From contig OY725505.1 in the NCBI GenBank assembly GCA_963281255.1, positions 2,418,001 to 2,482,000 of the forward strand: 64,000 bases of DNA. Direction: 5' to 3'. The notes under the pieces are model-generated. The model did no database searches. It was not told the origin of the DNA and worked only from the letters and a program-made list of their open reading frames with translations. The first letter of the stretch is position 1. Each line of letters opens with the position of its first letter. Below, piece by piece: positions 1 to 64,000 of this stretch. Source of the DNA: Aphrocallistes beatrix. Lineage: Eukaryota > Porifera > Hexactinellida > Sceptrulophora > Aphrocallistidae. A program made the position numbers and the translations under genes.

Positions 1-2430
1 ATTAAATTGTAGCCAAATCCCTGACAGCATGTTATTGTATATTTGATGAATATATTCAATAGGGATTTATCAAATTATATAACTTCATGCACCATTGAAG
101 CCATAATGCTAATATATGAGAATTTAGGTGATTTTGCAACTATCATAGTATGCAAATCGAGTTATTTTCTGATTATCAGAGATAAACTACAATTGTGCAA
201 GTGGATCTAGCATAATTATTTGTGAAACCTGCCATGTAATATTTTCTAGTGAGAATAGACTGCGATGGTAAGGGGAGTCTGGGGGGCTTGACCAGCCAGA
301 AAAAAGTTTTAATCTTAGACGCTCAGATAGCGATCTACAGCTATTGTAGTAATTTTGGGGTTTAGTTGTGACCTATAAGTTTGTGTGAAGTCCTGCCATA
401 CCACATCTTCCTCCACTGCTCCACTGTCCGGCACCACGCCCCCCCCCCCCAGATACCCACACTTGGCGTCGATGATATACGTATATAATAACTCCATATA
501 CGAATCCTGATGTGTACCAAGTCTTTATAATTATTCAACATTGTGTTGCTACTTAGTCGAGCAAGGATAATCTCTAGAAACATAAAACATAAGTGGGTCT
601 AGGGATTCTCAACTTAGTCTTTTCGTGTTTCATAAGTCTTGTCCCCAAAATCATCCCATATTGTGTACAGAATCCTTTGATATAATCGAAATCGCCGAAT
701 TTATCAGCTCCTGGCGTTATTAATAAACAAAACAAACTTTTAAAACAAAACGCATTTCAAAAGAAAAGATATGTCTGAAAGCAAAACAAAATCGAAACAT
801 GTTCGGTCACAACTTTATATTCCTTATCCCATTCTCAAAATACCAGGGATTTGAGTCCCCATATTTGGTATGGCTCAGCTCCTGAGTATAGAACTCCATA
901 GGCAATGAAATGGGATAATTCAGTAATACTGTATAAATTGTCCCATAAATCTCTTTAACTCTGAATTTAGAAGTCCAAATGGTATTATTGCCTAATAGGA
1001 AGTAACCTATTGACCATCTAATGAGATCAAATTTGAAAGCATAGTTGTTACGATTTTCAAGATATGGCCTCAATTGTCCAAAATGATTTCTATGGCAACG
1101 CAGGAATGCAACAACATTATATTGAAAATTTCCCAATTTTTCAAATCAACTTATCCCAGCAATGCAAAAACCGAAAACGGCTTTAGGGGATTTGGTGCGG
1201 AATATTTTTTAAAATGTCGGTCGACAGACCGATAGTGTAACTCCAGGAAGTGACTCAAAGGAACATGAAATGTGAATATCGGAATACGATGAATGCTATA
1301 AATGAAAATACTCATTTTATAGCATTCTAAGTTTGAAAATCGAAATACGTACACTATATTAGCCGCTGAGAGCTCGATTTTAGCGTAAAATAATAATTTT
1401 TCAAAAGGTGCGAAAATATGTCTTATATCAATAAGTTATATCCCGTAAAATATTCATATTAAAACTCCCTATATTCCGTTGAGAGCTCGCTTTTAGCGTA
1501 AAATATGAATTTTCAAAAGGTGTGAAAATGTGTACATATCAATAAATCAATAATTCATAAAATATCCACATTATAATAGCGCAGTACAGACATACGGACG
1601 GACGAGATACTCCGTCCATGCCATAAGGGTATCTCCCTACAGGAGCTGCACTAAAATGACACTGGTGTTTTTTAAGCGACATGTATGTATAACTTGTTAG
1701 TTGCTTGTTTATTCCATTGTTACATATTATTCGACATTATTCTGGATTGATAATTCGGCGTTAATCCATTCTCATTTTTGGCCTTATTCAGTAAACCCCT
1801 CAAAACAGGTTAGAAAATTGCCAATTAGATCCAAAAATAGTGTTGCGCAATGATATGATGAATGATCATAAAAATTGGCAACGGATTTAAGTACGTACGT
1901 ATTTGGATATTTGTTATGTAGGGTGTTAATGCAATATTGAGCTCTATTCTGCATGGTTGATGGTTTTAGGTTCATCATGGAAAATCCAATTATCTTCAAC
2001 CGAATTCCTGGTACATACATATTATATGATGGCAGGCCTCATAATAGAGTAGGCTATGCTTGACTATGTATTTGGCAGAGCAGTGTGCAGATAGGAAAAT
2101 TCACGAGCTACGAAACGGAACGAATGAAGCAGTCTTATGGTACGACTTGGATTAATATAAGAATAATGAATAATAGGCGGAGGTATATTTGAACCATCTT
2201 AACAGCTCTATATCATAATAACAACTGAAAGGTTAACTGCCAACCAATTCACGATTAAATATAATTGTGTTATTTCATAAATCTTAGTGAGATAAAACAA
2301 GTTTTATAGAAAACCCTGGTGAATAAATAAACTTTTTTCATCCAAAAAATAAAAACATGCTCCTCAAATAGTTTAGAAATGAAAAAAAAATACATTATTC
2401 CCATATACTACATGTGTGAATGTTAAACTA
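1..2430. other. Gene-free stretch with degenerate repeats
   Basis: No reading frame here has recognisable protein similarity. Two adjacent direct repeats of about 115 bp start near 1362 and 1477, each opening with a GAGAGCTCG(A/C)TTTTAGCGTAAAAT core. Related cores recur near 36210 and 36355. The stretch around 1041-1145 resembles one arm of the fold-back repeat at 53441-54247. A C-run of ten lies near 440. It reads as decayed repeat DNA. Confidence 0.6.
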
Positions 2431-3399
2431 TCAAAAGCCAGCCAGTTTCTTTCCAAACTTGGTCAGAACAGGTGGGTCAATCACCTTCACAGCAGGGAGA
2501 GCTTTCCCATAGGTGCGAGGAGTCTTCGGAAACAGTTTAATCTTATGCGGCCAATGGGTCGTCGTTCTCAATTCATTAAACGCTTTACGCTTCTTCTTCA
2601 AATCTGCAGGGGTGGACCATTTCCGAGGTGTCATGCACACATAGGCTACGTTTCTGAAGTTCGGCTTTTTCCTCTTCTTGTTACACTCAATACCGGAGTG
2701 GATCGTCCTTGAATCCCACAGCACGAGAGAACCAGCGGGACACTTGACCACCTTCTGTTTACACTTCTTTTTGTCGTAGAACTTCAATTGCTCCTCATTA
2801 AGCTTATACCAGTCACTCTTGTCAGTAACCTTGAATTCTTCGCGAAATTTTTTGTGATATTTATGACTATTTTCCAGAAGCGTCAGAGAAGCGTCGTTCT
2901 CATTCACATCGAATCCTGTGACCCAGCCTTGAACGCACTCGAACTCATTTCGAGTGAAACTTTGGTCGGAGTGCAGCCAGCCGTTGTTTCTAAACCAACC
3001 ACGCTTCGTCTCTTCTGGAGGCAGATGGAAGCTGGAGCCATCGAAACTAACCAGCAATTCTTCTGCGGGGACTTTCCAAAGATTGGCGAACACTTCGGCC
3101 ACTTTACGATTCTGTCTGATGTCCCAAACGTGCTGTGCGTGTCCAATGCCGAAATGATGCAGCAGCATCGAATGCATAGGAGAGAGGCTGTAGAACTGAG
3201 ACCAGGTTTTAACATCTTTCTTCTTGATCGGAATTTTGAAGTTTTGCGTAATTTCTTCAAGAAAGTTCCAAATACCATCATTCATGGAGACAATCTCTTT
3301 CTGATTCAAAACGTCAGGAATAATAGCCACGCCATATTGTTCTATAGTCTTCTTCGCTTCATCCTTCGTACATATATACTTTTCAGATTCGTACTCCAT
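2431..3399 (-). CDS. Phytanoyl-CoA dioxygenase (PhyH)-family Fe(II)/2-oxoglutarate oxygenase
   Basis: A single-exon frame of 322 residues starts at the first ATG (3399) and ends in TAG/TAA-flanked AT-rich DNA. The central segment has the double-stranded beta-helix iron ligands of PhyH-family oxygenases: an H-x-D motif (His143, Asp145, in GWLHSDQS) and a distal His234 in RTIHSG. An Arg-containing segment about 15-20 residues further on could bind 2-oxoglutarate. The family hydroxylates small organic substrates using Fe(II), O2 and 2-oxoglutarate; the substrate cannot be told from sequence. The C-terminal third is Lys/Arg-rich. I see no peroxisomal C-terminal SKL-type signal (it ends KKLAGF), so peroxisomal phytanate oxidation should not be assumed. 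Neighbours are repeats on both sides. The gene looks intact: no stops or frame breaks, and an even codon pattern. An intronless PhyH of this kind could belong to the protist-like branch of the family; that is inference. Confidence 0.85.
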   Translation of the reverse strand: MEYESEKYICTKDEAKKTIEQYGVAIIPDVLNQKEIVSMNDGIWNFLEEITQNFKIPIKKKDVKTWSQFYSLSPMHSMLLHHFGIGHAQHVWDIRQNRKVAEVFANLWKVPAEELLVSFDGSSFHLPPEETKRGWFRNNGWLHSDQSFTRNEFECVQGWVTGFDVNENDASLTLLENSHKYHKKFREEFKVTDKSDWYKLNEEQLKFYDKKKCKQKVVKCPAGSLVLWDSRTIHSGIECNKKRKKPNFRNVAYVCMTPRKWSTPADLKKKRKAFNELRTTTHWPHKIKLFPKTPRTYGKALPAVKVIDPPVLTKFGKKLAGF

Positions 3400-3877
3400 C
3401 TGAGCTATTGGGAATTTGGGAATAATTAATAGATTACTAAAATTGGAGTTAAATTGTAATAATAAAACCCCAGATGGTATGGACTATTACAGTTTTAAGG
3501 CTTGGTGTAACTCAGCTTAACCGTGATGTTCCACCGAAATATATGAATTGTCGTGTAACTCCCAAAAATCGTGGTGTAATTTTTACACCAAGATCGCCCC
3601 TAAAAAACATGGACTATGGACAGTAATATAGCAATAGTTTTTGCATACATGCCAACCGTCCCGTCCCGTTTTGAGCGGGATGTCCAACTTTTTTCACTCT
3701 TCTATTAGGATAATTTTCACGAGTGTCCCATTTTACATGTAACGCCCAAAGGGCGCCTCCGATGGACACAAAGTGCCCGTCAGCCACGCAGCGCAAGCAA
3801 GCGAAGCGCGCTTGTAGACATTAATTTCTCAATATAATTTAATTGTAGTTTTCATACTAACCCCAGATCGGTACTTA
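3400..3877. other. Non-coding, repeat fragments
   Basis: This holds a fragment resembling the end of a hAT-like repeat (3649-3700, CATGCCAACCGTCCCG), matched by an opposite-oriented fragment at 22120-22156. A reverse-complement copy of the GC-rich head repeat lies at about 3745-3812 (core GCGCAAGCAAGCGAAGCGCG). No gene was seen. Confidence 0.6.
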
Positions 3878-5213
3878 GGTCTGTTTCGTGATATTTTGAG
3901 TCACGTGATATTCTGAGTCATTGGTATTAGTGAACCATGGATATTCCACTAGCGTGATATTTTGAGTCATTAGTATTACTAAACCATGGATATTTAACTA
4001 CCGTGATATTATGAGTCAAAACGATTAGCTAATACAATAGCTTGGCAACCGCAACAATGACTCTGTTAAAAGTAAGTAATCGACTATGACAATAACAAAT
4101 ATTTACTTACAAGTACATTACGATATCTTTTACGTAGTTTACTGATGACATACATGAACAGATATTTAACTTATCTATATAAATTGAATTTAAATATAAT
4201 TTTAATCTTTAATATTCAATCCATTCCACTTTACTGACAACATACTACATACAAATGGACCTGAACTAGACAAATATCCTAAAGTACTCGTTGTGAATGA
4301 AACCTGGCAGCAAGAAAAATGTAGATTACCTAATTTAACTTTTGATTCGTCTAATCAACCCACCAATTTTGTCGGTCAACAACTTTGCTATTGCAGACCT
4401 TGGGAGACTGAAACTATCATCGGGGATGGAAACTGTTTATTTCGATGCTTGTCGCAAATAATAACTGGAAATCAATATGAATACTTAAAAATTCGCTCTA
4501 TCATAGCAAATTTCATTGCAAGTAAGGGTACAAGTCAGCTTGCATGGTATTTCCGCCAAAAGAAGACCACTCCATGCCTCAGCGATACTAGAAACAGATA
4601 TCTATGTCGCGAATAATTTCTACCGCACTCGGGGATCTAGCAGCAAATTATGATTGCAACCATGGCTCAATCTACATTTCTAATTTTCACTGTCATTGCG
4701 AACCTGTCAGATCAATGATCAACAGTTCTACTTCAACTTATGGAATAAAATTATATATAGATATTACAGATAACAACTAAACATTTAGAATTGTATAGAA
4801 ACTGTATTTGGCTCTTACATTTGATAATATAGATTAGAAAAATATTGAGTAATCTAATATGTATTTAATGAACTGAATTTGTAATAATCGGATGTGTAAT
4901 AAAAGTGAATAGGCAAAAGATATTGGTTGAACTAATATTATTACGCCACTAAACTACGTAAAAGATATCGTAATGTACTTGTAAGTAAATATTTGTTATT
5001 GTCATAGTCGATTACTTACTTTTAACAGAGTCATTGTTGCGGTTGCCAAGCTATTGTATTAACTAATCGTTTTGACTCATAATATCACGGTAGTTAAATA
5101 TCCATGGTTTAGTAATACTAATGACTCAAAATATCACGCTAGTGGAATATCCATGGTTCACTAATACCAATGACTCAGAATATCACGTGACTCAAAATAT
5201 CACGAAACAGGCC
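3878..5213. mobile_element. Fold-back DNA transposon with 264-bp terminal inverted repeats and OTU cargo
   Basis: The arms 3878-4141 and 4950-5213 are near-perfect reverse complements. Both ends read GG(T/C)CTGTTTCGTGATATT and are bordered by TA (3876-3877 and 5214-5215), as expected for TA-inserting mariner-type elements. Each arm has four TGACTCA(A/G/T)AATATCACG boxes; in the right arm they are at 5073, 5122, 5171 and 5188. These subterminal repeats look like transposase-binding sites. The interior holds an OTU-protease pseudogene and no transposase, so the element is non-autonomous or decayed. Related arms with the variant core CTCAGAATACCACGG occur at 5480-5570 and 5760-5885. Confidence 0.85.
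4293..4780 (+). pseudogene. OTU-family cysteine protease, frameshifted
   Basis: The frame 4293-4616 has the OTU catalytic block IIGDGNCLFRCLSQ, with the nucleophilic Cys of the D-G-N-C motif, followed by a helix beginning LKIRSIIANFI. The similarity then moves to another frame near 4570 (ILETDIYVANNFYRTRG). It moves again near 4640 to a frame ending at 4780, which contains NFHCHCEPV, matching the family's catalytic His region. OTU domains cleave ubiquitin-type linkages and recur as cargo in transposable elements. Catalytic Cys and His are both still encoded, but two frame changes separate them, so as written the gene is broken. Sequencing error cannot be excluded. It lies wholly between the two inverted arms of the surrounding element. 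Confidence 0.75.
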
Positions 5214-5215
5214 TA

Positions 5216-5391
5216 CCATTCCGAGGCTCATCTTCAATGCTGTCTCTTCCCTCTTTGAATAGTTGAGCCCACCTTCTAACCGTGGAATAAGCAAGTATGG
5301 TAGAACCCCATATGGACCATGAATGAAACATATACTTTATCCATGGTCCATATGGGTTTCTACCATAGTAAATTGTGTCGCGTGCCATCAA
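5216..5391 (-). pseudogene. Mariner transposase N-terminal fragment (inverted relative to the C-terminal part)
   Basis: On the minus strand, AYSTVRRWAQLFKEGRDSIE followed by DEPRNGRP matches the second helix-turn-helix and linker of mariner transposases. The match stops exactly where the right end of the 3878-5213 fold-back element begins. The continuation of the protein (KSATCEPSIELVGEF) is on the opposite strand at 5886. A 25-bp inverted repeat (5297-5321 and 5343-5367) sits in this segment and separates the HTH match from the ATG, so the N-terminus is scrambled. Confidence 0.75.
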
Positions 5392-5479
5392 ATTGTGTCA
5401 TGTTCCACAATTTGGTGGCAGTGGTTATCAGGTTACGATGAAACCGATTGAACCACAAGGCCATTTGAGTCAGCGAAAC

Positions 5480-5885
5480 AAAATCTCAGAATACTACGGT
5501 ATATCTCAAAATACCACGGTACTAATTAATCCATGGTTAGTTAATACTACGATCTCGAAATACCACGCAACAGTACTCACATATTTTTTCTATTTGTATT
5601 GTATGTCCTGAATAATGAGACGAATAAACATATTATTTAATAAGCATTCCAGGTCATGAAGCACAATACACTATTTAGATCAGGGAAAACATACAAGTAT
5701 CACTACTCAAATGGAAAGTCATTGTCTAAATTAGAACAATGTAAATGATCGCATCATGATCACAGGATTGGTGTTGCCTCAGAATACCACGGTACCTCAG
5801 AATACCACGCAAGTTGAATATCCATGGTTAATTTGACTAGTGCCTCAAAATACCACGGTGCCTCAGAATACCACGCAACAGGCCT
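5480..5885. repeat. Partial arms of a second fold-back element of the same family
   Basis: Two direct-oriented end-like segments (about 5490-5570 and 5760-5885) carry the repeated core CTCA(A/G)AATACCACGG and an ATCCATGGTTA block, like the arms of the 3878-5213 element but with ACC in place of ATC. The right one ends CGCAACAGGCC followed by TA, directly against the mariner C-terminal coding segment. No matching opposite arm is present, so this copy is truncated or rearranged. The frames within it are not genes. Confidence 0.6.
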
Positions 5886-6737
5886 AAATCTGCAACCTGT
5901 GAACCCTCAATTGAGTTGGTTGGTGAATTTCTTCGAAATGACCCTTGCTGCTCTATTGAAGAGATTTCTAAGTATACGGATATCTCAACGGGAAGTATTT
6001 ACCGCATTCTGAAGGAAGATCTCGGAGTAAGGAAGGTTTGCACTCGATGGGTGCCGTATTTGCTGTCAGAGGCCCAGATGAAACAGAGGGTATAATGTTG
6101 TGAAAATCTTCTACATTACGAAAATTTTGATGCAAGGCGACTCTATGAGATAGTAACCATATATGAAACTTGGATTTACTATTCACAACCTAAATCCAAG
6201 GAAAAATCTAAGTGTTGGCTGCATCCGGACGAACCCCGACCTAAAAAACCGCGTCCAGATTTCCGTGCCAAGAAGGTAATGTACGCAATTGCATTTGACG
6301 CCTACGGCCCAGTTGCTCAAGTTTGCGTTCTGAAGGGCCAGAATGTTACTGGAGACTTTTATTGCACTCATGTGCTCGCAGAAGTCAGTAAACACTACAC
6401 AGAGCGTCGGCCGAGAACTGGTCTTCGTGGAATAAAACTTCTACATGATAATGCCAGTAGCCATAAAACTAAACAAGTCGCCGCATACATCAAAGATATA
6501 GGGAAGAAAACACTGAATCACCCTCCTTATTCCCCTGACCTAAGTCCTTGTGACTTCTGGTTGTTTTCAAAGCTGAAAAGTCATCTCTCTGACAAGGAGT
6601 TCACTGGTCGAATGGAGATCGGATTCGCCATTCATAAGTACCTGAAATCGATCCCACAGACGGAGTATAAAAACACATTCCGCTGCTGGGTAGACCCTCT
6701 AAAGGAGTGTATTCGCGTCAAGGGAGAATATTTCTAG
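5886..6737 (+). pseudogene. Mariner (DD34D) transposase, C-terminal two-thirds
   Basis: One frame runs from 5886 to 6737, with a single in-frame stop (TAA at 6093). It encodes the end of the DNA-binding region (CSIEEISKYTDISTGSIYRI), then the catalytic core. LLHDNASSH and YSPDLSPCDFW provide the second and third acidic residues, separated by exactly 34 residues, the mariner D34D spacing. The first catalytic Asp, normally in a GDETW context, reads IYETW, with TAT (Tyr) at 6162-6164. The copy is therefore catalytically dead as well as interrupted. The N-terminal part lies inverted at 5216-5391. Confidence 0.88.
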
Positions 6738-7096
6738 AATATGTAATTAAATAACACATCAGTCGTTGCTTAATATCAAATTGGTGGGGGGTGATCAGTA
6801 CTTTTGAAATGACCTAAGTAATACCTTAATTTATCCTCTATAGATGACTGAATATATCTCTTAAGGATATAATAATAGTGACAATAGAATTTGAATATAC
6901 AGGTTATGGACATCCAAGATCCGTTGGATACCTTTTAAATTTCAAAAATATACCATTTTGTTTAACTAATTTGTAATAGTATTAATGGAGAACTGGGTAC
7001 CATAACTAGTGTAAAACGGAATACATATAATTCGTCACATTACAATACGTAACCGGCAATTAGTGACCCTACAATTCGTGAAACTTGACTATTAAT
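6738..7096. other. Non-coding stretch
   Basis: AT-rich flank between the mariner remnant and the next inverted-repeat element. No gene or clear repeat was recognised. Confidence 0.5.
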
Positions 7097-7849
7097 CAGG
7101 TCAATATGATGCATGACCCCAAAAAATTTGCAAGAAATTGTTTTATTGCATTTTTCCGTAGTATCATGTCTTAAGAGTAACATACTAAAAGTTTACCAAA
7201 ATCGAAATATCAGAAAGTGATTTGCCACGACCCCGTCGTTAACCCCGGACTATAAAAATCGCCGGTTTTGAAAATTGAGTTTAACCTTTCAAATGATTGC
7301 AAATCATTTTTATTGTAATATTCGTGCTCAGCATCAAATTTCCGGCAATTTGATATATATATATTGACTATATTTAGAGCAAAATATTTTGGGCCCTCCC
7401 TAGCAACAACCTGGAATGTAAAAATTCCGATCTCCAAATTTGGTATAAACCATATCGAGTGACCCCTTGTTTTTCTCGGCTATGCTTGCTGAGTACGAAT
7501 TTCTTAATATAAATAGTCTAAACGTTAATTTTAAAATATTATGGTGTGCGACTGGTGGTATTCATATATTTTTAGTATAGATGGATTGATATGTTCACAT
7601 TTCAATACCATCTTCGGTTTCATCATCCAATGCAATTCCTTCTTTCATATTGCCAATGTTGTCATCTTGGCATCGTCCGCATGCTTGAGAACAGTTGAGT
7701 CCTTGTTTTCTGCAGCTACATCTGAGACTACTACTATATCCTGTGGAACAGTTACAGTGGATCATTTTCAGGAGTGCAGGGTGACCTCCATACCATCAGC
7801 CATGCCCATCCACATCATCACCTGGAAATAGCACTTCAGAAGGTGAAAT

Positions 7850-8746
7850 TTCGTGGCGGAGACTGTAGTAATAAGGAGGATTCCCTTTCCAATCAAGCCA
7901 ACAAACAGCCCCTCATCCGTCTCATTTCTGAAAGTATGAGAGAAAGAGGGTGCCATGTAATACAGGCTGAGGAGGATGCCGATGTGGACATTGTGAAGGA
8001 AGCAGTATCAATGGCCTCCTTCAAAACAACAACTCTCATAGGCGAGGATGCGGATATATGGTTCTGCTGCTGCAATACACGCCTAACAATAATGCAAAGA
8101 AGATAGACTTCCGCTCGGATAAAGTGAAACCAACCGTAGTGTATGACATCAAGGTGATAAAGCAGGTGCTTGGGGGCGAAATCTGTCACAGCCTGCTTTT
8201 TCTGCATGCATTCACCGGGTGTGACACCACTTCCAGCATTTTCGTGCTCGGAAAGAAGTTTGCTCTGTCTGTAAGTTCAAAGAGGTTTCCATCTTAAAAA
8301 ACTGATGCTAGAGTGTTTTCACCACCAAACCAAAACCCAGTTTTGATAGAAAGCACAGGTTATAAAGTAATGATTGCGTTGTTCAATGCAAAACCTGGGG
8401 AAAGTCTTCGCGACTTGAGATACACTATCCTCTGCAAGAAAGTGAGTGCAGCCAAAAGCTTCGCTACACCCGAAAGACTGTCACCTACAGCCTCTACCAC
8501 GAATTTCAAGCTCTGAGGTGCTATTTCCAGGTCATGTTGTGGATGGGCATGGCTGATGGTATGGAGGTCACCGAATGGGGATGGAACTGCCAAGATAACA
8601 GCCTAATCCCAGTCATGTTGGACAGTAACCCTGCACCCGAAGCACTCCTGAAAATGATCCACTGTAACTGTTTCACAGGATATAGTAGTAGTCTCAGATG
8701 TAGCTGCAGAAAACAAGGACCAAGGCTGGATTCGGTTACCGGTTAA
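7850..8746 (+). pseudogene. Transposon-borne protein with nuclease-like acidic motifs and a CXC cysteine cluster
   Basis: Similarity runs through three frames. First (to about 8056): RERGCHVIQAEEDADVDIV, then TTTLIGEDADI. Second: VVYDIKVIKQVLGGEICHSL, LFLHAFTGCDTTSSIF and, after an in-frame stop near 8296, a segment ending ATPERLSPTASTTNF. Third (after about 8516): YFQVMLWMGMADG, EWGW and a Cys cluster CNCFTGYSSSLRCSCRKQG. I recognise this layout as a multi-copy protein family found in repetitive DNA of several invertebrates. The spaced acidic motifs (EDADVD, GEDAD, TGCDTTS) recall PIN/FEN-type nucleases; that functional reading is inference. At least two frameshifts and one stop make it a pseudogene. 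Confidence 0.65.
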
Positions 8747-9090
8747 CGGCTAACCGCGTCAATCACGGTTAACGGTTAAGAAAATTTTGAATCGGTTAGC
8801 CGATCTGCTTTATTTTCAAAATATAAAGACTAATTTTATTGAATTTTCGATGGAGATTCATGAATATTACTTCTAAAATTTTGATATTACAATATTATTT
8901 CTATTTTTTTTACCAAATATGTAGTATATTTCGAGACTACTGAAAATTGTAAATTTTCAATATCAGGTTAAATATTGGTCGACTAATCCATATCTATACT
9001 AATTAATATTTGCATCGGTTAACCGGTTAACCGCCCTGGAGGAAACCAAAATAACCGACCCCGAATATCGGTTAACCAACCCCAGCCCTG
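8721..9090. mobile_element. hAT-like MITE with GGTTAACC-rich ends
   Basis: The ends are CAAGGCTGG at 8721 and CCAGCCCTG at 9090, imperfect inverted repeats rich in CGGTTAACCGG. The 7-bp sequence CAAGGAC flanks it (8714-8720, and 9242-9248 once the next nested element is skipped). Removing it restores the arm sequence seen in inverse at 7690-7712, so it inserted after the 7097-9862 element formed. Internal DNA is AT-rich and non-coding. Confidence 0.75.
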
Positions 9091-9094
9091 CAAG

Positions 9095-9237
9095 CAGTGG
9101 CGTGGCTATGGGGGGGCCTGGGGGGGCTTAGGCCCCCCCAAAATTTTTACAATTTACTAATTTAACCTACTACCTTTTTCAAAGTTTGTCACATGATCTT
9201 GAGGCCCCCCAATTTTTTTCACCTGGCCACGCCACTG
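9095..9237. mobile_element. 143-bp hAT MITE (CAGTGGCG ends) with exact 8-bp target duplication
   Basis: Terminal inverted repeats begin CAGTGGCGTGGC on both sides, with G/C runs just inside. The 8-bp target duplication CCTGCAAG is perfect (9087-9094 and 9238-9245). It is inserted at the extreme right end of the 8721-9090 element, making a three-level nest. Confidence 0.9.
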
Positions 9238-10100
9238 CCTGCAAGGACTCAACTGTTCTCAAGCATGCGGACGATGCCAAGATGACAACATTGGCAATAT
9301 GAAAGAAGGAATTGCATCGGATGATGAAACCGAAGATGGTATTGAAATGTGAACATATCAATCCATCTATGCTAAAAATATATGAATACCACCAGTCGCA
9401 CACCATAATATTTTAAAATTAACGTTTAGATTAGTATTTATATTAAGAAATTCGTACTCAGCAAGCAGAGCCGAGAAAAACAAGGGGTCACTCGATATGG
9501 TTTACACCAAATTTGGAGATCGGAATTTTTACATTCCAGGTTGTTGCTAGGGAGGGCCCAAAATATTTTGCTCTAAATATAGTCAATATATATATCAAAT
9601 TGCCGGAAATTTGATGCTGAGCACGGATATTACAATAAAAATTGATTTGCAATCATTTGAAAGGTTAAACTCATTTTTCAAAACCGGCGATTTTTATAGT
9701 CCGGGGTCAACGACGGGGTCGTGGTAAATCACTTTCTGACACTCCGATTTCGGTAAACTTTTAGTATGTTACTCCTAATACATGATACTACGGAAAAATG
9801 CAATAAAACAATTTCTTGCAATTTTTTTTGGGTTGGGATTATTTGCTTCCTATTTTGACCTGGCTGTATATACAGGACTATATGCAGTCTAACATCGAGG
9901 ATTTGAGATATTGGTTGGTATAAAATACTACAATTAAATTCCATTGAGAAATTAATGTCTATAGTACTATACATGTATATTAAATATGTACATACTACAT
10001 TGTCATGTTTTCTGGGTTTGGTTTACACTTTCTCTCGGACTCCTAATTAAACAAAAATCAGTATGCCATCGGTCTAGAAGACACAAGCGTGCATCAGCAC

Positions 10101-10627
10101 TAGGGGTGTCGACGAATCCTCGAATTCTAATAGCCGGGTACCCGGGTATTTTTTAAGTTTATAGATACTTTTCAATTTTATTTTAATAAATGGTAAGATC
10201 ATTGTATAGACATTTGAATCATGGATTTTTCAGTTTATGTAAGAAAGACTCGTTTGCAAATTAACATAAATGACTCTATTCGTTTAATAAACGATAGTAA
10301 ATTAAATATGTGAGAAATAACAAAGAAATATTGTTAATAATAAAATCTTCTAACTACTACTAAATGAAATTATTCTAAAATAATCTGAAATGTCACTAAT
10401 ATATGTTACTGTTTACTTTTGAAATATCCTTTGAGAAATACTAAGTTTGCAGTTTGCACTTGTATTGTAAGTATTCCATATATTTAAAAAACACCATGTG
10501 GTGATTTTTAGCGCTGTTTTAGCGTAATCCAATGGCTTTTTATATAATGCGCAATACCCGGATATTCGGATTTAATTACCCGGGTATCGAATCTCATTCG
10601 ATTTTTTGGAATCGGGTAACACCCCTA
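10101..10627. mobile_element. 527-bp hAT-like MITE with perfect 8-bp target duplication
   Basis: The ends are TAGGGGTGT at 10101 and ACACCCCTA at 10627. The target duplication ATCAGCAC is exact (10093-10100 and 10628-10635). CCGGGTA/TACCCGG motifs lie inside both ends. No coding capacity. Confidence 0.88.
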
Positions 10628-10798
10628 ATCAGCACATCTACCACCCACCGGATGTATCTATGAATATTTAAAATGATTTTAACTAAAAATTAGAATATTG
10701 AGTTGTTAGGATAGATATGCGTATGAAATATATAAAATATAGTAATAAGTGAAGTTAGTAAATGTTTGTAAAACTAACTACTTACTAGTTTATAAAAT

Positions 10799-13225
10799 TC
10801 AAAAAATAGAGTTCGTGAAAGAATCAGCTTCACAAAATTTTCGGTCCACTTCATCCATGTAATCTTCTCTTTGGTGTATTAAATAATTTCGCAGAGCAAA
10901 ATCATTAGCAGAAGCATCAACAATTTTCCAAAAGAAATTTCGCAATTTATTCCAGTAGAAAAATTGATGCCACACCTCGGAATCGCATAATAATGGTTTC
11001 GCTCTGTTGAAAGCTTCAATAAACTTAGCATAATATCTTGGATCCATATTCGTGAAGTTCTTCGTTGAATAATGAAAGGCATGCCAGACTGCTGCATTGA
11101 ACCTTGTTCTTCCTAAATTCAACTCTTCTGCAATACTAATTGTTTGGTCTAGAAGCTCGAAATGAGAATCTTGCATCAAACCATCAGGATTAGACTCAGA
11201 GAGATTTATCGCTCTCTCCCTTAGATTGATGGCTCTTTGTAGGAGATTAGCATTTCCAAGATCAGATTCGAACTCACACAATGTGCATTTACAGTAGATA
11301 CCCTTCTGTTCGAGCATTTCTCTACGTTCTCCCAAAGAAAATGTCGAATATAAGTCACAATGACTTATATTTAGCTCAGATCCTTCAGGGATAAATGTAC
11401 AGGTATGAATGATGCAGATGTCTTTGAAAGTTTTCCTGAAAACATTTGGAACACATGAGTGGTTAAAGTAAGGAGGCACTAACCAAAGGCAGACTGACTT
11501 GAATACTCCTTCCTCTTTAGTTTTATTTGGATCTTGTGAAAAATGCAATGGAACAGAATAATCGGAAACGATCTCACGTATTTGCTCCATTTGGTAAGGT
11601 GGTTTAGGTTTATCCTGAATTATACTGTATCCCTTGCCTTTGTAAATTCCTGTATCGATTGAAGCCTCACTCACCCTCTTGTTATTTAAATAAAATACAC
11701 GAAATGCTTCCAATTTAGAATTAGATATTTTTTCTAATACTTGCTGGAACATGATTTGGTGCTGAGTTGTAACTGCACCTCCTTTAATACGTGGATCATA
11801 TTCCAATAGAGGATGTGATGCTTCTGCTTCTTCCATACAATGGTATGCCACTGCCTTACAAACGACTATCAATTCACCTCTCTCTATGTCCCTGGTAGCG
11901 AACACACCATGTCCATGAGCAGGAGAGGTCTCAATACTGACTGGACCAATGTAGTCAGCAACTTTCACCTCTTCTCCTCGCTTCAGCTTTCTCCCCATCT
12001 CTTCAAAATCAAATTTTCCTTTGCTATTGGAAAGCAAAATTCTCTCTTTCACAAGAGCAGATTTGATATCAGCGTTTGAGGTGTTAATATTTTCCAAAAT
12101 CTCAACACTTTTTTCGTGATCTTTCAACCCCGACCAAGCTATGGCCAATCTATAATGATACTTGTCAGTGTTAGGATCCAACCTTACGGCAGTCTGGGAG
12201 TCGTGGAGAGCTTCTTCGTACAACTCTAGTTTCAAGTAGCAAAGAGCTCGATTACTCACAAAAACGGGATTAGATGAGTCCATGGCAATAGCACGTGTGT
12301 AACAAGTAATCGCTTCATTGTAGTGACCGGTTTTGAAGAATTCGTTACCTTCCTTTTTGTGATCATCACTAGATCTATCTGAGTTAGAATTATTTTGTTC
12401 ATTTCTTATCTCATCCGTGAGTAATAAAACTACTTCTCCTGGAGAATCCACTCTAATAAAATGGAATCCATCTTCTCCGAGTTTATAATAAGGATTAATG
12501 ACAGCTATTTTTGTACCTTTTTTTAGTGATTCATGAAGTCGGGTTGTAATCTTGTAAATACACAATTTAGCACATTGTTCGAATTCATCCTGAATAACAG
12601 TGTGATACGCTACCATCATAAACCCATCGTCTAACAGTGTAGCGTATATCACTCTGTTTGAGTAAGTTCTACTCGGGACGAGATCAATAATTTTAATTAT
12701 TAGAAATTCGTCGAGATCAACTTTAGTCATTGTCACTTTGGAAGAACTTTGAAGATCGTGTACAGCTGTCTTGAATAGAGGTACTCTTATTACATCACCT
12801 TCACTCTGATCTGGACAAGGTGTAGGTGTAGATCCTAATGCGTTCCTCTTTAATAGGAATTCTTTAGTGTAGTGGCAATTAGAACCTGGAATGAGGCCAT
12901 CGGGACATAGAACCCCAGTCTTATAGCCCAATACACGTGAGTAAATACGCGGTTCACTGTATTTATACGCTTTATCCAATATGTGATAGATTTTCTTCTT
13001 TCGTCTTTCGGGTATTCCACTACAAACTTGATCGATTGTATCAGCTAAAATTTCATCATCGGTTTTATTCGCAGCTCTCAGAGTATCCTTTATGCCTTTA
13101 AAGGTCTCTGAAACTGGAATATAATATTTTCTGAGTATCTCCCCATCTTGAGGAGGCAAATGAGAGATGTATTCTTCCAAAACTTCTCTTATAATAGCTC
13201 GCAAGGGTTCAGGAAAACCAGACAT
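10799..13225 (-). CDS. TPR-SET domain protein (SMYD-like lysine methyltransferase)
   Basis: An intact single-exon frame of 808 residues starts at ATG 13225. Residues about 290-375 form at least two tetratricopeptide repeats (opening KKEGNEFFKTGHYNEAI; second unit FVSNRALCYLKLELYEEAL). A SET domain begins near residue 427 (GHGVFATRDIERGE) and continues to the cofactor-pocket motif FNHSCVPN near 587. A post-SET cysteine cluster, YCKCTLCEFE, lies near 640. The family transfers methyl groups from S-adenosylmethionine to protein lysines. Unlike SMYD1-5, no MYND zinc finger splits the SET domain; a long insert between the SET halves holds no Cys/His cluster. The TPRs lie before the SET domain, not after it. 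Residues 1-285 match nothing I can name. The target protein is unknown. Confidence 0.88.
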   Translation of the reverse strand: MSGFPEPLRAIIREVLEEYISHLPPQDGEILRKYYIPVSETFKGIKDTLRAANKTDDEILADTIDQVCSGIPERRKKKIYHILDKAYKYSEPRIYSRVLGYKTGVLCPDGLIPGSNCHYTKEFLLKRNALGSTPTPCPDQSEGDVIRVPLFKTAVHDLQSSSKVTMTKVDLDEFLIIKIIDLVPSRTYSNRVIYATLLDDGFMMVAYHTVIQDEFEQCAKLCIYKITTRLHESLKKGTKIAVINPYYKLGEDGFHFIRVDSPGEVVLLLTDEIRNEQNNSNSDRSSDDHKKEGNEFFKTGHYNEAITCYTRAIAMDSSNPVFVSNRALCYLKLELYEEALHDSQTAVRLDPNTDKYHYRLAIAWSGLKDHEKSVEILENINTSNADIKSALVKERILLSNSKGKFDFEEMGRKLKRGEEVKVADYIGPVSIETSPAHGHGVFATRDIERGELIVVCKAVAYHCMEEAEASHPLLEYDPRIKGGAVTTQHQIMFQQVLEKISNSKLEAFRVFYLNNKRVSEASIDTGIYKGKGYSIIQDKPKPPYQMEQIREIVSDYSVPLHFSQDPNKTKEEGVFKSVCLWLVPPYFNHSCVPNVFRKTFKDICIIHTCTFIPEGSELNISHCDLYSTFSLGERREMLEQKGIYCKCTLCEFESDLGNANLLQRAINLRERAINLSESNPDGLMQDSHFELLDQTISIAEELNLGRTRFNAAVWHAFHYSTKNFTNMDPRYYAKFIEAFNRAKPLLCDSEVWHQFFYWNKLRNFFWKIVDASANDFALRNYLIHQREDYMDEVDRKFCEADSFTNSIF

Positions 13226-15234
13226 GTAGAATAGATTAATTTAAGAAAAAATATTGCTAAGATTCAATTTTTTTGCGAAATAAAATTTGCATTGTTATAT
13301 TAGTACGTATTAGTAACTCCATTACAAATTAGTCAGTTTTTTTGTCGCTTAGGCTAAGAAACCAATTGAACAAAAACTACTTCGACTGTAACTTAAAAGG
13401 CTCTTCACTTACTAAGTGCGCAGCTTATCAACACTTATTCCCACTGAGGGGTCATTATTGCTTAACTAGTGGATACCTATGTAAAATTAAACTAATTAAT
13501 TAACGGTGATCGTTTATAAAAGTGTAAGCAGTCCAATGTTTGAGGATTTTATAGTCTGGCGCACTTATTCTTCCTCAGTTATCGCCAAATTAATCCATTT
13601 TCTACTTTGGATGAGTGATTCTGAAGATAACATAATAACTTATGTTGTAAGCCTGTGCAAGCAGTAACTGCCCTGACAAGAGTTTAAGAGATAATGGCTT
13701 GAAATGTAGTATAAGGCTACATAATATGTAGGCTATATTCTGATCCTTCATATCGGATCTACAAGATTATGTACTTCGCGATCTTACTAGTATTATTTGC
13801 TTACAACGATAAAACTATTCATCAGAGATGGTATGTGATTTAAAACATACCAGCAGCCTCCCACTAATCCATGGATACAGTGATTAAATTCAAATAAAAG
13901 GTGGCACTGACCTGATCACCCATGATAAATAAGCATTTTCGACCAAAATGGAATAAGAATGTAGAGAATTTTACCATTAATGTTATTGTGTATCCATTTT
14001 AGTGGTTGTAGCATGTATATACTATATCTTGAGTCAAGGGTCGAGACATCCATACTAAACAATTCATCAATATATGTTCACTTCCATCTAATCTTAATTC
14101 GCGAGATATAAATACTACTAAGAAATAATGACTCGGATTTTTAATTTTTGCTGAGTTATCATGATATGATCATAATGAAGTTAACATATATTGAAGAGAG
14201 ATCAATACTGAACATTTCAAATCTCTTCTCGTAAATTGGCACCTTCTCAGTAAAAAAACTTAAATATCGATGATATAATGGGACACACTGATTCCAATAA
14301 TGATAATAATGGCAGAATAGTGGTAACTAAATATTGATGCAGGTTCGGGGCTGAAACATGTTTCTTGTTGACTAACATGGAAATGAAGAATTCTTCATTT
14401 CTATTCATTTCAAGTCTCAAAGCTGAATAATTTTGAATACATAAATAGAGAATTAATAAAAAATAAAAATAGCTTTTCTCTACACTTTAACTGCATGATC
14501 TTAATAAAATACTTGGCGTGGAACATATACGATATTCAATGTATAGAAATGAGATAAGTATAATAATCATGGGATACATTTGCCAAAGATTAAATCCATT
14601 TGAAATATAGACACAAAATAATATTAAATTAGAATACAAATTAAGGCATTGCCTTTCTTCAGAATTGGATGAGTCGTATATTTCATGCGCGTGTGTCTGA
14701 AAACATAGCGAAATTTTAGCAAACACATCCTTACTATTAAAACTCGATTAATTCGTGTGCGTATATATATAGTATATAGATGCAACAAATTGATTGAATC
14801 AACTGCCAGGCACAGAAAGCTAGTTTTTACATGTGGGAGTCTTTTGGCTATGGCTCCACTAAGTTCTGATCTCAGACGAAAATGCCGACTCATCATGGAA
14901 TTATGATATGATTTTCACATTTTAAAAATATTATACCGAACTCACCTTTTCTCCGTACTGCAGTTTGGGAGAAAATAGGACAAGGCTGGGACAGGGACCA
15001 TCTTAGATGGAGATACGAACGAGTTCACGTATTGATCAAGACTGAACTCTGCACATCTTACGTGTTGACAATAGCAAATACAAACCTGGACGCACGAATA
15101 ATCAGAATAAATTTCAGATTGCAAATCCAAAACACTAATGAGGAGCATTATAAACTCAATTTTTCTCAAACAAAAATCTAACTAAACTAACTAAAACAGA
15201 AGGAAAGTTGTAAACATAGATATTAGTAAATAAT
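13226..15234. other. Gene-free stretch with one dispersed-repeat copy
   Basis: AT-rich and non-coding. A copy of the dispersed repeat lies at about 14728-14900: the motif TCCTTACTATTAAAACTCGA at 14729, a short TA tract, then the conserved GTGGGAGTCTTTTGGCTATG block. DNA at about 15100-15234 resembles the 3' flanks of the NHL genes at 39.7 and 50.4 kb, so the duplicated NHL unit extends some 100-200 bp past the stop. Confidence 0.6.
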
Positions 15235-16453
15235 TCATGAAAATATTTGTAACCCAAAATTCTTATTGTCAGAAACACAAATAAGTCTCCCTTCTTTAGT
15301 GAAGCTTATTCCCTTGGGATTGATAAACATTCCTTTCTCTTGTCCTTGTTGTCCTAATCGATGAAGGAACTCTCCTTCTGGAGTGAATATCTTGATAGAA
15401 TGATCGTCACAGTCACTAACAACAATGTTAGCATCCAAGTCGATACAGAAGAACAAGGGATTAGTTAGTTGTAGATTCTTTCCTCGAGACAGGATGGAGC
15501 GTATCTTGTCTCCTGTCAGAGTAAACACGTGTAAACAAGGATTGTCTACAAAGCTCAACACATACATTAGTTCCTCTGTTAGCTTAATATCTACAGGACA
15601 TGTCATAGAGTGATGCTTGAATATTATTTTGAATTTGAGTTTGGAATTTAGGACTTGAATTCGATTGTTACATTCATCACAAACATATACATCTCCAACC
15701 TGTGAGATGAACAGCTGACTAGGGGATTCGAACTCTAGATTCCCGGATCCTCTCGTCCCTATTTGTTGTATCAACTTCATGTCAGGTAACATGAAGTGGA
15801 ATACATTATGCTCATTCACATCACTGACATACAGGTTATCATTGTGTATCGCTATGCCCCATGGATTCAAGAATAATTCTTTACCAAATGACTTGATATA
15901 TTCTCCAGTTTGTGAGAATACTGAAACACGGGAATTGTTGAATTCTGCTACGAATATATTTCCACTTTTCTCCTCTACAGTTACTCCTTCAGGACCATTA
16001 AGTTCTCCAGGACCACTACCTTCCTCGGCAACAGTAACAACAGGTTGGAATGCACCATAATTGACGGAAACAAATTCACTGATCTTTCCTATTTCTTCTA
16101 TTGCTTGTTCAACAGAGATGGAATCGATTGAAAATTGGAGTTCTTTCTTTTGTGGGGTCATTTTCAGTTTTTCCAATTCTTTTTTCCATCTCAGTAATCA
16201 TCTTCTGTTGCATTTGTTTGAGAGGATTCTGTTTTATACCTGACTCAACTTGAGATTTCATGGCAGTTATTTCTGAGATCATTTCTTCACGTTGAGTATC
16301 TCTAGCTCGCGACTCTTCTCTCTTCTCACGTAGTTCTGTCAGAATTTCAAATCTTCTTGTGTTCACTTTACCGATTATTCGATCGAAATGTGAGTTGATT
16401 GTCAACTCCAACGGATCAATAGTTTGGGAAGGAGCTGGATAATGTTCTGCCAT
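15235..16453 (-). pseudogene. Coiled-coil/NHL-repeat protein, copy A (single frameshift)
   Basis: The gene starts at 16453 with the family N-terminus MAEHYPAPSQTIDPLEL and a charged coiled coil to about residue 90. A T-run of six on the plus strand at 16180-16185 replaces the five-base CTTTT of the intact paralogs. That +1 change throws the first frame into a stop at 16109. The rest of the protein (LEKLKMTPQKKE onward) continues in the shifted frame to the stop at 15235 and includes a complete NHL beta-propeller (GPGELNGPEGVTVEEKSGN; VGDVYVCDECNNRIQVL). The 5' flank and TATA box are intact. It is either a very recent pseudogene or an assembly or sequencing error in a homopolymer; all other codons look maintained. 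Confidence 0.8.
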
Positions 16454-16525
16454 TTCAACTGTTCTTATTCAAACGATTCAAATCTTATTTGTAAGCTTAG
16501 TGTACAATCACAGAACTCTTCTATT

Positions 16526-16533
16526 TATTTATA
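16526..16533 (-). promoter_or_regulatory. TATA box of NHL copy A
   Basis: TATAAATA on the minus strand, ending 73 bp upstream of the ATG at 16453. It lies in a flank of about 150 bp conserved with the other three close NHL copies, including an AAGCTTAC block and AGAAGAGTTCTGTG just downstream of the box. Confidence 0.7.
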
Positions 16534-16599
16534 GAATTCTATCAAATAGTAGAGTATAGGCAGCACAAGATCTGTACTAATTTCAGAATAGAACTAATT

Positions 16600-18469
16600 A
16601 TATAAATATAAACCACACAATTACGCTAGTGACTACAATACGCGTATTACATGGTATAAATGGAAAATAGTTTTCAGACGGACTAAAATTTTGATACAGA
16701 CAGTTCACTACAATGTTGTTAATTTCACTATTAAGAAGGTCCAGGAGGAGGGATTTGAATCTCTGAAAATTCCCCTCCCTGAACCCTCTTGGATACGGGT
16801 CAGGGGTCAAGTGAATTTAACTGCAGCTGTGTCCGTGTAGTCAACTGTCCGTATCCCCTCTATAAACCTATCTTAATGTTCTAGAAGAGTTCAATAATTA
16901 ATCATAACAAAATATCTGAAAAATAAACATCAGTTCTCTGAAGGTAGAATCCAATTTTTACAAATCTAAATGTACAGTGCAGAAGGAGTGGAGTAGAATA
17001 CAAATTCTACAAATAGAGCAAATGCAAGTTTCAACTTAGATTAGATTGTTATGCGTCTTGTGCTTATTCTGTTTACATATGCAGTAAGGGCATAGCCAAG
17101 AATTTCCAAGGCATGCCGGCTGGCTCACTAAACCTCTGTCAGGCACACCAGACCTGTAGAGTCGTCGTGTGCGGTGCTGCAGGGCCGGGTCGCAATGCAG
17201 TCTCCTATCAAAAGGAGATGTGCCGCTCTAGCCAGAACACTCTGATCTTAATGTTATCAGTGTGTTATTTATCTGTGCAAATATATCATACATTTCAAAT
17301 ATGTCAGATTGAATTGGTCTGATACAAATCGTTTGAAAACAATCTCTAAAATCAGAACTGTCATTCTCTAATGAGGGAAGCCCCAAGACCCCAATTGTCA
17401 CTCACCATCACAAAACATTCTCATCGTACAAACAAGAGACAGATAATGAGAGTTCTTGTATGTAACATGTAATATGAGCGGCGGAATATATTCATTCAAA
17501 GCTTGCTATGCAATTTAAGTTCAAATCTAAACTACATTAATTCAAAGGTTCAAAATAAAATGATTCTTTAAATTGGTTCAGTACATTCCAGAAATTTGTA
17601 AGATTAACAGCGAATAATTCTCAGAAAATTGTCTACAGTTGTGACTCAGAAATATTTGCTACACAATTAAGAACTTCTCTAGACTAATCACAAAACCAAT
17701 ATTCTGTCGTGTGGATATTTTATCAAATAAAGACACAACATCATTTAGAGAAGTTACGGATACTTGTACACGATGTAGACAAAAGTAATGAATAGTTGCA
17801 AATGATACAAATTCCTGATTAGTTCATCAACACGTGAGTACTGAAAGTTGAGCGAAACCTAAGTTATATAGACAATGTGTAATAATGGAAGGGGTACTTT
17901 TTAGCTGTGTTTCGAGCCCATTCTCCTTTCAAACGGATGATTGCATTTGAAAGGATGAATGGCGCTCGAAACAAGGTGTCAGGAGGATTTTGAAGTGAAG
18001 AATTAAAGTAGTCATGTGATATCATGGTATTTTGCACTACTCCGAAATTCCGGGGACGAAATTTCCAGGAGACGAAATTTCCGATTAATAATATTTCATG
18101 GGACGAAACATCCGCCATTATTAACAGAACATGTGTTGCATCTACCTTGTACCTTGTTATAATCGATATCACTCGAAAAATCACAAAATTTGACAATTTT
18201 TCAATTTCAATTCCATAATTCCATGATGAGAGGTCAGAACTTACTTGAGCCATAGCCAAAATACTCCAACTTGCCAAAAATCTACTTTCTGTGCATGGCA
18301 GTTTCTTCAATCAATTCGTTAAATTTGGTGTTTTTTCGTGCGATTTCGATTATAACAGTAGGACAGACTTATTTAGAGATGTTATTTCCCTTATATTTAA
18401 CCACAGGCGCCTCCGGCGGACACAGTGTCCGCCAGCCGCGCGGCGTAAGCAAGCGAAGCGCGATATATA
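16600..18469. other. Gene-free stretch with dispersed-repeat fragments
   Basis: No supportable gene. A short GC-rich tract at 17100-17240 has an open frame of 69 codons with no recognisable similarity. From 18225 to 18463 two fragments of the dispersed GC-head repeat meet in opposite orientation: the GGAGCCATAGCC-type tail block at about 18245-18315, and a reverse-complement head at 18405-18463 with hairpin GGCGGACACAGTGTCCGCC. Confidence 0.55.
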
Positions 18470-19233
18470 CAGGGTGTTTAAGTTCTGTCCCAAGCTTTAT
18501 TAGGTTAAAATTTCTTAAACTCAAACAATCTTAGTTATTATGGTTTTTAGAGATTGTAATTCGAATATTCACAAGATTTTTCGAGTCTAAGAACTGGAAC
18601 TGTGTTTTGTATGGTGAGTTTTGTGAAAAAAATATGTCCTGGAACGCAGCGAAAATCGAGAATCAGGGCCACTGCTTCTGTACAAAATGTCTCGATAATC
18701 GATTTTCCATGACGATTTAGCACCAGATACCTTCCATTCACCATTAAAATATTTCACAAATCCATTGAATTCATTATCAGAAACGAGATAAAGTTATTAT
18801 TTCACGACTTCGAATTAGGTACATTATGCAAAATCATCCAAAATGGCACTTTTTTTCACATCACCAACAAATCTGATCCAAAAGGTTCTCAATATATACT
18901 GATCTAAACATTCTATATTTCTACAAATTTAGATTATTCGAGGAAAATGTGAGAGCTAATTTGTTCTGAAATTTGAAGACTAAAAAAAGATAATTTGAAA
19001 AGCAGTGGTCCCTGATTCTCGATTTTCGCTGTGTTCCAGAAGTCCAGGACACATATTTTTTTCACAAAACTCACCATACAAAACACAGTTCCAGTTCTTA
19101 GACTCGAAAAATCTTATAAAATCATTGAGAATATTCGAATTACAATCTCTAAAAACCATAATAACTAAGATTGTTTGAGTTTAAGAAATTTTATACCTAA
19201 TAAAGCTTGGGACAAAACTTAAAAGTCACCCTG
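18470..19233. mobile_element. 764-bp fold-back element, copy 1 (CAGGGTG ends, TA target)
   Basis: Ends CAGGGTGTTTAAGTT and its inverse partner AAAAGTCACCCTG are flanked by TA on both sides (18468-18469, 19234-19235). The arms are about 215-240 bp and imperfectly complementary (for example CTTAGTTATTATGGTTTTTAG against CTAAAAACCATAATAACTAAG). Terminal sequence and TA duplication match the mariner type. No transposase. Sister copy at 41960-42730. Confidence 0.85.
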
Positions 19234-20760
19234 TATATATACCAACAAAAATTAACATCGAGTTTTAATAGTAAGGCCGGCGGAGCCGGTTCTGCTGGTC
19301 TGGCTTTGGCCGGACAAATTTTATGCCCATTGGCTTTTTTAATATGCAAATTTGCTTTTGACCGGACCAATAAAAAATTGCTTCCGCCGATCCTGTAAGG
19401 ATATATATGTACATATTAATCGAGTTTTAATAGTAAGGATTCTCAATCGCGAAATACAGACTTGCTTGTGTGAGAAAGATTACGGCAGACGAAACAGTAT
19501 TGCGTTATTCGTCTGTGAGAAACCCAGCCAAGGGTTCACCGGTACCAAGTAGCCGGGAACTTGTGGTCGCCAACTCGGGGAAACTCATCAGAATGGGTTG
19601 AATCAGTTCGAATCCAAGTCCTAGCTAGTCTCAGATGGTCCAGGAGCAAGGAGCATGAGTACGCGTCTTCTTGGAAGTAGGCTGTTTAAAGCATCGTGAC
19701 TGCTCACCACACCTTCCACTAGCTCTACACGTGATGGACCTCTTTTCATTGGTCCAAATTTATTTTGAATAAATAAGATTACAATGAGCATCTGGCAAAT
19801 CCTGAAAGATAGGGTACATGTACTTGTAATAAGTAATCTGTAAACGGTTAGGAGATACGTGTGCTGTATGCAAAATCCAGAATGACCGTAAAACCATCTA
19901 CGTACTCTCAAAACCCTACATTAAATCTTTAATATTCTGCCCCCACCCTGTCAGTAAGTATCCAATTTCACCGTATGCCAAATATGAGAGGTTGTTGGGA
20001 AAGCAGAATTTAATCGAAAATGTAAATAGGAAAATGATCGAAAGTATAAATGAAAAAATGGAATTTGATCGAGTAGTTTTCCGATGTCAGAAAATGATAG
20101 AAAAAATATATTATACCAAATTAGGGAAAGCGGAATTTGATCGAAATCAAGAATTGGAATTTACTACTTGCACAAATTTCATTTGAGTGGCGAGACGTTG
20201 TCCAGGGTCGAGAGAGGCTTTTTATTGCTGTTAGGAGGGAAAGGATTATTTTAGGCCAAGAAATTGGTTCAAGGACCAAGGATAGTAGGCATTTTTCGAT
20301 GGAACGAACGAAGCACAGTTATATATATCAGGCAATTAGGGTGGTATGTATAAGAAGAGCTTTCGATCATTTTCATCGGAAAACTTGATCACTCGTTGAT
20401 ATTAATTTCATCTATTGTAATCCAGCACATGGTCATGTCAACTATTCACTAATTAGGAAGTATCCGAAAAGGCTGCCTATTGAAACGGACAGTTTTCAGC
20501 TTTTCTTTCGTGAGATCTATAAAAGGTATTTTAGACGAAAATCCTAGTTTTGCCTTACGCCTAGGATCACAGGCCCATTCTCATCGTCTCGTGATAGCGA
20601 TTGCAATGGTATACAGAGAACAAGCTGTTATAGCAAATAATAGTTAGGAAATAATACACAACTAAATCAATCCTTTGTGAAATCACTATCACAGTTGACC
20701 TAATAAACAATATTGAAGAACCTGAGTTAAATAAACAATTACACACCAAGATAAGCACAC
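19234..20760. other. Gene-free stretch
   Basis: Two copies of the ATCGAGTTTTAATAGTAAGG motif lie at about 19256 and 19418. Between them is a GC-rich GGCCGGCGGAGCCGG tract. AT-rich, GATCGAAA-rich DNA lies at 19990-20390. No gene recognised. Confidence 0.5.
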
Positions 20761-21495
20761 TCAAATTTCCTTCATCTCATTTTCAAACTCACTCATTGCT
20801 TCTTTTTCCTTTTCAAACTCCGTTTCAACCATATCCAGTTTCTTACTTCTCTCTTCCACCTCGTGCTGGAGCGAAGTTATCTGCCGCGTGATAGTCTCAC
20901 ATTGACCATCGACGTCTAGGTATTCAACGGTAATTTCTTTCAGTTCGTCTCTCAGAATGCATTCATTCTCACTCAGCTTAACTTCGTCTTGTTCCAGATC
21001 CTTGATCTCATCGACAGCTCTTTCTAGTTCCTCCTTAGTCTTGTCTATCTTCTCTTGGATCTTGTCACTCTCATCTTCGCGCTTTTCCACAAGAGCCGCC
21101 AACACGGTCAGCCTGCGCCGGTGGTCTTCTAGGATTATCTCAGCTTTAGAAACACTATCTGCTAACTCTTTGGACTCTTCTTCTAACGAGGTTTTCCTAT
21201 TATCATCTACATCCTGCTCTCCCTCTAACAGGTTAACCTCTTGGTCTTTTTGAGATAATTGATCCAGCATCACATTATTGTCAGAATTTACTTTTGTTTG
21301 TTCTTGCTCAACGGTTTCGAGTCTCTTCTCAACCATCAAGAGTTTGGATTTACTGGAGACTTCTTCTGCTTCCAGGCCGATTATCTGAGCGTCCAACTGT
21401 TTGTTCTTGTCTTCTATCTCTGTCAATACCTCGTTGTTATTATCTAAATCTTCTTTCATTTTGTTCAGACGATTCCTAACCTGCGACGATGCCAT
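20761..21495 (-). CDS. Tropomyosin-like all-coiled-coil protein
   Basis: 244 residues from ATG 21495 (context acaATGG), beginning MASSQVRNRLNKMKEDLD. An in-frame ATG at 21708 would add 71 residues, but those lack coiled-coil character and overlap repeat-like DNA, so the inner start is preferred. Practically the whole protein is charged heptads with no Pro or Gly breaks (examples: LLMVEKRLETVEQEQTKV, KIQEKIDKTKEELERAVDEI). Length and composition resemble short cytoplasmic tropomyosins (about 245-250 residues), which run along actin filaments. The assignment rests on layout only: I see no diagnostic tropomyosin signature, and another actin- or cytoskeleton-binding coiled coil is possible. Single exon; no close neighbours. 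Confidence 0.7.
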   Translation of the reverse strand: MASSQVRNRLNKMKEDLDNNNEVLTEIEDKNKQLDAQIIGLEAEEVSSKSKLLMVEKRLETVEQEQTKVNSDNNVMLDQLSQKDQEVNLLEGEQDVDDNRKTSLEEESKELADSVSKAEIILEDHRRRLTVLAALVEKREDESDKIQEKIDKTKEELERAVDEIKDLEQDEVKLSENECILRDELKEITVEYLDVDGQCETITRQITSLQHEVEERSKKLDMVETEFEKEKEAMSEFENEMKEI

Positions 21496-21688
21496 TGTAA
21501 AAAAGTTTCTAAATAAAGGAGATAAAAATTGTAAAATAAGACCATTAGTTTGGATGACACTGCCAATATCTACAGGTACTGCTTGCCTAGGAGAACTTAG
21601 TTTGGATATGTTTGGACATACACAGTCCAAATCAGACCTGTTATGGTCGCTGACTGTTCGGGCCCGGTCTGTTATGTCAGAGGATAGG

Positions 21689-22156
21689 GATGCATACCTG
21701 GCAACCATCCAGGAATTTGAGTCAATTTAAGTGCCCATCACTCGCTTTTACGCGTAGTGAGGGTGAGAGAAAAACTGATTCAAAAATCAGAGGAATAGTA
21801 CTGAATTTAGTTATTGAAAAAGCCCAGGAATCGATTGGGCCGACCCCAGAGCCTTCGGGCCGGGCGGCCCGAAGGGCCGGCGCTCCCATTTCCGACGCCT
21901 ATGTGGATAAGACACACATGCATGTCAACTTGAGTCAAGATAAAAGTGGGACGCGGCGTTGAATCCCGCGGGACATACTGTGACGCAATATAGAGTATTG
22001 TCGTGCATGTATCCCAAAAATCGGGGCTTAATGGAACAATTTCATGTAAACACGGACTTTTTCCATCGAGTTAATTGCCACACTCGTGAAAATTAGCTCA
22101 ATGGAAAAGTGATAAATCGGGATGTCCCGCCGAAAACGGGACGGTTGGCATGTATG
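21689..22156. mobile_element. Possible degenerate hAT-like element
   Basis: The left end CATACCTGGCAACCATCC (from about 21690) and the right end CGGGACGGTTGGCATGTATG (to about 22156) are imperfect inverted repeats. No clear target duplication was seen. A GC-rich palindrome (CGGGCCGGGCGGCCCG-type) lies at 21855-21885. A related end fragment lies at 3645-3700. Confidence 0.4.
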
Positions 22157-22920
22157 AAGACGTGAAGTGCCTCCAGGTAGGACAGATCCCATCACCCCTC
22201 CTTGCCTATCCCATCCATATACAAGTTATTATCAAGTCATCATAATCTAGTTAGGCATCACTGATCGATTCGCAGAGATGAATTAAACATGATTTCTCAT
22301 AAAAGTAAATACGCAGTGATCCTTCTCGAGCCAACAGAAATAATTTGAGATTATCTTAAAGTTTTCCTAATTATATAAATGAAACAGAGAACAAAGGAGC
22401 ATTAATTATTCTTTACCACATCTATAAGTTCAAATCGAGTCAATCTGATTGAATTGATCTCCACACATATTTGACGATAACATTGTAACAAAAGGTAACG
22501 AAGTCCAAAAGGTTGAAACCACAACAAGAGTGCATACTGTAATATTTGCCTCCATGCTGACCTGATTCCTATTTAGTTCCTACTCTTATCGTGAAGATAG
22601 CTCTTGTGTAAGAGACCAAATATGTTATTTTGGTCAACTGAACCTTATACAACTATGAGATGGATAAAATAAGTTTCTATGTAAGTATTTCTTTGATGAG
22701 TTAACAGCTAACTAGCTGAGGTAGGATGCAGTAAGCCAAGCCAGCGAGAGCAAAACACGCGCACACTTCCCTAAATTAATTTATTAGAGTTTTACTCAAA
22801 AAGACTATCTACGGTGGCTCCTACGAAGTGGGCGGTCATGGTTAGTAATTTTGTACAAATAGCATTGAAATAAATTGGTTATAAATTTTGATAAAACCCG
22901 AGTAAATGACTATAATGACA

Positions 22921-23720
22921 CAGTAGAACCTCTATAAGTGAGGTCTCTATAAATGGGGAACCTCTTTATGTGGGGCATATTTGGCCATCTTTATTCGTTG
23001 CCATACAAATGAACTCTATAATTGGGAAAGTAGGGAAAGGGGAGTTAAAATCTTCAGAAATTAATTCCCATTCAAATTAACGAGACAATATATTTTGATC
23101 AGAAAACCAATGTAGAACTTGGAATTTGTATTAATTACTATTGAAATTCCACATTTCTGATCAAAGTTCACATTGGGTTTCTGATCAAAATTCAACATAT
23201 TTTCTGACCAAAATATACAGTCTCCAAATTAACCTTATTATTTGGGAGGAAATTACTAAGAAAGCGGTTTTCTGGACACAATTGCAGCTTGTCATAAGGT
23301 CGGTTCTTGACTTTACCTAACTGAACTAGAAAGTAATTTTCGGATCATCTATGTTGAAAACAATTTGATCCAAATACAGTAGAACTCGGTTAGTACGTAC
23401 TCATTTTTCTGAACCAAATTCATTTATTATATAGATTCCTATGTATTATCAACTCGTTTAGTACGTACTTACGGATAATACGTACTTTTTTTCGCTTCCC
23501 GGAGGGGTACGTCTTATCCGAGTTCTACTGTAGTCAGAAAATGGACGAAATAGATTTATTAATGACCTAAAGCCTAAAGGGATTTAAATGACTTGAAATA
23601 CTATTTTTAGATTTATTCAAACCATTTTGGCTCAATTTCTTGTGATTAAGGTACAGCATAATATGTGGGGAGTGGGTATATTTTCATCATCCCGAGCGCC
23701 ACACTAAGGAGGTTCTACTG
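22921..23720. mobile_element. 800-bp pogo/Tigger-like MITE
   Basis: Inverted ends are CAGTAGAACCTC at 22921 and GAGGTTCTACTG at 23720. TA follows the right end; the left flank has decayed to CA. Non-coding. It hosts a second, smaller element at 23377-23530. Confidence 0.75.
23377..23530. mobile_element. 154-bp pogo-like MITE nested in the 22921-23720 element
   Basis: Ends CAGTAGAACTCGG and CCGAGTTCTACTG form an exact 13-bp inverted repeat flanked by TA on both sides (23375-23376, 23531-23532). Internal TTAGTACGTACT units are repeated. Confidence 0.85.
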
Positions 23721-24207
23721 TACCAGAATTCACAATGACTAGCATGAATCCACTCTGTCTTCTTTTGCTTGAGATCAGAAACTGTTCCCTCGTTCAGTCG
23801 ATGAGACGCCAGATTTAGATGAGTGAGTAGTCTGTGGTCACAACCGTTACATCCGAGGATAAAATAGACAAAAAACCTTATATACTATCCGGATAATACA
23901 CATCCAGTGAGTGCTTCGTTTACATCGTACGTACTCTTTGCGTGATTTCAATTTCCAGCAGGTAGGTAGGTATTTTGCACCTTGTTTCTGGCAACAACAA
24001 AAAAAAAATCGATTATCGAAGAGGATTAACCACAAAGGTCCATTTCCAATACTGTCTTCTTAAATGAGCCTTCCTGTTCTTCCTCCTCTCGTTCTCTTCT
24101 TATCAAAATTATAAAATTGTTGATGTGATATCGTGAAAATAGATTGTAGAGAAGCTAATAATAAATCAAAAGATATAATTAAATGTCAAAAAGTGGAGAG
24201 AACTAGA

Positions 24208-24298
24208 GGGCATGCCTAATTTCCGGGACGGGATGGAACCATCAGGTACCTAATTTCCGGGACGGGATACCGTCCAGTTCCGGATATTAGGCATGCCC
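24208..24298. mobile_element. 91-bp hAT-like MITE (GGGCATGCC ends)
   Basis: Ends GGGCATGCCTAATTTCCGG and its inverse. The flanks AGAACTAGA match at 24199-24207 and 24299-24307, a target-duplication-like direct repeat of 8-9 bp. The same ends occur at 34878-35279. Confidence 0.75.
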
Positions 24299-25448
24299 AG
24301 AACTAGAGGCACATGCATTAGTTCTACTCCGCAAATAGACGATAGTTCCACTCAGGGTTGGAGATAGCCCCGGTAATAAGGGGGGCGTTAAGGGGTCTAA
24401 AATATTTTCAAGGGGGCTGGCTAGATGTAACCCTGACTTGGATCCTGCCTCTGACCTGAGGCGAGAGAGAAGCATCGAACCTTGATTCGCAATTTTCGCT
24501 GCGTGTCAAGACCATTTTTCTCTTTACAAAACTCACCATGCAAATAACAGTTCCTTCGGTCTTAGACTCAATAAAATCTCTCAAAAATCATTAATAATCA
24601 GTGGTGTTTTGCTAAAAAATAAGTGAGGGGTGCTACAATGTTAATGGTTAAAATGCTGGTGACGAAGTTTTAACGATCTTAACCAGGTTAGAAATTTCTT
24701 TTGTTTTTAGGGTATGTATCATTACAATAGTAGGTGTGTTTAAGAATGATATTCTCAAAGAGTAAATAAATTAGAGAGTAAAGGTCACCTCTCAGGGGGG
24801 TTATAGTCATTTGTCCATGTAGCCATTTGTCTGTAGCCGATTGTACATGTAGTCATTTGTCTGTATCCCGGGTTATATTCAGGGGCATAGGCTTTTGGTA
24901 ACTTGGGATATATCTCGAAAAATGCGAATGTTAGACACCAATAAATGACGCCATATGATAGGCAATAATTACTTCCTATTCGCCAATCAGGGTTCTATCT
25001 GCTGGGGTAAGTGAGAGAAGATTCCCTCAAAAAAAACCATCCTAGATAGAACCCTGCCAATAGTACACTTTATATCTTTAAATACTAGAATAGTTTTTAG
25101 CCCCTAAATTACCTGGGGTCATTTCTATTTATAGCAAAGATCCCATACTTCTAAAGTTTCCCCGCCCAAATGACTTACCCGGTAATGAGTTAGCAAAAAT
25201 CTAGCCCCATTTAAAGGCTAATTAGTTTACAGTTATGGACCAATATACTTTGCCATTTAAAATTATACATTGCTCTGTATCTGAAAAATTTCATATTTAC
25301 AGAGATAAAGTGTATTATTGGTCAATATGAAGTCACTATGCCTATTCATATGTTCGCTAGCTGCGAAGCGCGCTTGTATGAAATGAAACGTACAGTTAAG
25401 AAAGAAGTCAGCACAAAAAATATGAGATAAATAAAAATTATTTAAAAT
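24299..25448. other. Gene-free stretch with a fold-back relic
   Basis: At 24485-24600 there is a decayed piece of the 18470/41960 fold-back family (TTTTCGCTGCG, AAAACTCACCATGCAAA). A fragment of the GC-rich head repeat sits at about 25358-25377. No gene seen. Confidence 0.55.
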
Positions 25449-26708
25449 TCAAAATATCTGAAGACAATTTATTTCAGCTTCACAGACAACTATAATTCTT
25501 CCTCGTTTGTCTACAGCAACTCCCATCGGCTGTCTAACAGTGTCTATCTTGTGAATCAATTTAAAAAGAGAATCAAAAATAAGAATGCAATCAGAACCAT
25601 AGTCCGAAATGAGAATATTTTTAGAATTGTCAATGAAGAAAAAGATAGGATTAACTACTTGCATTCCATTCCCTCTGGAAACATTACTCTCTAGTGGATT
25701 GAGATCGTACCCGTACATATGGATACAAGGGTTAGACTCGTCTAGAATTAAAATGTAATCTTTTGACAGTTTCACATCAAGAGGGTGTCTAAGTTTATCC
25801 GCACCAAGTTGTGATTTGAACTTAAGTTCCTTAGAAAGTATTTGAATACGATTGTTATCAGAGTCACAAATGTAAACATCTCCTTTCGATTCGTCACATG
25901 CAAGACCACGTGGATAATTAAATTCATTCTTACCCTTACCATATTTCCCAATTTTAGAAATAAACTGGCCATTTAGCTGATAAATTAGAATTTTATGACC
26001 AGATCTTAACCAAAATTTACCATTAGAGACCAGTATTCTTTCTCCGCTAATGACTAAACTACCGGGATATTCCATTCTGCCGTTACCTTCTAGATCTCCA
26101 AACTTGAATAAGATCTTGCCAGAATCATTGAAAACTTTAACGCACTGATTAGATTGATCTGCCACGTAAATGTTTCCTGTTTTCTCATCAATTGCCACTC
26201 CCCGTGGAGAGTTCAGCTCTTCCATCCCATTTCCTTCTTGGCAGACACTCACTACAGGACATACCTTGCTCTTATAGTCAACAGCACTCCTCTCCTCTTC
26301 TACCAGCCTACCCAACTTGCCCAACTCCGCAAGCATAGTATCACTCTCGCACAGGAAATTGACCATTTTAGGTTCTGCTGGAAATGGTATTGATTGAATA
26401 TTTTCAGTAATTTCTGTCATAATTTTATCCTGAAGGTTTTTTGCAAAAGAATTAGTCACATCTGGCAAGAGAGAATTTTGCATTATTTCAAGTTCTCGCT
26501 TCTTTTCATCTTGTTTTTCAAACTCGTTCCGGTACAAGTGATAAGAAGCTAGGATGGCATCCAACTCTTCCAACAGTTCACATTCCCTCGCTCTTATACA
26601 ATCAATCAGTTCTATGAATTTCTGATTGATTTGTCTTCTAACTTCCTTCAATCCTAGCACGAAATTGTCCTCTCCCCGATCTAAGAGAGTCGGATTAGGT
26701 GTAGCCAT
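25449..26708 (-). CDS. Coiled-coil/NHL-repeat protein, divergent copy E
   Basis: Intact single exon of 419 residues from ATG 26708. Residues about 20-140 are charged and helical (RRQINQKFIELIDCIRARE), then a linker, then an NHL propeller from about residue 160: LNSPRGVAIDEKTGNIYVAD, FNYPRGLACDESKGDVYICD, QPMGVAVDKRGRIIVV. Each blade has the N-x-P-x-G-(I/V)-A-x-D pattern of NHL repeats. The layout matches the four close copies (A-D), but the N-terminus and most residues differ, so it is an older branch. No RING or B-box is present, unlike TRIM-NHL ubiquitin ligases; a binding or scaffold role for protein or RNA is the most that can be inferred. The A-D promoter flank is not conserved here. Confidence 0.88.
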   Translation of the reverse strand: MATPNPTLLDRGEDNFVLGLKEVRRQINQKFIELIDCIRARECELLEELDAILASYHLYRNEFEKQDEKKRELEIMQNSLLPDVTNSFAKNLQDKIMTEITENIQSIPFPAEPKMVNFLCESDTMLAELGKLGRLVEEERSAVDYKSKVCPVVSVCQEGNGMEELNSPRGVAIDEKTGNIYVADQSNQCVKVFNDSGKILFKFGDLEGNGRMEYPGSLVISGERILVSNGKFWLRSGHKILIYQLNGQFISKIGKYGKGKNEFNYPRGLACDESKGDVYICDSDNNRIQILSKELKFKSQLGADKLRHPLDVKLSKDYILILDESNPCIHMYGYDLNPLESNVSRGNGMQVVNPIFFFIDNSKNILISDYGSDCILIFDSLFKLIHKIDTVRQPMGVAVDKRGRIIVVCEAEINCLQIF

Positions 26709-27273
26709 TAAGTTTCCAAATAAACAAAAGTAACTATACTAAAATAAGTAAACAAATATGCATATTAGCTTTTTCTCCAGGCTCCAGGATGGCCTCTAGT
26801 AGATTTCCATGGAAAAATAATACACACAAACCAAGGATTTAGCTTATCACTTGGGAATTGGCAATTCTACACTTTTCGAAGACTCCCCCAGCATTCAGGT
26901 CATTAAATCATGACCCTAGACCTTTTTTGGCTAAGATTTCTTCGAATTATGACTGTGACTAAAATATAAATATAAATATCAGGAAGTAAGTATATACTTA
27001 TACCATACGCATATTGAAAATTGAATGTGAAATTAAATCTATTCGCGCCCCATAGTTTGAGAATCACCACACTATACTGCAGCAGGGTTGAGTTAAGAAG
27101 TACAAAGTACTTAGACCCAGTGGCGTACCGTGACCAAATGCCGCCCGGGGCGGGAATTTTAGAATGCCGCGTTGCCGCCCCTAAGTGTGAATTATTTAAA
27201 TTATAATTTCGCGATTCAATTTTCTATTTGCTTTATTTTGCTTAACAATATTCTAATAACTCGCTACAAATGG

Positions 27274-27879
27274 TTAACAAATAGTTCTTCTCGCTTTCAA
27301 TGCTGCGAAATCATTGATAACATCATCAAAATTAGTATTATCTGTTATGTCTCTCTCTATCGATAAGATTGCACTGCTTGTTAACCGAATTTGACTCATT
27401 GTCGATCGCAGATAATTCTTTTTTAGTTTTAACTTTGAAAAACTTCTTTCGCAACTTGCAACGCTGGTACTCATGGTCAGAAATATTCAAATCGCGATAA
27501 TCAGATTTGGAAGGGACTCTATAAATCCCCATTTGACCATCCATTGCAGTAGAACAAGAATAGTGCAATTTCCGCAAATGACACCTTGATTATTATTACG
27601 CGAGACTAACACATATCTCCCAAGTCTATGAATTTCAAGTTTCAATTCATCACCTTCGACTTCATTATATACATCAGCGAGGGCATTGATGCTTTGTTCG
27701 ATAGATTTGTCCCGGTTTGTATCCATGATGATTTCAAGTTGGAGAAACCCAAATTTTTTGTTAATTGTGTCCATCTGTTCAAAGCGTTTGTTAATTTCAT
27801 TCCTTAATTTGTCCACCACTTGAAACAACTCTCGTCGTAGCTCTTCTTGGAAAGTAATATTTTCATCATTAATCGCCAC
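27274..27879 (-). pseudogene. hAT transposase C-terminal part with dimerisation motif
   Basis: Frame 27487-27879 gives FQEELRRELFQVVDKLRNEI and DELKLEIHRLGRYV. Frame 27274-27474 gives SVASCERSFSKLKLKKNYLR, then LTSSAILSIE and FAALKARR, the hallmark hAT C-terminal dimerisation region. The two frames are out of register near 27480. Upstream coding is cut by the nested repeat at about 27925. A further minus-strand fragment (28562-28795) may be more of the same protein but is not diagnostic. Not functional as written. Confidence 0.85.
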
Positions 27880-27924
27880 TACATCTAATCTTTTTCACTT
27901 CCTCACACGTCGCGTTATTGTAAC

Positions 27925-28560
27925 AAGCGCGCTTCGCTTGCTTGCGCTGCGCGGCTGGCGGACACTTTGTGTCCGCCGGAGGCGCCCTTTGGGCGCCTGA
28001 GGTCTCATTGGTTAATTATTTGGGAGATTCGCTTTTTTGCGCTCCGCGCGCGGCGAACACTTCGTGTCCGCATGAGGCGCCCTTTGGGAGCCTGTGGTCA
28101 CCATTGATTAATCATAAGGGAGATAACATCTCTAAATACGTCTGTCTATTATAATCGATATCGCAAGAAAAATCACCAAATTTGTCAATTTTTATAATTT
28201 TGACGCGTAATGATGACGTCATAACAAAGTGATGAGTCATCATTTTTTGATGAAAGTCGCATCATATGTGAGGTATGTTAGTATACAGATTCTATTAAAA
28301 TTTCAGCCTTCTATCTCCTATAATGGCTGAGTTATGCTCGAATAACTGTGTTGCTTAACTTTTAAAAATGTGACAATGACGTCATAATTCCATGATGAGT
28401 CTACATTTTGCTCTGAACTCAGAACTTACTGGAGCCATAGCCAAAAGACTCCCACATGCCAAAAATCAGCCTTCTGCGCCCGGCAGTTTCTTCAATCAAT
28501 TCGTTACAGATATATATATATATATATATATATACAATCATCGAGTTTTAATAGTAAGGA
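27925..28560. repeat. Full-length copy of the GC-head dispersed repeat
   Basis: It opens with the GC-rich head ACAAGCGCGCTTCGCTTGC, then hairpins GGCGGACACTTTGTGTCCGCC and GGCGCCCTTTGGGCGCC. A second, partial head lies at 28035-28110. A conserved AT-rich body follows (TGACGTCATAA at about 28212 and again near 28377), then GGAGCCATAGCCAAAAGACT, CAATCAATTCGTTACAGA, a (TA)n tract and the tail ATCGAGTTTTAATAGTAAGG. It sits inside the hAT element. The class is unknown: no inverted ends and no coding capacity were seen. Confidence 0.75.
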
Positions 28561-29114
28561 TATCCATTTCCTCACATCTGGCGATCGCATAAAAAATAGA
28601 TTCCTCAACCAGTCGATCTCGTCCATCATCCAGAAACTGTCGAAGTGAGTGGATTTTAAAAACAGATTGATATGTTTTCATTATTTCAGAAATTGAAATC
28701 ATTACAATTGATTTAGAGGGATTCTTAATTATAGAAGTGCAGTTATCAATTGTTATTTGTGAATTGGCAATAGTGCAAATTTTGTCAACAGACAATAAAC
28801 TTTGTTCAATTTAATTCAACACTGGATTTCTACATGCATTAGGAGAATTTAATTTAAAGTTGTAAATGCAATTTGCCGCCCCCTTGAAGTGCCGCCCGGG
28901 GCGGGCCGCCCCCCCGCCCCCCCCACGGTACGCCACTGCTTAGACCCAACCCTGTACACAGGTCGTACCCCTCTCAGGAGAATATTTGGGAAGCCGAACA
29001 TTATCTTGTTAACGGTGGATTAAATAATAAATATTATTAATAAAAAAGGCTAACAAATCTAACATTATTGGATTGGAGAGAGGTAGGTGTTCCATACAAA
29101 TTTTGTATCGATAT

Positions 29115-30323
29115 TCAGTTAAAATACTCTAATAAAGTTTGAGAATTAAATATGACGAGTGAGGAATTCCGATAATCACAGCCTATAAACTCATCTTCTT
29201 TGTACAAACATATGCTAGTGAGCTGAGAGAACTTCTCACTGCTCTCTACCTTCACACACCTACACCCCTTCCTCTCATACACGTACACGGAAGCTGTGGA
29301 TCTCGGGATAATGATGACATGACTGCTCTCAGTGATGCACAGTCTCGACATCACACCTCCCAGCTCTCCACCTGCTAGAGACCCGAACTTCCTCAAGAGA
29401 TCGTGTGAAGAGCTGAACACGCTCACACAGGGATTATCTCGAGTCAGTACATATATCTCCGTATTCTTGAATAGTCTGATATCAACTGGATGGAATAACT
29501 TCCCTGAAGTGCAATTGTCAGTTCCAATGAATCCAGTGAACTCCGTATTCTTGAACGTCTGAACTCTGTTATTGTTGCAATCGCATACAAAGAGTTGCTC
29601 ATTCGAAACGCACAATCCTTGTGGCAGATCAAACTGACACTTTTCTGAACCAAACATTCCTAAATTGGAAATATGGCTCCATTGCTTGTCATAGATGTCA
29701 ACTGAATGTTCTACCGTGAGACTCACGAACACCTGTGTAGCACTGATGGCCATGCATCCGTATTTCCTCTGACTAGCATCACTCGAAGGCTTCGATATGT
29801 CAGATTTGAGAATGATCTTTCCATTAGAATCTATAACTAATCCAATGTACCCATTAGTAATAGCATACACGTTCCTACTCTCGTCAACACTGAGAATACA
29901 CGGCTTAAGCTTGAGAGGAGTAACAGAGAGAGAGTAAGGTGAGAACACTGGTTTGTAGCTGATTCTGCCCACATCCTGCAATTCACACTCAATACTATGT
30001 TTGTCTAGTGATAAGCTAATCTCCACTCTATCAAGTTCCTTTCTACGATCCTCTACTTGAGATATCTTCTCTTCAATGTCTGATTTTATTTTAGACATCA
30101 CCATAGCAACCTCGTTGTCATAAGGAATGTCGTCTTTTGGTAGATTTTCTTGCAACTGCGTTTTCTGATTTTGAAGCTTTTTTATGTTCAATAAATACTC
30201 GTCTTTAACATTCCTAACTTCTGTCAATAACATCTGTTTTCTGAATAAAAGAACGTTCAATAATCGGTTTATGTCATTATCAATATCAGACTCCACTTGT
30301 TCGCATCTCGCAATTAAGTCCAT
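29115..30323 (-). CDS. Coiled-coil/NHL-type propeller protein, divergent copy F
   Basis: Intact single exon of 402 residues from ATG 30323. The N-terminal 125 residues are a coiled coil (KIKSDIEEKISQVEDRRKEL). From about residue 140 there is a propeller whose blades are weaker than in the other copies; the clearest are FDLPQGLCVSNEQLFVCDC with NNRVQTF, and LFHPVDIRLFKNTEIYVL. The order (coiled coil, propeller, a CVSVFSS-like blade matching CLHVFTL in copies A-D) places it in the same family. No RING or B-box. It is the most diverged member in the window. Function unknown; a partner-binding propeller is inferred. Confidence 0.82.
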   Translation of the reverse strand: MDLIARCEQVESDIDNDINRLLNVLLFRKQMLLTEVRNVKDEYLLNIKKLQNQKTQLQENLPKDDIPYDNEVAMVMSKIKSDIEEKISQVEDRRKELDRVEISLSLDKHSIECELQDVGRISYKPVFSPYSLSVTPLKLKPCILSVDESRNVYAITNGYIGLVIDSNGKIILKSDISKPSSDASQRKYGCMAISATQVFVSLTVEHSVDIYDKQWSHISNLGMFGSEKCQFDLPQGLCVSNEQLFVCDCNNNRVQTFKNTEFTGFIGTDNCTSGKLFHPVDIRLFKNTEIYVLTRDNPCVSVFSSSHDLLRKFGSLAGGELGGVMSRLCITESSHVIIIPRSTASVYVYERKGCRCVKVESSEKFSQLTSICLYKEDEFIGCDYRNSSLVIFNSQTLLEYFN

Positions 30324-31370
30324 TGAAAATATCTTAGAAATGAATGAGCATGTCGGATTGCGAGATTTGATTCTTATATAAACAGATGTTAGACCTAATC
30401 AAGAGTTGAGATTCTCCAATGAACAAAAGGAAATATTGGCAAGTAACTGACGGTAATAGTTCGCACAAAGATTACGTTATCGCAATCCGCAATAGAAAGT
30501 GAGACTTTGTGCCGATTCAATATACTGTGATGATAATCTTGAAGAATTTCGTGTTTGTAATGGAAATATCTGAGAGCATACACATAAGACAAAGAGGTTT
30601 ATTGAAATTGACAACTTCTATGATATCTCCACTCATTTCCAGAGATTAGGAGAGTACTGGAAAATGGTGAGGAAGTTCATTTATTGAACAAGAAAGAAAA
30701 CACCAATTATAGTGTTTGAGAATACGGAATTAAATTAATTCAATAAAGACAATAGTCAATAGTGAATAGTGTGTTTAACTTCCGATAAGCACTTGAATCC
30801 AGATTCACGAGTGATAATTTTCTGCGCCAAGTAGGAATATTCCAATTACATCCCTGGAGTAGTGTATCAAGACAAATGAGTACACTTTTAGTAGGAGGTG
30901 GCATCCGTTGTTGATAACATCGCCAATACATTAATCCATCCACATCACCATAGATCACAGCATCACAAGAATAAAACGGTAAAAAGAGCTAATTTATTAA
31001 AGCGAAAAGTCAGTTCAATTTAGTGATCATTAATAAACTATTAACATTTTTAATGGCTAAGGCAGGGGTTCTTAAGGTAAATAGGAATATCTCAGACAAG
31101 ACCACAGGAAGAAATTTACTATACGAACCAAATATTTTATCCAATTGTATATTATTGATAGAATTATTAAAATAGCAACCTAGATTCCCGCATTTCCCCC
31201 AACAATGTTGGTTGCTGATTAGAAATCCCACTATTAATTTATCGTGAGCATAAGCATTTTTTCTACAAATTTTTTTTCTTTCTCTTCCATTTGCAGATCA
31301 TAATTAATATTCCGAAGGAGAGAAATTAAGATGATTCTTCAATCAATTCGTTTCAGATATATATATATAT
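30324..31370. other. Gene-free stretch
   Basis: AT-rich with no supportable reading frame. It ends in the recurring CAATCAATTCGTTTCAGATA plus (TA)n tract at 31340-31370, which serves as the insertion site of the next element. Confidence 0.5.
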
Positions 31371-32000
31371 GTTATGAGAAATTGGCCATTTTGCATAATG
31401 CCTAGGCAATATGCATAATGCTATTTTCTGAGTCAATATGCATAATGTCCAGACAATATGCATAATGCTTTTCTCATTGGACAATATGCATCATGTTCTG
31501 ATGCAATATACATAACGAACCCTTTGATTTCGTTCGCTTTTTTGATTGAATTTCTCTACCGCTAGTTATATAACACTGGTCGACACAATTTCACTTGTTC
31601 AAACATTGGTCTTGCTCCTAGCAAAAAATTATGAATGAATGGGTACGATTAGGCCCTGATTAACTATTATTAGAAACTTATCTCTGCTCCACCGCCCGCA
31701 TCAAGTTTACTTACCGCTTAACTATAGTTATTATTTAAACATTACAGTGAATTTCAACTACACGATATATTTAATAGTTAACGGCTAGTGATTTACCCTA
31801 ACATGCTAAACATATTTAGAAATAGGGTCATTGAAATATTTTCATGTATCAGGCACTTCGCATGATGATAACGCAAACAATAATTGTATTTCGTATATTG
31901 TCCAATGAGAGAAGCATTATGCATATTGTCTGGACATTATGCATATTGACTCAGAAAATAGCATTATGCAAAATGGCCAATTTCTCATATTGCCCATAAC
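31371..32000. mobile_element. 630-bp inverted-repeat element with CAATATGCATAATG subterminal repeats
   Basis: The outer ends GTTATG...CATAAC, then AGAAATTGGCCATTTTGCAT, are mirrored at the other side. The arms are about 130 bp. Four to five copies of (C)AATATGCATAATG, spaced about 20-30 bp, lie in each arm and may be protein-binding sites. It is inserted in a (TA)n tract. No coding capacity. Confidence 0.78.
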
Positions 32001-32011
32001 ATATATATATA

Positions 32012-32198
32012 CAGTCGACTCGCTTAATAGGGCCACATCGGTCAGAGGACATTTTGCCCCGATTAAGCGGAGGACCCTATTAACCGAAAATATTTTGTAT
32101 TAGCTTATATGTGTGAGAGCTATTCCGGTCCTGCCAGAAGTGGCCCGATTAAGCGGCTGACCCGATTAAACAGTGGCCCTATTAAGCGGAGTCGACTG
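32012..32198. mobile_element. 187-bp MITE, CAGTCGACTCCGC family, copy 1
   Basis: Ends CAGTCGACTCGCTTAATAGGG and CCCTATTAAGCGGAGTCGACTG are flanked by TA. GATTAAGCGG motifs repeat internally. The ends and TA target suggest a pogo/Tigger-type parent. Confidence 0.85.
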
Positions 32199-32216
32199 TA
32201 TATATATTTATATATA

Positions 32217-32388
32217 CAGTCGACTCCGCTTAATAGGGTCACATCGGTCAGGGCGTATTTTGACCCGATTAAGCGGAGAACCCTTTTAACCGAAAATATT
32301 TTTGTATTAGCCTCTATGTGTGAGAGCTATTCCGGTCCTGCCAAAAGCGACCCGATTAAACAGTGACCCTATTAAGCGGAGTCGACTG
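32217..32388. mobile_element. 172-bp MITE, CAGTCGACTCCGC family, copy 2
   Basis: Same ends and TA flanks as copy 1, only 18 bp away in the same TA-rich tract and in the same orientation. It is shorter because one internal GATTAAGCGG segment is missing. Confidence 0.85.
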
Positions 32389-32635
32389 TATATAAATACA
32401 CATTAATCGAGTAAGGATAATGACAATGACCTTATCACCTTTTGAGCTTCCGACGGCCATGATATACGATGCAATAGTCAATGTTAGACTCAGTGCGACT
32501 TAGCCCTTGCAAGGTAATATCCATTAGGCGTGGAAGTTGCTTGAACGTTAACCGATCCAAAGGACAAGATCGTCATCTCGAATAGCCTCTAGTCTAGGGA
32601 TAAAAAAGCTGTCTTCTCTACGTCCACTTCCCTGA

Positions 32636-32800
32636 CTATGGAGCAGAAATATCGATGACAGAGAAGAACTGAAGATGATGCAACTTGTCTAATATAGTTT
32701 GGACCAGCGGAATTCCATACACGTATTTTTCGGGAAGAGAGTTTAACCTACGATTGGCGATGGCAAATATTCGTCGCACGCCTTTCTTGGTAACCAAAAC
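32636..32800 (-). pseudogene. Ty3/gypsy-type reverse transcriptase fragment
   Basis: A minus-strand frame has NRRLNSLPEKYVYGIPLVQT, then LDKLHHLQFFSVIDIS, matching the fingers-to-palm region of LTR-retrotransposon reverse transcriptase, where the conserved motif ends in FS-x-(I/L)-D. Only about 50 residues survive. It lies just downstream of NHL copy B. No LTRs were seen nearby. Confidence 0.65.
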
Positions 32801-32904
32801 CAAATTACGCAAATTACGAGAAGGTCGACAGTTTAAAAGTACAGCTCTCAAATGATAATCTAACATAAAACGAATTTCAATAATGGAGTGGTGATGTCCA
32901 TAGA

Positions 32905-34131
32905 CTAGTAAAGGATACATGAAAAAATTTGTAAACCGAAATTCATATTTTTAGATACACAAATAAGTCTCCCTTCTTTAGTGAAGCTTATTGCTGTGGG
33001 ATTGATAAACATTCCTTCTTCATGTCCTTGTTGTCCTATTCGATGAAGGAACTCTCCTTCTGGAGTGAATATCTTGATAGAGTGAGCATCACAGTCACTA
33101 ACAACAATGTTAGCATTCATGTCGATACAGAAGAACAAGGGTTTAATTAGTTGTAGACTTTCTCCTCGAGACAGGATGGAACGTATCTTGTCTCCTGTCA
33201 GAGTAAACACGTGTAAACAAGGATTGTCTACACTGCTCAACACATACATTAGTTTCTCTGTTAGTTTAATATCTATAGGACGTGTCATAGAGTCATGTTT
33301 GAAAAACATTTCGAATTTGAGTTTTGAATTTAGGACTTGAATTCGATTGTTAGATTGATCACATACATATACATCTCCAACCTGTGAAATGAACAGCTGA
33401 CGAGGGTCTTTGAACTCTAGATTCCCGGTTCCATATTTCCCTACTTGTTGTATCAACTTCGTGTCAGGTAATTTGAAGTAGAATACTTTATGACTGTTCC
33501 CATCACTGACATACAGGTTATCATTATGTATCGATATGCCCCATGGAGTAATGAATAATTCTTTACCAAATGACTTGATATATTCTCCAGTTTGTGAGAA
33601 TATTGAAACACGGAAATTGTTGATTTCTGCTACGAATATATTTCCACTTCTCTCCTCTACAGCTACTCCAGCAGGACTATCAAGTTCTCCAGGACCACTA
33701 CCTTCCTCGGCAACAGTTACAACAGGTTGGAATTCATCATAATGAATGCGTACAACTTCACTAATATTTCCTATTTCTTCTATTGCTTGTTCAACAGAGT
33801 TAGAATCGATTGAGAATTGGAGTTCTTTCTTTTGTGGAGTCATTTTTAGTTTTTCCAATTCCTTTTCCATTTCATTAATCATCTGCTGCATTTGTTTCAG
33901 AGGATTCTCTTTCAGACCTGACTCAACTTGAGATTTCGTGGCAGATATCTGTGAGATCATTTCTTCACGTTGAGTGTCTCTAGCTCGCGACTCTTCTCTC
34001 TTCTCACGTAGTTCTGTCAGAATTTCAAATCTTCTTTTGTTCACTTTACCGATTATTCGATCGAAATGTGAGTTGATTGTCAACTCCAACGGATCAATAG
34101 TTTGGGAAGGAGCTGGATAATGTTCTGCCAT
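32905..34131 (-). CDS. Coiled-coil/NHL-repeat protein, copy B
   Basis: Intact single exon of 408 residues from ATG 34131. It has the family N-terminus MAEHYPAPSQTIDPLELTIN, then a Glu/Arg/Lys-rich coiled coil (about residues 25-125; FEILTELREKREESRARDTQ). The propeller runs from about 150 to the end with six NHL-like blades, for example LDSPAGVAVEERSGNIFVAE, VGDVYVCDQSNNRIQVL and IVVSDCDAHSIKIFTPEG. NHL propellers bind RNA or protein; without RING or B-box there is no sign of ligase activity. The usual family TGA stop has become TGT, giving a four-residue extension (CILY) absent from the sister copies. The promoter flank is the same as in A, C and D. Confidence 0.92.
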   Translation of the reverse strand: MAEHYPAPSQTIDPLELTINSHFDRIIGKVNKRRFEILTELREKREESRARDTQREEMISQISATKSQVESGLKENPLKQMQQMINEMEKELEKLKMTPQKKELQFSIDSNSVEQAIEEIGNISEVVRIHYDEFQPVVTVAEEGSGPGELDSPAGVAVEERSGNIFVAEINNFRVSIFSQTGEYIKSFGKELFITPWGISIHNDNLYVSDGNSHKVFYFKLPDTKLIQQVGKYGTGNLEFKDPRQLFISQVGDVYVCDQSNNRIQVLNSKLKFEMFFKHDSMTRPIDIKLTEKLMYVLSSVDNPCLHVFTLTGDKIRSILSRGESLQLIKPLFFCIDMNANIVVSDCDAHSIKIFTPEGEFLHRIGQQGHEEGMFINPTAISFTKEGRLICVSKNMNFGLQIFSCILY

Positions 34132-34203
34132 TTCAACTGTTCTTATTCAAACGATTCAATTCTTATTTGTAAGCTTAGTGTACGATCACAGAACTCTTCT
34201 ATT

Positions 34204-34211
34204 TATTTATA
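34204..34211 (-). promoter_or_regulatory. TATA box of NHL copy B
   Basis: TATAAATA on the minus strand, ending 73 bp upstream of ATG 34131, in the 5' flank of about 150 bp shared with copies A, C and D. Confidence 0.7.
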
Positions 34212-34877
34212 AAATTCTACCAAATAACAGAGTATATAGGCAGCACAAGATCTGTACTAATTTCAGAATAGAACTAATTAGATGAATATAAACCACACAA
34301 TTAGTTTAAGTACACTAGTGACTACATTATATTAGCAAGTCCAGAGCTATCCAGGCACCTGTTTGGGATTTCTCCCGTAGTAACGTTGAAGCGGTTGCTT
34401 GGGTTCGGCTTTGGTTTGACTTTGTGGCATATTTTACATCCACTGAAAAACCCTCCTTGTCTCTTGTCATTCTACACCAAAAGTAAGATCTAATTGTCTC
34501 TAGGCTCTTTGTTTGGTCAAAATGGCTTACACTGAGGACTCACAACGTGTTTGGATCATGGGACCTCGAGGTGTCACTATGCGGTCGTCGAAATATTAAA
34601 TAAAATCTCCCTTCATCACCAAGTGACTCGAAACTGATTTCAGCTGCCGGGTCCTAATCATTCCGTGTCCTGGGTTGTCCACATGTGTTATGTACTATCT
34701 CGTCTTTAGTTCGTCCTTTCGCGATCCTGTTTCCGCTTAGTGTCATTCGTAGTCATAGACGTAGAATGTGAGGGGCGAATGAATAATCTCTGGTGTAATG
34801 TATTTACATATACAGTTGAACATGGTATAGCGGCCTCTTAGTAAAAACGCCAGAATTTCACTGTAGTTCTTATAATC

Positions 34878-35279
34878 GGGCATGCCTAATTTCCGGGACA
34901 GGACCGCCCAGAATTGCACGCGGGCCGAAATTTGTAATCGCAGCCCGGCTCGCGACCTGCAAGAAGCCCGCATGAATATTTTTGGCCCGCTTTGTAAGTT
35001 ACTAACTATAGAGAGACAATTAGGGAATCATTTTATGGGAGTAAGTATCTGCAAACACAAATAAGTAGAAACTAACAAAGTTCCATTCACGTGAGTATTC
35101 CTCAATTGGTACCTCGTGACAATTAAAAACATCTCGGTTGTCATCGCGGATCCTCGGCCTGCATTGTCCGCGGGCCGATAAGAAAAGTCGGCCCGCGTGC
35201 AACTCTGGGACCGCCCAGAAAATCTAGATACCTAATTTCCGGGAAGGGACGGGATCCCGTCCGGAAATTAGGCATGCCC
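34878..35279. mobile_element. 402-bp hAT-like element (GGGCATGCC ends)
   Basis: The ends GGGCATGCCTAATTTCCGGG and their inverse are bordered by an exact 8-bp target duplication, TTATAATC (34870-34877, 35280-35287). It is longer than the 91-bp sister at 24208 because another element (34909-35207) is inserted in it. Confidence 0.88.
34909..35207. mobile_element. 299-bp hAT MITE nested in the 34878-35279 element
   Basis: Inverted ends CAGA(A/G)TTGCACGCGGGCCGA and a perfect 8-bp duplication GGACCGCC (34901-34908, 35208-35215). The interior has a second CGGGCC/GGCCCG pair. Non-coding. Confidence 0.88.
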
Positions 35280-35597
35280 TTATAATCTTGTAGTATTTCT
35301 TAACCGCAAACATTAAGCTATTCCATACATTCCAACCTCTGCAAGGGAAAAGCAGCCCAATTTGGGAGCTATGATACCCAATTTTGTGGTTATTATATTC
35401 AAGCTAGGATTAAGTGAATTAAGCGAAACCAAATTGTGCGAATCAACATTGATTTACTAACACAAGAGGGTTGAATCATTGCTCAATTTTGGTCATTCAT
35501 AGGGAGCTAGCATTATCAGCCATCTTGCGATGTATGGCGTAGTCTTTTGTTTGGTCTTTGGTAGCGGTCAGAGACTAGATAAATGCTAGGTGAGGCT

Positions 35598-35870
35598 TCA
35601 GGTACGCTGCCCATTTCCGGTAACAGCGATTAGAGCCCAGACCTCCAGCTGCTCGGCTGAATAATTCTTCTGGGAGGCGCTTAATACCGATGAAAAGGAG
35701 CTGACAGGTCTTGAAATCTCACAGATCTTGTCCAACTGCTGCGACTCCCAACTCACTGGCGTCCGTATCGACATAGAAATCTTGTGCTCAATCCTGAAAG
35801 GAGAGTGTTGCTGGCTCACGGATAAGCTTAGTACGCAATTCTTTGAAGGCCGTCTGTCACGAAAAAAATA
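35598..35870 (-). pseudogene. Ty3/gypsy-type RNase H fragment
   Basis: The minus-strand translation has FKELRTKLIREPATLSFQD, a stop, then DFYVDTDASELGVAAVGQ in one frame, and FSSVLSASQKNYSAEQLEVW in another. These match the RT-RNase H connection of LTR retrotransposons: a catalytic D-x-D-A-S followed by the S-x-x-L-x-x-x-x-K-N-Y-S segment. At least one stop and one frameshift. Adjacent minus-strand frames up to 36112 are not recognisable. Confidence 0.7.
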
Positions 35871-36577
35871 GTCTGGAGGACCAGATTTGGTCACCAAAAT
35901 TGGTCCCACCCCTGGCTAAATTTGGTCCCCCCCGGACCAATTTTGATCTGACACGTCTCGTATCTTCCTTGCCTAGCATAATTTTCCCGATCCCAATCCA
36001 GTAGTACATTTCTTAGGTTTTTCAAGAATGACTTTACTGTGGATTCATCACTCTTAAGTGCCTGGAATCTCTTCCTGTGGTTTCTGCCTTGCCTACTTGT
36101 ACCGGATTTCAATGTAGCCTTTCACCTGTAACTTTGCTGAGTCCATAGACCTCACTTGCTTCTTCAACTATTGCTCCCTCCAAACCCAGGGTCCGTACCG
36201 TCTTAAGGTCTCGCTTTTAGCTCAAAATAAGAATTTTTCAAAAGGTGTGAAAATATGTATATATCAATAAGTTAATCATTCATAAAATAGTAATGTTATT
36301 ATTTTTAAAGTGTGAAAACCGGGATCTACATATTGAAATGCCCTATATTAGTCGGTGAGAGCTCGCTTTTAGCATAAAATAAACTTTTTTTTAAAAATGT
36401 AAAATATGTATAGTATATTAATATGTTAATAACTCATAAAATATTCATATTATCCTTACTATTAAAACTCGATTAATGTGTATATATATATATATATATG
36501 TGTGTATATATATATATATACAAGCGCGCTTCGCTTGCTTGCGCTGCGCGGCTTGCGGACACTGCGTGGTGTCCGCA
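35871..36577. other. Repeat-rich non-coding stretch
   Basis: Two units of the GAGAGCTCGCTTTTAG repeat lie at about 36205 and 36355 (as at 1362 and 1477). The reverse-complement tail motif ATCCTTACTATTAAAACTCG lies at 36452, followed by a (TA)n tract and a GC-rich head repeat at 36521-36578. Confidence 0.65.
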
Positions 36578-37260
36578 GATTTACCCAGTGGGAGCTTGGG
36601 GATATTAGAGAAAGTACGCTGGATTGTCATTTGTCTACGGTTACATTTAATAAATCAGAACTGTAGCAGAAATTTTGTTTCGTGATAAATATAATTTACT
36701 TCGTGTTAAGTAAACTAATCCTGAATGTAAGCTCAATTTGAATACACAAATTTCACATTGCTAAAGATTATTATACTTAATAAATAATCAATTCCAGTCC
36801 CTGTCGTTAAAAGTTATTTTATGATCGAATTGATTGATCGTAGCATATAACACACTTTAATTGTTGTTAACAATCAAATTATAGACTCAAAATAGCAGTA
36901 TTCAATCATTTATATGAAATAGAATCGTGTGAATGGCATTATAAAAGGCTGATAATTGATTGGTTCACATAAACCAATGAATTTCAATCACAAATAGTTA
37001 TTTTGATTGTATGCATAAGTCAATACTATTTTATTCCAATGTATTTGCATTATAAAATAATCGAATTTGATTGGTCAGCACATTTTGAAACCTATCTCGG
37101 CGAGGTGTGAACATTTCGCTTAGATCTTCGAACTTAATCCTAGAATCATCATTTGACACCTACATGCCAATTTTCGTATCTCTACGACTTGCCAATTCTT
37201 CAATCAATTCGGACAAACAAACAAACAAAAAAAAAAAATCCTAGAGTTTTAATATATAAG
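36578..37260. repeat. Long direct repeat, copy 1
   Basis: About 680 bp, starting GATTTACCCAGTGGG, ending in a poly-A tract and GAGTTTTAATATATAAGA. It is nearly identical to 38153-38867. Neither copy encodes a protein. Confidence 0.85.
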
Positions 37261-37369
37261 ACAAGCACGCTTCGCTTGCTTGCGCTGCGCGGCTTGCGGA
37301 CACTGCGTGTCCGCAGAGTCGCCCTGCGGGCGCCTGGAGTCACTCAATCAAACATATTTAGGATTTTTT

Positions 37370-37790
37370 TTCCTTTAAATAAATATTGTAAACAAAGGTC
37401 GACGAATAATTTCTCATATGGATCTGAAAATAAAATATTCGAAACCTACACCCCTAAAAACCCCATGTCAAACGTTGGAAGCTAGTTTATCGCATATTTT
37501 TGTCATTTGTTTACTTTATGTATCGATTGTAAACAAAAGTAAACAAAAATATACCATATCGTTCTGAAAATATAATATTCGAGATCTACACCCCTAAAAA
37601 CCCCATGTCAACCGTTGGAAGCTAATTTCTAGCCTATTTTTGTAATTTGTTTACTTCATGTATCTATTGTAAACATAAGTAAACAAAAAATTTATCATAT
37701 CGATCTGAAAATATGATATTCGAAATCTACACCCCTAAAAACCCCATGTCAACCATTGGAAGCTAGTTTCTAGCATAATTTTCAAAATTC
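37370..37790. repeat. Three tandem units of about 140 bp
   Basis: Each unit contains CTACACCCCTAAAAACCCC (starting near 37446, 37586 and 37727) and GTTTACTT(T/C)ATGTATC. The same unit occurs as an interrupted pair at 46320-47180. Confidence 0.8.
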
Positions 37791-38152
37791 GTCAAATCGT
37801 GTGAAAATATGTATATAAATGTGTGAAAATATACAAATAACCTTTTTAACTGCCATACACTATAATATATAATTGACACATTCACATAAGTTATTGCTTT
37901 GAAGTATTAATTACAATTACAGCCTACAATATTGTCGTATAATCATTTCTATTGTGAGAGTGAAGCCATACATAGTATTTTATAGAAAAGGTGTGAAAAA
38001 TTGTTTTCCATTTTTTTTGCAGAGGTGTGAAAATTTCGCTTAGATCTTAGAACTTAATCGTAGATTCATCATTTGACACCTACATGCCAATTTTCGTATC
38101 TCTACGACTTGCCAATTCTCCAATCAATTCGGACAAACAAACAAAAAAAGAA

Positions 38153-38867
38153 GATTTACCCAGTGGGTGCTTGCGGATATTAGAGATCAATACGTCGCTT
38201 TCTTGTTTTATACTGGGTATGCTGAATTGTCATTTGTCTACGGTTACATTGATGAAATTAGAACTGTAGCAGAAATTTTTTCGTGATAAATATAATTTAC
38301 TTCGTATTAAGTCAACTAATCTGAATGTAAGCTCAATTTGAATACACAAAGTTCACATTGCTAAAGATTATTATACTTAATAAATAATCAATTCCAGTCC
38401 CTGTCGTTAAAAGTTATTTTATGATCGAATTGATTGATCGTAGCATATAACACACTTTAATTGTTGTTAACAATCAAATTATAGACTCAAAATAGCAGTA
38501 TTCAATCATTTATATGAAATAGAATCGTGTGAATGGCATTATAAAAGGCTGATAATTGATTGGTTCACATAAACCAATGAATTTCAATCAAAAATAGTTC
38601 TTTTGATTGTATGCATAAGTCACTACTATTTTATTCCAATGTATTTGCATTATAAAATAATCGAATTTGATTGGTCAGCACATTTTGTCACCTATCTCGG
38701 CGAGGTGTGAACATTTCGCTTAGATCTTCGAACTTAATCCTAAATTCATCATTTGACACCTACATGCCAATTTTCGTATCTCTACGACTTGCCAATTCTT
38801 CAATCAATACGGACAAACAAACAAAAAAAAAAAAAAAAAAAAAATCCTGGAGTTTTAATATATAAGA
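38153..38867. repeat. Long direct repeat, copy 2
   Basis: Second copy of the 36578-37260 unit, with a 33-bp insertion near 38185 and a longer poly-A run (about 24). A partial third copy of its end precedes it at about 38022-38150, and a reverse-complement relative lies at 48105-48490. Confidence 0.85.
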
Positions 38868-39360
38868 TATATATATATCTGTAACGAATTGATTGAAGAA
38901 ACTGCAAGGCGTAGAAAGCTGATTTTTGGCATGTGGGAGTCTTTTGGCTATGGCTCCAGTAAGTTCTGAGCTCAGACGAAAATGTCGACTCATCATGGAA
39001 TTATGACGTCAGTGTCACATTTTTAAAAGTTAAGCAACACAGTTATTCGGGCATAACTCAGCCATTATAGGAGATAGAAGGCTGAAATTTTAATAGAATC
39101 TGTATCCTAACACGTCTCACATATGATACAACTATCATCAAAAAAAGATGACTCATCACTTTGCTATGACGTCATCATTACTCATCAAAATTTTAAAAAT
39201 TGACAAATTTGGTGTTTTTTCGAGTGATATCGATTTTAAAACTAAGATGGACATATTTAAAGATGATATATCCCGTTTAATTAACCAATGTCACCTCCAG
39301 GCGACCGAAGGAGTGTCCGCCAGCCGCGCAGCGCAAGCAAGCGAAGCGCGCTTGTTACTT
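38868..39360. repeat. GC-head dispersed repeat, reverse-complement copy
   Basis: Runs from a (TA)n tract plus TCTGTAACGAATTGATTGAA, through AGTCTTTTGGCTATGGCTCC and the TGACGTCA body, to the GC-rich head GCGCAAGCAAGCGAAGCGCG ending near 39355. It is the same unit as 27925-28560 in the opposite orientation. Confidence 0.75.
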
Positions 39361-39882
39361 TTAAAGCGCGAAAATCGGTCCTACATGGTGAAATACCTTA
39401 CATTAGTCGTTGAGATCTTACTTATATCTTTAAAGAAACCTTTGCAGTGGTGGTGTTAAAAATATTAATATATACTTATAAAAACCGGAAGTGATGAGAT
39501 TTTGCGAAAAAATGTTGGCGGTGCACATCTACTACACCATAAAGAGATCCTACATGCGAAATTTGGTAAAAATCGGACTGTTAGATTTCGCAGTACCGCC
39601 CGTATGGAATGCTTGCAATAATCAAAAAATAAACTCTGTTTATGATAACTATTTAGAGTTGTAGATATCCAAACACACATCGAAAACACTAATGAGAACA
39701 TTGTAGAAACATACCCTCCAATAATTCGTTTTAAGACACATTTTCTAACACAAATTTAAAAATATAAAGAATAACAAAACAGAAGGTCGACAGTTTGAAA
39801 GTACAGCTCTAAAATAATAATCTAACATAAAACAAATTTAAACAATGGAAGAGTGGGAAAATCCATAGACTAATAAAAGAAT

Positions 39883-41100
39883 TCATGAAAATATTTGTAA
39901 ACCGAAATTCGTATTTTTAGATACACAAATAAGTCCCCCTTCATTAGTGAAATTTAATCCTTTAGGTTTGAAAAACATTCCTTTCTCTTCTCCTTCTCGT
40001 CCTAATCGATGAAGGAACTCTCCTTCTGGAGTGAATATCTTGATACAGTGATCATCATAGTCACTAACAACAATGTTCGCATTCATGTCGATACAGAAGA
40101 ACAAGGAGTTAGTTAGTTGCAGATTTTTTCCTCGAGACAGAATGGAGCGTATCTTGTCTCCTGTCAGAGTAAACACGTGTAAACAGGGATTGTCCACATA
40201 GCTCAACACATACATTAGTTCCTCTGTTAGTTTAATATCTATAGGGCGTGCCATTGAGTCATGCTTGAAATTTATTTTGAAATTGAGCTTTGAATTTAGG
40301 ACTTGAATTCGATTGTTATCTTGATCACAGACATATACATCTCCAACCTGTGAGATGAACAGCTGACAAGGGTCTTTGAACTCTAGATTCCCAGATCCTT
40401 TCTTCCCAACTCGTTGTATCAACTTCATGTCAGGTAACTTGAAGTGGAATACTTTATGATTATTCCCATCACTGACATACAGGCTATCATTCCGTATCGC
40501 TATGCCCCATGGATTCATGAATAATTTGGTACCAAATGACTTGATAAATTCTCCAGTTTGTGAGAACGCTGAAACACGGGAATTATAGAATTCTGCTACG
40601 AATATATTTCCACTTCTCTCCTCTACAGCTACTCCAGCAGGACTATTAAGTTCTCCAGGACCACTGCCTTCCTCGGCAACAGTCACAAAAGGTTGGAGTG
40701 CATCATAATGAACGCGTACAACTTCACTAATCTTTCCTATTTCTTCAATTGCTAGTTCAACAGAGTTGGAATCGATTGAGAATTGGAGTTCTTTCTTTTG
40801 TGGAATCATTTTCAGTTTTTCCAATCCCTTTTCCATCTCATTAATCATCTTCTGCTGCATTTGTTTGAGAGGATTCTCTTTCAGACCTGACTCAACTTGA
40901 GATTTCGTGGCAGATATCTGTGAGATCATTTCTTCACGTTGAGTGTCTCTAGCTTGCGACTCTTCTCTCTTCTCACGTAGTTCTGTCAGAATTTCAAATC
41001 TTCTTTTGTTCACTTTACCGATTATTCGATCGAAATGTGAGTTGATTTTCAACTCCAACGGATCAATAGTTTGGGAAGGAGCTGGATAATGTTCTGCCAT
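39883..41100 (-). CDS. Coiled-coil/NHL-repeat protein, copy C
   Basis: Intact single exon of 405 residues from ATG 41100, with N-terminus MAEHYPAPSQTIDPLELKIN. A coiled coil (about residues 25-128) precedes an NHL propeller (from about 150): LNSPAGVAVEERSGNIFVAE, MNPWGIAIRNDSLYVSDGN, VGDVYVCDQDNNRIQVLNS, GMFFKPKGLNFTNEGGLICV. It ends GLQIFS plus TGA like copy A. Substitutions against copy B are scattered, mostly conservative and without frame breaks, as expected if selection maintains it. About 220 bp of 3' flank and 130 bp of 5' flank are also shared with copies B and D, which gives the duplication unit. No RING, B-box, signal peptide or membrane segment; probably cytosolic. Confidence 0.92.
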   Translation of the reverse strand: MAEHYPAPSQTIDPLELKINSHFDRIIGKVNKRRFEILTELREKREESQARDTQREEMISQISATKSQVESGLKENPLKQMQQKMINEMEKGLEKLKMIPQKKELQFSIDSNSVELAIEEIGKISEVVRVHYDALQPFVTVAEEGSGPGELNSPAGVAVEERSGNIFVAEFYNSRVSAFSQTGEFIKSFGTKLFMNPWGIAIRNDSLYVSDGNNHKVFHFKLPDMKLIQRVGKKGSGNLEFKDPCQLFISQVGDVYVCDQDNNRIQVLNSKLNFKINFKHDSMARPIDIKLTEELMYVLSYVDNPCLHVFTLTGDKIRSILSRGKNLQLTNSLFFCIDMNANIVVSDYDDHCIKIFTPEGEFLHRLGREGEEKGMFFKPKGLNFTNEGGLICVSKNTNFGLQIFS

Positions 41101-41172
41101 TTCAACTGTTCTTATTTAAACGATTCAATTCTTATTTGTAAGCTTAGTGTACGATCACAGAACTCTTCTATT

Positions 41173-41180
41173 TATTTATA
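41173..41180 (-). promoter_or_regulatory. TATA box of NHL copy C
   Basis: TATAAATA on the minus strand, ending 73 bp upstream of ATG 41100, with the shared downstream AGAAGAGTTCTGTGATCGTA block. Confidence 0.7.
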
Positions 41181-41550
41181 GAATTATATCAAATAGCAGA
41201 GTATATAGGCAGCACAAGATTTGTCTAAATATACCTAATTCAAGAGATGTAAACTACACAAAATTAGCTTACCTTGCACTAATGACTCAAATACTGTATA
41301 ACCAAATGTTCAATAAGTTCGTGGAAAAGGATATTCCAAGAATTATGCATATATTGAAAACTACTATTCGCATGCGAATAGTAGTTTTTAATACCTCGAA
41401 TTATGATCGAGTTCAAATTATGATTACTATTCCTTTATTCCCCCAGATTTTTTTGTGAATTTCCCTCGCTAATCCGAACAGCTCTTTGCCAATGATCGAA
41501 AATATCATTCGGATTAGTGAAATGACTCTAAGTTAATAGGGCATTAACTA

Positions 41551-41959
41551 ACAAGCGCACTTCGCATGCTTGTGCTGCGCGGATGGCGGACACAAAGTAT
41601 CCACCAAAGGCTTCCTTTGGGCGCCTAGACTCACATTGATTAATTATAAAGTAGATAACATCTCTAAATACGTCTGTCTTACTGATATTATAATCGATAT
41701 CACTCGAAAAATCATAAAACTTGTCAATTTTTGATTATTTTTTTAATGCGTAATGATGACGTCATAATCGTGTGATTAGTCATCATCTTTTGATGACAGT
41801 TGTATCACATGTGAAGAATATTGTGTAATATACACATTCCATTAAAATTTCAGCCTTCTATCACCTAAAATGGCTGAGTTATAGTCGAAAAACTGAAATT
41901 TCTAATAATAAAAAAGGTGACACAATGACGTCATAATTCCATGATGAGTCGGCATTATA
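41551..41959. repeat. GC-head dispersed repeat, forward copy truncated by a fold-back element
   Basis: The head ACAAGCGCACTTCGCATGC is followed by the AT-rich body with TGATGACGTCATAA and CAATGACGTCATAATTCCAT. Similarity stops at 41959, where the 41960-42730 element is inserted. Confidence 0.7.
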
Positions 41960-42730
41960 CAGGGTGACCCATAAGTTCTGTTACAAGCTTCATTAGGTAT
42001 AAAATTTCTTGTACTCAAACGATCTTAGTTATTATGGTCCTTAGAGATTGTAATTCGAATATCCTTAATGATTTTAAAAGATTTTTCGATTCTATGACTT
42101 AGAAATGTGTTTTGTATGGTGAGTTTTGAGAAAAAAAATGTGTCCTGGACCGCAGCGAAAATCGTGAATCAGGCCCCACTGCTTCTGTAAAAAATGTCTT
42201 CATAATCGATGTCCCATGACGATTTAGCACCAGGTACCTTTCTTCGCCATAAAAAGATTTCATAAATCCACTGAATTCGTTATCAGAAACGAGAAAAAGT
42301 TATTCAGTCGCAGTTCAAATTAGGTACATTTTGCAAAATTCCCCAAAATGGCACTTTTTTTCACATCACAAAAAAATATGATCCAAATGGTCTTCAAAAT
42401 GCACTGATCTGAACATCTTATATCTCTACAAATTTAGAGTTCGCGAGGGAAATGTGTGAGCTAATTTTTCCTAGAATTTGAAGACTCTGGGAAGATAACT
42501 TGAAAAGCAGTGGGGCCTGATTCACGATTTTCGCTGCGGTCCAGGACACATTTTTTTTTCTCAAAACTCACCATACAAAACACATTTCTAAGTCATAGAA
42601 TCGAAAAATCTTTTAAAATCATTAAGGATATTCGAATTACAATCTCTAAGGACCATAATAACTAAGATCGTTTGAGTATAAGAAATTTTATACCTAATGA
42701 AGCTTGTAACAGAACTTATGGGTCACCCTG
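41960..42730. mobile_element. 771-bp fold-back element, copy 2 (CAGGGTG ends, TA target)
   Basis: Ends CAGGGTGACCCATAAGTTCTG and their exact inverse are flanked by TA (41958-41959, 42731-42732). The arms of about 240 bp are better preserved than in the 18470-19233 copy. The interior is non-coding. Confidence 0.88.
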
Positions 42731-43037
42731 TATATATATATATATACGTGGAACCTGTAACGGCCACCCAAGGGACTGGACAAAATTGGCCGTAAAAAAT
42801 TTAAATTGGCAAATTTGATTATTTTTCGAGTGATATCGATTTTAACAGTAAGACAGACATATTTAGAGATGTAAATGGGCAGTGCCGGTATTTCGCTAAT
42901 TTTTTGAAATTTTGATCATGGTACAGATAATGACCCTACTGTTTCCCAATGAAGTTCTTTTCCCATCAATTCATTAAATCTCAAAATGATTGAATTCGTC
43001 GCTCATCTCCTGTTTCTATTTTTAGATTCTACATAGA

Positions 43038-46000
43038 ATGGAAGCTAGTCTGTCTGACATAGCAGCTACTGCCGATCTTGCAGATAAACTGTCTACTCAC
43101 GATGTTAAACAGCTCGTGTCCTACCTTAATCCTCCTTCAGCTCTGTTCCAATACGCCATAGACGGAACTGCATTCCTGAGCTCCCTGAAAAATTGGGAGA
43201 GCAGAGACCCCAATGCCATCTTTCGAGGCATCCATGCCACTCGGCCTGACCTCGTTCCCATTTCTCGGAAGATTGGGTGGCTGTCCATTGCCACTCGAGG
43301 ACCAACCACGCCCATGCAGAAACTCCTGAAAACAGACATCAGCACTGCACAATGGGAGATAATCGGAACCAGCGTTGAAGGCATCAGCAAAGAAACCACG
43401 ATCGATCTGAACATCTCGAAACTAGCGGGAAAGGGATTCATACGCAAAGAATCTGGCTAAGCTAATGGAGGCAGTCAAGCGGAACGATATCGCCGAACAG
43501 CTACGAAAACTCGAACCGTCATTCAGAGAAATGAGCGATGAAGAATTCAGCGAGAATTTCAAGAAAGAGCTCCCCTCAGACGATAAGGAACTCCAGACTT
43601 GGGACTCGAGACTGAGGAAGTTCCTCGTGACTCAGCACAAGAAAGTGGAGCAGCACTTGAACGACGAAGAGGAAGTCTCGATCGAGTCAGTCTACGTCCC
43701 GCTAACCATCATAAAGCAGAAACCTCGTCCAGTCGATCCACAGGACGAAACGACATACAGCGAGATTGCCTTCCAACGCAAGATCGCCAACAAAGAAATC
43801 GACGTAACTCCAGTCGATTTCACCGAAGAGATTTCCGAATACGATCCATCCCAATCCGAGACATGGTGTCTGATCGAGAATCCGGTGAGTGGAAAGAGTT
43901 TTCTCTGTCAGAGGACTTCGCTCCGATTCGGAAGGGGAGAGTTGTCCAAGTTTTCATTTCCATTTCCGTTCCCTGCAGAAGTGCGGACTGGCACCAGATG
44001 GAACGGGGCAGGGAAGGGAAGTCCGTGGACGGAGACTTCATCCAAGACTGGCTGTGTCTGTCCATGCCAGTCGGGCCGAGTTGGCCGAAGGAACTCGCAA
44101 GGCACCTCTTCGAATCCGCCGGAGAGGGCCTGCTGCTGATCATTGACAGCATGGACGAATACATCAAAGAGGTTCCTTTCCAACAAACCCTCCTGCACCT
44201 GTAAGACCCTCTCCCAGTCCACCATCGTCCTCACCAGCCGTCCAGGGGCCTACACCTCCATCTCCTCCGCCCATGTCCTGCGGATAGACAGGTTCTACCA
44301 GGTGCTGGAGTTCTCTCCGGAGAACAGAGACCTCTACTTCAGAATCCAGCTACCCAAGGAGGCAAAGCTAGCGCAGCTCCACAGGATCTTCTACCTTCAC
44401 GAGGAAGTGAGCCACTTATCCCTGGTGCCCGTGAACGCCTCTCTCTTCGCCGCCCTGATCCGCGGTAGCGATGAGCTGAGCGCGCAAACCCTGACTCGCC
44501 TCTACTCCCACCTCACCGCCTACCTGATCCGGCGGCAGCTGTCGCGCATGGGACTGACGGAGATGGCGGAGAAGAAGGAGCTGAGTCTCCTGGACGCGTC
44601 CGTGCTGGAGTGCCTGCACCACATCGGCGAGCTGGCGTACTTGGGCGTTTATGGCAGAGACCTGCTCTGATCTCCTCCAAGGACATCCTCCTCAAGCTGG
44701 ACAGAGAGGAGAGATCCTGCCAGTGCTTGGGTCTTCAAGAGGGATCAGCTGGGGGGCATTACTCGTGTGTGGTCTTTTTCTCACCTCACCATTCAGGAGT
44801 TCGTGAGTACCGTCTGGCTGAGGAAGGAATCGTGGAGAGACCAGTGTCTGAGTTGTCGCTATATCGCCAATTCCGCGGACAACTTTTCTATTTTCAAGAT
44901 GGTCATCCGCTTCTTGTGTGGTCTGTTGGCAGAGAACGCGAGTCACATCCTCACCATCCTCTACAAGCACCACTCGACACCTCCTGTGTCTATGCAGGAT
45001 ATGCCGATGCATTACCAACTCAACTACCCTGGTACAAATATGCTTGGCCTAATGGGATGGACGAATTTCACTGAGAAATTCGTGTTGTCCGAATTGTTGT
45101 TTGAAACCAGCTGTGACTCTATCTCAAAATCATTTCCTGATTTCGATAAATTCCTTCCTCAGTCACCTTGTTTCTATCTCGAAAGTGCCACGCCTCCCAA
45201 TGAGTGGGAGTGCTTCCTCAAATCTCTACCACTCCTCCACTCTATACAGCTGATATACTTCGATACACGACACGTCCCACTAACTCAGTTCAGAGCACTG
45301 CTAGCTAGCCTGACTTCCTGTTCTCTCAGGTACTTAGCTGTGAAGATGTATCATCAACACTATTCTACTCTATCTGAGTACAGTAATGCCATCCGAGAGT
45401 GTCAGCTGCCATCAGACACTAAGATTAGTTTGGAACTTAACTCATGTAACCTCACCACCAATGTATCACCTACTTCTATTTTCACGCCTTTCTCAAGCTT
45501 ATGTATATTTTGGACCATATTCACAACTCAGAGCCGTCAATATTTAGCCAATCAGCTGATTTCTACTGACAACCTTTACTTTTATCCCCGTGACACCAGT
45601 CACTACAAGACCTTACTTCCATGTCTCAATTCTTCACAGCTGACAGGTTTACACATCTACCGTATTCCTACTGACTGTATAGAGCTGCTAGAAACTCTCC
45701 TACCCCAACAATCCAACCTACACATACAGATACAGATATCTACTCACTGCTACCTTATATCAGTAAACTCAGGTTACTCTATTTGCGTCTAGAAAGTGTT
45801 CCACTCTCAGAATCAGGAATGTCATGTCTGTGCAGAGGACTGCTGTGTCATCCTACCTTGAGAAGTTTAGACGTATGGCATTGTGAACTGAATTCCAACT
45901 CTTGTGTCTATCTCACTCAACTCATCTCAACATTCAAACATTTCAAGAAACTCATCATGTCTAATAATAACCTCTCTGAACCTGATCCTGAACCTGTCAA

Positions 46001-46055
46001 GATTCTCAAACAGACAGCTGACATGTACTCTGTCACGCATGGAGGTCTTGATTAG
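43038..46055 (+). pseudogene. NLR-type gene (DED/DEATH-NACHT-LRR) broken by frame changes
   Basis: Frame 43038-43460 starts with a DED-like fold (DVKQLVSYLN; RPDLVPISRKIGWLS), then a death-domain start (TAQWEIIGTSVEGISKET). The death-domain end (YAKNLAKLMEAVKRNDIAEQ) is in the next frame, which runs to about 43970 and has a degenerate Walker A (ENPVSGKS, lacking the first Gly) and FGRGELSKFSF. A third frame has the Walker B-like LLLIIDSMDEY. A fourth has STIVLTSRPGAY and a helical region to 44670. Later frames give KDILLKLDREERSCQCLGL, then WSFSHLTIQEFVSTVWLRKE. After a shift near 45735 come leucine-rich blades (SKLRLLYLRLES; TLRSLDVWHCELNSNS) to the stop at 46055. Animal NLRs are intracellular sensors. 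I count about six frame changes. GC content at 43.4-44.8 kb is clearly above its surroundings. A pseudogene is likeliest; sequencing errors are the alternative. Confidence 0.8.
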
Positions 46056-46446
46056 AATTTGTTTGTTTACTTATTTGTGTTCCCTCTATGTTATTGGTGT
46101 TTACTTATCTATTATTGTGTACATTTGCTTTGAACTATGTTTATCAAACCTATTCAATATGAGTAACATTTCAATACACATATTCGTTGTTAGGATTCAA
46201 ATATTCATATTTACACCTTGACAAATGGATGTCAACCGATCAATCATCCCTAGCTTCTACATTAAATATTCTAAATTTAGAATTCCTCATTGTTATATCT
46301 GAGAACTATAAATAGGATTATTCTAGTAAGGTTCTGGGATCTGAAAATAAGATATTCGAAATCTACACCCCTGAAAACCCCATGTCAACCGTTGAAATCT
46401 AGTTTCTTGCCTATTTTTGAGATTTGTTTACTTTATATGTCTAATG

Positions 46447-47052
46447 CAAGGGTGCTCAAACTCAAAGCGGTGGCCCGCGGATAATTCGCTTGTTTTCATT
46501 ATTCATATATATACAGTAGATTGACGTGCTTCAATCGTCAGATAATAATTGTTTTTTCTAAACACCATATAGAAATAATTAAAGATACTATTATAGATAT
46601 TACAAGATCAACCATCACTGATTCACATTTGGAGCAGTGTCTTCGTCTAGCAACGACTGATATAGAAGCAGATATTGATTTATTAGTTAAATCCAAGCAA
46701 CATCATCACTCTCATTAGCTAAAGTTCGTAGTTTAGGTAGATTTTTCTGCAATCTTATTCTACTATGAACACATAGTATACTCCAAATCTAGGTTTAGTA
46801 CTATTGCCCACTTGCTAGAAAACAAGCTGAGTTCAAAAGAGACATCAAATGATTCGAATCCATTCAAAAGATTATAATTTAAGTCAATAACCTGAATTTA
46901 CAAGTAGAATCCATTGTTAATGCGATATGAGGTCAAATAGTATAGCTTGAAAATTGATTAAACTAAAGCCAGAGGCGATCTATGATTGTGGCCCGTAAGG
47001 CGGAGCCTAATTTTTAAAGTGGCCCGTAGATTTAAAAGTTTGAGCACCCCTG
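46447..47052. mobile_element. 606-bp hAT relic (GGGTGCTCAAACT ends)
   Basis: Ends CAAGGGTGCTCAAACT and AGTTTGAGCACCCCTG are inverted. A clear 8-bp duplication is not visible. Internally it keeps the last codons of a transposase. Confidence 0.78.
46596..46718 (+). pseudogene. hAT transposase C-terminus
   Basis: DITRSTITDSHLEQCLRLAT, then DIDLLVKSKQ, closes just before a stop at 46718. This is the characteristic end of a hAT subgroup seen in domesticated animal genes (LTDEHL-x-x-CLRL type). Upstream coding is lost. Confidence 0.7.
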
Positions 47053-47180
47053 GGTAAACAAAAGCAAACAAATAATTTATCATATAGTAGATCTGAAAAT
47101 ATAATATTCGAAATCTACACCCCTAGAAACCCCATGTCACCCGTTGGAAGCTAGTCTCTAGCATATTTTTCAAAATTCAT

Positions 47181-50100
47181 CAATGGTGTGAATATATCTA
47201 ATCAATTATTCATTTCCAAGTTTTCAAATTCTCAAGAAGTGCCACTTTGTGCTACATTGTACATTTTACCACTCGTATGCTGATGGTGATGAACTCTAGT
47301 GGCCATAGACGCCGAACTTTTCGAAATCTAAGGAAAATTTCAGGGTTCCAGGGGGGGCTCAGCCCTAAATTTTGTATTGCGTCTATGGGCCATCTTCGAA
47401 TCCAGGGGGGATCGAGCCCCCCCAGCCCCCCCGGGTTCGGTGCCTATGCTAGTGGCGAAGGTTGATAATTTTATCCATTGAGGTCAGGCCTCTCAACTCT
47501 CACGATCTCGTCGTGTGCTACACGATTTCGGGGAAATGTCACGATCTCACGACAGACCCCCAAATCTCACGATTTGTCTCAAAATATCACGACGCTTCTA
47601 TTAAACCTCACGATTTGCGAACTCTCTCAGGTTGAGAGCCCTGGGAGATTAGCAATTTCTTAGAATGCTTCAATTATGACTAATTTGAATGCGTAGACTC
47701 CGAATCTGAAATCAGACTCTTTGTATTTCTAAGAGTTTGATTGAATTTTCCTTCATGAAGAGAACTAACTTACTACTATTTATATGGGAAATAATGTGTT
47801 CTAATACTTTTGTCCGATTAGTGTATATATATTAGAGGTATTAAAAAGTCCAGATAATATATTCCAATAATATAAATAACATGTACTCCCGACGCCTATG
47901 TTCCTGCGGACCACGCCTCATGGTTTAAGAGCTAGCGAGATCTATCCAACTAACGTACCCGTCCAGCTCAGTTCAGATCGAGCATAGACCACCACATCGG
48001 GAGATTTCTTAATTTCATGATATTTGATTATTTTGAATATGAAAACACAGTTGAGTATTCATGCTGATCACTAGTATGATTTCTAGATATAGATCTTATA
48101 TATTAAAAATCAATGGGTTTTGTTTGTTTGTTTGTTTGTGCAAAGTTGATTGAGAAACTAGGTGATGTTAGGAATTGAAATTTGGCACACAGGTAAATAA
48201 TAATGAATCTACGTATAAGAGAATTCAAGGTCTAAGCGAAATCTTCACACCTCGCCGAAGTAGGTGACAAATTGTGCTGACCAATGAAATTCGATTATTT
48301 TATAATACAAATACATTGAGATCTAAACAGGGACTTACATTTACAACGCATACAATTGAAGAGACTATTTGTGATTGAAATCATTGGTTTAAGCTAGAAC
48401 CAATCAATTATCAGACTTTCATAATTCGATTTATACGATTCTATTTCAGATATAAATGATTGAATACAGCTATTTTGAGTCTAAAAAAAAACACTCCAGT
48501 TTGCATCCACCATTATCATCATCATATTCATATGATTGATCGAGCTTAATACATAATACTTTGGGAAAGAATATTTCAATAATTAAATTAAATATCTCAC
48601 AATCTCCAATCTCACACTTGCATTAAGAACGGGTGTTAATTTCAGAACAATGGAAAAATATTCATATTACATAATGTAAAATGAATAATTAATTGTAAAA
48701 CCAAGATTGTGGAAAAAATGGTATGTCACAGGGTTCTATCAATTCAACATCCTATTAGGAGGGAAGCTCCCCCCCAATAGGATGTTGAATTGGGGGAGGG
48801 AGCTTCCCCACCCTGGTAAACAAAACTGCACCTGTAGGAGGTAAAATTTCCTCATGCACCTTATGTGACCAAAATTTGATAGGGTTACCTTCATGAATGC
48901 TGCATTTAACATCTTATCTGGACCTCCCATGATTTGTCATTTGGGGTCGGATCGAATATCATATAATAAGGGAGAATGTAACTGAAGTGAGCGTCCCCCT
49001 CAAGAGGGGCGCCCTTCCTAGGAAAAAAGGTGGGGAGGGGGGCTGCGCTAACCTGCGGCCCCTTCCAAAGCACCACTGGGCATAACTAGGTACAAATCGA
49101 ACAATTGGAGATGTTTCTATACTCAATATTACAATAATGTATCATTAATATCAAATTTAATCAAAACTGAATCCTCATTTTTTGGGAAGAGAATTCTTTT
49201 AATCAGACTTTTCCCAGTCAGGGGGGGCTGAACCCCACTTAGCTTCTGGTAAATCAATTTACATGACATAGTGTGAAATCAATAATTAAAGATTGTAAAA
49301 ATATTACCATCATTGGAAAATCTGCAACTGCTGAAGGTGTTTAAATTGTCTTATGTATCTTATGCGCCCAGAAAATGATAGGGTTGCATTTATGGCTTTT
49401 GAGTTCTAGCTAGTTGAATTTGTAAAGGTGTATCAGGCTTACTACTGCTACGTATTACTTATGTCCAAATTCATTATTCCCGTACTTTCGGTATTCCCAG
49501 AAAAACCCATTATGGAGAAACTATCAAGCAGTCGCCATCCAGGTATCCTACAAATGCGCCGGGATAGCAAGTGTAGCGAAATGGGACTCTTGCATGAAAT
49601 TTCTTAGAGCTAGTCAATTCAACACTTTACATATTTAAATCATTTAATATTTTCTACAAGAACTTCATTGTTGTTTAATTAAATCCGTTAGTAATGTCAA
49701 TGTATTGAATATCTCATTACATAAACTGGAACTTTTTTTTTTTCCATCCGAAATTATCAACTTACATACAATATTATTCTCAACTCTAACGATCTCGTGT
49801 ACCTCACGATTTAGTTTAATGAAAGGTTGAGATGCCTGAGATCGAGTGAGATACAATGTCGATGATGTTATGTACAAAAGATGTCCCAAACGATATATAA
49901 TTAGGAGCTAATTGTTATTTAAAAAGTATTTTCGATAAAATATTCTAATTTTAACTAGTACACCCAAACATTTGAGTACACAGTGGGGTAGAATCTGACC
50001 CCACATGGTCAACCTGCGTACTTGCCTAAGTGATCGAAAGTAGAATTTAATCACCAAGCCGTCCAAGCGTTTAATGGACATGACAATTAATTCAAAGACC

Positions 50101-50566
50101 GAACTTTACAACCGGAATAAATTAACGGCAGGAAGACAGAGTATGCGGAGACCATTCCACTCTTACTGGTAGGAGACCTCATACAGTGACAGAACTAACC
50201 TTCTATGCACTGCCCAAGCGAATGAAAACCACTTGTATTAATTAAAAATTAGGAAGTAATTGTTTCATTTGTCTGTCAATTTAGGCTATTTTGAATTCAG
50301 TTTGCTTACAATATTCACTAACATAAACTGATAAATATTTAGAAGTTGCAGATATCCAAAATGCACATCTAAAACACAAATGAAGAACATTGTGAGAAAA
50401 CTTTTCTCCAATATTTCGTCGTAAGACACATTTTTTACACAAATAATAAGAATAAACAAAAACAAAAACAGAAGGTTGATAGTTTAAAAGCGGAGCTCTA
50501 AAATAATAGTCTAACATAAAAAGAATCTCAACAATAGAAGAGTGGTGTCCATAGAATAAGAATTCA
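47181..50566. other. Gene-free stretch with MITE relics and hairpins
   Basis: Contents: a G/C-run-rich fragment at 47295-47460; a possible hAT MITE at 47482-47642 (ends CAGGCCTCTCAA and TTGAGAGCCCTG); an inverse relative of the 36578 repeat at 48105-48490; and a double hairpin at 48741-48812. 3' flank DNA of NHL copy D lies at 50330-50566. No gene seen. Confidence 0.55.
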
Positions 50567-51772
50567 TTAAAATATTTGTAAACCGAAATTCTTATTATCA
50601 GAAACACAAATAAGTCTCCCTTCTTTAGTGAAGCTTATTCCTTTGGGATTGATAAACATTCCTTTCTCATGTCCTTGTTGTCCTATTCGATGAAGGAACT
50701 CTCCTTCTGGAGTGAATATCTTGATACAGTGATCATCATAGTCACTAACAACAATGTTAGCATTCATGTCGTTACAGAAGAACAAGGGTCTAGTTAATTG
50801 CAGATTTTCTCCTCGAGACAGGATGGAGCGTATCTTGTCTCCTGTCAAAGTAAACACGTGTAAACAGGGATTATCTACACAGCTCAACACATACATTAGT
50901 TCCTCTGTTAGCTTAATATCTGCAGGACGTGTCATAGAGTCATGCTTGAGGATTATTTTGAAATTGAGTTTTGAACTTAGGACTTGAATTCGATTGTTAG
51001 ATTGATCACAGACATATACATCTCCAACCTGTGAGATGAACAGCTGACAGGGATATATGAACTCAAGATTCCCGGTTCCTTTCTTCCCTACTTGTTGTAT
51101 CAACTTCATGTCAGGTAATTTGAAGTAGAATACTTTATGCTTATTCGCATCACTGACATACAGGTTATCATTCTGTATCGCTATGCCACATGGAGTAATG
51201 AATAATTCGGTACCAAATGACCAGATATATTCTCCAGTTTGTGAGAATATTGAAACACGGGAATTATTGGCTTCTGCTACGAATATATTTCCACTTCTCT
51301 CCTCTACAGCTACTCCAGTAGGACTATCAAGTTCTCCAGGACCACTACCTTTCTTAGCAACAGTTACAACAGGTTGGAATGCATCACAATTAATGCGTGC
51401 AACTTCACTAATCTTTCCTATTTCTTCTATTGCTTGTTCAACAGAGTTAGAATCGATTGAGAATTGGAGTTCTTTCTTTTGTGGAGTCATTTTCAGTTTT
51501 TCCAATTTCTTTTCTATCTTAATAAACATCATTTGTTTGAGAGGATTTTGTTTTATATTTGACTCAACTTGAGATTTCGTGGCAGATATCTGTGAGATCA
51601 TTTCTTCACGTTGAGTGTCTCTAGCTCGCGACTCTTCTCTCTTCTCACGTAGTTCTGTCAGAATTTCAAATCTTCTTGCGTTCACTTTACCGATTATTCG
51701 ATCGAAATGTGAGTTGATTGTCAACTCCAACGGATCAATAGTTTGGGAAGGAGCTGGATAATGTTCTGCCAT
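50567..51772 (-). CDS. Coiled-coil/NHL-repeat protein, copy D
   Basis: Intact single exon of 401 residues from ATG 51772, with the family N-terminus MAEHYPAPSQTIDPLELTIN. The coiled coil (about residues 25-120) is shortened by four residues near KQMMFIKIEKKLEKL. The NHL propeller follows: LDSPTGVAVEERSGNIFVAE, VGDVYVCDQSNNRIQVLSS, IVVSDYDDHCIKIFTPEG, GMFINPKGISFTKEGRLICV. It stops one codon earlier than A and C (GLQIF plus TAA). It shares the 5' flank and TATA spacing and about 250 bp of 3' flank with the other close copies. No RING or B-box. Confidence 0.92.
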   Translation of the reverse strand: MAEHYPAPSQTIDPLELTINSHFDRIIGKVNARRFEILTELREKREESRARDTQREEMISQISATKSQVESNIKQNPLKQMMFIKIEKKLEKLKMTPQKKELQFSIDSNSVEQAIEEIGKISEVARINCDAFQPVVTVAKKGSGPGELDSPTGVAVEERSGNIFVAEANNSRVSIFSQTGEYIWSFGTELFITPCGIAIQNDNLYVSDANKHKVFYFKLPDMKLIQQVGKKGTGNLEFIYPCQLFISQVGDVYVCDQSNNRIQVLSSKLNFKIILKHDSMTRPADIKLTEELMYVLSCVDNPCLHVFTLTGDKIRSILSRGENLQLTRPLFFCNDMNANIVVSDYDDHCIKIFTPEGEFLHRIGQQGHEKGMFINPKGISFTKEGRLICVSDNKNFGLQIF

Positions 51773-51844
51773 TTCAACTGTTCTTATTCAAACGATTCAA
51801 TTCTTATTTGTAAGTTTAGTGTGCGAACACAGAACTCTTCTATT

Positions 51845-51852
51845 TATTTATA
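51845..51852 (-). promoter_or_regulatory. TATA box of NHL copy D
   Basis: TATAAATA on the minus strand, ending 73 bp upstream of ATG 51772, in the shared promoter flank. Confidence 0.7.
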
Positions 51853-52329
51853 GAATTTTATCAAATAGTAGAGTATGTAGGCAGCACAAGATTTGTAATA
51901 ATTTGTTTCAGAATGCCTATTTGTAGTTAGATAATATCCCCCAAAATTAGTTTAGGTTCGACTAGTTAGTGACTCAGATATTTTACATGCTTACAGAATG
52001 TACTATAGCATAACTCTGGGTCTAACTAAAGTTTTACTGAACGGAGGAATCTAGCAGAATCTGATTGAATAAATAGAAAGTTGAAACTGCTCGAAATCAA
52101 ATCAAGATTATTTGCCCTTCCCCGATTACGAATATTGATATTGAATAGGCTGACGGCCTCATTGTATTCTATTTGCATGATTGGACCTTGGCGGCTTATG
52201 GTTTCTGTGTGTCTAAAACGAATCAAGAAGTGTGTGTTACATTAATATGTCACTATTGTCATTATATTACCATTTTCTCATAAATTTTACAAGCTACGTA
52301 TAAATTGTTAAGAAATTGTTAATTAATAG

Positions 52330-52449
52330 CAAGGTTGAAACCGCTTCAACCAAATACCAATTTAACCGAATAATGGTCAGACCCAATAATTTAGTTAACC
52401 AAATTATTCGGTTCTCAACCGAATAATCAACTATTCGGTTGCAACCCTG
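52330..52449. mobile_element. Possible 120-bp hAT-like MITE
   Basis: Ends CAAGGTTGAAACCG and CGGTTGCAACCCTG are inverted, with further AACCGAATAAT repeats inside. The flanks match only partly, so the target duplication is uncertain. Confidence 0.55.
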
Positions 52450-52835
52450 ATTATTAACTAATAGCCCCTATTTGATTAGAAAATAAAGCATGCTATGAAC
52501 AATATTTAATTACTTGCAAGCGCGCTTCTTTTGCTTGCGCTGATTGAAGAGGAAATCTTCCACAGGTTTGGAAAGAAGAATCGAAGCATTCTACAATTAT
52601 ATACAAACAGGTTTCAGCATTGGTTACTAAAATCCGGGACGGGGCGAGACAGCGGCGGGATATTCCGGGTTTTGACTAAAATGCGGGATACGTTTGAATC
52701 TGCCCCAAAGAACTCATGTTTCACTGGATATTATATATCTACTTGTAGAAGTAAAACACAATTTAGACTAGTACCTTGTTAATACATCCAACTTAACAAG
52801 AATCTCAATACTACGTAGTGTAATTCCTTTTAGTT

Positions 52836-53060
52836 CTCTAAATACTAGACTTGTGTAATGTCTTCTTGTTCTCTAAATACTAGTGTAATATCTTTTAGTT
52901 CTCTAAATGCTAGTGTAATATCTTTTAGTCCTCTAAATGCTAGTGTAATATATTTTAGTTCTCTAAATGCTAGTGTAATATCTTTTAGTCCTCTAAATGC
53001 TAGTGTAATATCTTGTCTAGTTCTCTAATACTAGTGTAATTATCATTTAGTTCTCTATAT
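52836..53060. repeat. 30-bp tandem repeat, about seven units
   Basis: The unit is CTCTAAATGCTAGTGTAATA plus TCTTTTAGT(T/C). Central units are nearly identical and the outer ones are degenerate. Units abut with no unique spacers, so this is a minisatellite, not a CRISPR. Confidence 0.85.
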
Positions 53061-53440
53061 GAATAGTTGCAAGTCTAAACTCATTCATATTGGTAGTGTA
53101 ATTGTATGAATGAAAAAGGATATTTAAATATTAAACTCAATCTCACACTTTTTGATAACGAGTGTTAAATCCAGAACAATAGAAATCTGTTTGCATTACA
53201 TAGTGTGAAATGAATAATTAATTATCAAATTAAGATTGCAAAAAAAATGATACGTTTTAGAAAAAATCTGCAAATGCAAAATGTGTCAAAATTGTCCTAT
53301 GCACCTCATTTTACCAAAAAACACCTTCATATATCATAGCCTACTGCATATAAGGCCTCACAATAACTGAGGGAATTGGGACTAGGGATGCGGTAGATGG
53401 TTGAACTAATACATGAGCTGCCTTAAATCATTAACAAAGT

Positions 53441-54247
53441 ACAATAGAGCTTAGGAATGTATTACCAGCATATATAAATATGGTGTCAAAGTACCCATAT
53501 CCGTTATTAAAATTTAGACTAATCACCACATGATTGCGCAATAGATTATATTTGTAACAAATTTAGTGATTTTCAGAGGCCATTTTAGAGCACTTCTAAA
53601 TGTTTTTATTATAATTTTTTTCGCATAGAATTGAGATGTGAATGGGTTGTTAATACAAAAAATTTGGATTTTTTTCATGGAATGCTGCTACATTCCAGTG
53701 TTAATATGGAAACGTGTTTTGGTCAGTTAGGATCATATCTTGAAAACCACAATAGCTAGACATTCAAATGTCTAAATTCAAGGTTTACGAGTTATTAGAC
53801 AAATTACCAAATGTGACCAATATGATAAATTGTCTAATAACTCGTAAACCATTGAATTTAGAAAAATAAATTATTATTGCTTAATAGGAAAGAGTCTAAT
53901 TGCTATCAAATGGAATTACATTTGAATGTCTAACTATTGTGGTTTTCAAGATATGACCTTAACTGACCAAAACACGTTTTCATAGTAACACTGGAATGTA
54001 GCAGCATTCCATGAAAAAATTCCAAATTTTTCGTATTAATTAACCCATTCACATGTCAATTCTATGCGAAAATTTTATAATAAAAACATTTAGAAGTGTC
54101 CTTAAACGACCTAATGAAAATCACTAAATTTGTCACAAATATAACCTATTGCAACCATATGGTGACTAATCTAAATTTTAACAACGGATATGGGTACTTT
54201 GACACCATATTTATATATGCTGGTAATACATTTCTAGGCTCTATTGT
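53441..54247. repeat. Large fold-back (arms about 370-415 bp)
   Basis: The left arm, 53441-53812, and right arm, 53832-54247, are inverse copies (ACAATAGAGC... against ...GCTCTATTGT) around a loop of about 20 bp. The right arm has an insertion of about 45 bp. A related half-arm lies at 1041-1145. No coding capacity. Confidence 0.8.
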
Positions 54248-55302
54248 GTTTGGGTATGATTTAAGGGGAAGCGTCATTTGTTAGAATTATCTCAACTTTC
54301 ACTTCGTTAGAATCGTTTTCTAGACTACTGTCACTTCTTCTACCGCTTCTACCGCATCTCTAGTCCCAAATCCGCAAGTTACTGTGAGGCTTTATATGCA
54401 GTAGGCTATGACCTTGTCTGGACCTTCAAAGGTGGTCCATTTTGGCATTTAGTTTCGAATCAAAAATCGTATAGTAGCTTCGTCTGCCCATTAACATTCC
54501 TTTCTCCAATTTTTTTAGTTTCACACTTATGATATTCTCAAAACCCGTTATGGAAGAAAAAAACAAAAAAATAGGGAGGAACTAATTTCAGAAGTTGGCC
54601 ACTTATACAGTAATCGTCAGCAAACTAAAAATGTCGAGAATATGTAGAGCAATCTTATACTATCGAGCACTCTATAAAAATCACTAGTCAATAATATTAT
54701 CATAATCCTGACACATGCTATTAGTAACGTGATATACCATAGTTACACTTCAAAATTATTGAACCCCCAAGTAGTAGTCATGACTTGCAAGTTATATGTA
54801 CAATTGGAAAATAACATCATTGTTGTTGTAGTCCAAATGCCCAAATGTTTCGACGCCAGGTCATGGTAAGCCTGCCAGTGGGCCCTGACAAGACCCTAGC
54901 TATGCCCATGGGAAACGCCGTATCTGCAGTACCTGTAAATATAATATTCAGTGCAATGTGGGACCATTGTGGCAGTTTAAACGTGTCTCGTATTTTAGTC
55001 AAAACCCGGAATATTCCGCCGCTGTCCCGGATTTAGTAACAACCGACTTGTGTAATCAGAATGCGTAGTGACCTGTGCGTGAATGACTTTTGTTAAATTA
55101 TGTTATAATTCTCGGGAGTGGTAGAATATTAATAATCCCTGTTACGCAAGGGTCGCAGCACGATCCTCTCGCACCGCCACTGGCGCTAAAAATTTCGAAT
55201 AAAATAATATTTCATATCTCGTTTACTATACAACCACTTTCGTCTACTTTACACTCTACATTGATTGGTGCAGTATTTCAATTAGATTATAAACATCACG
55301 AA

Positions 55303-57261
55303 ATGATACATAGAATTTTACAGAGAACAAGTCATATCCGGAGATTTTTCAGCAATCGTCCCGTCCTGGGTATTGACCTTGGGACAACGAATTCCGCAGT
55401 TGCAATTATTGAAGGCAGTCAGCCTAAAATCATAGAGAACGCAGAGGGAAACAGAACCACTCCATCAGTAGTCGCGTTTACGAAGGAAGGGGAACGTTTG
55501 GTTGGACATCCGGCCAAGAGACAGAGCGTCACGAACCCTATCAACACGGTATACGCCACGAAGAGACTGATCGGGAGAACCTTTGAAGACGCATCCGTAC
55601 AGAGTCTGATGGAACATGTTCCTTACAAGGTAGTGAAAGCTAACAACGGAGATGCATGGGTTGAGGTGGCTGGTAACAGATATTCTCCCTCACAAATCGG
55701 CGCTTTCGTGCTACAGAAACTGGCAGATTCCGCGAAAGCCTACCTCGGCGGACAGTCAGACAGTGCAGTGGTGACAGTGCCCGCTTACTTCAACGACTCA
55801 CAGCGTCAGGCGACAAAAGACGCCGGACAAATCGCAGGTTTGAATGTGTTGCGCGTTATTAATGAACCTACGGCCGCCGCACTCGCATACGGCCTGGACA
55901 AACACGATGATAAAGTCGTGGCTGTGTTTGACCTGGGCGGAGGGACTTTCGATATCTCAATCTTGGATATCCAAAAATCTGTCTTCGAAGTGAAATCCAC
56001 TAACGGCGACACAGCCTTGGGCGGGGAAGACTTTGATAACAAAGTGCTTGAGCACTTGATGCTCGACTTCAAGAAGAATGACGGCATCGATCTGCGCAAG
56101 GATCCGATGGCATTACAGCGTCTGAGGGAAGCAGCCGAGAAGGCTAAGGTCGAGTTGTCTTCGACTGTCCAGACGCAAATAAACCTCCCCTACATCACCA
56201 TGGACGCATCGGGTCCTAAGCACATGAATATTACGCTGTCTCGCGGGAAACTCGAGCAGATGACGCAGGAACTGATCGATCGGACCAGGAGCCCTTGTGT
56301 CAAAGCGATGAAGGACGCTGGCGTGACCAGGGAGCAGATCAAAGAGATCATCCTCGTCGGTGGGATGACGAGAATGCCAAAGGTCCAAGAGGTTGTCAAG
56401 GATATTTTCGGTCGCCAGCCTATTCAGTCGGTCAACCCGGACGAAGCAGTTGCACTGGGCGCCGCTATCCAGGGGGGAGTGCTGGCAGGGAGCGTCAAGG
56501 ATATCCTCCTACTCGATGTTACCCCCCTCTCGCTGGGAATCGAGACGCTAGGGGGCGTGTTCACACGTCTCATACAGCGGAATACCACTATCCCGACACA
56601 AAAATCACAGGTATTCTCCACAGCAGCCGATGGACAGACGCAAGTGGAGATCGTGATCTGTCAGGGAGAGAGGGAAATGGCCAAGGACAACAAGGTGCTA
56701 GGTCGATTCTCACTGATCGGTATCCCCCCGGCGCCCCGCGGCATCCCACAAATTGAAGTGTCGTTTGACATCGATGCGAACGGAATTGTCCACGTTTCTG
56801 CGAAGGATAAAGGGACGGGAAAGCAGCAAGAGATCGTGATCCAATCCTCTGGGGGACTGAGCAAAACCGATATCGAGAACATGGTGAGGGAAGCGGAGAA
56901 AATGGCTGACGAGGATAAGCTGAAACGCGAGAAAATCGAGGTGGTGAATAGCGCAGAAACGAGCATCCTGGATATTGAGAAGAATTTGACAGAGTTTAAA
57001 GAGCAGTTGCCAGAAGATGATGTCAGCAAGATCAGGGAGAACATGTCAGCTCTTCGCAGCAAACTGACAGATGATAACGCGACTACAGAATCGATCAGTC
57101 AATCTCTCAACGATTTGAAACAAACTTCACTTAAACTATTCGAACTCGCTTATAAGAATATGAACCAAGGAAAGGAATCACAAAGCCAAGGCGGTTCTGC
57201 CAGTGGCACCAGTGGAGGGGATCAGGACACATCTGAGGGGAAAGTAAAGGATGATCATTAG
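55303..57261 (+). CDS. HSPA9: Mitochondrial Hsp70 chaperone (mortalin)
   Basis: 652 residues from ATG 55303. An in-frame ATG at 55090 would add 71 residues that are not Hsp70-like and would bury the transit peptide, so the inner start is chosen. Residues 1-20 ([20 protein letters not shown]) are Arg-rich with no acids, a typical mitochondrial presequence. Then come the nucleotide-binding domain with [28 protein letters not shown] and [13 protein letters not shown], the linker [19 protein letters not shown], the beta-sandwich substrate domain and a helical lid. The tail is Gly/Ser/Gln-rich, ending KVKDDH. It hydrolyses ATP to drive import and folding of matrix proteins and works with DnaJ and GrpE partners. 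Single exon. GC content is well above the flanks. An inverted-repeat element ends 260 bp upstream. Confidence 0.95.
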
Positions 57262-57884
57262 TTCCTTTATAACGTATCAAAATAGTCAAATTTGTAGTAC
57301 TTATTATTTAGTATAAAGTTTCGCTTAGACCGTTATGCGATCAGAATCTGATCTTTTAGGCGATACGAAGCTGTATCAGAGTTAAACATTTTAATTCCTT
57401 GCAGAGTCGACACGATGAAGAGGCGAATACAAACTTTTCTCTATTCCAACCTAAGTACACTTCGTATTAGATAGATACACTACAGTTTGCATTATGTCTT
57501 GAGAATTAATTTTATATTAATAATCGTCTTTTTCTTTATTCTCTCTTACTTTTTAAAATTTAATTAGACAATTTATTAGTTCTGTCTGTGTTTATAGTTT
57601 ACATCTATTCTCGAACGATTTATACATGTATGATTAGAGGTACTGGATTTATCTTCGTGGTGGGTTCAAGCATAGTATTCCATACACTAAGAGCGGTTCC
57701 TACCCTCTGGACCCCTTAATGGTCCAAGGAAGATATCAGGGGGTCCACAGAATATAAGGTCAACAGCTTTAAAAGGTTAAAATCGCTGCACTAAAAGGGC
57801 AATAGTGATCCTTAAATTACCTATGATGCCTTTTGCAAGATTTCATTTTATTTTCACACTTATTTAGCTTATATAATATCTACG
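57262..57884. other. Intergenic region between Hsp70 and the ACBD3-like gene
   Basis: AT-rich. A small palindromic tract near 57697-57750 (GGACCCC...GGGGTCC type) looks like a MITE relic. No gene. The two flanking genes are co-directional. Confidence 0.5.
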
Positions 57885-60092
57885 ATGGACATAACAGAAT
57901 TAGGAATTCCTTTTGATCGTTACTTCAACCAAGCAGTAGAGCACTGTAAGAAGCATTCCCCACACCTCTCTTACCAAGACAAGTGCACTCTAGCTGCTCT
58001 CCACTCTAAAGCTGTGTCTCACTCTCCTCCTGACCATACACTGCTGTTTGGTGTGGAGAGAGAGGATTGGCTACAGGAATGGAATAAGTTAGGAGAGGTG
58101 TCTCCCTCAGAAGCAATGAGAGCGTTCACAGCTACTCTCAGCTACAAATCAGACCAATTCACAGAATGGGTAGATGCTCAAAGTAGGACTAATCCCTCGG
58201 AGAGTAAACCGGAAATGATGGATGCTCACATATCGAGACCCTCTCACATCCAGATCATAGAACTCCCTCCCAACTCACTTCCTCCCACCCTGCTATCTGT
58301 TGATGACGTCATCAAGCAGATCGGGAGTAGAGAGGGGAGTGGATTGCCAGAACAACCAATGGGATCTGAATCGGAGTCTGAGCTGTGTACGAGCTCGGTT
58401 GCTGCTGGATTTCTGTGGTGCAAGCGTTTCCAAGCTGTGGAGTTCATTGACAGCGTCAAGGACGACCCTGATGCCAGAGTGGTGATAGCTCCTGGAGAGA
58501 GCATCACTGTCAAAGTTCCCGTCCAACCCCCTCTCTCCACTCTCTTCTGGGAGTATGTCACGGAGAGGTAGGTTAGAGATTATATTCTCTCAGATTAATG
58601 ATAATATGTGTAAGCGGGTTAGCCCATGGATCTTACATAACGTATATAGGACATAGTCGTCCTCAAAAGAGGATCGCTTTTCCGATCTCGACCGGTACTG
58701 CGGAAATGGTTCGACTTTTCGAAAAAGGAAATAGTTCGACTTTTTATCATTAGGATTAATGGTGTTTTTTATGTGAACTATTTCCTTTTTTGGAAAGTCG
58801 AACTATTTCCACTATACCATCTCGACCATAGCTAAATTCTGATCTACGATCCGATCCGATCCCGATCCTTTTGATAAAGTGTGATTCAATTCTCATTAGT
58901 ATTGAAATATTTGCCTTAAAACAGAGCAATCTTAAGACTAAAATGTTACGAGTAAGGTAGAGGTGGCTTCCGCTTCGGTTAATCTGTTGATAGACCTGAA
59001 ATTTACTTGTCTACACTTAGGCCAGTGTTGCCAATCTATGAACAAAGTTCATAGATTTGACATTTTCATAACCTTTGAGTTGTGGCATGAACTTGTCATG
59101 AACATTTGAAGCTATGTAGCAATAACATCTGGCAGCAGTAACTTAGACATTCATTTATACCACTTGGAATCAGCTAAATTTATCGTTAGAATCTCATTTC
59201 GCCGAATAATTGAACATGTTGCTCGAGCTGATAAATAATTTACTTTAGAAACTTGTTCGAAATAAAACCAAGAAATAAACATTAGATGTACTAGGACTCA
59301 CCCTGGAGTCGTCGGTAGGTCATGAGAAAGGATCGGGATCGAAACTCAAAAATCTTGTTTTCGATCCCGATCCTACTTTTCCAAATGGATTGCGATCCTG
59401 CTCTCTGGTCTTATGGGCTTCATGGACAGAGATGCAAATCCCATACAACCGAGACAATTGATTGTCGATTGCTACATTTCGAATAGATTGAATCGTCGTC
59501 AATAAATCTCGATTGGATATTAACTACAAATTCATTGATATATATTTGCGTTAACATTATTCTTTATATGGAGTATCGAATATATATTTGCATGCAGTGA
59601 AATAATCAATAAATATCGTTAAAGAGACTATATTTTGAACCAATATAGAGAACCAATATAGATATTTGATCGGAAATGTGAAATTTTAATACGAATTAAT
59701 ACAATTTCACATTTCTGATAAAAATTCGACCTAAATTCTGATCAAAATATGCCATCTCGTCGCATACGCTCGCTTTGGTTGGGTATTGGCTATTCTGACA
59801 TTGAATTACTATACTTAGGCATGATATAGGGTTTGGCGTTGAACTAGAAGTCACCACAGAAGATCCTCAGACTCCTACGCACAACTCTGCTTCCAACTTA
59901 ATTCAGATAATCCCCAAAGAGCGCAGGAACTCTTGCGAGGATGTTATAGTCGGCTGCCACAGAGCCTCTTCTCACACAGAGCTACATTCTCACAGAATAT
60001 ACCACTTGAGGTTTGATAACAAATACTCTCTTTTCACAAGGAAAGTTCTCTATTATCGAGTGTTCTGTCGGACTTCAACTCCTCTGCAATGA
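57885..60092 (+). CDS. ACBD3: ACBD3/GCP60-like Golgi protein (two exons)
   Basis: Exon 1 is 57885-58567 and exon 2 is 59819-60092, joined across a 1251-bp GT-AG intron (gtaggt at 58568; acttag ending 59818). The joined frame is 318 residues. The first exon alone would end by chance in the donor's TAG. Residues about 5-90 form an acyl-CoA-binding domain (YQDKCTLAALHSKAVSH; WLQEWNKLGEVSPSEAMRAF). The C-terminal half is a GOLD domain: FLWCKRFQAVEF, GESITVKVPVQPPL, LFWEYVTER joining HDIGFGVELEV, and finally RFDNKYSLFTRKVLYYRVF. In animals ACBD3 binds giantin and PI4KB at the Golgi through these domains. This copy is shorter than vertebrate ACBD3 because the coiled-coil/Gln-rich middle is nearly absent. 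The intron holds a palindromic MITE (58698-58812). Confidence 0.88.
58698..58812. repeat. Palindromic MITE inside the ACBD3-like intron
   Basis: GGAAATGGTTCGACTTTTCG on the left is mirrored by GGAAAGTCGAACTATTTCC on the right, giving a hairpin of about 115 bp. No clear target duplication. Confidence 0.6.
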
Positions 60093-60910
60093 TACGCGTA
60101 GAAGTGAATCTAGCTAGACCTTTTAAATTGAATTTTAAATCTATTTTTAGAATATATTAATTCAAATGGTGTTGCTTTAAAGTAGATATATATAATTAAA
60201 ATTATTTATGCGTATACTTGTATTACTGTGATTTTAGATTTTAGGTTTTTATGCTAACACTGCTAACTTATCCAGTTCAGGATGAATCTCAGAAATGAGA
60301 TGCATTACTACTTACTTCAAGGATTATTTCAAACTTTTCTCTTTTGGTTAACTGAAAAAATAAATCAAATATTTTTGCGAGATTAGTAAAAATGATGAAT
60401 CTATATTCACATTCGAAAAGAATTTTCTTTGCATTCTGTACGGCAAAGGATTATGTTCAGAGTTTATGAGTCGCCTGAATCAATCATAATTAGATAAGAC
60501 CTTAAATATTTTGAATCTAGAATTGATAAAATCATACGTTAGAATAAACTGGGGTTAGAATGACACTTTGGCAGCTCTGTCCCCATCTATCCCAACCCCC
60601 TCTTTCATGAATCGAAGGGGACCATTGACCCTTCCATTCATGTCATGCCTGTATGGGTCATACTCATTGACAATGGATAATATCTTCGAACGCAATGCAA
60701 TTCCCGAAAAATGTGTCGAATCGTTCTCTTGTTTGTATTGTTGTTTTATAATATTATAAAAACAAGCTCGTTCAATGCGATATAATCTTAATATGTTATC
60801 TTTAATTTTTTCTCTTTAAAATATCATATGGGTCCGAATGGCCGGTGGCCAGTGGTAATTTATTTTGTATATTGATAATGTTGGCTATTTTGTACTAAAT
60901 TTACCCTGGT

Positions 60911-61172
60911 AGAATGCTCTTGACCTAAGAGCATGCTCTCAACCTAAGAGCATGCTCTTGACATAAGAGCATGCTCTTGACCTAAAAGCATGCTCTTGAC
61001 CTAAGAGCATGCTCTCAACCTAAGAGCATGCTCTTGACATAAGAGCATGCTCTTGACATAAAAGCATGCTCTTGACCTAAGAGCATGCTCTGGACCTAGG
61101 AGCATGCTCTCAACCTAAGAGCATGCTCTTGACCTAAGAGCATGCTCTCAACCTAAGAGCATGCTCTTGACA
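60911..61172. repeat. 19-bp minisatellite, array 1
   Basis: The unit is GAGCATGCTCTTGACCTAA with variants (TCAACC, TTGACAT). Each unit contains the perfect 10-bp palindrome GAGCATGCTC. About 13-14 units. Confidence 0.9.
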
Positions 61173-61571
61173 TTGACATAGAATTGATATGATCATACGT
61201 TAGAATATACTGGGGTTAGAATGACACTTTGGCAGCTCTGTCCCCATCTATCCCAACCCCCTCTTTCATGAATCGAAGGGGACCATTGACCCTTCCATTC
61301 ATGTCATGCCTGTATGGGTCATACTCATTGACAATGGATAATATCTTCGAACGCAATGCAATTCCCGAAAAATGTGTCGAATCGTTCTCTTGTTTGTATT
61401 GTTGTTTTATAATATTATAAAAACAAGCTCGTTCAATGCGATATAATCTTAATATGTTATCTTTAATTTTTTCTCTTTAAAATATCATATGGGTCCGAAT
61501 GGCCGGTGGCCAGTGGTAATTTATTTTGTATATTGATAATGTTGGCTATTTTGTACTAAATTTACCCTGGT

Positions 61572-61827
61572 AGAATGCTCTTGACCTAAGAGCATGCTCT
61601 CAACCTAAGAGCATGCTCTTGACATAAGAGCATGCTCTTGACCTAAAAGCATGCTCTTGACTTAAGAGCATGCTCTCAACCTAAGAGCATGCTCTTGACA
61701 TAAGAGCATGCACTTGACCTAAAAGCATGCTCTTGACCTAGGAGCATGCTCTCAACCTAAGAGCATGCTCTTGACCTAAGAGCATGCTCTCAACCTAAGA
61801 GCATACTCTTGACCTAAGAGCATGCTC
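61572..61827. repeat. 19-bp minisatellite, array 2
   Basis: Same unit as the first array, with about 13 units in a similar but not identical variant order. It ends abruptly at the CAATCAATTCGTTACAGATA plus (TA)n module. Confidence 0.9.
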
Positions 61828-62177
61828 AATCAATTCGTTACAGATATATATATATAAGAAGTAATTTGATCGTGATAGTAGTAATTGGTTGTAAAGCACA
61901 TACATTAGAGGCTTTCTGAACTATATGTTCGTCCTCAGTACAGAAAAAATGGGTAGATAACAAATAGAATGAGGCCCTAATTAAGTATTCATATATATAT
62001 ATAAATATATATACATTAATCGAGTTTTAATAGTAACGCTGTTATAACACGTGTAATAACTTGGTACTAAATTTTCTCTTCTACATTTCCTATTGCAATT
62101 AATCATAAACATGCTGAATTCAAACAAAATTAAATCGATAATCCTTATTATTAAAACTCGATTAATGTTTGTATATA

Positions 62178-62365
62178 CAGTCGACTCCGCTGAATAGAGC
62201 CACATCGGTCAGAGGACATTTTGCCCCGATTAAGCGGAGGACCCTATTAACCGAAAATATTTTGTATTAGATTCTATGTGTGAGAGCTATTCCGGTCCTG
62301 CCAAAAGTGGCCCGATTAAGCGGCTGACCCGATTAAACAGTGGCCCTATTAAGCGGAGTCGACTG
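62178..62365. mobile_element. 188-bp MITE, CAGTCGACTCCGC family, copy 3
   Basis: Ends CAGTCGACTCCGCTGAATAG and AAGCGGAGTCGACTG, TA-flanked. Nearly identical to the 32012-32198 copy. Again beside an ATCCTTATTATTAAAACTCG motif and a (TA)n tract. Confidence 0.85.
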
Positions 62366-62622
62366 TATATATATATATATCTGTAACGAATCTTGGATCA
62401 TAAATATAGTAGGTTATGGTCTGTGCTAATTTAGAAAAGATAGAAATGTCAAATTCTAAATAAAGCTAATATCCTGAAGCTATTTATAGAGATTTATTAA
62501 TTTATTAATTTTTTAGTATAAATAGAGACACACTCATCTTCCAATGAGCAGAGTATTGGTTTACATTCACATTCATAATCTCTGTTCCTGATATACTGAG
62601 TCCGATTCAGAAGAGAATCAGA

Positions 62623-63630
62623 ATGCAGACAATCAAGTGTGTCGTGGTTGGAGATGGGTGAGTCGCTTAGTAGTGAGTGTAGATTTGTGTCTCATCACAC
62701 CTGTCCCTACTGCTGGCCTACTGCCAGATGTCCCCTAGGCTAGGAGTTCCCCCGTTGGGTCAGATGGGGGTATAAGATCTGGAGAGGGACACTTAACGCT
62801 AGGATAAGATGCCAATGAGAATTCCTTGAGCTTGAAGTTTGCACCCACTTTCATTTTGCGTTGTTAAAATGCTATGTATACATTCTAATACGTTAAATGA
62901 TGACATTCCATCTTTCCAGAGCGGTTGGCAAGACCTGTCTCATCACAACCCATCTCACCGATAAGTTCCCAAGTGGGTACGTGCCCACTGTATTCGACAA
63001 CTCCTACCAACCAGTCACGGTGGACGGATGTTCTGTCGGTATCGGGATCTGGGACACAGCTGGACAAGAGGACTACGACGCGCTAAGACCTTTTGTCTAC
63101 CCCCAGACAGACGTGTTCCTCATCTGCTTCTCTCTCGACTCCCCCTCTTCCTTCCACAACGTTAAATGGAAGGTAATAAGCGTTCTGCAGCTAGACTACT
63201 TTATCAATGATTCCTGTTTGTTTGTTAAGAAGATGTTTACTCATTTTCGACTGATTAGATTTATTTGCCTCATAGCTTCCCTAGATTTGAATCTAGGGCT
63301 TAGGAATTTGAACCTAACAAACATTTCACTGTGTAGTGGTATCCAGAGGTGTCGCACCATTGTCCTAACACCCCCATCATCCTAGTGGGGACCAAGCTGG
63401 ACCTGAGAGACGATGCAGAGACGGTGCAGAAGCTGAGGGAAGAGAGGCTAGCGCCTATCTCCTACGCACAGGGACTCAGCATGATGAAGGAAGTGAGAGC
63501 TGTCAAGTACCTCGAATGCTCTGCGCTCACTCAGAAAGGACTGAAGACAGTGTTCGATGACGCGATAAGAGCTGTGATACAGCCGAGGAAGGACGCGGGT
63601 AGCTGCAAGAAGTTCTGTAGTCTCATTTAA
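62623..63630 (+). CDS. Rac-like Rho-family GTPase (three exons)
   Basis: Exons 62623-62657, 62920-63172 and 63337-63630 are joined by GT-AG introns (gtgagt...ttccag; gtaata...gtgtag) and encode 193 residues. Exon 1 stops inside the P-loop, which is completed across the junction as GDGAVGKT. Switch I is [10 protein letters not shown], switch [16 protein letters not shown], the base-specificity motifs are GTKLDLRDD and CSALTQKG, and the C-terminus CKKFCSLI ends in a CaaX box (CSLI) predicted to be geranylgeranylated. [20 protein letters not shown] is closer to Rac than to Cdc42 or Rho. Rac proteins cycle between GTP and GDP at the membrane to steer actin remodelling. Several normally conserved positions differ ([17 protein letters not shown]), and the polybasic tail is short, so it may be a divergent Rac paralog. 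A candidate AATAAA lies at 63930. Confidence 0.92.
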
Positions 63631-64000
63631 CAGAACGGATGCTTGTAAATTTGTGTTCATATGCAGTACTGTGATTAGTGATGAAATGATGGATTGTTGA
63701 AGTCTCAACCTTAGTTGTTTATTGCCATTGAATCTCGTCATAAATAGAATCATGCTTGTCAACCAAAGGAAAATCTTCGGTGGGACAAAGGTAAATTTGG
63801 AAATACAAAGTACCATCCCAGAACATACTCCTACCCCAGTTCAACCTTGGAAATAATCTGGATTAGCAAGACAGTACCCTCTAGTCCAAAAATATCCTCA
63901 ACAGGAGTTTCTAACTCGCTTGAATTGTGAATAAAAATGTGGATGCTAGTGACTTCTACAAATTTATTATTTCATTGAACGAAATCTCCATATTGCACCT
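63631..64000 (+). other. 3' flank of the Rac-like gene
   Basis: No further coding region seen. AATAAA at 63930-63935, 300 bp after the stop, is a plausible polyadenylation signal. Confidence 0.45.

What the first reader, a model, noticed from the sequence alone, without database searches (positions are those of the whole stretch)
15235..51852. Dispersed family of coiled-coil/NHL genes with an invariant promoter
Four close copies (16453, 34131, 41100, 51772 as start codons; all minus strand) share their coding layout, about 150 bp of 5' flank and some 3' flank. In every copy TATAAATA ends exactly 73 bp upstream of the ATG. NHL propellers normally follow RING and B-box domains in TRIM proteins; here the protein starts directly with a coiled coil. 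This looks like an expanded, coordinately expressed, lineage-specific family of unknown function.
Basis: partly seen in the sequence, partly recalled or inferred. Interest (0 to 1): 0.72.

Follow-up and report, generated by a model that had tools for sequence, protein, structure and literature searches.

The report
Sponge propeller genes with hypervariable binding face
A sponge-like animal genome carries hundreds of intron-free genes for a ring-shaped binding protein that lacks the usual ubiquitin-ligase head, and evolution has repeatedly changed the amino acids around its binding pocket, as expected for a large inherited set of recognition molecules.

Summary
The four copies and shared TATA box are real (last base of TATAAATA at -73 in 4 of 4), but are the small end of something larger. 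One copy (16453) is frame-broken; three are intact single-exon genes. The 29-bp promoter core occurs 11 times in the 100.5-Mb genome, always before this subfamily. Four searches give 375 distinct NHL loci, a lower bound, against 24 B-box hits. The proteins align end to end with a RING-like/B-box/coiled-coil/NHL protein of the same genome: headless TRIM-NHL proteins. Main result: in 5 of 5 sampled subfamilies (27 sequences) amino-acid change concentrates at four positions per propeller blade, where 10 of 10 LIN41/TRIM71 RNA contacts named in PMC5908797 sit. Face pN over propeller pS is 1.9-4.8, elsewhere 0.41-0.62; site models favour positive selection in all five. In the AlphaFold model 18 of 19 selected propeller sites lie on the DA/BC side. 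Best reading: an inherited, diversified repertoire of recognition proteins, probably for non-self. Function is inferred; no expression or population data. The organism is probably a glass sponge.

The parts
50567..51772 (-). Intact single-exon headless TRIM-NHL gene, 401 aa (reference member; codon numbers in this report refer to it)
   Evidence: ORF; Pfam NHL 6e-20, no RING/B-box; AlphaFold helix plus six-bladed propeller
39883..41100 (-). Intact single-exon member, 405 aa
   Evidence: 84% identical to the reference
32905..34131 (-). Intact single-exon member, 408 aa
   Evidence: 87% identical to the reference
15235..16453 (-). Frame-broken member: 114 codons from the ATG, then the frame shifts; the remaining ORF 15235-16161 starts at an internal ATG
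   Evidence: (2 TGA, 1 TAA)
51845..51852 (-). TATAAATA, last base at -73
41173..41180 (-). TATAAATA, last base at -73
34204..34211 (-). TATAAATA, last base at -73
16526..16533 (-). TATAAATA, last base at -73 of the broken copy
51593..51902 (-). Low-divergence 5' block of the reference copy (-130 to codon 60); the other promoter-bearing copies have it too
   Evidence: p 0.029 (-85..-1) and 0.046 (-130..-85) over 11 copies, 0.030 at four-fold sites of codons 0-60 versus 0.113 for codons 120-409 over 8 intact copies, 0.436 for -250..-130
50570..51370 (-). Six-bladed NHL propeller (codons 135-401) with hypervariable positions next to the blade proline (P-1, P+1) and after the VAD/VSD/VCD motif (D+1, D+2)
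25449..26708 (-). CC-NHL gene of another subfamily (419 aa), about 60% identical to a cluster centred on contig C8; no TATAAATA within 200 bp upstream
29115..30323 (-). Diverged lone CC-NHL gene (402 aa), best relative 31% identical

Best explanation
These genes are members of a very large family of headless TRIM-NHL proteins: single-exon genes for a coiled coil followed by a six-bladed NHL propeller, derived from (or sharing an ancestor with) B-box/coiled-coil/NHL proteins with a RING-like finger in the same genome. The coiled coil is kept nearly constant within a subfamily, while the ligand face of the propeller is diversified by positive selection at four positions per blade. I infer that they are cytosolic recognition proteins that pair through the coiled coil and present two variable propeller faces, forming an inherited repertoire for recognising rapidly changing targets (microbial or viral molecules, or other individuals' molecules). 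The effector step is probably supplied by other proteins, for example the few RING-bearing TRIM-NHL proteins with related coils. The subfamily-specific TATA promoters are part of the copied cassette. Shown by computation: architecture, a lower bound of family size, selection and its location. Inferred: pairing, ligand type, immune or allorecognition role, and mode of signalling.
For: Architecture and descent: Pfam; colinear profile alignment of profile columns 10-406 to residues 221-624 of L072, a B-box/NHL protein with a RING-like match, E 2.7e-21. Size: 375 distinct NHL loci versus 24 B-box hits. Intactness: 95 of 103 and 94 of 101 match rows without stops; 8 of 11 promoter-bearing loci have full ORFs. 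Selection: M1a-M2a LRT 72.9 for the window's subfamily (9 sequences), and 13.1 (C9), 19.8 (C13), 93.3 (C14), 63.4 (C12); 40.8 and 16.8 for the two propeller halves of the first with their own trees. Sites with posterior above 0.7 in the 24 ligand-face positions: 12 of 20 (window's subfamily), 2 of 4 (C9), 8 of 11 (C13), 17 of 34 (C14), 11 of 15 (C12). pN_face over propeller pS 1.89, 2.34, 2.49, 4.79, 2.57 versus 0.41-0.62 for the rest. Single-step codon pairs 1.58 versus 0.39 pooled. Offset profile peaks at P-1 (28 of 30 columns variable), P+1 (25 of 30), D+2 (22 of 28), D+1 (22 of 29). External definition of the face: 10 of 10 LIN41/TRIM71 RNA-contact residues named in PMC5908797 (passage read) fall at these offsets. 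Model: 8 of 19 selected propeller sites in DA loops, 3 in the second residue of strand A, 7 in BC loops, 1 in a D strand, 0 among 49 AB/CD loop positions. Composition of the face over 32 members: Trp 33-fold, Tyr 3.6-fold, Arg 2.5-fold enriched; within the five subfamilies 27 of 27 face strings differ.
Against: No expression, binding, population or knock-out data. RING-type paralogs used as control also vary more on this face (pN_face/pS 0.91 versus 0.36), though not above 1 and at higher divergence. Against the pS of the face codons themselves, not of the whole propeller, the ratio is lower: about 1.2, 1.8, 1.05, 3.9 and 1.5 (from the values), because pS is also raised there in 5 of 5 subfamilies; multi-step counting, conversion or a raised local mutation rate may contribute. 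In C13 the single-step ratio at the face is 0.91; those of C9 and C14 rest on only 2 and 3 silent pairs. C9 gives few sites (2 of 4 on the face). Recombination among paralogs can inflate site-model tests: Sawyer-type test P 0.001 for all sites, 0.11 for silent sites. The 27 sequences are top search hits, not a random sample; the C8 subfamily was not tested. I saw the selected sites of the window's subfamily before matching them to LIN41, so only the other four are an independent test. The site models are my own implementation. Face location rests on secondary-structure class; coordinates were not measured. An immune role rests on analogy.
Confidence: 0.65

Rival explanations
1. RNA regulators: the proteins are TRIM71/Brat-like RNA-binding repressors that diversified to silence many different transcripts or transposon and viral RNAs.
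For: NHL domains are closest by sequence to TRIM71, TRIM2/3 and Thin among solved structures; the variable positions coincide with the LIN41 RNA contacts.
Against: The face is not consistently basic: net charge of the 24 positions ranges from -4 to +6 over 32 members and is 0 in 11 of 32, whereas 8 of 10 named LIN41 contacts are Arg or Lys. Trp/Tyr/Asn/Ser enrichment looks more like protein or glycan binding (inference).
Confidence: 0.15
2. Allorecognition rather than anti-microbial immunity: the diversified faces bind polymorphic self molecules to control fusion of individuals or tissues.
For: The closest mechanistic parallel, fungal HNWD propellers with four selected positions per repeat, works in allorecognition (PMC4986451 and PMC12222747, passages read).
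Against: Hundreds of loci on 20 contigs is more than known allorecognition systems use (recalled); no fused effector domain in the seven members scanned with Pfam.
Confidence: 0.2
3. Passive duplication: gene-sized cassettes were copied by a mobile-element or segmental process and drift with relaxed constraint.
For: Homology ends within a few hundred bases of the gene in several pairs, with unrelated flanks beyond; 3 of 11 promoter-bearing copies are frame-broken.
Against: Most listed copies keep open frames; rest-of-propeller pN/pS 0.41-0.62 and face values above 1 are not drift.
Confidence: 0.05
4. The invariant 5' flank is a promoter held constant by selection for co-expression.
For: Proximal 130 bp p 0.03-0.05 against 0.11 at four-fold sites of codons 120-409; TATA position fixed in 11 of 11 promoter-bearing loci.
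Against: Four-fold sites in the first 60 codons are as low (0.030); one C14 member (L043) shares only about the last 50 bp upstream with its relatives; the flank is confined to one subfamily.
Confidence: 0.3
5. The propeller diversifies partly by a mutational or conversion mechanism (segment exchange or raised local mutation), not by selection alone.
For: In C13 and C14 divergence is 0.00-0.03 from about -150 to codon 130 and 0.02-0.04 in the 147 bp after the stop, but 0.07-0.11 over the propeller; pS of the face codons is higher than the rest in 5 of 5 subfamilies.
Against: Silent sites alone give no significant run test in the window's subfamily (P 0.11); Nei-Gojobori counting inflates pS where codons differ at several bases; recent homogenisation of the ends gives the same profile; in the window's subfamily the 3' UTR diverges more, not less, than the propeller.
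Confidence: 0.3

Closest known systems
TRIM-NHL proteins (TRIM2, TRIM3, TRIM32, TRIM71/LIN-41, Brat, Mei-P26, Thin)
   Same: Coiled coil followed by a six-bladed NHL propeller; best solved-structure matches are TRIM71, TRIM3, TRIM2 and Thin NHL domains; colinear with a B-box/NHL paralog of the same genome.
   Different: No RING and no B-box in the seven members scanned; hundreds of single-exon copies instead of a handful; ligand face under positive selection, whereas most LIN41 RNA-contact residues are identical between species (PMC5908797, passages read).
Fish finTRIM, btr and trim35/hltr multigene families (PMC3137616, passages read)
   Same: TRIM-derived multigene families in which the C-terminal recognition domain evolves under positive selection at ligand-binding loops.
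   Different: Those use a B30.2 domain on an RBCC protein; here the NHL propeller is the variable domain and the head is missing.
Fungal HNWD/NWD NOD-like receptors of Podospora (PMC4986451, PMC12222747, passages read)
   Same: Beta-propeller sensor with diversifying selection at four positions of each repeat mapping to the interaction surface; intracellular recognition.
   Different: WD40 not NHL; NACHT NTPase and HET effector domains; near-identical tandem repeats with variable repeat number. Here there are six diverged blades, no NTPase or effector found, and many loci.
Single-exon tandem expansions of glass sponges such as the AIG1-domain cluster of Aphrocallistes vastus (PMC10282587, passages read)
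   Same: Compact genome rich in single-exon genes and tandem clusters.
   Different: Different domain; the main text of that paper does not contain the word NHL.

Membership tests
TRIM-NHL (class VII TRIM, RBCC-NHL) | N-terminal RING finger | tested here: not met
   No RING match at E 0.01 in the six window CC-NHL proteins and L036, while RING-like matches appear in the B-box relatives, above Pfam's cut-off only in L075
TRIM-NHL (class VII TRIM, RBCC-NHL) | One or two B-boxes | tested here: not met
   No B-box in the same seven proteins; genome-wide only 24 B-box matches from 48 candidates, all scored
TRIM-NHL (class VII TRIM, RBCC-NHL) | Coiled coil before the C-terminal domain | tested here: met
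   Predicted helices 14-73 and 77-93, pLDDT 48-68; coil region aligned to the coil of L072. Oligomerisation itself not tested
TRIM-NHL (class VII TRIM, RBCC-NHL) | Six-bladed NHL propeller | tested here: met
   Pfam NHL 6e-20 for the reference; six blades in the model; phmmer to TRIM71 2.2e-32
TRIM-NHL (class VII TRIM, RBCC-NHL) | E3 ubiquitin ligase activity | not testable with these tools
   No RING, so intrinsic activity is not expected (inference)
Diversified immune or allorecognition receptor repertoire | Many paralogs with lineage-specific expansion | tested here: inconclusive
   Many paralogs: met (375 loci or more). Lineage specificity not tested: the genome search holds prokaryotes besides G000
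Diversified immune or allorecognition receptor repertoire | Positive selection at the ligand-binding surface | tested here: met
   with the caveats on C13, C9 and raised pS
Diversified immune or allorecognition receptor repertoire | Variation between individuals; induction by microbes or contact; binding of non-self | not testable with these tools
   No population, expression or binding data
Glass sponge (Hexactinellida) as source organism | Mitochondrial code with TGA=Trp, AGA=Ser, ATA=Ile, AAA=Lys (hexactinellid AGA=Ser is recalled, Haen et al. 2007) | tested here: inconclusive
   cox1 on C28 read at sites that I recall as conserved fits this code; no reference sequence was aligned
Transposable element or processed retrogene | Copies lacking the promoter, with target-site duplication or poly-A tail | tested here: inconclusive
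   Copies include the TATA region, and some pairs share segments more than 1 kb upstream, which argues against retroposition of mRNA; target-site duplications and poly-A tails were not searched

The most novel reading that the evidence does not exclude
A glass sponge, from one of the early branches of animals, has an inherited repertoire of several hundred to about a thousand cytosolic receptors built from a headless TRIM scaffold. Each carries a constant, homogenised 5' half (promoter and coiled coil) and a variable propeller whose binding face is diversified at four positions per blade. It would be an animal counterpart of the fungal propeller receptors and of antibody-like variable surfaces, possibly helped by segment exchange between paralogs.
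Probability: 0.5. Interest if true: 0.9.

Novelty: new variant of a known kind. Interest (0 to 1): 0.8.

Why it matters
If true, early-branching animals possess a large recognition repertoire of a kind not found in the searches made here: an NHL propeller, not LRR, SRCR, Ig or B30.2, used as a variable binding surface. It would give a concrete, testable answer to how such animals tell many targets apart. It would show that diversifying selection on four positions per propeller blade arose independently in fungi and animals. It would also provide hundreds of natural variants of one binding scaffold, with the specificity positions already marked by evolution.

Tried and rejected
The rough Chao-type figure of about 940 mixes overlapping and non-overlapping queries and is only indicative. 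The union may include NHL loci that are not headless (7 of 24 B-box hits lie within 2.5 kb of a listed NHL locus), and it missed at least one NHL gene (L076), so it is neither pure nor complete.

Orphan promoter copies: none among the 11 sites found with up to 3 mismatches; all precede subfamily members. A TATA box common to all CC-NHL genes: rejected. Of 45 upstream regions examined (25 loci, after leaving out L030, L034, L035, L045 and L050; 20), only 1 of the 17 C12 and C8-type members has a TATAWA ending 60-80 bp before the ATG.

Passive repeat or pseudogene family: rejected on open frames and selection. Simple relaxation of exposed loops: disfavoured because face pN exceeds propeller pS in 5 of 5 subfamilies, although C13 does not exceed 1 in the single-step count. 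RING-type paralogs as a clean negative control: only partly clean (0.91 versus 0.36).

Fold search of the model against PDB was not obtained; sequence matches to solved NHL domains were used instead.

Papers: listings only. Passages only, no whole text, for PMC8242945, PMC3503706, PMC10282587, PMC5908797, PMC9634614, PMC2533329, PMC3137616, PMC4986451, PMC12222747, PMC4346834, PMC4520895, PMC4558845. That no paper reporting this family was found rests on those searches of an open-licence library, of which I saw only the top rows; the Oopsacas genome paper did not appear in the listing and was not read.
Full report
WHAT IS THERE. The window lies at C19:2418001-2482000 of a 100.5-Mb, 28-contig genome. 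The four ATGs and the TATA box at -73 are as described. Copies 34131, 41100 and 51772 are intact single-exon genes of 401-408 codons; copy 16453 is frame-broken. Two more single-exon coiled-coil/NHL genes, 25449-26708 and 29115-30323, lie between them and belong to other branches.

ORGANISM. The mitochondrial cox1 on contig C28 reads TGA as Trp; AGA falls at positions that I recall as Ser in other animals, ATA at Ile positions and AAA at the conserved Lys. From recall this combination fits glass sponges and not echinoderms; no reference sequence was aligned. A compact genome rich in single-exon genes and tandem clusters matches what is reported for the glass sponges Aphrocallistes vastus (80 Mb) and Oopsacas minuta (61 Mb) (PMC10282587, passages read). 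I treat 'probably a glass sponge' as an inference.

THE PROMOTER. A 29-base core has 11 copies in the genome with up to 3 mismatches, 0 for the reversed control, all in front of this subfamily; 8 of the 11 genes are intact and 3 are broken. Among these 11 copies divergence is 0.029 for -85..-1, 0.046 for -130..-85 and 0.436 for -250..-130. Four-fold sites of codons 0-60 differ at 0.030 (18 of 597 comparisons) against 0.113 (300 of 2664) for codons 120-409 (8 intact copies). The low divergence therefore covers promoter and 5' coding sequence alike. The nearest relative (C7) has TATACATA in place of TATAAATA. Other subfamilies have other upstream sequences, some with their own TATA-like box about 60-75 bp before the ATG. 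In C13 and C14 (three members each) the last 150 bp upstream and the coil are nearly identical (0.00-0.03) while the propeller differs at 0.07-0.11; the fourth C14 member, L043, shares only about the last 50 bp upstream.

FAMILY SIZE. Four searches of the genome with three window proteins and the Pfam NHL model listed 458 matches that merge into 375 distinct loci. First-look candidates number 1,299 to 3,391 per search, of which 100 to 150 were scored, so 375 is a lower bound; it is also not pure, since some listed loci belong to B-box genes. B-box matches number 24, with all 48 candidates scored. Match rows without in-frame stops are 95 of 103 and 94 of 101.

DESCENT. Five B-box loci were fetched and three single-frame proteins and one split gene scanned. 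L072 and L076 have a B-box, an NHL propeller and a RING-like match below Pfam's cut-off; L073 has a B-box and RING-like matches but no NHL match; L075 is split into a RING frame (above cut-off) and a B-box/NHL frame; L074 has an open NHL part only. A profile of the five window proteins aligns over nearly its whole length, coil included, with residues 221-624 of L072 (probability 99.4, E 2.7e-21). The CC-NHL proteins are therefore best described as headless TRIM-NHL proteins. They fail the RING and B-box criteria, so I do not file them as TRIM proteins; they look TRIM-derived.

SELECTION. For 9 intact members of the window's subfamily (8 with this promoter plus the C7 relative) pairwise dN/dS is 0.31-0.77. 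Adding a positively selected class to a two-class model gives a likelihood-ratio statistic of 72.9, with 6.9% of sites at omega about 5. Twenty sites have posterior above 0.7. Aligned by blade, they recur next to the proline of xPxG and just after the VAD/VSD/VCD motif. PMC5908797 (passages read) names ten LIN41/TRIM71 residues that contact RNA; 10 of 10 sit at P-1, P+1, D+1 or D+2 of the blades when counted on the TRIM71 chain. Defining the ligand face as those four offsets in six blades gives 24 positions; 12 of the 20 sites fall there, hypergeometric P 9e-12.

INDEPENDENT SUBFAMILIES. For C9 (4 sequences), C13 (3), C14 (4) and C12 (7, about 300 codons each, without the propeller's last part or the N-terminus) I asked whether the same positions are special. 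Face pN over propeller pS is 2.34, 2.49, 4.79 and 2.57 (1.89 for the window's subfamily); the rest of the propeller is 0.41-0.62 in all five. Divided by the pS of the face codons themselves, the values give about 1.2 (window's subfamily), 1.8 (C9), 1.05 (C13), 3.9 (C14) and 1.5 (C12). Variable columns, face against rest: window's subfamily 22 of 24 against 114 of 242, C9 18 of 24 against 66 of 243, C13 16 of 23 against 46 of 240, C14 21 of 24 against 40 of 243, C12 20 of 22 against 74 of 225. Site models: 13.1, 19.8, 93.3 and 63.4, with 2 of 4, 8 of 11, 17 of 34 and 11 of 15 high-posterior sites on the face; without the C7 sequence the window's subfamily still gives 47.8 (11 of 21 sites on the face), and its two propeller halves with separate trees 40.8 and 16.8. 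Counting only codon pairs that differ at one base, the normalised N/S is 1.58 on the face and 0.39 elsewhere pooled; by subfamily the face gives 1.25, 4.37, 0.91, 4.64 and 1.89, those of C9 and C14 resting on 2 and 3 silent pairs. Across up to 30 blade-subfamily combinations P-1 varies in 28 of 30, P+1 in 25 of 30, D+1 in 22 of 29, D+2 in 22 of 28; P-2 (20 of 29) and D+4 (17 of 29) are intermediate and the other offsets shown are 0.07-0.41. Five further sequences (L031, L032, L033, L040, L047) were aligned but belong to no multi-member group and were left out of these counts.

STRUCTURE. AlphaFold2 with the five window proteins gives mean pLDDT 77.5 and pTM 0.66; ten-residue blocks of the propeller are mostly 82-98 with three at 63-75, the coil 48-68. 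Residues 14-73 and 77-93 are helical and six blades follow. Of the 19 selected sites in the propeller, 8 are in DA loops, 3 are the second residue of strand A, 7 are in BC loops, 1 is in a D strand, and none is among the 49 AB and CD loop positions. By the usual propeller convention the DA and BC loops form one face; the coordinates were not measured here.

COMPOSITION. Compared with the rest of the propeller the face is enriched in Trp (33-fold, 26 residues), Tyr (3.6), Arg (2.5), Cys (2.2), Asn (1.8) and Ser (1.5), over 32 members. Within the five subfamilies 27 of 27 face strings differ. Net face charge ranges from -4 to +6 and is 0 in 11 of 32. That is unlike the basic LIN41 pocket and favours varied protein or glycan ligands over RNA (inference).

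CONTROL. B-box/NHL paralogs (L072, L084, L085, with or without L074) also vary more on the face, pN/pS 0.93 or 0.91 against 0.36 elsewhere, odds ratio about 3.7. The face is therefore a generally evolvable surface; what distinguishes the headless genes is a face pN above propeller pS in every subfamily sampled, and the numbers.

HOW IT PROBABLY WORKS. Shown: many open single-exon genes, constant coil, variable propeller face, positive selection. Inferred: no signal peptide is apparent by eye, so the protein is probably cytosolic; the coil pairs two chains; the two propellers bind a target with the variable faces; and, having no RING, the protein acts as an adaptor, blocker or partner of RING-type paralogs. 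Non-self recognition is the simplest reason for sustained diversifying selection on a binding face in hundreds of paralogs, as argued for fish TRIM-B30.2 families (PMC3137616) and fungal propeller receptors (PMC4986451, PMC12222747), all read as passages.

WHAT REMAINS OPEN. Why the propeller diverges more than the 5' coding and flanking parts even at synonymous sites in C13 and C14; whether members are expressed; whether the family exists in other sponges; and the true gene number.

Noticed in passing
window 25449-26708 (-): Member of a separate CC-NHL subfamily, about 60% identical to more than 20 genes, mostly in a cluster on contig C8 at 0.19-0.98 Mb; selection on its face was not tested.
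   Followed up: partly
window 29115-30323 (-): CC-NHL gene with no close paralog among the 103 scored candidates (best 31%), unlike its neighbours; possibly a conserved single-copy member.
   Followed up: partly
G000:C19:2794884 and C19:2878304 (loci L045/L035 and L034): Two promoter-bearing copies both lose their frame after codon 198, suggesting a shared ancestral break or conversion between them.
   Followed up: no
L043 (G000:C14:101392): C14 subfamily member that shares only about the last 50 bp upstream with its relatives; the TATA-bearing block further up is replaced by unrelated sequence.
   Followed up: no
G000:C12:4250370-4265086: Five CC-NHL genes at a spacing of 3,380 bp, four of them scoring identically: very recent amplification or an assembly effect.
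   Followed up: no
G000:C24 (58 kb): Small contig carrying three copies of the window's subfamily; may be an unplaced part of C19 or an alternative haplotype.
   Followed up: no
window 20761-21708 (-): Tropomyosin-like coiled-coil ORF, 315 aa, Pfam PF00261 7e-12.
   Followed up: no
window 10799-13225 (-): Single-exon 808-aa TPR plus SET-domain protein, SMYD4-like by recall.
   Followed up: no
window 44001-46000: Stretch with G+C 0.50 against 0.37-0.42 in the neighbouring 2-kb steps; its ORF 44899-45792 (+) has no Pfam match.
   Followed up: no
window 6279-6737 (+): ORF that resembles a mariner-type transposase fragment by eye; not searched.
   Followed up: no
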